From the IMG/VR virus record IMGVR_UViG_3300049001_000015, positions 1 to 22,473 of that record: a DNA stretch of 22,473 bases, one strand, 5' to 3'. The stretch comes from a virus. The position numbers and the translations under genes were made by a program. The notes under the pieces were generated by a model that was not told the origin of the DNA, did not search any database, and saw nothing but the letters and a program-made list of their open reading frames with translations. Positions within the stretch are counted from its first letter, which is position 1. Every line of letters starts with the position of its first letter. Positions 1-22,473 of the stretch are shown here, piece by piece.

Positions 1-423
1 TCCGCGACGTACTCGAACTACGGGCAGGCGCGGCGCCGGTTCGCGGACGGCACCATGCACCCGCTGTGGGGCAACGCCGCGGGCAGCCTCGAACGGATCC
101 GGCCGGCCCCCGTCGGGGCGCGGCTGTGGTACGACGCCCGCGACGTCCCGTTCCTGCGGGAGGACGCGAAGGACGCCGCGGACATCGCGCAGATCCAAGC
201 CGCGTCGATTCGGCAGTTGGTCGACGGCGGGTTCGAGCCGGACTCCGTCGTCGCCGCGATCAACACCGGGGACATGACGCTGCTCGTCCACTCCGGGCGG
301 CTGTCCGTGCAGTTGCAGACCCCCGGGAACGACCCGACGGGGACACCCATCGATCCCGGCACGGACGCCGGGACGGATGCCGGTACCAACACCGGCCGAC
401 CCTTGGAGATCGCACGTGGCTGA
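1..423 (+). CDS. Phage portal protein, C-terminal part (5' end outside window)
   Basis: The frame is open from the first base and ends at TGA 421-423, giving about 140 residues of a protein that begins upstream. The visible part contains ARRRFADGTMHPLWGNAAG and then LWYDARDVPFLREDAKDAA. This is typical of the C-terminal region of actinophage HK97/SPP1-type portals, where the clip and wing regions precede a tail that lists residues next to the tunnel. The portal forms the dodecameric DNA channel at one capsid vertex. The last 30 residues are low-complexity (Gly/Thr/Asp/Pro, with GTDAGTDAGTNTG) and probably disordered. The next gene, the prohead protease, starts inside the stop region, as in the usual portal-protease-capsid order. 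Family assignment rests on these motifs and the gene order. Confidence 0.85.
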   Translation, partial: SATYSNYGQARRRFADGTMHPLWGNAAGSLERIRPAPVGARLWYDARDVPFLREDAKDAADIAQIQAASIRQLVDGGFEPDSVVAAINTGDMTLLVHSGRLSVQLQTPGNDPTGTPIDPGTDAGTDAGTNTGRPLEIARG

Positions 424-1429
424 CACCCTGACCCGCCCCACTGATCGGGGCGTGCAGCGCGACAACCTCATCCGTGAGGTCGAGTTCCGCCTGACCGACG
501 CGACCGGGGAGGTTGACCCCGACGGTCGCACAATCGACGGCTACGGCGCCGTGTTCAACGCGAAGACCCGGATCCAGTCGTGGGAGGGCGACTTCGAGGA
601 AGAGATCCTCAAGGGGGCGTTCCGCAAGAGCTTGCGCGAGCGGACCCCGGTGATGCAGTACGACCACGGTCGGCACCCGCTGATCGGGTCGATCCCGCTG
701 GGCCGGTGGGACGTCACGGAAGAGGATGACACCGGGTTGCACGTCGTGGGCCGGCTCTCGGACAATTGGCTGATCCAGCCGGTGAGGGACGCGATCGCTG
801 GGCCGGAGGGCAACGGCGGCGGGATCACCGGGATGAGCTTCCGGTTCTCCGTGGTCCGCGACAAGTGGACCGACGTCGCGGGCAAGGTCGTCAAGGACCA
901 AGAGCTGAACGACATGCTGTGGTACGGCGCGGGTGAGCGCGGCCCGCTGCTGCGGCAGTTGCAGGAGTTGAAGGTGTCGGAGGTGGGCCCGGTCGCGTGG
1001 CCTGCCTACGAGGCAACGTCGGTGGGGGTGCGGGCCGCGGAGTCCCCGTTCATCATCGACTTGGGTCGGGTGGACCTGCGCACGGAGGGCGGCCGGTCGA
1101 CCCTCGCGAGGGCTGTCGCCCTCGCGGACCGGGCGTGTCCACGCGCTCTCCCGGAGCGCGAGCGGGTCGTCCCCCCGGGTGTGACTGGCGTCGAGAGCGT
1201 GGACACGGCTACGATCACCACCACTGAGCCGCAGACCACTGCGGGCGAGGCCGGAACGCACTCCACGGAGCCGCGATCCACCGACACCCCCGCAGCCGGT
1301 GAGCACTCGCCGACCAAGACGCCCCCCGGGCGCCGGGATCCCCGTCGCGAGCGTGCCGCCGCGTACGAGCGGATCCACGGGAGCCGGCGGGCGATGGACC
1401 GCAAGCTCACCGGACAGGAGATCGCCTAA
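416..1429 (+). CDS. HK97-type prohead protease (peptidase S78 family)
   Basis: A 337-residue protease that would cleave the capsid scaffold domain during head maturation. GTG at 416 is chosen because GGAG at 404-407 lies at good spacing and the start overlaps the portal stop. The frame extends upstream to 377, but that is portal coding sequence. The family motifs are visible: TIDGYGAVFN near the N-terminus, QYDHGRHPLIG carrying the probable catalytic His84, and GMSFRFSV carrying the probable catalytic Ser141. EVGPVAWPAYEAT closes the protease domain. Residues from about 215 to 337 form a Thr/Arg/Glu/Pro-rich extension that looks disordered and may be a scaffold-like or self-cleaved tail. This extension holds two copies of the 10-bp repeat, one of them written with the codons TGT and CCA that are rare here. 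Confidence 0.93.
   Translation: MADTLTRPTDRGVQRDNLIREVEFRLTDATGEVDPDGRTIDGYGAVFNAKTRIQSWEGDFEEEILKGAFRKSLRERTPVMQYDHGRHPLIGSIPLGRWDVTEEDDTGLHVVGRLSDNWLIQPVRDAIAGPEGNGGGITGMSFRFSVVRDKWTDVAGKVVKDQELNDMLWYGAGERGPLLRQLQELKVSEVGPVAWPAYEATSVGVRAAESPFIIDLGRVDLRTEGGRSTLARAVALADRACPRALPERERVVPPGVTGVESVDTATITTTEPQTTAGEAGTHSTEPRSTDTPAAGEHSPTKTPPGRRDPRRERAAAYERIHGSRRAMDRKLTGQEIA
1134..1207. repeat. Pair of CGTGTCCACG-type sites, opposite orientation, 64 bp apart
   Basis: CGTGTCCACG lies at 1134-1143 and its reverse complement CGTGGACACG at 1198-1207. Both sit inside the protease gene but in different reading frames. The first is read as GCG TGT CCA CGC, using codons unusual in this GC-rich gene, and the second as GTG GAC ACG. 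Start-to-start spacing is 64 bp, close to six helical turns. Confidence 0.75.
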
Positions 1430-3111
1430 TGGGCGACCAGACCCGCCGTGGCATCTCGAACCCGCCCGGCACCATCCTCGGATACCGCGCGAACGGCGCG
1501 CCGATCTACCCGATCGCCGGTGGCGACGGCCGCGGTGAGGAAGGCGGCGAGGGCGAGGGCGGCAACCGCCGGACCCTGTCTCTCACCCACCCGCAGGCCG
1601 TCAACCGGCTCCGGTCCCTCGACTCGGAGATCGGCCGGCTGAACGCGCTCGACGAGATGACCCCCGACGAGGAGGCCCGCTTCGACGAGGCGGTCGCCGA
1701 GTACGACGAGGTCGACGAGTACCGCAAGCGGCTGGAGCGGGAGGCGGTCCGCGCCCGCATCTCGTCCGTCACCGAAGGCGACCTCCGGGACGCCTCGACC
1801 CGCTTCGGTCGCCGCGCCCCCGCAGGCCGCACCGAGGGCGGCGACGGCTCGCGCGGTCGCGGCTCGCACGACTCGATGGACATCGACTCGATCATGGAGC
1901 CGGACTCCGTCGAGTTGGGCCGGTTCAAGAACCCGTGGGACCTGTCGAACATGCGCACCTTCGACCGGTCGTCCGAGCAGGTCACCGCCGAGTACCGGTC
2001 CCGCGCGCTGTCCGCGGTGGGCCGCATGGTCGGCGCGACCGACCGGATCCGCTCCGCCGCGACCGACCTCATCGAGCGGTGGGACGACGAGGACGGCCGG
2101 CTGTCCCGGCTCGCCCTCACCCTGTCCGAGCCCACGTACCTGCGGGCGTGGTCGAAGGCCGCGCGTTCCCCGGTGAACCCGAACTTCACCGTCGAGGAGC
2201 AGCAGGCGGTGCAGCGGGTGCAGCAGGCGGCCCGCGCGATGTCGCTCACCGACTCCGCCGGTGGGTACCTCGTCCCGTTCCAGCTGGACCCGACCGTCAT
2301 CATCACGGCGAACGGCTCGGTAAACCAGATCCGGCAGGCCGCGCGGCAGGTCGTCGCCACCGGCGACACCTGGAACGGTGTCTCGTCCGGTGCGGTGTCG
2401 TGGAGCTACGACGCGGAGGCCACGCAGGTCTCCGACGACGCGACCACGTGGGCGCAGCCGACCGTGCCGATCTACAAGGCGGCGGGGTTCGTCCCGATCT
2501 CGATCGAGGCGATGGCCGACGCCGCGAACGTCACCACCGAGGTCGGGCGGCTGCTCGCGTTCGGTAAGGACGTGTTGGAGGCCGCCGCGTTCGCGACCGG
2601 TTCCGGCTCCGGGCAGCCGACGGGCATCATCACCGCCCTGACCGGTGTGTCCTCGTCGATCGTGACCAGCGCGACGACCGACACGTTCGCCCTCGCCGAC
2701 ATCTACGCGTTGCAGGGCGCGCTGCCGGCCCGGTACCGGAACATGCCGTCGACGGCGTGGCTGGCGAACAACCTGATCTACAACCGGGTCCGGCAGTTCG
2801 ACACGTCCGGCGGTAACGGCCTGTGGGCCACGCTGGGCGACGGCCGCCCCGACGGCCTGCTGTCCAAGCGGGCTCTGGAGTCCGAGGACATGGACGGCAG
2901 CATCACCGCCGCCGCGGAGAACTACGTCGCCGTGTTCGGCGACTGGGACAACTACGTGATCGCCGACCGGATCGGCATGACCGTGGAGTTCATCCCCCAC
3001 CTCGTCGGCGCGAACCAGCGGCCGACCGGGCAGCGCGGTTGGTACGCGTACGTGCGGCACGGTGCGGACTCGGTGAACGACGCCGCGTTCCGCATGCTCA
3101 ACGTCACCTGA
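1429..3111 (+). CDS. HK97-fold major capsid protein with N-terminal scaffold domain
   Basis: A 560-residue major capsid protein. The ATG overlaps the protease stop by one base (TAATG), so translation is probably coupled. Residues about 1-50 are Gly/Glu-rich. Residues about 55-115 are highly charged and predicted coiled coil (LDSEIGRLNALDEMTPDEEA region), which fits the delta or scaffolding domain removed by the protease. After a linker the capsid fold starts near residue 271 with DSAGGYLVPFQ, and LPARYRNMPSTAWLANN and WDNYVIADRIGMTVEF follow, all typical of the HK97 capsid family. The length exceeds that of HK97 gp5 (385 residues), mainly through the N-terminal 270 residues. The cleavage site cannot be placed from sequence alone. 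It forms the icosahedral shell around the DNA. Confidence 0.93.
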   Translation: MGDQTRRGISNPPGTILGYRANGAPIYPIAGGDGRGEEGGEGEGGNRRTLSLTHPQAVNRLRSLDSEIGRLNALDEMTPDEEARFDEAVAEYDEVDEYRKRLEREAVRARISSVTEGDLRDASTRFGRRAPAGRTEGGDGSRGRGSHDSMDIDSIMEPDSVELGRFKNPWDLSNMRTFDRSSEQVTAEYRSRALSAVGRMVGATDRIRSAATDLIERWDDEDGRLSRLALTLSEPTYLRAWSKAARSPVNPNFTVEEQQAVQRVQQAARAMSLTDSAGGYLVPFQLDPTVIITANGSVNQIRQAARQVVATGDTWNGVSSGAVSWSYDAEATQVSDDATTWAQPTVPIYKAAGFVPISIEAMADAANVTTEVGRLLAFGKDVLEAAAFATGSGSGQPTGIITALTGVSSSIVTSATTDTFALADIYALQGALPARYRNMPSTAWLANNLIYNRVRQFDTSGGNGLWATLGDGRPDGLLSKRALESEDMDGSITAAAENYVAVFGDWDNYVIADRIGMTVEFIPHLVGANQRPTGQRGWYAYVRHGADSVNDAAFRMLNVT

Positions 3112-3125
3112 TCGACCCCCTACGT

Positions 3126-3163
3126 CGCAGCGGGGTCGGAAGCCCCGACCCGGCCCCGCTGCG
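3126..3163 (+). terminator. Hairpin just after the capsid gene (terminator or mRNA-stabilising)
   Basis: CGCAGCGGGG (3126-3135) pairs perfectly with CCCCGCTGCG (3154-3163). A further four pairs (3136-3139 with 3145-3148) can form inside. It begins 14 bases after the capsid stop and has no T-tract. That fits either a partial terminator that lowers downstream expression or a stabiliser of the capsid message. The rest of the 98-bp gap carries only the ribosome binding site of the next gene. Confidence 0.5.
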
Positions 3164-3209
3164 GCCCCACTCGACGAACCCGAGACAGGCAGACGGAAGG
3201 GATCGGCAG

Positions 3210-3506
3210 ATGGCCGACGAGAAGAACGAGAACGCGAAGGACGAGGCCCCGAAGGGCCGCACCTCCGCGAAGGCCAAGGGCACCCCGGAGGACCGGGACG
3301 CGGACCCGCGGCTCGACAACCGGGTCGGCGAGCAGCGGCCCCGCGTCGACGCCGAATTGAAGCCGCAGCAGGTCCACGGCGGCTACCCGGGCGACGAGAC
3401 CGAGTACGAGGACCCGCCGTCGGCGGACGCCCCCGAGTTCGCGTCCCACCGGTCGGTGGGCCCGCACGGACGGGGCGAGCAGACCGGCCCGTCGTCGGAG
3501 GACTGA
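3210..3506 (+). CDS. Small hydrophilic head-region protein, unknown function
   Basis: A 98-residue protein starting at ATG 3210 with a good ribosome binding site (GGAAGGGA at about 3195-3202). The frame is open well upstream, but that part overlaps the capsid gene and is a shadow. The protein is very rich in Asp, Glu, Lys, Arg and Pro, with no hydrophobic core, membrane segment or recognisable motif. It begins MADEKNENAKDEAPKGR and ends GRGEQTGPSSED, so it is likely disordered. It lies between the capsid gene and a second small protein whose start is three bases after its stop, so it is part of the head operon. A role as a capsid accessory or assembly factor would be inference from position only. 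Confidence 0.72.
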   Translation: MADEKNENAKDEAPKGRTSAKAKGTPEDRDADPRLDNRVGEQRPRVDAELKPQQVHGGYPGDETEYEDPPSADAPEFASHRSVGPHGRGEQTGPSSED

Positions 3507-3509
3507 CCG

Positions 3510-3884
3510 ATGCCGGACATCGTCCGGGCGCGCGAGCCGTTCTCCGTGCCGCTGCCGAGCGGTGTCCCGCTGCCGGTGAGTACGGGCGACCTGTACTACG
3601 CGGACGACCCGATCGTGAAGGGTCGGGAGTTGCTGTTCGGCCCGGTCACGATCCGGACGTCCGCGCAGTACGGGAAGCAGCCGGAGCCCGTGGACACGGA
3701 AACCGCTGACGCGACACCGGGTACCCGTAGGGCCCCGGCGCCGCGGCAGCGCGTGGACACGGTCCCGAAGGGCGAGCAGGAGAAGCCGGCCGCGGAGCGG
3801 CCCGCCGACCCGGGCGCCGTCGGGAAGGTCGGCGCCCCCGCGAAGCAGCCCGTCAAGCCGACGGGCGGCAAGCCCAATGCGTGA
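3510..3884 (+). CDS. Head-region protein, unknown function
   Basis: A 124-residue protein starting at ATG 3510, three bases after the previous stop. The first 55 residues look folded (VPLPSGVPLPVSTGDLYYAD, then KGRELLFGPVTIR) and resemble short proteins often found after the capsid gene in actinophages. The last 70 residues are Pro/Ala/Lys/Arg-rich and probably disordered. Two copies of the 10-bp repeat lie in this tail at 3689 and 3752, both read as GTG GAC ACG. The stop overlaps the next start by eight bases. No enzymatic motif is visible. A structural or packaging-accessory role is inferred from position alone. Confidence 0.72.
   Translation: MPDIVRAREPFSVPLPSGVPLPVSTGDLYYADDPIVKGRELLFGPVTIRTSAQYGKQPEPVDTETADATPGTRRAPAPRQRVDTVPKGEQEKPAAERPADPGAVGKVGAPAKQPVKPTGGKPNA
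3689..3761. repeat. Pair of CGTGGACACG sites, same orientation, 63 bp apart
   Basis: Exact copies lie at 3689-3698 and 3752-3761, both in the orientation CGTGGACACG. The encoded stretches around the two Val-Asp-Thr triplets are otherwise unrelated, so the 63-bp spacing is not due to a protein repeat. Confidence 0.75.
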
Positions 3885-4293
3885 GTCGCTGTACAGCCGG
3901 GTCAAGGTGGTCCGGGCGCTGAACGCGACCGCCGTGGCCACGAACACCGCCACGAACGGCACAGCGGTCGACCTCGACCAGTCCGGCGCGGACTACCGGG
4001 TCGCGACCGCGGTCGTGCTCACCGGCGCCTACACCGACGGCACGTACGCGCCGAAGGTGCAGGAGTCGCCGGACGGGACGACGGCGTGGACGGACGTCCC
4101 GGCGGACCGGTTGCAGGGCGGGGCGAACCTGACCGCGGCGAACACGCACGTAGAGATCGGCGTCGTCCCGGACCCCGCGAACAAGCGGTTCCTGCGGGTC
4201 GTCGTCACCTCGACGGTCGTCACAACCGGGGCGAACATCGCCGCGCTGTTCCTGCTCGGCTCGCCGAGCAGTACCCCCGTGGTGCGCCCGTGA
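3877..4293 (+). CDS. Putative capsid-associated (decoration-like) protein
   Basis: A 138-residue protein starting at ATG 3877, eight bases before the previous stop. It is beta-strand rich, with VKVVRALNATAVATNTATNG, then GTAVDLDQSGADYRVATAV and VQESPDGTTAWTDVPADRL. This pattern, a start with 'alkynal' residue spacing, a 'G-T-A-V-D-L' strand and a 'KVQESPDG' turn, recurs in small phage head-region proteins that have no agreed function. The hydrophobic C-terminal strand (GANIAALFLLG) would complete a beta sandwich. There is no signal peptide and no enzymatic motif. A decoration or minor head role is inference from fold impression and location. It is followed by a 73-bp gap holding a strong hairpin. 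Confidence 0.72.
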   Translation: MRESLYSRVKVVRALNATAVATNTATNGTAVDLDQSGADYRVATAVVLTGAYTDGTYAPKVQESPDGTTAWTDVPADRLQGGANLTAANTHVEIGVVPDPANKRFLRVVVTSTVVTTGANIAALFLLGSPSSTPVVRP

Positions 4294-4295
4294 TC

Positions 4296-4344
4296 GCGGC
4301 CGGCCGTCCCCGGCGAGCCCCCCACGGCGGGGGCGGCCGGCCGC
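4296..4344 (+). terminator. Strong nested hairpin between head genes
   Basis: GCGGCCGGCCG (4296-4306) pairs perfectly with CGGCCGGCCGC (4334-4344). Inside, five C residues (4319-4323) can pair with five G residues (4329-4333) around a five-base loop. It fills most of the gap between the stop at 4293 and the next start at 4367. There is no T-tract. It may be an attenuator or a processing site; the sequence alone does not tell which. Confidence 0.5.
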
Positions 4345-4366
4345 TGTCCGGGGAGGGGTAGCGGTC

Positions 4367-4714
4367 ATGTGGCCACCGGACCTCACCCGGTTGAAGACCG
4401 ATCTCGGGATCACCGACGACCGGGACAACGCGGTCCTCGCCGAGCAGTTGGCGGCGGCGGTCGCGTTCGTCGAGCGCACCCACCGGGGGCGCTACGAGTT
4501 CGACCTGCTGTTCGGGGTGACGGGCCTGCCCGCCCCCGGGCCGGAGATGGAACTCGGCACGATCCGGCTCGCGGGCCGGTGGTGGTCGCGGCGCCGGTCC
4601 CCGGACGGTGTGATCGCGATGGGCGAGGTCGGGACGCAGAACATCCCCGGATTCGACTCCGACATCGAGCGCATGTTGGAGATGGGCCGGTACGGCGGGT
4701 CGATGATCGTATGA
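4367..4714 (+). CDS. Putative head-tail connector protein (gp6-like)
   Basis: A 115-residue protein from ATG 4367 with a G-rich ribosome binding site (GGGGAGGGG at about 4350-4358). The order of elements is typical of the HK97 gp6 / SPP1 gp15 connector family: an N-terminal helix (DLTRLKTDLGITDDRDN), then a helix full of Ala/Val (LAEQLAAAVAFVERTHRG) and a later helix with RLAGRWWSRRRSPDG. Such proteins form a ring beneath the portal and join head to tail. Length is within the family's usual 90-120 residues. The stop overlaps the next start (ATGA). The call rests on pattern and gene order and no catalytic motif is expected. Confidence 0.7.
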   Translation: MWPPDLTRLKTDLGITDDRDNAVLAEQLAAAVAFVERTHRGRYEFDLLFGVTGLPAPGPEMELGTIRLAGRWWSRRRSPDGVIAMGEVGTQNIPGFDSDIERMLEMGRYGGSMIV

Positions 4715-5073
4715 GCGGCGGATACGCGGTCGCGCACGACCGGCTGTGCGTCGCGCTGGAACAGGGCGCGCAGGGGGTCCGGACGCTGCGGCGCCCGGGT
4801 GTCGCGGGTGAGACCCCGCTCGCGTACGTGCAGCCGCCGACGTTGTCGTGGGACGGGTTCGAGATCGACCCGACCGAAGCGGTGTTCGAAGTGATCCTCG
4901 CGGTCGCCGCGGATGAGAAAGCGATCGAGCGTCTGTTCGACCTGCTGCCGCAGGTGACCAACGCGTTGGACCAAGCCGAAGACGCGGTCGTCAAGTCGGC
5001 CGAGCCGGGCGTATGGCGGGCCGGCGCCTCCGAACTCCCCGCCTATTTCATCCGAGTAGAGGTAGCTATCTGA
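4711..5073 (+). CDS. Putative tail-completion / tail-terminator protein
   Basis: A 120-residue protein starting at ATG 4711, overlapping the connector gene by four bases (ATGA). The frame is open upstream of this but only as a shadow of the connector gene. It is alpha/beta with no special motif: ALEQGAQGVRTLRRPG near the N-terminus, a central strand FEVILAVAAD, a helix IERLFDLLPQVTNALDQ and a final strand ELPAYFIRVEVAI. Size, fold pattern and position directly before the tail tube gene fit a tail terminator or gpU-like protein, which stops tube polymerisation and joins tail to head. This is inference; a head-closure protein is the main alternative. The tail tube start overlaps its stop by one base. 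Confidence 0.62.
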   Translation: MSGGYAVAHDRLCVALEQGAQGVRTLRRPGVAGETPLAYVQPPTLSWDGFEIDPTEAVFEVILAVAADEKAIERLFDLLPQVTNALDQAEDAVVKSAEPGVWRAGASELPAYFIRVEVAI

Positions 5074-5486
5074 TGGGCGCCCACAACCGCAAGTTGAAGG
5101 AACTCACCCTCGACATCGGGGGGACTGAGTTCCAGATCCAATGCCGCAAGGCGGAGGTCCAGAACAACACCGATGACGGGGAGACTTTCTTCACCTTCGG
5201 TGGCGACGCGGGCACGTTCGTCGAGGCGGCCGACGACTCGTACGCCCTCGACCTGGAGTTTTACGCCGACTGGCGGTCGAACGGCATCTCCGACTACCTG
5301 TGGCTGAACGACGGGACGACGGTGTCGTTCCTGGTGCAGCACAACCCGGACGTGCCGGCGGAGACAGTGTCGTGGTCGGGTGAGTTGCTGATCAAGGCGC
5401 CGAACGCGCTCGGCGACGTCCGGACGACGGAGATCACGGCGACGACGTTGCAGATCGTCGGGAAGCCGGACTACTCCCGGCCGTAG
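5073..5486 (+). CDS. Major tail tube protein
   Basis: A 137-residue protein starting at ATG 5073, which overlaps the previous stop by one base (TGATG). A purine-rich stretch (GTAGAGGTAG) lies about eight bases upstream. The open frame reaches back to 5013 but that extension overlaps the previous gene. The sequence is rich in beta strands with acidic turns: KLKELTLDIGGTEFQIQCRK, FFTFGGDAGTF, SYALDLEFYADWRSNGISDYL and a closing strand TTEITATTLQIVGKPDY. This is the pattern of small siphovirus tail tube subunits, which stack as hexameric rings around the tape measure. Position just ahead of the chaperone pair and the tape measure supports the call. It is followed by a 58-bp gap carrying an intergenic copy of the 10-bp repeat. 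Confidence 0.82.
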   Translation: MGAHNRKLKELTLDIGGTEFQIQCRKAEVQNNTDDGETFFTFGGDAGTFVEAADDSYALDLEFYADWRSNGISDYLWLNDGTTVSFLVQHNPDVPAETVSWSGELLIKAPNALGDVRTTEITATTLQIVGKPDYSRP

Positions 5487-5507
5487 GCCGGACCCCCACC
5501 CGTTCGC

Positions 5508-5523
5508 GGGCGTGTCCACGCCC
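5508..5523. promoter_or_regulatory. Intergenic CGTGTCCACG site with extended dyad
   Basis: This is the only exact copy of the repeat lying between genes. The 10-mer at 5511-5520 is extended on both sides to GGGCGTGTCCACGCCC, a 16-bp dyad broken only at its two central bases. It sits between the tail tube stop (5486) and the ribosome binding site (CGGAG, 5531-5535) of the next gene. It may be an operator-like site. As RNA it could also form a short six-pair hairpin. Confidence 0.55.
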
Positions 5524-5544
5524 TGACCCCCGGAGTTCGAGATC

Positions 5545-6054
5545 ATGACCCTCACCACCACCGCCGCCATGAGCCTCACCGCGGTTCAGTCGAACCTGCC
5601 GGACCTGGGGACGTCGCAGGCCCGCCGCGCGCTGTCCGCGTCGCAGGTACTCACCCACGGCACCGCGGCCGGGCAAGCGGACCTCGTGTTCGCCGACACG
5701 CGCACGCTGTCCGCGAGCGGCACGGAGGATCTCGACCTCGCGGGGGCGCTCGCCGACGCGTTCGGCGCGGCGCAGGTGTTCGCCCGCGTCAAGGCCATCT
5801 ACGTGCAGGCCGCCGCCGGGAACACGAACAACGTCAACATCACCCGGCCCGCGTCGAACGGGTTCGGGCTGTTCATGGCGGCCGGTGACGGCATCGGGCT
5901 GCGGCCCGGGGAGACGTTCGGCATCCTCTGCGGTGCCGAAGACGCCGTCGGTCACGCCGTGACCGCCGGGACCGGGGACCTGCTGACCGTGACGAACGCG
6001 GCGGCGGGAACCTCGGTGACCTACAGCATCATCGTGATCGGGGCGTCCGCATAG
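5545..6054 (+). CDS. Phage structural protein, tail region, unknown role
   Basis: A 169-residue protein from ATG 5545 with CGGAG nine bases upstream. The N-terminal 45 residues are Ala/Thr/Ser-rich. The rest is beta-rich and follows a pattern common in phage virion proteins of unassigned function: LDLAGALADAFGAAQVFARVK, then AIYVQAAAGNTNNVNI, SNGFGLFMAAGDGIGLRPG, and TVTNAAAGTSVTYSIIVIG at the end. A 'NGFGLF...GDGI.LRPGETF' stretch followed by 'DLLTVTNAA' is typical of that group. Location between tail tube and chaperone genes suggests a virion surface or tail decoration protein, which is inference. The stop TAG overlaps the next GTG start by one base. Confidence 0.72.
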   Translation: MTLTTTAAMSLTAVQSNLPDLGTSQARRALSASQVLTHGTAAGQADLVFADTRTLSASGTEDLDLAGALADAFGAAQVFARVKAIYVQAAAGNTNNVNITRPASNGFGLFMAAGDGIGLRPGETFGILCGAEDAVGHAVTAGTGDLLTVTNAAAGTSVTYSIIVIGASA

Positions 6055-6347
6055 TGTTCAAGATCAAGGTAAGGCCAGACGGCGCCGAGCCGTTCGAGGT
6101 CGAGACCACCTCCCGCGACATCGTGGCGTGGGAGGCCGGTGGGAATCGGCAGAACCCCCGCTCGATGGGGATGCTCTCGGACTCCCTCCGGATGACCGAC
6201 GTGACCGACCTCGCGTGGTACGCCGCGAACCGCAAGGGGTTGACCGACCTCGACATCCGGCAGTGGCGGCTGGGCGTGGATATCGACATCACCAGCCGCA
6301 CCGACGACGAGGACGACGACGAGAACGCCGGGGTGGGCCCTACGTAG
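6054..6347 (+). CDS. Tail assembly chaperone, short product (gpG-like)
   Basis: A 97-residue protein from GTG 6054, one base overlapping the previous stop (TAGTG). It starts VFKIKVRPDGAEPFEVET and contains DIVAWEAGGNRQN and LTDLAWYAANRKGLTDLD, a pattern typical of actinophage tail assembly chaperones. It ends in a very acidic stretch (TDDEDDDENAG). It lies directly upstream of the tape measure module, where siphoviruses encode gpG and gpGT. These bind the tape measure and recruit tube subunits, and are not part of the finished virion. The slippery heptamer GGGCCCT lies just before the stop, so most ribosomes should make this short form and a minority the fused form. Confidence 0.87.
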   Translation: MFKIKVRPDGAEPFEVETTSRDIVAWEAGGNRQNPRSMGMLSDSLRMTDVTDLAWYAANRKGLTDLDIRQWRLGVDIDITSRTDDEDDDENAGVGPT

Positions 6348-6493
6348 CCGGGTCGCTGAACAGGGCGGTCGTCGCCCTGGCGATCCGGTCGGGCATCCCG
6401 GCTGCGGCGTGGCGCGAAGGCGACCCCCGCGACCTCGATACAGCGCTCGACCTGCTCGCGGAGCAGGAACGGCAGGAGAAGGAAAGGCGGTGA
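6054..6493 (+). CDS. Tail assembly chaperone, -1 frameshift fusion (gpGT-like)
   Basis: Reading shifts back one base at GGGCCCT (6335-6341), continues in the -1 frame as TAC GTA GCC from 6341, and ends at TGA 6491-6493. The fusion is about 146 residues: 96 from the first frame and 50 from the second. The added part contains LNRAVVALAIRSGIPAAAW and RDLDTALDLLAEQERQE, the usual second-domain pattern of actinophage chaperones, and it has no start codon with a ribosome binding site of its own. It should bind the tape measure protein through this domain. The coordinates cover one continuous span, but the product is made only if the frame changes. Confidence 0.85.
6335..6379 (+). promoter_or_regulatory. 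Programmed -1 frameshift site with downstream hairpin
   Basis: GGGCCCT at 6335-6341 matches the X XXY YYZ rule in the zero frame (G GGC CCT), so both tRNAs can re-pair after a -1 slip. A perfect seven-pair hairpin, CAGGGCG / CGCCCTG with a five-base loop, lies at 6361-6379, 19 bases downstream. It may stimulate slipping, although the gap is longer than usual. The zero-frame stop is at 6345-6347. Confidence 0.8.
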
Positions 6494-6499
6494 CCCCGG

Positions 6500-6952
6500 A
6501 TGGCAGGCGGAACGCGATCGGTCCGGGTCACCGGGTTGAACGAGGTCATCCGCGCGCTGCACAACCTGCCGGGGCAGGCGCAGCGGGAGGCCCGCCGCGG
6601 TGCCGTGAAGGTGTCGCGGGACCTCGCGAACCTCATCGGGGCTGCCGGCCGCGCGAGCGACCGGCAGTCCGCGCGGGCGTCGCGGACGGTGCGGACGGCG
6701 ACGGCCGGGCTCAACCCGAACGTGACCGCCGGGCCGCACCCGCTGCTGTTCGGTAGTGAGTTCGGGGTGATCGCTCGGTTCGGCTGGTACCGGAAGGGCC
6801 GCTACCACGACTCGCCTAAGCGGCAGTTCCGGGGCCGCACGGCGGGGAACGTGGGGTATTGGTTCTTCCCGACCGCGAAGGCGGAGAACCCGGGCTTGCG
6901 CGGGGCGTATCAGGAGATGGCCGACGCGATCATCCGCGACTGGTCGGCGTAG
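6500..6952 (+). CDS. HK97 gp10-like minor tail / tail-completion protein
   Basis: A 150-residue basic protein from ATG 6500, six bases after the end of the chaperone frame. It has an N-terminal helical part (GLNEVIRALHNLPGQAQREA) and then a segment with PHPLLFGSEFGVIARFGW, KRQFRGRTAGNVGYWFFP and a C-terminal helix GAYQEMADAIIRDW. The 'LLFGSEFG ... QF ... GYWFFPT' pattern is typical of HK97 gp10 family proteins of actinophages. Those proteins act at the head-tail junction or in tail completion. Location between the chaperones and the tape measure is unusual, since gp10 genes commonly precede the tube gene. The tape measure starts four bases after its stop. Confidence 0.65.
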   Translation: MAGGTRSVRVTGLNEVIRALHNLPGQAQREARRGAVKVSRDLANLIGAAGRASDRQSARASRTVRTATAGLNPNVTAGPHPLLFGSEFGVIARFGWYRKGRYHDSPKRQFRGRTAGNVGYWFFPTAKAENPGLRGAYQEMADAIIRDWSA

Positions 6953-6955
6953 CGG

Positions 6956-9900
6956 ATGGCGTCCACCCGGTCGACGATCGAGATCGAGATCCGCGCTGCG
7001 GTCGAGTCCTTCCGGGACGCGACCCGCGGCGCCGAGGTGCAGCTACGGCGGATGGCCTCCGCGGTCGACGACAACGAGAAGGCGTTCGACCGGTGGGGCA
7101 AGGGCATCGGCATCGTGTTGAAGGCGATCGGCGCGATGGGCGCGGTCGGCAACGTAGTGGGGTTGGTCGCTGGGCTGACGACGACGATCGTCAACTTGCT
7201 ACCGGCTGCCCTCATCCTGCCGGGCGCGCTGGTCTCGGCCGCGGTCGCGATGGGCGTGTTCAAGCTGGCGACGTCCGGGGTCGCGGACGCGCTCGGCGGC
7301 GACGCGGACGCGATGGCCAAGCTCGCGCCGTCCGCGCGGGCGTTCGTCGGGCAGATCAACGCGCTCAAGCCCGCGTTTGATTCGCTGCGCAAGTCGGTGC
7401 AGCAAAAGTTCTTCGAGAACTTCGCGGGCGACGTCAAGAACCTGTCGGGCGTCTACCTGCCGATCTTGAACCGGCTACTGCCTCCGATCGCGGAGGAGTT
7501 CAACCGGATGGGGCGCAGCATCACCCGTGCCCTGTTCGAGGCGCCCGCGCAGGACGACATCTCGCTCATCTTGGAGAACGTGGCGCTCACGCTGGGCAAC
7601 GCCCGGCAGTCGCTCGGCCACTTCGTGTCGGGGTTCATCGGCCTGGCCGCGGTCGGCTCGAACTACATCGTCCCGATCGGGACGGCGATCGACGGGGTCG
7701 CGTTCAAGTTCAAGCACTGGGTTGACCAGGGCATCGAGACCGGGACTCTCATGGAGTCCATCGAACGCGCGCTCGCGGGTTTCAAGTTGCTGGGCGAGAT
7801 CGCGACGAACATCGGCGGGATCATCGCCGCGGTGTTCCGCGGGTTGGCGACCGGGCCGCAGCAGGACTTCCTCACGGCGCTCCGCGACTCGACGCAGGCG
7901 TTGCAGGACTTCCTTAATCAGGGGGACACGCAGGGGCAGTTGGGTGCGCTGGGGCAGGCGTTCGCCACGATCTCCGAGGTCACCCGGACGGTGTTCCTCG
8001 AAGCGCTGCGGCAGTTGTTCCCGATCGCGGCTCAGCTCGCGCCGGTGTTCGCGGAGATCGCCCGCACGGTGGGCGACCTGTTCGTGAACGCGCTCAGGAT
8101 CGTGGGGCCGATCTTGTTGCAGGTCGCGACGTTCCTGAACGAGAACAAGACGGCGATAGGTGATCTTGCCCCGCTGGTCATCGGGCTGTGGGCGGCGTTC
8201 AAGGGCGCGTCGATCTTGAACTCGGCGATCACCGGGCTGCGCGGACTGAGCACCGCTCTCGGCGGACCGATCAACCTGTTGAAGGCCGGCGGGATCGTGG
8301 CGCTCGGTGCGCTCGCGGTGAAGCTGGACGAGATCAACGTGGCGACCGCGAAGTCGGAGGGTCGCCCGCTGAACGAGATGGAGGACGACCTCAACAACCT
8401 CGTCGGCGCGGGCCGGCAGTTGTTGACCTTGGACTTCAGCGGGATCTTTTCCGACATCGGGTCCGAATGGGACACGGTCGTCACCAAGTTCCAAACGGGC
8501 GAATCGCCCATCGGCGCGTTCTTCCAGCGGCTGGTCGCGTCGATCGACCAGACCGGCCAGTCCTTCGCGACGATCGGGACGTTCATCGCGAACTTTGTGA
8601 CCACGACCGGCCAGTCCTTCGCGACCATCGGAACCGCGATCGCGACCGGGTTCACCACCGCCGTAACCGCGGTCGGGAACTTTTTCACCGTCACCATCCC
8701 GGGCCTCGTCACGACCGGGCTGTCCACCGTGGGGACGGCCATCTCGACGGCGTTCACGAACGTGACGACCACGGTCGGGACGTTCTTTACCAACCTCGGC
8801 ACGTCGATGCTCACCGGCGCCACCACAGCGTGGCAAGGCGTGATCGACTTTTTCTCGCAGACGCCGGGGCAGATCGGTTTCGCGATCGGCGCCGCGATCG
8901 GCGACGTGATCTCGTGGGGGATCAACCTCGCGACCGCGTTCGGGACAGCCGCGCTGAACGCCGGAACCCAGTTCGTGACCGGCGTGCAGACGTTCCTGAC
9001 GAACGCGGTCACGTTCGTATCGGAACTCCCCGGCCGGATCGGCGCGGCGCTCGCCTCGCTCGCCGCGACCCTGCAAGCGAAGGCGGTCGAGGCGGGGACC
9101 GCGTTCCTGACGTGGCTCGGGAACCTGTTCACCGACACGACCACCCGGGCGCAGCAGGTGCCGGCCGACGTCGGCAACGCGGTCGCCAACACGGCGACGA
9201 CGCTGCGCGACCGGGCGATCGAGGCCGGGACCCAGTTCCTGACGTGGATCTCCAACAAGTTCACCGAGACGGTCACCTACGTGAACGGTGTCCCCGGCCG
9301 GATCGGTGCGGCGATCGCCGAGGTCGTCCCGGTCCTGCTGCAAAAGGCGCAGCAGGCCGGGCAATCGTTCATCGACGGGGTAACGACCAAGTTCAACGAG
9401 GCCATCGCCTACGTGAACGGCATCCCCGGCCGGATCAGCGCAGCGATCGGCAACCTGGGGAACCTGCTGGTCAACGCCGGACGGTCGGTCATCGACGGCC
9501 TGTTGAACGGGATCAAGAGCGGGTATCAGTCGATGATCTCGTTCGTCGACGGGATCGCCGCAGGCATCGCCGCCCACAAGGGCCCGCTGTCCTTCGACAA
9601 GGTCGTGCTCCGGCCGGCCGGGCTCGCGCTCATGGACGGTTTGCTCGGCGGGATCCGCGACGGCAACGATGACGTGCAGCGGTTCGTGTCGGGGATCGCC
9701 GCCCAACTCGCCGACCCGTTCGCGGCCAACCTCACCGGCTCGGCGCTGACCGTGTCCACGCTCCCGACCCCGGCGTCGACCCTGGCGGCGACCGCGCAGT
9801 CGCAGGCGATGGACCGGCTCATCTCGGCGATCGGTAACCAGGCGGTCAAGGTCGATGTGATGCTCGACGGGCAGCCGTTCGCGGCGATGGTGACGACCGC

Positions 9901-9964
9901 GGTCGTCGAGCAGGACCGCGAGTCCGCCCGCATCGTGAAGGCGGGGGGCGGCACGTCATGGTGA
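6956..9964 (+). CDS. Tape measure protein
   Basis: A 1002-residue protein, the longest single frame in the main strand. ATG 6956 follows the previous stop by three bases; the ribosome binding site is weak, so coupling is likely. The N-terminal part is charged helix. A long hydrophobic stretch follows at about residues 60-105 (GNVVGLVAGLTTTIVNLLPA and on), as in tape measures that insert into the host membrane. The middle is Ala/Thr-rich helix and hydrophobic segments. TGQSFATIGT occurs twice, 18 residues apart (about 8551 and 8605). From residue 687 there are four tandem 44-residue repeats, then a C-terminal part with GPLSFDKVVLRPAG. The protein sets tail length. At about 1.5 angstrom per residue it would suggest a tail near 150 nm, which is a rule-of-thumb estimate. 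Confidence 0.92.
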   Translation: MASTRSTIEIEIRAAVESFRDATRGAEVQLRRMASAVDDNEKAFDRWGKGIGIVLKAIGAMGAVGNVVGLVAGLTTTIVNLLPAALILPGALVSAAVAMGVFKLATSGVADALGGDADAMAKLAPSARAFVGQINALKPAFDSLRKSVQQKFFENFAGDVKNLSGVYLPILNRLLPPIAEEFNRMGRSITRALFEAPAQDDISLILENVALTLGNARQSLGHFVSGFIGLAAVGSNYIVPIGTAIDGVAFKFKHWVDQGIETGTLMESIERALAGFKLLGEIATNIGGIIAAVFRGLATGPQQDFLTALRDSTQALQDFLNQGDTQGQLGALGQAFATISEVTRTVFLEALRQLFPIAAQLAPVFAEIARTVGDLFVNALRIVGPILLQVATFLNENKTAIGDLAPLVIGLWAAFKGASILNSAITGLRGLSTALGGPINLLKAGGIVALGALAVKLDEINVATAKSEGRPLNEMEDDLNNLVGAGRQLLTLDFSGIFSDIGSEWDTVVTKFQTGESPIGAFFQRLVASIDQTGQSFATIGTFIANFVTTTGQSFATIGTAIATGFTTAVTAVGNFFTVTIPGLVTTGLSTVGTAISTAFTNVTTTVGTFFTNLGTSMLTGATTAWQGVIDFFSQTPGQIGFAIGAAIGDVISWGINLATAFGTAALNAGTQFVTGVQTFLTNAVTFVSELPGRIGAALASLAATLQAKAVEAGTAFLTWLGNLFTDTTTRAQQVPADVGNAVANTATTLRDRAIEAGTQFLTWISNKFTETVTYVNGVPGRIGAAIAEVVPVLLQKAQQAGQSFIDGVTTKFNEAIAYVNGIPGRISAAIGNLGNLLVNAGRSVIDGLLNGIKSGYQSMISFVDGIAAGIAAHKGPLSFDKVVLRPAGLALMDGLLGGIRDGNDDVQRFVSGIAAQLADPFAANLTGSALTVSTLPTPASTLAATAQSQAMDRLISAIGNQAVKVDVMLDGQPFAAMVTTAVVEQDRESARIVKAGGGTSW
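9014..9541 (+). repeat. Four tandem 44-residue repeats in the tape measure protein
   Basis: Units begin at 9014, 9146, 9278 and 9410, each 132 bases long, and a partial fifth starts at 9542. Each starts with a variant of YVNGVPGRIGAAI (FVSELPGRIG, RAQQVPADVG, YVNGVPGRIG, YVNGIPGRIS). Forty-four residues equal four hendecads, which fits a long helical bundle. The DNA copies have diverged, so this is an old expansion. Confidence 0.8.
9751..9760. repeat. CGTGTCCACG site in the tape measure gene
   Basis: An exact copy read as GTG TCC ACG (Val-Ser-Thr). A one-mismatch copy (GGTGTCCACG) lies 300 bp further on at 10051-10060, inside the next gene. Confidence 0.7.
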
Positions 9965-11448
9965 TGCGAACGAACCTCGCCATCCGGCCGAGCGTGAAGG
10001 TCTCGGCTACGAATTGGTTCGGGCCGTCCGGGTGGGCGCGGATCGCGACCGGTGTCCACGCGTCGCTGCCGCGGACGACCGCGTTCGCCGGGACCACCGC
10101 CGGGGACATCCAAACCGACCGGGCCACGTGCATCCCGGGGAAGTGGTACGTCTACTCGCTGTCGGTGCGGTTCGTGTCCGCATCGAACGACGTCGAGACG
10201 TCAACCCACTGGTACACCGGCGACTCGACGTTCCTGCGCTCCGACGACGGGAACGTCTACAACCAAGCGGGCGGGACGACGAAGCGCGTCGTATCCGGGG
10301 TGGTGCAGGCACCCGCGGATGCGTCGACGATCCGCCCGAACCTGTTCGGGATCGACGCGTCCGCGCAGTGCACCGCTCTCCTGATCGAGCAGTACGACAC
10401 GGAGGCCGACGCGCTCGCCGCGCTGCCGAACCACTCCGACCCCGCCTACTACTTCGACGGCGACGGCAACGGGGTCGGCTCGACCAGCGGCGGCACGTAC
10501 GCGTGGACGGGAACGGACGGGGCGTCGACGTCGACGTTCACGTTCTCGGTGTCCCCCGTCCTGTCCGGGCTGCTGCCGGCGCCGGTCGGGCACATCGTCA
10601 CGCAGCGGGAGGCGCTCGGGTTCGTCCTGTCCGGGGAACTGCCGGCGCCGCTCGGCGCGATCGGGTTGTTCGTCACCATCCGGTACGACGAGACCCGCGG
10701 CCGGGTCCGGGTGAACGCGTCGGGCATGACCCCGGATGTGGTGCGGGTGGTGGTGTCGTCTCGGCGGCTCGGCACGTCGCGGTGGGCGGAGGTCCGGGGT
10801 GGGCGGGTCGGGGTGACCGCGGGCGCGATGGTCCGCACGGTCGACGACTACGAGTTCATCGCGGGCGAGGGCGTCGAGTACCGGATTCAAGCGCTGACGT
10901 CGGTCGAGGGTCAGCCGGACGTGGTGGTGCAGACCCGGACGGGGCGGATCGAGGAGACCCGCGACGAGGTGTGGATCAAGTTCATCGCGACGCCGTACCG
11001 GAACAAGCGGGTTGTCCTCACGAATTGGTCGAGGGTGGCCCGGAAGTCGCGGGTTGCGCTGTACGACGTCAACGGGAAGCCGCAGCCGACCGCGGTCACC
11101 GACGTGCACACCGGGCGGCAGTTCTCCGTGGACATCGTCACCCACAACTTGGCCGACCGGGACGCGCTCGATGCGGCGCTCGGGACGGGGGTGCCGATCT
11201 TCTTTCAGGCCCCGACGTCGGTGGCGTGCCCGTCGATGTACGCGGTCATCGGCGACTACGACTACGGCCGGCCGGGGAAGTCGCAGCGGTCTCTGCGGTC
11301 GGTGTTTACCGTGCAGTTGATCGAGATCAGCGCGCCGCCGCCGAGCGTGGTCGGGCTCGGGTTGACCTACGGCGTGCTGCGCACGCTGTACGGATCGTAT
11401 GGGGACCTGCGGGACGCGGTCGCCACCTACGCCGACTTGAACGGGTAG
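9958..11448 (+). CDS. Minor tail protein, probably distal tail / tail-tip
   Basis: A 496-residue protein. ATG 9958 overlaps the tape measure end and has a G6 tract nine bases upstream; ATG 9964 (TGATG with the stop) is an in-frame alternative. Residues about 1-190 look like a carbohydrate-binding beta sandwich: NLAIRPSVK, GKWYVYSLSVRF and YYFDGDGNG are typical of CBM4/9-like modules in phage tails. Then come two similar segments, SGLLPAPVG and SGELPAPLG. Residues about 250-480 form a beta-rich domain (GRVRVNASGM, VEYRIQALTSVEGQ, KRVVLTNWSRVARKSR) typical of actinophage minor tail proteins that follow the tape measure. It probably starts the tail tip and may bind cell-wall sugars. The sugar-binding role is inference. 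Confidence 0.8.
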   Translation: MVMRTNLAIRPSVKVSATNWFGPSGWARIATGVHASLPRTTAFAGTTAGDIQTDRATCIPGKWYVYSLSVRFVSASNDVETSTHWYTGDSTFLRSDDGNVYNQAGGTTKRVVSGVVQAPADASTIRPNLFGIDASAQCTALLIEQYDTEADALAALPNHSDPAYYFDGDGNGVGSTSGGTYAWTGTDGASTSTFTFSVSPVLSGLLPAPVGHIVTQREALGFVLSGELPAPLGAIGLFVTIRYDETRGRVRVNASGMTPDVVRVVVSSRRLGTSRWAEVRGGRVGVTAGAMVRTVDDYEFIAGEGVEYRIQALTSVEGQPDVVVQTRTGRIEETRDEVWIKFIATPYRNKRVVLTNWSRVARKSRVALYDVNGKPQPTAVTDVHTGRQFSVDIVTHNLADRDALDAALGTGVPIFFQAPTSVACPSMYAVIGDYDYGRPGKSQRSLRSVFTVQLIEISAPPPSVVGLGLTYGVLRTLYGSYGDLRDAVATYADLNG

Positions 11449-11450
11449 AG

Positions 11451-11460
11451 CGTGTACACG
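11451..11460. repeat. Perfect palindrome CGTGTACACG over a start codon
   Basis: A perfect 10-bp palindrome that differs from the main repeat at one central base. It covers the GTG start of the next gene. The same 10-mer recurs at 12144-12153 and 13550-13559. Confidence 0.6.
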
Positions 11461-13386
11461 CAGACTCTCCGGTTCCGGCAGACCGTCGTCGGGTCGCACC
11501 TCGCGACGTCGAGGGCGACGCTGCTGTCGACGTTGCAGTTCGGGGCGTCCCCGACGGGTGAGATGTTGCCGCTGCTCGCGGGGAACGTGCGCATGTCGGC
11601 GTCCACGGACGTGAAGGCGACCGCGACGATCACGGTCCCCGGGGATTATTGGGATCTCGTCGGGCCGTACGGCGCGGAAGTATTCCTCGAACGCGGTGTC
11701 GGGTTCGGCGACGGCACGTCGGAGTTGATCCCGCTCGGGTACTACCGCATCGACAAGCGGGCGCAGGAGTCCCGCCCGTTCGGGCCGATCGTCCTCGACC
11801 TGTCCGACCGGATCGCGCAGATGCAGCAGTGCCGCGCGGTGTACCCGTGGCAGGTGCCGGCGGCGACGACGCACCGGCAGGTGGTGGCGGCGCTCATCAA
11901 CGGGGCCGCGGACGGGGTCGGGACGTACGGCATGTACGGGCCGGACGCCCCGGACATCCCGGTCGATTGGTCGCTCGCCGGGTACGACCCGGACGCGACG
12001 ACGGTCGGGAACGATGTCGCGTTCGACGACTCGGCGTACGACTTCCTCGCCAAGTTGGTCGGCGCGAAGGGCGCGACGCTGAGGTTCAACGAGGACGGCG
12101 GGCTCGCCGTGGTGGCGCTCGAACCGGCCGCGGACGCGCTCGCCGTGTACACGATCTACGAGGGTGTGAACGGGACGTTGGTCAAGGCGTCCCGCAGCGA
12201 CGACCGGACCGGCGTGTACAACATGGTCCGGGCGGAGGGCTCGGACCCGGCGTTCCCCACCGGGTACCGGCTCGCGAGGATCACGGAGGCCACGAACCGG
12301 CTCCGCTGGAATGGGCCGTTCGGGCCGGCAGTCCGGTACTACGCGTCGCCGGTGTTGAAGACGGCGGACGCGGCGACGGAGGCCGCGGAGACGACCCTCG
12401 CGAAGTCGACGGGACTGCCGACGGAGTCGAGCCTGTTCACGGTGCCGAACCCGGCGCTCCGCCCACTGGACAAGGTCAACTCGGTGGTCGGTGGGGTGCA
12501 GGAGAGCCACATCATCGACGAGGTGACGATCCCGCTGCTCCCGGCGGACTCGTCGCCGTTGGCGATCAAGTGCCGGACCACGAACCCGGTCGGGCAGATC
12601 GAGACGGAGATCCCGACCGAGCCGGAGATCCCCGACCCGGAGGACCCGTCCGGCGGGGGCACGACGGACCCGGGCGGCGGCGGCACAGACCCGGGCGGAC
12701 CCGCGGACCCGGCGGACGGGACGCAGATCGCTGTTCTCGCAAACTGGGGCGCGGTCATCGACGGCGACGAGTGCAACGGCACCGGCCGGCCGTCGGCGGA
12801 CAAGTGGGGGCTGTACGACGGCGCGGGCCACGACGGCAACGGGCGCCGGGTGGCGTCGGCGTGGAACTACCACGACGGGATCTTGACCTGCCACGGCGAC
12901 GGGAACGGCAACACCGGCGGGGCGGCGTTCCACCGCGGTTCGATGGGGTACCGGATCGAGGTCCGGGCTCGGGTGTACAACACCGCGAACGACGGTGGCG
13001 ACAGGTATCACCCGGTGTTGATCCTGTGGCCGGACTCGGACCAGTGGCCGCAGGGCGCGGAGTACGACTACTTCGAGTGCGACGAGGGGGACTCGTCGTC
13101 CGGCGGGTTCATGCACCTGCCGAACCACCAGCCGTACCGTCAAGACGCGTTCGACATCCCGGTGGACATCACGCAGTGGCACAACTACGCGTGCGAGTGG
13201 AACCCGTCCGCACAAACGCTTAAGCAATGGACAGACGGAACCATTCGATACAATGGTTCCGGTCGGGTTGCACAAGCGCCGGGGCCAATGCACCCAACAA
13301 TTCAGCTTGACAATTTCGGTGGCGATCCACGATCCGCGAATTTCGATATCGCGTGGGTGCGCATCTACGCTAAGCCGAACGCATGA
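11452..13386 (+). CDS. Tail protein: DUF5047-like domain fused to GH16-type glycoside hydrolase
   Basis: A 644-residue protein from GTG 11452, three bases after the previous stop. Residues 1 to about 385 match the layout of DUF5047-type actinophage tail proteins: ATATITVPGDYWDLVGPYG, SELIPLGYYRIDKRAQES, DLSDRIAQMQ, then HRQVVAALINGAADG. A Pro/Gly/Asp linker follows (about 386-420). Residues about 425-644 form a GH16 (laminarinase-like) beta-jellyroll: ADKWGLYDGAGHDG, DGILTCHGDGNGNTGGA, GYRIEVRARVY, then EYDYFE, which has the family's E-x-D-x-x-E signature (Glu537, Asp539, Glu542 as the catalytic set), and HNYACEWNPSAQ. It would sit at the tail tip and cut a host surface glycan. The substrate is unknown. 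The last 60 codons are much lower in GC than the rest. Confidence 0.87.
   Translation: MYTQTLRFRQTVVGSHLATSRATLLSTLQFGASPTGEMLPLLAGNVRMSASTDVKATATITVPGDYWDLVGPYGAEVFLERGVGFGDGTSELIPLGYYRIDKRAQESRPFGPIVLDLSDRIAQMQQCRAVYPWQVPAATTHRQVVAALINGAADGVGTYGMYGPDAPDIPVDWSLAGYDPDATTVGNDVAFDDSAYDFLAKLVGAKGATLRFNEDGGLAVVALEPAADALAVYTIYEGVNGTLVKASRSDDRTGVYNMVRAEGSDPAFPTGYRLARITEATNRLRWNGPFGPAVRYYASPVLKTADAATEAAETTLAKSTGLPTESSLFTVPNPALRPLDKVNSVVGGVQESHIIDEVTIPLLPADSSPLAIKCRTTNPVGQIETEIPTEPEIPDPEDPSGGGTTDPGGGGTDPGGPADPADGTQIAVLANWGAVIDGDECNGTGRPSADKWGLYDGAGHDGNGRRVASAWNYHDGILTCHGDGNGNTGGAAFHRGSMGYRIEVRARVYNTANDGGDRYHPVLILWPDSDQWPQGAEYDYFECDEGDSSSGGFMHLPNHQPYRQDAFDIPVDITQWHNYACEWNPSAQTLKQWTDGTIRYNGSGRVAQAPGPMHPTIQLDNFGGDPRSANFDIAWVRIYAKPNA
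12144..12153. repeat. Second CGTGTACACG palindrome
   Basis: A perfect palindrome inside the DUF5047/GH16 gene, read as GTG TAC ACG (Val-Tyr-Thr). Confidence 0.55.
13205..13380 (+). other. Low-GC patch at the 3' end of the GH16 domain
   Basis: By hand count the 180 bases from 13201 to 13380 are about 55% G+C against roughly 70% around them. The first 60 are only 50%. Codons ending in A or T (ACA, CAA, AAT, CTT, CGA, ATT) cluster here and are rare elsewhere in the window. The reading frame is intact and the encoded GH16 end is normal in type. This points to recent recombination within the domain. Confidence 0.7.
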
Positions 13387-13676
13387 GCACCCCCGGCTAC
13401 CCCACGACCCCGCTCGGCGCGGCGCAGTCCGGCGCGCTCGCCCGGACCATCGTCGCACCCGGCGGCGGCCGGCCCCTCGACCTGTTCGGCGGCTACCTGC
13501 TCACGTGGGACGGCGGCACCTACGAGAACACCGTCTCGATCGGCGCCACCGTGTACACGAACCTTGCGTGCCTGGCGCCGACCCTGCTCGCGGTGGGCCC
13601 GGTCCTGTTGATCCGCACCCGCGCACGGCCGATCATTCTCGGCAGGATCTACCAAGCAGCCGTGGACACGGCGTAG
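13383..13676 (+). CDS. Small tail protein, OB-like beta barrel
   Basis: A 97-residue protein from ATG 13383, overlapping the previous stop by four bases (ATGA). After a Pro/Gly-rich N-terminus it contains YLLTWDGGTYENTVSIG, VYTNLACLAPTLLAVG, PVLLIRTRARPIILGRIY. The pattern (strand, dynamic loop, 'VGPVLLIR', '.IILGRI') is seen in small beta-barrel proteins encoded with phage tail-tip genes. A structural adaptor role is inference. Two sites lie in it: the palindrome CGTGTACACG at 13550-13559 and the main repeat at 13661-13670. The latter ends four bases before the stop codon. Confidence 0.7.
   Translation: MSTPGYPTTPLGAAQSGALARTIVAPGGGRPLDLFGGYLLTWDGGTYENTVSIGATVYTNLACLAPTLLAVGPVLLIRTRARPIILGRIYQAAVDTA
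13550..13559. repeat. Third CGTGTACACG palindrome
   Basis: A perfect palindrome, read as GTG TAC ACG in the 97-residue tail gene, 111 bp before the exact repeat copy at 13661. Confidence 0.55.
13661..13670. repeat. CGTGGACACG site at the end of a tail gene
   Basis: An exact copy just before the TAG stop at 13674-13676, with the strong ribosome binding site AGGAGG of the next gene immediately after. A one- to two-mismatch copy (GATGGACACG) is at 13735-13744. Confidence 0.65.
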
Positions 13677-13687
13677 GAGGACGGACC

Positions 13688-14056
13688 ATGGCTGTCGGAC
13701 TGAGCGCAACCCTGGCGAACGCGATGCTCGCCGTGATGGACACGCTCGGGTACGAGTACGTCCAGTTCCACACGGAGGACCCCGGCCCGAACGGAACCGC
13801 GAACATCGCCGGGCTGTCCACCCGCCAACTCGTCGAGTGGGCAACCCCCGCGTCCGGGATCATCGCGATCACCGACCCGATCCCGCTCACCGCGGTTCCG
13901 GCGACCGAGCGGTGGAAGTACTTCACCACGTGGACCGCGCTCAGCGGCGGCACGTTCGGCGCGTCCGGGGTGTGCACCGCATCCGGGGTCACCGCGGGCG
14001 ACAACGTCACGATCGACCCGGAGAGCGTGACGTTCACGTTCCCGATCGCGAGCTAG
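13688..14056 (+). CDS. Tail fiber-associated protein (Gp80-like)
   Basis: A 122-residue protein from ATG 13688 with a strong AGGAGG at 13675-13680. The frame is open upstream to 13253 but that overlaps real genes. It begins with a helix (ATLANAMLAVMDTLGY) and then has FHTEDPGPNGTANIAG, STRQLVEWATPASG, and a beta-rich end KYFTTWTALSGGTFG ... VTIDPESVTFTF. The pattern 'HT.DPGP.G...I.G...YA/STRQ.V.W..ASG' matches the small tail fiber-associated proteins called Gp80-like in actinophages. It likely belongs to the tail-tip fiber complex. The next gene starts eleven bases after the stop. Confidence 0.75.
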   Translation: MAVGLSATLANAMLAVMDTLGYEYVQFHTEDPGPNGTANIAGLSTRQLVEWATPASGIIAITDPIPLTAVPATERWKYFTTWTALSGGTFGASGVCTASGVTAGDNVTIDPESVTFTFPIAS

Positions 14057-14066
14057 GAGGGCGACC

Positions 14067-14792
14067 GTGGGAGCGACGACACGCGGGGGGCTGCCGTACC
14101 CCGAAGAGGGAGACGAGGTCTACCCCCCGGCGGACATTCAAGAGCTGGCGGAGGCGATCGCGCCCTACCTGTTCAGCGCGGACCGGAAGTCGTCGACGAC
14201 CCGCCCGACCCTGGCCAGTGGGGACCGCGGGTACCTCGTCGACGAGTCCGACACCGGCAACCTCGTCCGCTGGAACGGCTCGACGTGGGTCGCGGTCGGC
14301 GGCAGCGCCGGAGGGGGCGGCGGGGGAGGTGGCGGCGGCGCGGCGTTCGGTGGGCGGTGGAAGGCGGCGACCGCGCAGCCGATCCCTGCGACCGTGTCCG
14401 GGCCGGGGACCCCGGTCAAGTTCGACACCGACCCCGTCGGCGGGTCCGGTGTGGAGAAGTCGACGTACCTCGCCGGGCACATGTTCGAGTTGACCGCGGC
14501 CGGGCTGTGGACCGGCGGGCTGATCGGGCGGTGGGCGTCAACCACGGTGAGCGGGATCCGCGACTTCGGCATCTACTGCGACCGGGCCGGCGGGACCGAC
14601 TTCGAAGAGGCGCTCACCGGGCCGCAGCCGCAGACCGTGACGGGGCAGCCGAAGGGCGGGACGTGGCCGATCAGCCGGTACCTGCCGGCGGGTACGACGT
14701 TGGTCGCGTTCGCGTACAACGGGACGGGTTCCGGCCGGAACCTCGAACACAACGGCGGCGAGTGGGTGTCGCTCGACCTGTGGGTGGGGTGA
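14067..14792 (+). CDS. Tail fiber protein with Gly-rich linker and C1q/TNF-like C-terminal domain
   Basis: A 241-residue protein from GTG 14067 with AGGAGG at about 14055-14060, overlapping the previous stop codon. Residues 1-75 resemble N-termini of actinophage fibers (GGLPYPEEGDEVYPPADIQ, helix ELAEAIAPYLF, then GYLVDESDTGNLVRWNGS). A run of about ten glycines follows near residue 82-92. Residues about 95-241 are a beta jellyroll with PVKFDTDP, YLAGHMFELTAAGLWTGG, AGTTLVAFAYNGTG and a terminal SLDLWVG. That is the order of strands in C1q/TNF-like receptor-binding heads, which usually trimerise. It is a good candidate for a receptor-binding fiber. The target is unknown. Confidence 0.8.
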   Translation: MGATTRGGLPYPEEGDEVYPPADIQELAEAIAPYLFSADRKSSTTRPTLASGDRGYLVDESDTGNLVRWNGSTWVAVGGSAGGGGGGGGGGAAFGGRWKAATAQPIPATVSGPGTPVKFDTDPVGGSGVEKSTYLAGHMFELTAAGLWTGGLIGRWASTTVSGIRDFGIYCDRAGGTDFEEALTGPQPQTVTGQPKGGTWPISRYLPAGTTLVAFAYNGTGSGRNLEHNGGEWVSLDLWVG

Positions 14793-14795
14793 GGG

Positions 14796-14805
14796 CGTGT
14801 CCACG
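14796..14805. repeat. CGTGTCCACG site covering a start codon
   Basis: An exact copy in which bases 14797-14799 are the GTG start of the next gene. Binding here, or folding of the message, could affect initiation. Confidence 0.65.
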
Positions 14806-15198
14806 ATTTCTCTCGTCGACCTGCCGGACCGGATCGACGCGAAGATCCTCGCCGGCCGGCCGTTCCGGATGCGGGTCCCCATCTACGACCCGGACGGCGA
14901 CCTCGTCGCCGCGGTCGACATGTCCGTCGCGCGGGCGCAGGTCCGGCAGGCCATCGGGGATCCGTCGCCGCTACACATCTTCTCTTCGGAGGACGCCGAG
15001 CCGGACGCGCTGATCGTCGACGGCGCGGTGATCCTGGTCGCGACGTCGGAGACGACCTCGTCATGGCAAGAGAATTGGCCGGGCTCGGCGCCGGAGACGG
15101 TCGCGTGGTGGGACCTCGAAGTCACCGACGCGGACGGCACCCCCCGGCAGGTCAACGTCCCCGGCACGATCACCGTCGTACATCAGGTCACCCGGTAG
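14797..15198 (+). CDS. Small tail-region protein, BppU N-terminus / Ig-like fold type
   Basis: A 133-residue protein from GTG 14797, four bases after the previous stop. A purine tract (GGGGTGAGGG) precedes the start. It is beta-rich: MRVPIYDPDGDLVAAVDMS, ARAQVRQAIGDPSP, DALIVDGAVILVATSE, TVAWWDLEVTDADGTPRQ and the closing strand GTITVVHQVTR. The 'W.DLEVTD.DG....V.GTITV...VTR' ending is common in small phage tail or baseplate proteins near fibers. It may be an assembly or attachment module for the neighbouring fibers. That is inference. No enzymatic residues stand out. Confidence 0.72.
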   Translation: MSTISLVDLPDRIDAKILAGRPFRMRVPIYDPDGDLVAAVDMSVARAQVRQAIGDPSPLHIFSSEDAEPDALIVDGAVILVATSETTSSWQENWPGSAPETVAWWDLEVTDADGTPRQVNVPGTITVVHQVTR

Positions 15199-15211
15199 GA
15201 AGGTCAACTCG

Positions 15212-15625
15212 ATGACGCTCACCTTGAACACCGGCCCGCGCAACGCCATGTGCGATGCGCTGGTCGATCTCCTCGACGTCGGCACCCCGGCGCCGACGTT
15301 CGCGATCCGGTCCGGTACCCGGCCGACGCTGCCGTCGGACACCGCCACCGGGACGCTGCTGGCGACGGTCACGCTCGACGCGACCGCCGCGTTCGGGTCG
15401 TCATCGTCCGGGTCGGCGGCCCTCACCGACCCGTCGAGCGTGAACGCGGTCGCGACCGGGACGGCGTCGTGGTTCCGGGCGTTCGACGGGAACGGGCTCG
15501 CCGTGTTCGACGGCTCGGTGACCGCGACCGGCGGCGGCGGGGACCTCACCCTCACGACGACGTCGATCGTGTCCGGGCAGCCGGTCGACGTCACGGGCGG
15601 GACGATCACCGTCCCGGCGACCTGA
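15212..15625 (+). CDS. Small tail-region structural protein, unknown function
   Basis: A 137-residue protein from ATG 15212 with a ribosome binding site GTAGGAAGG about eight bases upstream. It begins with helix RNAMCDALVDLLDVGTP and then strands: FAIRSGTRPTLPSDTAT, TLLATVTLDATAAFG, TGTASWFRAFDGNGLAVFDG, DLTLTTTSIVSGQPVDV, GGTITVPAT. This whole pattern ('RN...D.L...L', 'SGT.P..P...', 'G.ASWFR', 'LTTTSI..G..V.V....I.V') recurs in many phages next to tail fibers, with no agreed function. It is clearly a protein-coding gene. A virion role is inferred from location. Confidence 0.75.
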   Translation: MTLTLNTGPRNAMCDALVDLLDVGTPAPTFAIRSGTRPTLPSDTATGTLLATVTLDATAAFGSSSSGSAALTDPSSVNAVATGTASWFRAFDGNGLAVFDGSVTATGGGGDLTLTTTSIVSGQPVDVTGGTITVPAT

Positions 15626-15637
15626 TAGGGCGAGCCG

Positions 15638-16780
15638 GTGGCGTGGCTGTTCGACGCGGCGACCGATAAGGTCCTGATCCCGTCCGGGTGGACGGGGTCG
15701 GCTGCGACGATCCTCATGTGGATCAAGCGCAGCGGGACACCGAGCGCCGGCGTCATCACGACCACGCACGGCAACAACCCGTGGCGCGCCTGGTCGAACG
15801 CGGCCGGGGGCGGATCCACGGTCGCTGGGCTCGACGCGCAGGGGTCCTCCCGGAACACCATCGTCTCCTACGACTCCGCGTTCTCGAACATCACCGGCGG
15901 GGCGATGGGCGACGGGCTGTGGCACTGCATCGCCCTCGTCATGAACGGCACCGCGTGGGCGCTGCACTACGGCACCGACGCGGCGGCGCTCACGAAGGTG
16001 ACCGGGACGAAGGCGAACGCCACGACGCCCGGTTCGTTCACGCTGTCCGACGCAGCCCCGGATTTCTTCGACGGGACGATCGCGAACGTCAAGCTGTTCG
16101 GGGCGGCCCTGTCGGACGCGGAAGTCGCGGCGGAACTCGCCACGTACGCGCAGGTGCGGTCGACGAACCTGCTGTTCCGGGCGACGCTGTCGACGTCGTC
16201 GAACACGCCGGAGACCGGAACGGCCATGACCGCCGGTTCGACGGCGGTCACCGTAGTTGCCGGCCCGACGGCGCTCGACGCGAACAGCGGGGCGCTCGCC
16301 GGGTCGACCCCGAAGGCGATCGGTGCGCTCGCCGGGAACCTCGTCGATCAGGGCGCGGTCGCGGGCTCGACCCCGAAGGCGGTCGGGACGCTCGCCGGGC
16401 TGGTCGTCGACCGGGGTGCGCTCGCGGGTACGACACCGTCGGTGGGTGCGGCGTTGACCGGGTCGGTCCCGGATGTCGGCGGGCTCCAGACGACTACCCC
16501 GCTGCCGGTGGCGGCGTTCGTCGGGAAGGTCATCGACCGCGGGGCGTTGGCCGGAACGACGCCGCTGCCCGTGTCCACGCTCGCGGGTACCCATCCGGCC
16601 GTGGGACAGTTGGCCGGCCGGACACGGCTGCCCGTGTCCACGCTCCGCGAGAAGATCACGATCCCGCCCGGTCACTGGACGATCGGGGTACCCACGATCG
16701 ACACCGGGTGGCACACCGGCCAAGATGGCGCAGACCTCGAACCCGGGTGGACGGCGGGCGCGGCGACGGTCGGCGAGTAG
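15638..16780 (+). CDS. LamG/concanavalin-like tail protein with 21-residue C-terminal repeats
   Basis: A 380-residue protein from GTG 15638, thirteen bases after the previous stop, with AGGGCGAG upstream. Residues 1 to about 190 form a LamG/ConA-like sandwich: VAWLFDAATDKVLIPSGWTG, TILMWIKRSGTP, WHCIALVMNGTAWALHYG, DFFDGTIANVKLFGAALSD and then EVAAELATY. Such domains bind glycans or proteins on surfaces. Residues about 218-343 are six tandem 21-residue repeats rich in Ala, Gly, Thr and Pro. The C-terminus (WTIGVPTIDTGWHTGQ) is short and polar. It probably is a fiber or tip protein reaching for the cell envelope. The two exact 10-bp sites at 16570 and 16633 lie in repeats five and six. Confidence 0.8.
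   Translation: MAWLFDAATDKVLIPSGWTGSAATILMWIKRSGTPSAGVITTTHGNNPWRAWSNAAGGGSTVAGLDAQGSSRNTIVSYDSAFSNITGGAMGDGLWHCIALVMNGTAWALHYGTDAAALTKVTGTKANATTPGSFTLSDAAPDFFDGTIANVKLFGAALSDAEVAAELATYAQVRSTNLLFRATLSTSSNTPETGTAMTAGSTAVTVVAGPTALDANSGALAGSTPKAIGALAGNLVDQGAVAGSTPKAVGTLAGLVVDRGALAGTTPSVGAALTGSVPDVGGLQTTTPLPVAAFVGKVIDRGALAGTTPLPVSTLAGTHPAVGQLAGRTRLPVSTLREKITIPPGHWTIGVPTIDTGWHTGQDGADLEPGWTAGAATVGE
16289..16666 (+). repeat. Six tandem 63-bp (21-residue) repeats
   Basis: Units start at 16289, 16352, 16415, 16478, 16541 and 16604. The protein pattern is GALAGSTPKAIGALAGNLVD-like: 'G-A-L-A-G-T-T-P-x-x-V' then 'T/A-L-A-G' then 'V-x-D-R'. Variation between units is modest, so the array could change length by recombination. 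Confidence 0.85.
16570..16642. repeat. Pair of CGTGTCCACG sites, same orientation, 63 bp apart
   Basis: Exact copies lie at 16570-16579 and 16633-16642, at the same place in units five and six of the protein repeat. The 63-bp spacing here is explained by the repeat period. Units one to four lack the motif. Confidence 0.7.
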
Positions 16781-16791
16781 GAGGAGTCACG

Positions 16792-16989
16792 GTGGACGAG
16801 GTCGAGACCCGGCGGCGGATACGCGAGCTGACCGCGCGGCGGCGCCGTGCCGCAGCCGCAGCCGACCACGACGACGCTGCCCGCGAGGCGGTCGCCGAGT
16901 GTGACCACGAGTTGGAGGCGCTCGGCGTGGTGCGGGTGCAGCCGCCCGCGGAGGTCGCTCCGGTGCAAGGTCCGGAATGGCACCGGTGA
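16792..16989 (+). CDS. Small helical protein, unknown function
   Basis: A 65-residue protein from GTG 16792 with a strong AGGAGG overlapping the previous stop. It is nearly all helix and charged: VETRRRIRELTARRRRAAAA, then HDDAAREAVAECDHELEALG, followed by a short loop with VQPPAEVAP. This looks like a short coiled coil. It has no membrane segment or known motif. It stands between the last tail gene and the membrane protein genes, and its TGA overlaps the next ATG (TGATG). It could be a tail or lysis accessory; nothing in the sequence decides. Confidence 0.68.
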   Translation: MDEVETRRRIRELTARRRRAAAAADHDDAAREAVAECDHELEALGVVRVQPPAEVAPVQGPEWHR

Positions 16990-17486
16990 TGCCTCGCCGG
17001 CCGTGGTCCCTGATCCGGACGATCGGCCGGCGGGGGATCTTCCTCGTCATGTTCGGGTTGATCTACCTCGTCGTCGGGGCGTCCGTGATCAGCATTGATC
17101 AACACCGGTTCGCTGACGTGTCCCCCGACATCGGGCCGTTCCTGGACTCCCCGCTGTGGGGGATCATGTGGATCGCGGCCGGGCTGCTCGCGGTCGTCGT
17201 CGGGATCTACCGGTTCCGCCGCCCACCCGCCGACGCGATGGGGTTCGGTGGCCTGCTCGTACCACCCGCCGTGTGGACGATCTTCTACAGCCTGTCCCTG
17301 CTCGTGTACCTGCTGACCGGCGGCGAGTTCGGCCGGGCGACGGCCATCTCCGGTATCTCCGTGTGGACGTTCGTCTGGTCGGTGATCCTGCTCGTCGCCG
17401 GGTGGCCGGAAGCGGAGCAGCGCCGCACAGGTGTCGACGACCGGCCGGGCGAGTCTCCACCCACCGACCCACCGACGAAGGGCTGA
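16989..17486 (+). CDS. Four-TM membrane protein, candidate holin
   Basis: A 165-residue integral membrane protein. ATG 16989 is chosen because it overlaps the previous stop (TGATG); ATG 16977 would add four residues. Four hydrophobic segments are visible at about residues 16-35 (FLVMFGLIYLVVGASVIS), 56-74 (LWGIMWIAAGLLAVVVGIY), 89-109 and 117-139. The N-terminus is basic and the last 25 residues are polar and Pro-rich, so both ends are likely cytoplasmic. Location just upstream of the endolysin suggests a holin or holin-associated protein that opens or depolarises the membrane for lysis. This is inference; actinophage holins share little sequence. The next gene starts four bases after its stop. 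Confidence 0.75.
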   Translation: MPRRPWSLIRTIGRRGIFLVMFGLIYLVVGASVISIDQHRFADVSPDIGPFLDSPLWGIMWIAAGLLAVVVGIYRFRRPPADAMGFGGLLVPPAVWTIFYSLSLLVYLLTGGEFGRATAISGISVWTFVWSVILLVAGWPEAEQRRTGVDDRPGESPPTDPPTKG

Positions 17487-17490
17487 GCGC

Positions 17491-17910
17491 GTGGACTCGA
17501 CGGTCATCGTCGCGATCATCACCGCGGCCGGGGTCATCCTCGCCGGGATCTCGACGCTGCTCGGGGTCCGGTTCACGCAGCGGCAGGCGCGGCGGGCGCA
17601 GGAGGCCACGGCCGCGCTCGAACGGGACAAGGTCGACGCGTCCGCCTACGAGTCCGCCCGCTCGACGTGGGAAGGCCACGTCGCGTCGCTCCGCGCGCAG
17701 GTCGCGGAGCTACGGGAGGAAGCGGAGGTGAGCCGCCGAGTGGGACGCGAGTTGCGCGACCGGGTAGACGAGTTGGAAACGTCCCGGTCGTCTGACCGCG
17801 CCCGAATACGCGAGTTGACGGACTACGCTCGCGACCTGCTGCGGATCCTCGCGGAACACGAGATCACGTACCCGGCGCCCCCGCCGGGACTGGCCGAGAC
17901 GGGACGGTGA
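17491..17910 (+). CDS. One-TM coiled-coil protein, candidate second holin or lysis regulator
   Basis: A 139-residue protein from GTG 17491, four bases after the previous stop. Residues about 5-25 form one membrane segment (STVIVAIITAAGVILAGIS). The rest is a long charged coiled coil, with RQARRAQEATAALERDK, SLRAQVAELREEAEVSRR and DRVDELETSRSSDRARI, ending in a Pro-rich tail. An N-terminal anchor with a long cytoplasmic or outside coiled coil is known from small lysis and antiholin-like proteins, but also from tail accessory proteins. The start region CGTGGACTCG (17490-17499) matches the window's 10-bp repeat at nine positions. Its stop overlaps the next GTG. Confidence 0.7.
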   Translation: MDSTVIVAIITAAGVILAGISTLLGVRFTQRQARRAQEATAALERDKVDASAYESARSTWEGHVASLRAQVAELREEAEVSRRVGRELRDRVDELETSRSSDRARIRELTDYARDLLRILAEHEITYPAPPPGLAETGR

Positions 17911-18095
17911 GCGTGGACACGACCGATGTGCCGGACGACCTCGAAGGGGAACTCGGCACCGTCACCGACGAGGAGTGGCGGGCCGCGCATGACCGCCTCG
18001 CCGCGGACCTCGCGGAGGCCGAGCCACCGGAGAACGCCGACTACCTCGCCGATCAGATGCGCTACGAGTGGAGTCCCCATGGCAACCCGGGCTGA
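17907..18095 (+). CDS. Small acidic protein, unknown function
   Basis: A 62-residue acidic protein from GTG 17907, overlapping the previous TGA (GTGA). A second in-frame GTG lies at 17913. The sequence is rich in Asp, Glu and Ala: VPDDLEGELGTVTDEEW, then AAHDRLAADLAEAEPPENA and DYLADQMRYEW. It looks helical with no membrane segment. The gene overlaps the endolysin start by 17 bases, so it is likely cotranslated. It may be an endolysin partner or regulator, which is inference from position. The exact 10-bp repeat covers its start. Confidence 0.6.
   Translation: MSVDTTDVPDDLEGELGTVTDEEWRAAHDRLAADLAEAEPPENADYLADQMRYEWSPHGNPG
17912..17921. repeat. CGTGGACACG site at the start of a lysis-region gene
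   Basis: An exact copy read as GTG GAC ACG. Its GTG (17913) is the second possible start codon of the 62-residue protein gene. Confidence 0.65.
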
Positions 18096-18993
18096 CGCCG
18101 ACCGGATGCGCTCGATCGCGTCGCGGCTGCTCATCGCCGGGATCGAGATCCTGTGGGTCCCCGGGTGGGACACCCGCGGCGCGGACTGGGTTCGCACCCC
18201 GATCGGGATCGTCGACCACCACGACGCGTCGACGACGAAGTCGGGGGAGTGGGGTTCGCTCGGTGTGATCCGCGACGGCCGCACCGGGATCCCGGGGCCG
18301 CTGTCGCAGTTCCAGATCGGGCGCGGGCTCGACGGCCGGCCGCGGGTCGCGATCGTCGCGGCGGGCCGGGCGAACCACGCCGGGAAGGGCGGCCCGATGT
18401 GGGCCATCCCGAAGGACGTGGCCAACTCGTGGGTGTACGGCGCGGAGGCCGCCAACGATGGAGTGTCGGAGCCGTACACCCCGGCCGCGAACCGCGCGCA
18501 CCTCGCGTTGTTCTCGTCGGTCGCCGCGGTGTGCGGGTTCCCGGTGGCGCACGTCATCGGACACAAGGAATGGGCGCCGGGCCGGAAGTCGGATCCCCGG
18601 TACAGCATGGCGGCGGAGCGGGCGGCGCTCGCCGCCGGTGGCGCGCCGACACCGACGCGGAGGCGGGACAACATGATCGAGACGAAGCAGATCGACCCGG
18701 GCAACGGGGGCGCACGGATCGTCCTACCCACCGGCGGCAGCGCGGTCGTGACCGAGCGGGCGTGGATCTCGTTCGCGGTGAACGGGCCGGCCGCGGGGAA
18801 GGTCCGGGCGTGGTTCCAGGGCGCGGACGGGAAGGGCATCTCCGACACGGGCGCGATGCGTGAGGTGGGGTTCGCGTCCGGCGCGTCGAAGGTCGTCGGG
18901 TTCGAGGTTCCGGCCGGGACCGCGCAGGTCGCGATGCAGTGGGAGATGCCGCAGGGCGGGACGTACACGGTCGAGGCGCTCGCGCGGGCGTAG
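18079..18993 (+). CDS. Endolysin, Amidase_2-type N-acetylmuramoyl-L-alanine amidase
   Basis: A 304-residue endolysin from ATG 18079 with GGAG seven bases upstream; the frame is open further back but overlaps the previous gene. Residues about 35-180 are a PGRP/Amidase_2 domain: TPIGIVDHHDAS (His47/His48), ANHAGKGGPMW (His100) and VIGHKEWAPGRKSDP (His162, Lys170, Asp172). The zinc ligands are most likely His47, His162 and Asp172, and the 'HKEWAPGRKSDP' form is typical of actinophages. It should cut the bond between muramic acid and the first peptide residue of peptidoglycan. After a Thr/Arg linker (about 185-200) comes a beta-rich C-terminal part of about 100 residues, probably a wall-binding module of no named family. 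It has no signal peptide, so it needs a holin. Confidence 0.93.
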   Translation: MATRADADRMRSIASRLLIAGIEILWVPGWDTRGADWVRTPIGIVDHHDASTTKSGEWGSLGVIRDGRTGIPGPLSQFQIGRGLDGRPRVAIVAAGRANHAGKGGPMWAIPKDVANSWVYGAEAANDGVSEPYTPAANRAHLALFSSVAAVCGFPVAHVIGHKEWAPGRKSDPRYSMAAERAALAAGGAPTPTRRRDNMIETKQIDPGNGGARIVLPTGGSAVVTERAWISFAVNGPAAGKVRAWFQGADGKGISDTGAMREVGFASGASKVVGFEVPAGTAQVAMQWEMPQGGTYTVEALARA

Positions 18994-19026
18994 GCTCCCG
19001 GCGGGTTCTCTCGGCGCTCCACGAAT

Positions 19027-19059
19027 ACGGCCCCCACGCAACGAATGCGTGGGGGCCGT
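19027..19059. terminator. Bidirectional terminator-like hairpin between convergent operons
   Basis: ACGGCCCCCACGCA (19027-19040) and its exact complement at 19046-19059 form a perfect 14-bp stem with a five-base loop (ACGAA). It lies between the endolysin stop (18993) and the stop of the leftward operon (19071), so it can serve both directions. A T-tract is absent, as is usual in actinobacteria. Bases 18994-19026 show nothing else. Confidence 0.85.
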
Positions 19060-19070
19060 GTCGTGTCCGG

Positions 19071-19331
19071 CTACAGTCGCCTGCGTGGTATCCGCGGCCG
19101 GACGACCCACCCGGCTGCCCGGTGGAACCACGGCAACCCGAGAACGATCTCCCGGCCGAGCAGCATCCCCGCGAGCCCGCTGATCATGGAGATGAGCCAC
19201 CCGGCGTGGTCGGTGAAGTAGCCGCCGACGCACAGCGGGCCGAACAGGAACAGGGCGACGTACACGCGCGGGTACGTCTCCAACCACGGCCGCAGTTCGC
19301 CGGCCGTGTCCACGGGCTCCGGCGAGGTCAC
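19071..19331 (-). CDS. Two-TM small membrane protein, unknown function
   Basis: An 86-residue protein on the reverse strand. The start GTG (19331-19329) overlaps the stop of the gene above it (GTGA). Two membrane segments are visible, about residues 22-40 (RVYVALFLFGPLCVGGYF) and 44-66 (WLISMISGLAGMLLGREIVL), separated by a short loop. The C-terminus is strongly basic (VRPRIPRRRL), so it probably faces the cytoplasm. It is the last gene of the leftward operon and stops twelve bases from the hairpin. The two-TM shape is holin-like, but it lies on the opposite strand from the lysis genes. A superinfection or membrane-associated role is equally possible. Confidence 0.7.
   Translation of the reverse strand: MTSPEPVDTAGELRPWLETYPRVYVALFLFGPLCVGGYFTDHAGWLISMISGLAGMLLGREIVLGLPWFHRAAGWVVRPRIPRRRL
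19305..19314. repeat. CGTGTCCACG site near the start of a leftward gene
   Basis: An exact copy. In the leftward gene it is read as GTG GAC ACG, seven codons after the start of the 86-residue membrane protein. Confidence 0.65.
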
Positions 19332-19825
19332 GCGGTGTCCGGGTCCTCGGCGCCGTTGTTCATGAGCCGGTCGTCGATGATGTCGAGGAACTCGGTCCAC
19401 GCCTGCCGCTGCTCGTCGCTGGCGGTGTCGCGGAAGTCGGTGAACCACTGCTCGATCCGCTTCCGCAGCGTGACGAGTTCGAGGACAACACCACGCTTCG
19501 AGCAGAGCAGGCCGTACTCGTCGACGTTCTCGGCGGTGACGCGGGTTGTGCCGTACTGCCGCTTGTCGACCTCGTCGTACCAGGCGGGCCACATGAACCC
19601 GCCGCGGACCGCCTCCCGGATCTCACCGGCGCGGCGTTCCCGCTCCGGGTCGAAGACCCAGCGGCGGCGGACCTCCACGGGGGTGGGGTCCTGCGACCCG
19701 TCGTCGTCGACTTCGTCGGGCGGGTCGACGTCGGTGCGCTTGCTGATCATGGGGATCCTCTCGGTCAGTGGCTCCGGCGCCAGTCGCCGGAGCCGTCTGC
19801 GGTAGCGGGCGAGCGGGTCGTTCAC
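19328..19825 (-). CDS. Leftward-operon protein, unknown function
   Basis: A 165-residue protein on the reverse strand. GTG at 19825 overlaps the previous stop (GTGA), like its neighbours. An in-frame ATG at 19750 has a better ribosome binding site (GAGAGG, six bases upstream), so the shorter 140-residue form is possible. G/C at third positions of the extra codons argues that they are coded. The protein is charged. After a Pro/Asp-rich part it has RRRWVFDPERERRAGEIREA, then MWPAWYDEVDKRQYG, LLCSKRGVVLELVTLRKRIE and a helical end with DEQRQAWTEFLDIIDDRL. No motif is recognised. Its acidic and basic stretches suggest a soluble protein. Confidence 0.68.
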   Translation of the reverse strand: MNDPLARYRRRLRRLAPEPLTERIPMISKRTDVDPPDEVDDDGSQDPTPVEVRRRWVFDPERERRAGEIREAVRGGFMWPAWYDEVDKRQYGTTRVTAENVDEYGLLCSKRGVVLELVTLRKRIEQWFTDFRDTASDEQRQAWTEFLDIIDDRLMNNGAEDPDTA

Positions 19826-20493
19826 CAGAACGGCCCGTCCCCGTAGGTGCGGCGGCAGTCGCAGTCGTCGATGACGCAGCCGCCAGGCTCGATCAAGTCA
19901 CCGGGGACGTGGGTCACGCGGTGGTGGCCGCAGCCGCCGTCGCGGGTCGAGCAGCGGTAGCCACGGCTGGACACCGTGCCGTGCGGACCGTACGCCGGGT
20001 ACGTGTCCACGACCTCGACCCGCGCGGGGCCGGGGGTGAGGGTGGCGTCCCCGGTCGGGACCAGCGGGCCGTGAGCCGCCGCGAACTCCGGCATCCGGAA
20101 CACCGTCGACATGTCCACACGGACGTGCGCGGTCGCGCGGACCATCCCGACCGCGTCTTCCATGACGTACCGCTGCCGGCGGCGGAACAGCCGCGCCCAC
20201 CACCCGCGGGGGATCGCCACGCTCACCGTGACCACGTACGGGACGTCGACGTCGACCGGGAAGGTCTGCGACCCGGACGGCAGCGCCGCCCTGTACACCT
20301 CGCGCTCGACCTCCAACACCGCATGCTCGACGGCCTCGTCGACGAGGTTCGCCCGGTACTGCGCGTACCGCGGGTCGTCGAGCAGTTGCCGCGAGATCGG
20401 CGTGCGGTGCCGGTAGGTTCCCGGCGTGGCGACGATCCGCCGGTACTGGTACTCGGGTGACGGGTCGTCGCCCGGCCGCCACGCGGGGGTCAC
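19822..20493 (-). CDS. Leftward-operon protein with C-terminal cysteine cluster
   Basis: A 223-residue protein on the reverse strand, starting at GTG 20493 which overlaps the previous stop (GTGA). A longer open frame continues to 21030 but only as a shadow of the next gene. The middle is beta-rich with SGSQTFPVDVDVPYVVTVSV and a basic patch WWARLFRRRQRY. The last 50 residues carry a cluster of cysteines and histidines (CSTRDGGCGHHRV, then CVIDDCDCRR), which looks like a zinc-binding site. No family is recognised. Two sites lie in the gene: the exact repeat at 20002-20011, read as GTG GAC ACG, and the core variant CGTGACCACG at 20227-20236. Confidence 0.7.
   Translation of the reverse strand: MTPAWRPGDDPSPEYQYRRIVATPGTYRHRTPISRQLLDDPRYAQYRANLVDEAVEHAVLEVEREVYRAALPSGSQTFPVDVDVPYVVTVSVAIPRGWWARLFRRRQRYVMEDAVGMVRATAHVRVDMSTVFRMPEFAAAHGPLVPTGDATLTPGPARVEVVDTYPAYGPHGTVSSRGYRCSTRDGGCGHHRVTHVPGDLIEPGGCVIDDCDCRRTYGDGPFW
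20002..20011. repeat. CGTGTCCACG site in the leftward operon
   Basis: An exact copy. On the coding (reverse) strand it is read as GTG GAC ACG. Confidence 0.65.
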
Positions 20494-21260
20494 GGCGCCT
20501 GCCTGTCCGCGGGGTCGTCGACGACGAACGGCCGGACGGCCGGGACCGATTCGGTGGGGTCGCCGTTCGCGGTCTGCCGCAGCCATGCGGCGCCGAGCAG
20601 GGCGAGCGCGCCGTCCCGGGTTGTTGCCGCGCCGTGCGTGTCCGAAGCGACGGGGTCGAGGCTGGTCGCGACGTACACGGTGACGGGGGCATCCGGGTTG
20701 GATGCGAGGTCGTCCCAGTCGCCGACCACGGCGGTCGGGTTCTCCTGTGTCGCGATGACGGAGTCTTCGTCGACGCGGCGGCGCGTCTCGGCGGCGTCGA
20801 CTTCGGCGAGCAGGGCGAGCAGCGCCCGCCGCATCGGGACCTCCCCGTACGGCATGCCGCGCTTGATGGCGTGGCCGACCTCGCGGGCGGTGCCGAGTTT
20901 CATCCGGAGACCGGCTGCGGCGTCCCGGTTGTCGGCGTCGCGGAGGTCGGTGGGCGCAACGTGTCCACGGGCCGGCTCGGCGGGGAACCTGCGCGTGCAG
21001 CCGCACACCGCCCCGCTCTTGCCCCACCACTTACACCCGGTGGGGGTGGCGCCGCTGGCGACGGCGACCCGATCGTCGTGCTCGACGGGGGGATGCCCGC
21101 AGTCCGGGCAGATGCGCCCGGCCGCCCGGTGCGCGAGGACGGACACCGCGGCGGCGATGGCGTCCGGGGTGTAGCCGGTACCGAGCGCGTCCGCCAGGTC
21201 CATCACCCACCGGCCGAGCGGCGAGTCCGAGTCGGGCAGGGTCAGATGGTAGCGGGTCAC
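20490..21260 (-). CDS. Leftward-operon protein with zinc-ribbon-like cysteines
   Basis: A 256-residue protein on the reverse strand. GTG 21260 overlaps the previous stop (GTGA) and has GGAAGGAAG upstream; the frame is open further to 21344 but overlaps the next gene. After a helical N-terminus (GRWVMDLADALGTGYT, then AIAAAVSVLAHRAAG) there is CPDCGHPPVEH, followed by TGCKWWGKSGAVCGC, a four-to-six cysteine cluster that probably binds zinc. The rest is helix and loop: LGTAREVGHAIKRG, MRRALLALLAEVDAAETRRR and the C-terminal LALLGAAWLRQTANG. It may act on nucleic acid, but no enzyme motif is present. The repeat at 20960 lies in it in an unusual frame (CGT GGA CAC GTT). Confidence 0.7.
   Translation of the reverse strand: MTRYHLTLPDSDSPLGRWVMDLADALGTGYTPDAIAAAVSVLAHRAAGRICPDCGHPPVEHDDRVAVASGATPTGCKWWGKSGAVCGCTRRFPAEPARGHVAPTDLRDADNRDAAAGLRMKLGTAREVGHAIKRGMPYGEVPMRRALLALLAEVDAAETRRRVDEDSVIATQENPTAVVGDWDDLASNPDAPVTVYVATSLDPVASDTHGAATTRDGALALLGAAWLRQTANGDPTESVPAVRPFVVDDPADRQAP
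20960..20969. repeat. CGTGTCCACG site, off-frame, in the leftward operon
   Basis: An exact copy. On the coding strand it falls as CGT GGA CAC GTT (Arg-Gly-His-Val), three of them codons that are rare in these genes. This favours selection on the DNA rather than on the protein. Confidence 0.7.
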
Positions 21261-21631
21261 AGATAGCTTCCTTCCGGGTCGCGGTCCCGGCCGCCGCGGG
21301 CCGGGTGTTCGAGGTCGACGGCGAGCCGCACCCACGGGCACCACTGGTCGGCGCCCATCTCGGAGGTGAAGAACACCGACCGGTACTTGTCGATCAGCCG
21401 GCCGGACGCGCCGCGGACCTGCGTCTCGACGTGCACGCTCACCCGGTAGTCGATGCGACCGCCGACGGTCGCGCCGATGTAGACCGCGGTGATCTGCCGG
21501 GGCGCGGCCGGAAGGTCACCGACGACGTCGTGTACGACGAGGTCCGGCCACTCGTCGTCGCCGCGTGTCCACGACGCGATGCGGGACACCGAGTCGGTGT
21601 GCGCGGCGGGGCCGAGTATGTCGGTGTTCAC
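21257..21631 (-). CDS. Leftward-operon protein, unknown function
   Basis: A 124-residue protein on the reverse strand from GTG 21631, overlapping the TGA of a 39-residue gene (GTGA). A longer open frame reaches 21853 but is a shadow. It is alpha/beta with one aromatic-rich stretch: RIASWTRGDDEWPDLVVHD, then VGDLPAAPRQITAVYIG, DYRVSVHVETQVRG, DKYRSVFFTSEMGADQW and a final VRLAVDLEHPARGG. No catalytic or binding motif is recognised. Strand-rich ends and Trp residues suggest a folded soluble protein. The repeat at 21564 lies near its N-terminus in an odd frame (TGG ACA CGC). Confidence 0.7.
   Translation of the reverse strand: MNTDILGPAAHTDSVSRIASWTRGDDEWPDLVVHDVVGDLPAAPRQITAVYIGATVGGRIDYRVSVHVETQVRGASGRLIDKYRSVFFTSEMGADQWCPWVRLAVDLEHPARGGRDRDPEGSYL
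21564..21573. repeat. CGTGTCCACG site, off-frame, in the leftward operon
   Basis: An exact copy. On the coding strand it is read as TCG TGG ACA CGC, so it encodes different residues from the common Val-Asp/Ser-Thr copies and uses the uncommon ACA. Confidence 0.7.
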
Positions 21632-21747
21632 CGCTTGTCCTCGGCGCGGCGGGCGACGCGCTCGGCCGCTTCGGCGAGCCGCTCGCGGTGGAGCGCGGCT
21701 GCCTGCTCGCTTGTCAGGATCGAGGGGTCGACGGGGAGTTCCGCCAT
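21628..21747 (-). CDS. Very small helical protein (39 residues)
   Basis: A short gene easily missed by length cut-offs. ATG at 21747-21745 has GGAAGGA nine bases upstream and the frame ends in TGA 21630-21628, which overlaps the next start by three bases (GTGA). The protein starts MAELPVDPSILTSEQAAA and continues as charged helix (LHRERLAEAAERVA, RRAEDKR). Third positions are G or C in most codons, like its neighbours. A single amphipathic helix is likely, perhaps a partner of the protein translated next. Function is unknown. Confidence 0.65.
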   Translation of the reverse strand: MAELPVDPSILTSEQAAALHRERLAEAAERVARRAEDKR

Positions 21748-21771
21748 GATCAGTCCTTCCGTGGTGGTGGG

Positions 21772-21972
21772 TTATCGCCAGTCGGTAGCGACCCCCGTTC
21801 CCGCGCACCGGCAGGACAGCCGGGGCCGGCGGACCGGGGTGAACTGGCACCACGCGCAGCGCTGCACGCGGGTCGGGCGGCCGTGCCGGTCGCAGCGGAC
21901 CGGCACGGTGGGGAACTCAGCTTCCCGGGCCGCTGTGATCCGGCGGCTCCGTGGGGACAGGACGATCCGCAT
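21772..21972 (-). CDS. Small cysteine-rich protein (zinc-ribbon-like)
   Basis: A 66-residue protein on the reverse strand, using ATG 21972. It overlaps the next gene's end by 56 bases in another frame. A shorter start, GTG 21906, would give 44 residues, without overlap. Codon third positions in the overlap favour the longer form, but the ribosome binding site is weak for both. The protein has two cysteine pairs and one more: VRCDRHGRPTRVQRCAWCQ, then LSCRCAGTG. The spacing suggests a small zinc ribbon, like proteins of actinophage early regions. It is basic (many Arg). The role is unknown; nucleic acid binding is possible. Confidence 0.6.
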   Translation of the reverse strand: MRIVLSPRSRRITAAREAEFPTVPVRCDRHGRPTRVQRCAWCQFTPVRRPRLSCRCAGTGVATDWR

Positions 21973-22321
21973 CCGGGGAGTCTGTCCGATGCGGCTCGCC
22001 GGTGGCGGGGTTGAACCGCCATCCGCAGTGGCCACAACGCGCCACCATGTGCGTGACCCCGCCGGATGCGGGCGCGAACCCGACCGTCGCGACGGACACG
22101 GACAGGCAGTTCGGGCACGGCTGGAACCCGGCGAACGGGGCGTCGTCGATGCTCGCGTTCCGGCGGCCGAGCCGGTACGCGGCGACTAGCGACGTGAGCC
22201 GCCCGCTGCCGTTCCGTACGAGGGGAAGCAGGGCGGCGACCTCGTCGTCCGTGATCGTCGCGATGATCCGGCGCCACGCGTCCCGGATGCGCGGGTCGAC
22301 GGGCGGGTTCGTCTCGATCAT
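21917..22321 (-). CDS. Leftward-operon protein with zinc ribbon
   Basis: A 134-residue protein on the reverse strand. ATG 22321 overlaps the preceding stop (ATGA) and has AGGGAA upstream. The N-terminal half is helical (DPRIRDAWRRIIATITDDEV, then LTSLVAAYRLGRRNASI). The second half has CPNCLSVSVATVGFAP, then ARCGHCGWRFNPATG, a CxxC...CxxC zinc ribbon typical of small nucleic-acid-associated phage proteins. The C-terminal tail is Pro/Asp-rich and overlaps the next gene's frame. A DNA- or RNA-binding role is a reasonable guess, not shown. It is the first complete gene of this operon on the right side. Confidence 0.72.
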   Translation of the reverse strand: MIETNPPVDPRIRDAWRRIIATITDDEVAALLPLVRNGSGRLTSLVAAYRLGRRNASIDDAPFAGFQPCPNCLSVSVATVGFAPASGGVTHMVARCGHCGWRFNPATGEPHRTDSPDADRPVPTEPPDHSGPGS

Positions 22322-22473
22322 CGGTTCCCTGTCCGCGGTTTCGGCGTGGCCTTCGGGGTGGCCTTCGGCGGGTCCGCCTGCTGCTTCCCCGCAGCCTTCG
22401 TCGCGGTCGGGGGTGTGGACACGCTGCGCGCTGCGGGCGGCTCGACGGGCACGAACACGACGGCCGGACCGGG
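22318..22473 (-). CDS. Partial gene, C-terminal tail only (begins beyond the right edge)
   Basis: The reverse-strand frame is open from the last base of the window to TGA 22320-22318. It covers 51 residues and its stop overlaps the next ATG (ATGA). The visible part starts with a strand (AVVFVPVEPPAARS) and then becomes Lys/Pro/Ala/Thr-rich: TPPTATKAAGKQQADPP, KATPKATPKPRTGNR. It is probably a disordered basic tail, of the sort found on DNA-binding or structural proteins. What the protein does cannot be known from this part. A one-mismatch copy of the 10-bp repeat (TGTGGACACG on the + strand) lies at 22414-22423. Confidence 0.65.
   Translation of the reverse strand, partial: PGPAVVFVPVEPPAARSVSTPPTATKAAGKQQADPPKATPKATPKPRTGNR

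Follow-up and report, generated by a model that had tools for sequence, protein, structure and literature searches.

An exact, evenly spaced 10-letter DNA word dispersed through the genomes of several phages inferred to infect actinobacteria

The window analysed here is the whole 22,473-nucleotide stretch of the IMG/VR virus record IMGVR_UViG_3300049001_000015, a contig carrying protease, capsid, tape measure, tail and endolysin genes, with a partial portal gene at its left end. Gene calls outside named families, here and below, are our own, and the contigs considered may be incomplete. Dispersed through this window are 15 exact copies of the quasi-palindromic word CGTGTCCACG, 10 on the plus strand and 5 on the minus strand, together with three copies of the centre variant CGTGTACACG, a perfect palindrome. 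Positions refer to the window, and G001 is a syntenic relative (76.7 kb) introduced below:

1134-1143, plus strand: exact copy in the capsid maturation protease gene, forming a 64-bp pair with 1198; same aligned position in G001
1198-1207, minus strand: exact copy in the protease gene; same aligned position in G001
3689-3698, minus strand: exact copy in ORF 3510-3884, forming a 63-bp pair with 3752
3752-3761, minus strand: exact copy in ORF 3510-3884; G001 has a site at the aligned position in the opposite orientation, with poorly alignable flanks
5511-5520, plus strand: intergenic exact copy between ORFs 5073-5486 and 5545-6054; found in G001 at the aligned intergenic position with the centre flipped
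9751-9760, plus strand: exact copy in the tape measure gene
11451-11460, no strand assigned: centre variant CGTGTACACG, possibly functional, in the gap between 9751 and 13661
12144-12153, no strand assigned: centre variant CGTGTACACG, in the same gap
13550-13559, no strand assigned: centre variant CGTGTACACG
13661-13670, minus strand: exact copy near the 3' end of ORF 13383-13676
14796-14805, plus strand: exact copy overlapping the GTG start codon of ORF 14797-15198
16570-16579, plus strand: exact copy in ORF 15638-16780, forming a 63-bp pair with 16633
16633-16642, plus strand: exact copy in ORF 15638-16780
17912-17921, minus strand: exact copy at the start of ORF 17907-18095
19305-19314, plus strand: exact copy in minus-strand ORF 19071-19331
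20002-20011, plus strand: exact copy in minus-strand ORF 19822-20493; the copy in G001 is displaced by 36 alignment columns
20960-20969, plus strand: exact copy in minus-strand ORF 20490-21260
21564-21573, plus strand: exact copy in minus-strand ORF 21257-21631

The observation made in a preliminary description of this sequence, which listed these 15 copies, is confirmed at every coordinate. Dinucleotide shuffles gave a mean of 0.36 copies with a maximum of 3 in 100 shuffles, the chance estimate of 0.1 given in that description being slightly low, and under a third-order model the word is the most over-represented 10-mer of the window (15 versus 0.25 expected). All seven one-mismatch copies listed earlier exist, while CGTGGCCACG at 3933 had been missed. 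However, one-mismatch copies are not in excess in the window (8 versus 5.8 expected) and most of those listed are thus probably due to chance, with the possible exception of the three CGTGTACACG copies. The earlier claim that every Val-Asp-Thr or Val-Ser-Thr is written with the codons of the motif is nearly right, since this was found for 10 of the 11 occurrences in the window (7 of 7 Val-Asp-Thr and 3 of 4 Val-Ser-Thr).

A scan of viral contigs for two copies lying close together, followed by counts over whole records, revealed three other contigs in which the word is dense: G001 (61 copies in 76.7 kb), G007 (29 copies in 62.4 kb), which belongs to a different lineage, and G002 (13 copies in 36 kb), the reversed word used as a control being absent from all three. 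G001 is syntenic with the window at about 66-78% nucleotide identity, whereas G007 and G002 displayed no nucleotide match to the window in the same comparison. Scans for pairs in opposite orientation added two short contigs, L151 (5 copies in 4.2 kb) and L158 (4 copies in 6.4 kb). Because G001, G007, G002, L151 and L158 were all found through their close pairs, a search based only on capsid homology, and thus free of selection for the motif, was also conducted. This search showed lineage 2 as a motif-bearing clade, in which L167 (2 copies in 5.8 kb), L158 and L168 (6 copies in 11.4 kb), at 74-80% capsid identity, carry the word, while L169/G030, at 64%, and more distant relatives carry none or a single copy. 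In lineage 1, the relative G006, whose capsid is 75% identical, has no copy in 73.8 kb, and five named relatives have 0 or 1 copy. A search for a different dispersed word in the motif-less G006 revealed only intergenic repeats of another type.

Several tests addressed the possibility that the word is a compositional, codon or repeat-insertion artefact, as might be suspected from the high GC content and from GTG, GAC, TCC and ACG being common codons. When synonymous codons were shuffled, the genes of the window, G001, G007 and G002 contained 0.3, 2.8, 1.3 and 0.8 copies, respectively, against 10, 52, 26 and 10 observed (maximum of 3 in 200 shuffles for the window). The word has also altered protein sequences: in G001, Val-Asp-Thr occurs 23 times against 8.7 expected (2.6-fold), 22 of which are encoded by the motif, and Val-Ser-Thr occurs 18 times against 6.3 expected, 15 of which are motif-encoded, whereas G006 has about the expected numbers of these peptides and none is motif-encoded. 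Together with reversed-word controls near zero in the dense contigs, the lack of any shared flanking repeat beyond the dyad described below, and the absence of the word from a relative of similar GC content, these results refute the artefact hypothesis.

Recognition of the word looks all-or-none. Over the four main contigs, exact copies amount to 118 against 2.4 expected, one-mismatch copies to 60 against 52.6, and two-mismatch copies to 508 against 499. Over seven contigs, a few centre variants are nevertheless enriched, including CGTGGCCACG (7 of 9 in G002), CGTGCACACG (4 of 5 in G002) and CGTGTACACG (3 copies, all in the window, against 0.47 expected summed over the seven contigs). Beyond the core, an apparent symmetry of the flanks was re-examined because codon position could mimic it, and it survived: after correction for codon position, G at -2 (56 versus 34.9) and C at +11 (57 versus 37.5) remain in excess, and the intergenic sites agree, giving GGnCGTGTCCACGnCC. 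This dyad symmetry argues for a protein with two-fold symmetry, although the strictly fixed asymmetric centre (TC/GA) is unexplained and odd for a simple symmetric dimer. Exactness and an invariant asymmetric centre within a palindrome also resemble the targets of enzymes, and the word might instead be read by a phage-encoded enzyme, involved in modification, nicking or recombination or acting as an FtsK/TraB-like translocase, rather than by a stably bound architectural protein. Consistent with this possibility, G001 encodes an FtsK/SpoIIIE-like protein (phrog_31069) and G007 a fragment homologous to its C terminus, both absent from G006. Yet, other phages with FtsK-like genes (PIS 136, Mwe-JY05 and G014) lack the word and, where examined, any comparable dispersed word, which led us to reject the FtsK-like protein as its reader, and no DNA methyltransferase family was found among the early proteins scanned, a survey that was not exhaustive. 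Enzyme-target readings remain open but are rather unlikely.

Copies are spaced more evenly than chance would predict, with a coefficient of variation of the gaps of 0.67 in G001 (P=0.0004) and 0.61 in G007 (P=0.004). When copies closer than 100 bp were merged and five contigs combined, none of 4000 simulations was as even, and contigs found through close pairs are, if anything, biased against evenness. The three gaps below 250 bp in the window are of 64, 63 and 63 bp, and G001 has 64, 63 and 61 among its short gaps; this is close to six helical turns but is only suggestive, as G001 and several others were selected for close pairs. Between relatives, copies turn over locally while staying in the same regions. 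Four sites occupy identical aligned positions in the window and G001, two of them with the centre in opposite orientation (5511, and 3752 where flanks align poorly), and 11 of the 15 sites of the window lie within 160 alignment columns of a G001 site (3.0 expected; 0 of 5000 shifts), or 7 of 11 when identical positions are excluded (2.2 expected). Between G007 and its relative G032, sites are displaced by 0, 9, 18 and 38 columns, the 18-column case being possibly an alignment shift, while two smaller comparisons (G032 and G007 against L158) showed no significant regional conservation.

These phages are actinobacterial by inference, based on the occurrence of WhiB genes, a DUF2637 protein and actinophage relatives. 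Since the word is exact, evenly spaced and shared by structurally different phages, it could be a host-encoded recognition word to which the phages have adapted, such as a Chi-like recombination site, a KOPS-like translocase site or a methylation-linked HIP1-like word. A scan of about 85,000 species genomes for close pairs gave 65 loci, with no genome having more than a few, mostly tandem repeats, whereas we estimate that about 12 pairs would be found in a 5-Mb genome at phage density. Whole-genome counts in 396 Actinomycetota stay at background, with at most about 23 copies per Mb against 360-800 per Mb in the phages. Strand balance (62 forward and 56 reverse over four contigs) and a palindrome do not suit oriented Chi or KOPS sites. 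A host word is unlikely unless the host group is unrepresented among these genomes, but a host factor is not excluded since the true host is unknown.

The distribution of the word does not follow the virion genes. It occurs in G001 and G007, whose virion genes differ but which share an early module comprising SprT-like, WhiB, AlpA/MerR-like, HTH_17, replication initiator and XRE genes and a homologous FtsK-like C terminus. G006 and G030 lack most of this module, although G030 has WhiB-type and recombination genes. This suggests a phage-encoded reader, but two motif-bearing genomes with early regions are too few for a convincing correlation between genes and motif. None of the candidates examined could be identified as the binder. 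The XRE-type repressor shared by G001 and G007 is a poor candidate, as its divergent promoter carries repeats of a different palindrome, TTGCGCAA, its putative operator, and no copy of the word in either phage. A protein shared by both phages and tentatively assigned from its residues as PD-(D/E)XK-like, with a low-confidence structural model, was rejected because it also occurs in G040, which has only 2 copies in 49 kb. The AlpA/MerR-like protein, encoded in G001 at L073:11152-11529, remains a candidate, but its model was of low confidence and it had no named-phage, PDB or significant fold match. Other shared candidates are the HTH_17/MerR protein at L074:1644-1886, the FtsK-like C-terminal domain and the WhiB proteins. 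A literature search for the word itself returned only an irrelevant paper.

The preliminary description interpreted the word as a dispersed operator system for an unseen protein, by reference to the stoperators of mycobacteriophage L5 and the conserved inverted repeats of phiC31, and this interpretation is only partly supported. DNA-level selection for a word resembling a binding site, not a coding effect, is supported, and the conditions named beforehand as contradicting it were not cleanly fulfilled: codon shuffles do not reproduce the signal, the surveyed bacteria are not dense in the word, and relatives lacking it do exist but also lack most of the early genes shared by the motif-bearing phages. 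An L5/phiC31-like repressor is less supported. In such a scheme, operators and stoperators adapted to a palindromic site would allow an immunity repressor to block initiation at promoters and elongation at dispersed sites. Consistent with this view, the sites are dispersed over early and late genes, the motif is clade-specific as stoperators are, the intergenic site at 5511 is conserved at its aligned position, and some sites lie in or near putative promoters, with those at 24531 in G001 and 4315 in G007 falling, as read by eye, in the presumed -35/-10 spacer upstream of the same SprT-like gene. However, there is no orientation bias, with about 51 sites in the same and 47 in the opposite direction to the gene strand over four contigs, 98 of 127 sites lie well inside ORFs, and exactness is atypical of such systems. 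No match to the tyrosine or serine integrase families (PF00589 and PF00239) was found in the window, G001, G007 or G002, contigs that may be incomplete. The stoperator hypothesis is doubtful, though it ranks above the host-word and enzyme-target alternatives.

Our best explanation, held with no more than moderate confidence, is that CGTGTCCACG is the invariant core of a dyad-symmetric recognition site, about GGnCGTG(TC)CACGnCC, for a sequence-specific and probably dimeric DNA-binding protein, which would need one exact site in every roughly 1-3 kb of these phage genomes, in either orientation and at no particular gene. The analyses directly establish DNA-level selection, exactness, even spacing, the lack of orientation bias, local turnover with regional conservation, dyad-symmetric flanks, occurrence in at least two structurally different phage lineages, absence from close structural relatives such as G006 and background levels in the bacterial genomes surveyed. 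In contrast, that a protein binds the word, that this protein is encoded by the phage in the early module shared by G001 and G007, and that it acts genome-wide by coating, bridging or blocking, as an architectural or global silencing factor and not at single promoters, are inferences. More tentatively, the word might reveal a phage-encoded system of genome-wide marking, condensation or whole-genome silencing, in which a protein has all-or-none specificity for a 10-bp word that must occur in every one to three kilobases of viral DNA and is selected strongly enough to add Val-Asp-Thr and Val-Ser-Thr to viral proteins. The word provides a ready 16-bp probe to fish out the putative binding protein and a sequence test for host and lineage assignment, and it illustrates selection on viral DNA strong enough to change viral proteins.

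Short iterated words of this density are known as chromosomal signals (uptake, Chi, HIP1) or as degenerate repressor sites in temperate phages, while the present word was dense only in phage contigs, exact, evenly spaced, orientation-free and shared by lineages with different virion genes. The nearest functional analogy is with the stoperators of cluster A mycobacteriophages (L5, Bxb1), which are also short, clade-specific sites repeated about 20-30 times over a phage genome, but L5 sites are 13 bp long, asymmetric, oriented with transcription, located in promoters or short intergenic gaps and variable at some positions (PMC9283540, PMC6550527), in contrast to the exact and evenly spaced quasi-palindrome found here in both orientations and mostly within genes. 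HIP1 (GCGATCGC) of cyanobacteria is likewise a GC-rich palindromic word, iterated at about 0.4-2 per kb, but it is chromosomal, with 1000-2000 copies per Mb, and tied to methyltransferases (PMC4390886), whereas the present word is 10 bp long with an asymmetric centre, was dense in phage contigs only, and had no methyltransferase counterpart among the proteins scanned. The DNA uptake sequences of Haemophilus and Neisseria are short words strongly over-represented in coding DNA on both strands, but they are chromosomal and exhibit an excess of one-mismatch forms (PMC1939737), an excess that is lacking here, and the bacteria surveyed are not dense in the present word. Finally, sites of the parS, Noc or MatP type share with it an exacting, orientation-free palindrome that may lie in genes, and have a genome-wide structural role, but they are far sparser in chromosomes and unrelated in sequence, and no ParB-like gene was identified in these phages, short of a systematic search.

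Several of the sites of the 10-mer coincide with GTG start codons (GTG TCC ACG, read as M-S-T), and they do so more often than placement at random would suggest, although the start codons in question were assigned by us. These sites are located as follows:
the window, position 14796
G001, the syntenic relative of the window, positions 1207, 10819, 11127 and 32733
G007, a phage contig of a different lineage, position 3124
L158, a short motif-bearing contig, position 2950
G032, a relative of G007, position 3642

In the phage contig G002, which has 13 exact copies of the word, 7 copies of CGTGGCCACG and 4 of CGTGCACACG were also found, and the centre of the motif thus seems relaxed in this lineage. 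G006, the relative devoid of the 10-mer, carries at positions 48494-54667 and elsewhere two kinds of intergenic repeats, AACAGGGGGGTT (10 copies) and TAACA-N4-TGTTA (6 exact copies), which are operator- or promoter-like and unrelated to the 10-mer.

A second motif, CCGATCGGGTGACA, lies mostly upstream of early genes in G001 (positions 24488, 25888, 26406, 30123, and 32159) and occurs once in the unrelated G007 (position 4292), near the same SprT-like gene, while GGTAATGTCTCTC repeats look like -10 regions. Repeats of the TTGCGCAA type were found between the XRE-like gene and its divergent neighbour, in G001 at positions 48258-48300 and in G007 at about 20905-20925, where they represent a probable repressor operator. 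G007 also harbors a phage-borne pyridoxal-dependent decarboxylase-like gene (positions 9971-11194).

Finally, the stated cyanobacterial host of 'Microcystis phage Mwe-JY05' (PP395638.1) looks doubtful, as this genome has a GC content of 73.8%, lysin A and an actinophage-style annotation, and an FtsK-like gene similar to those of actinophages.
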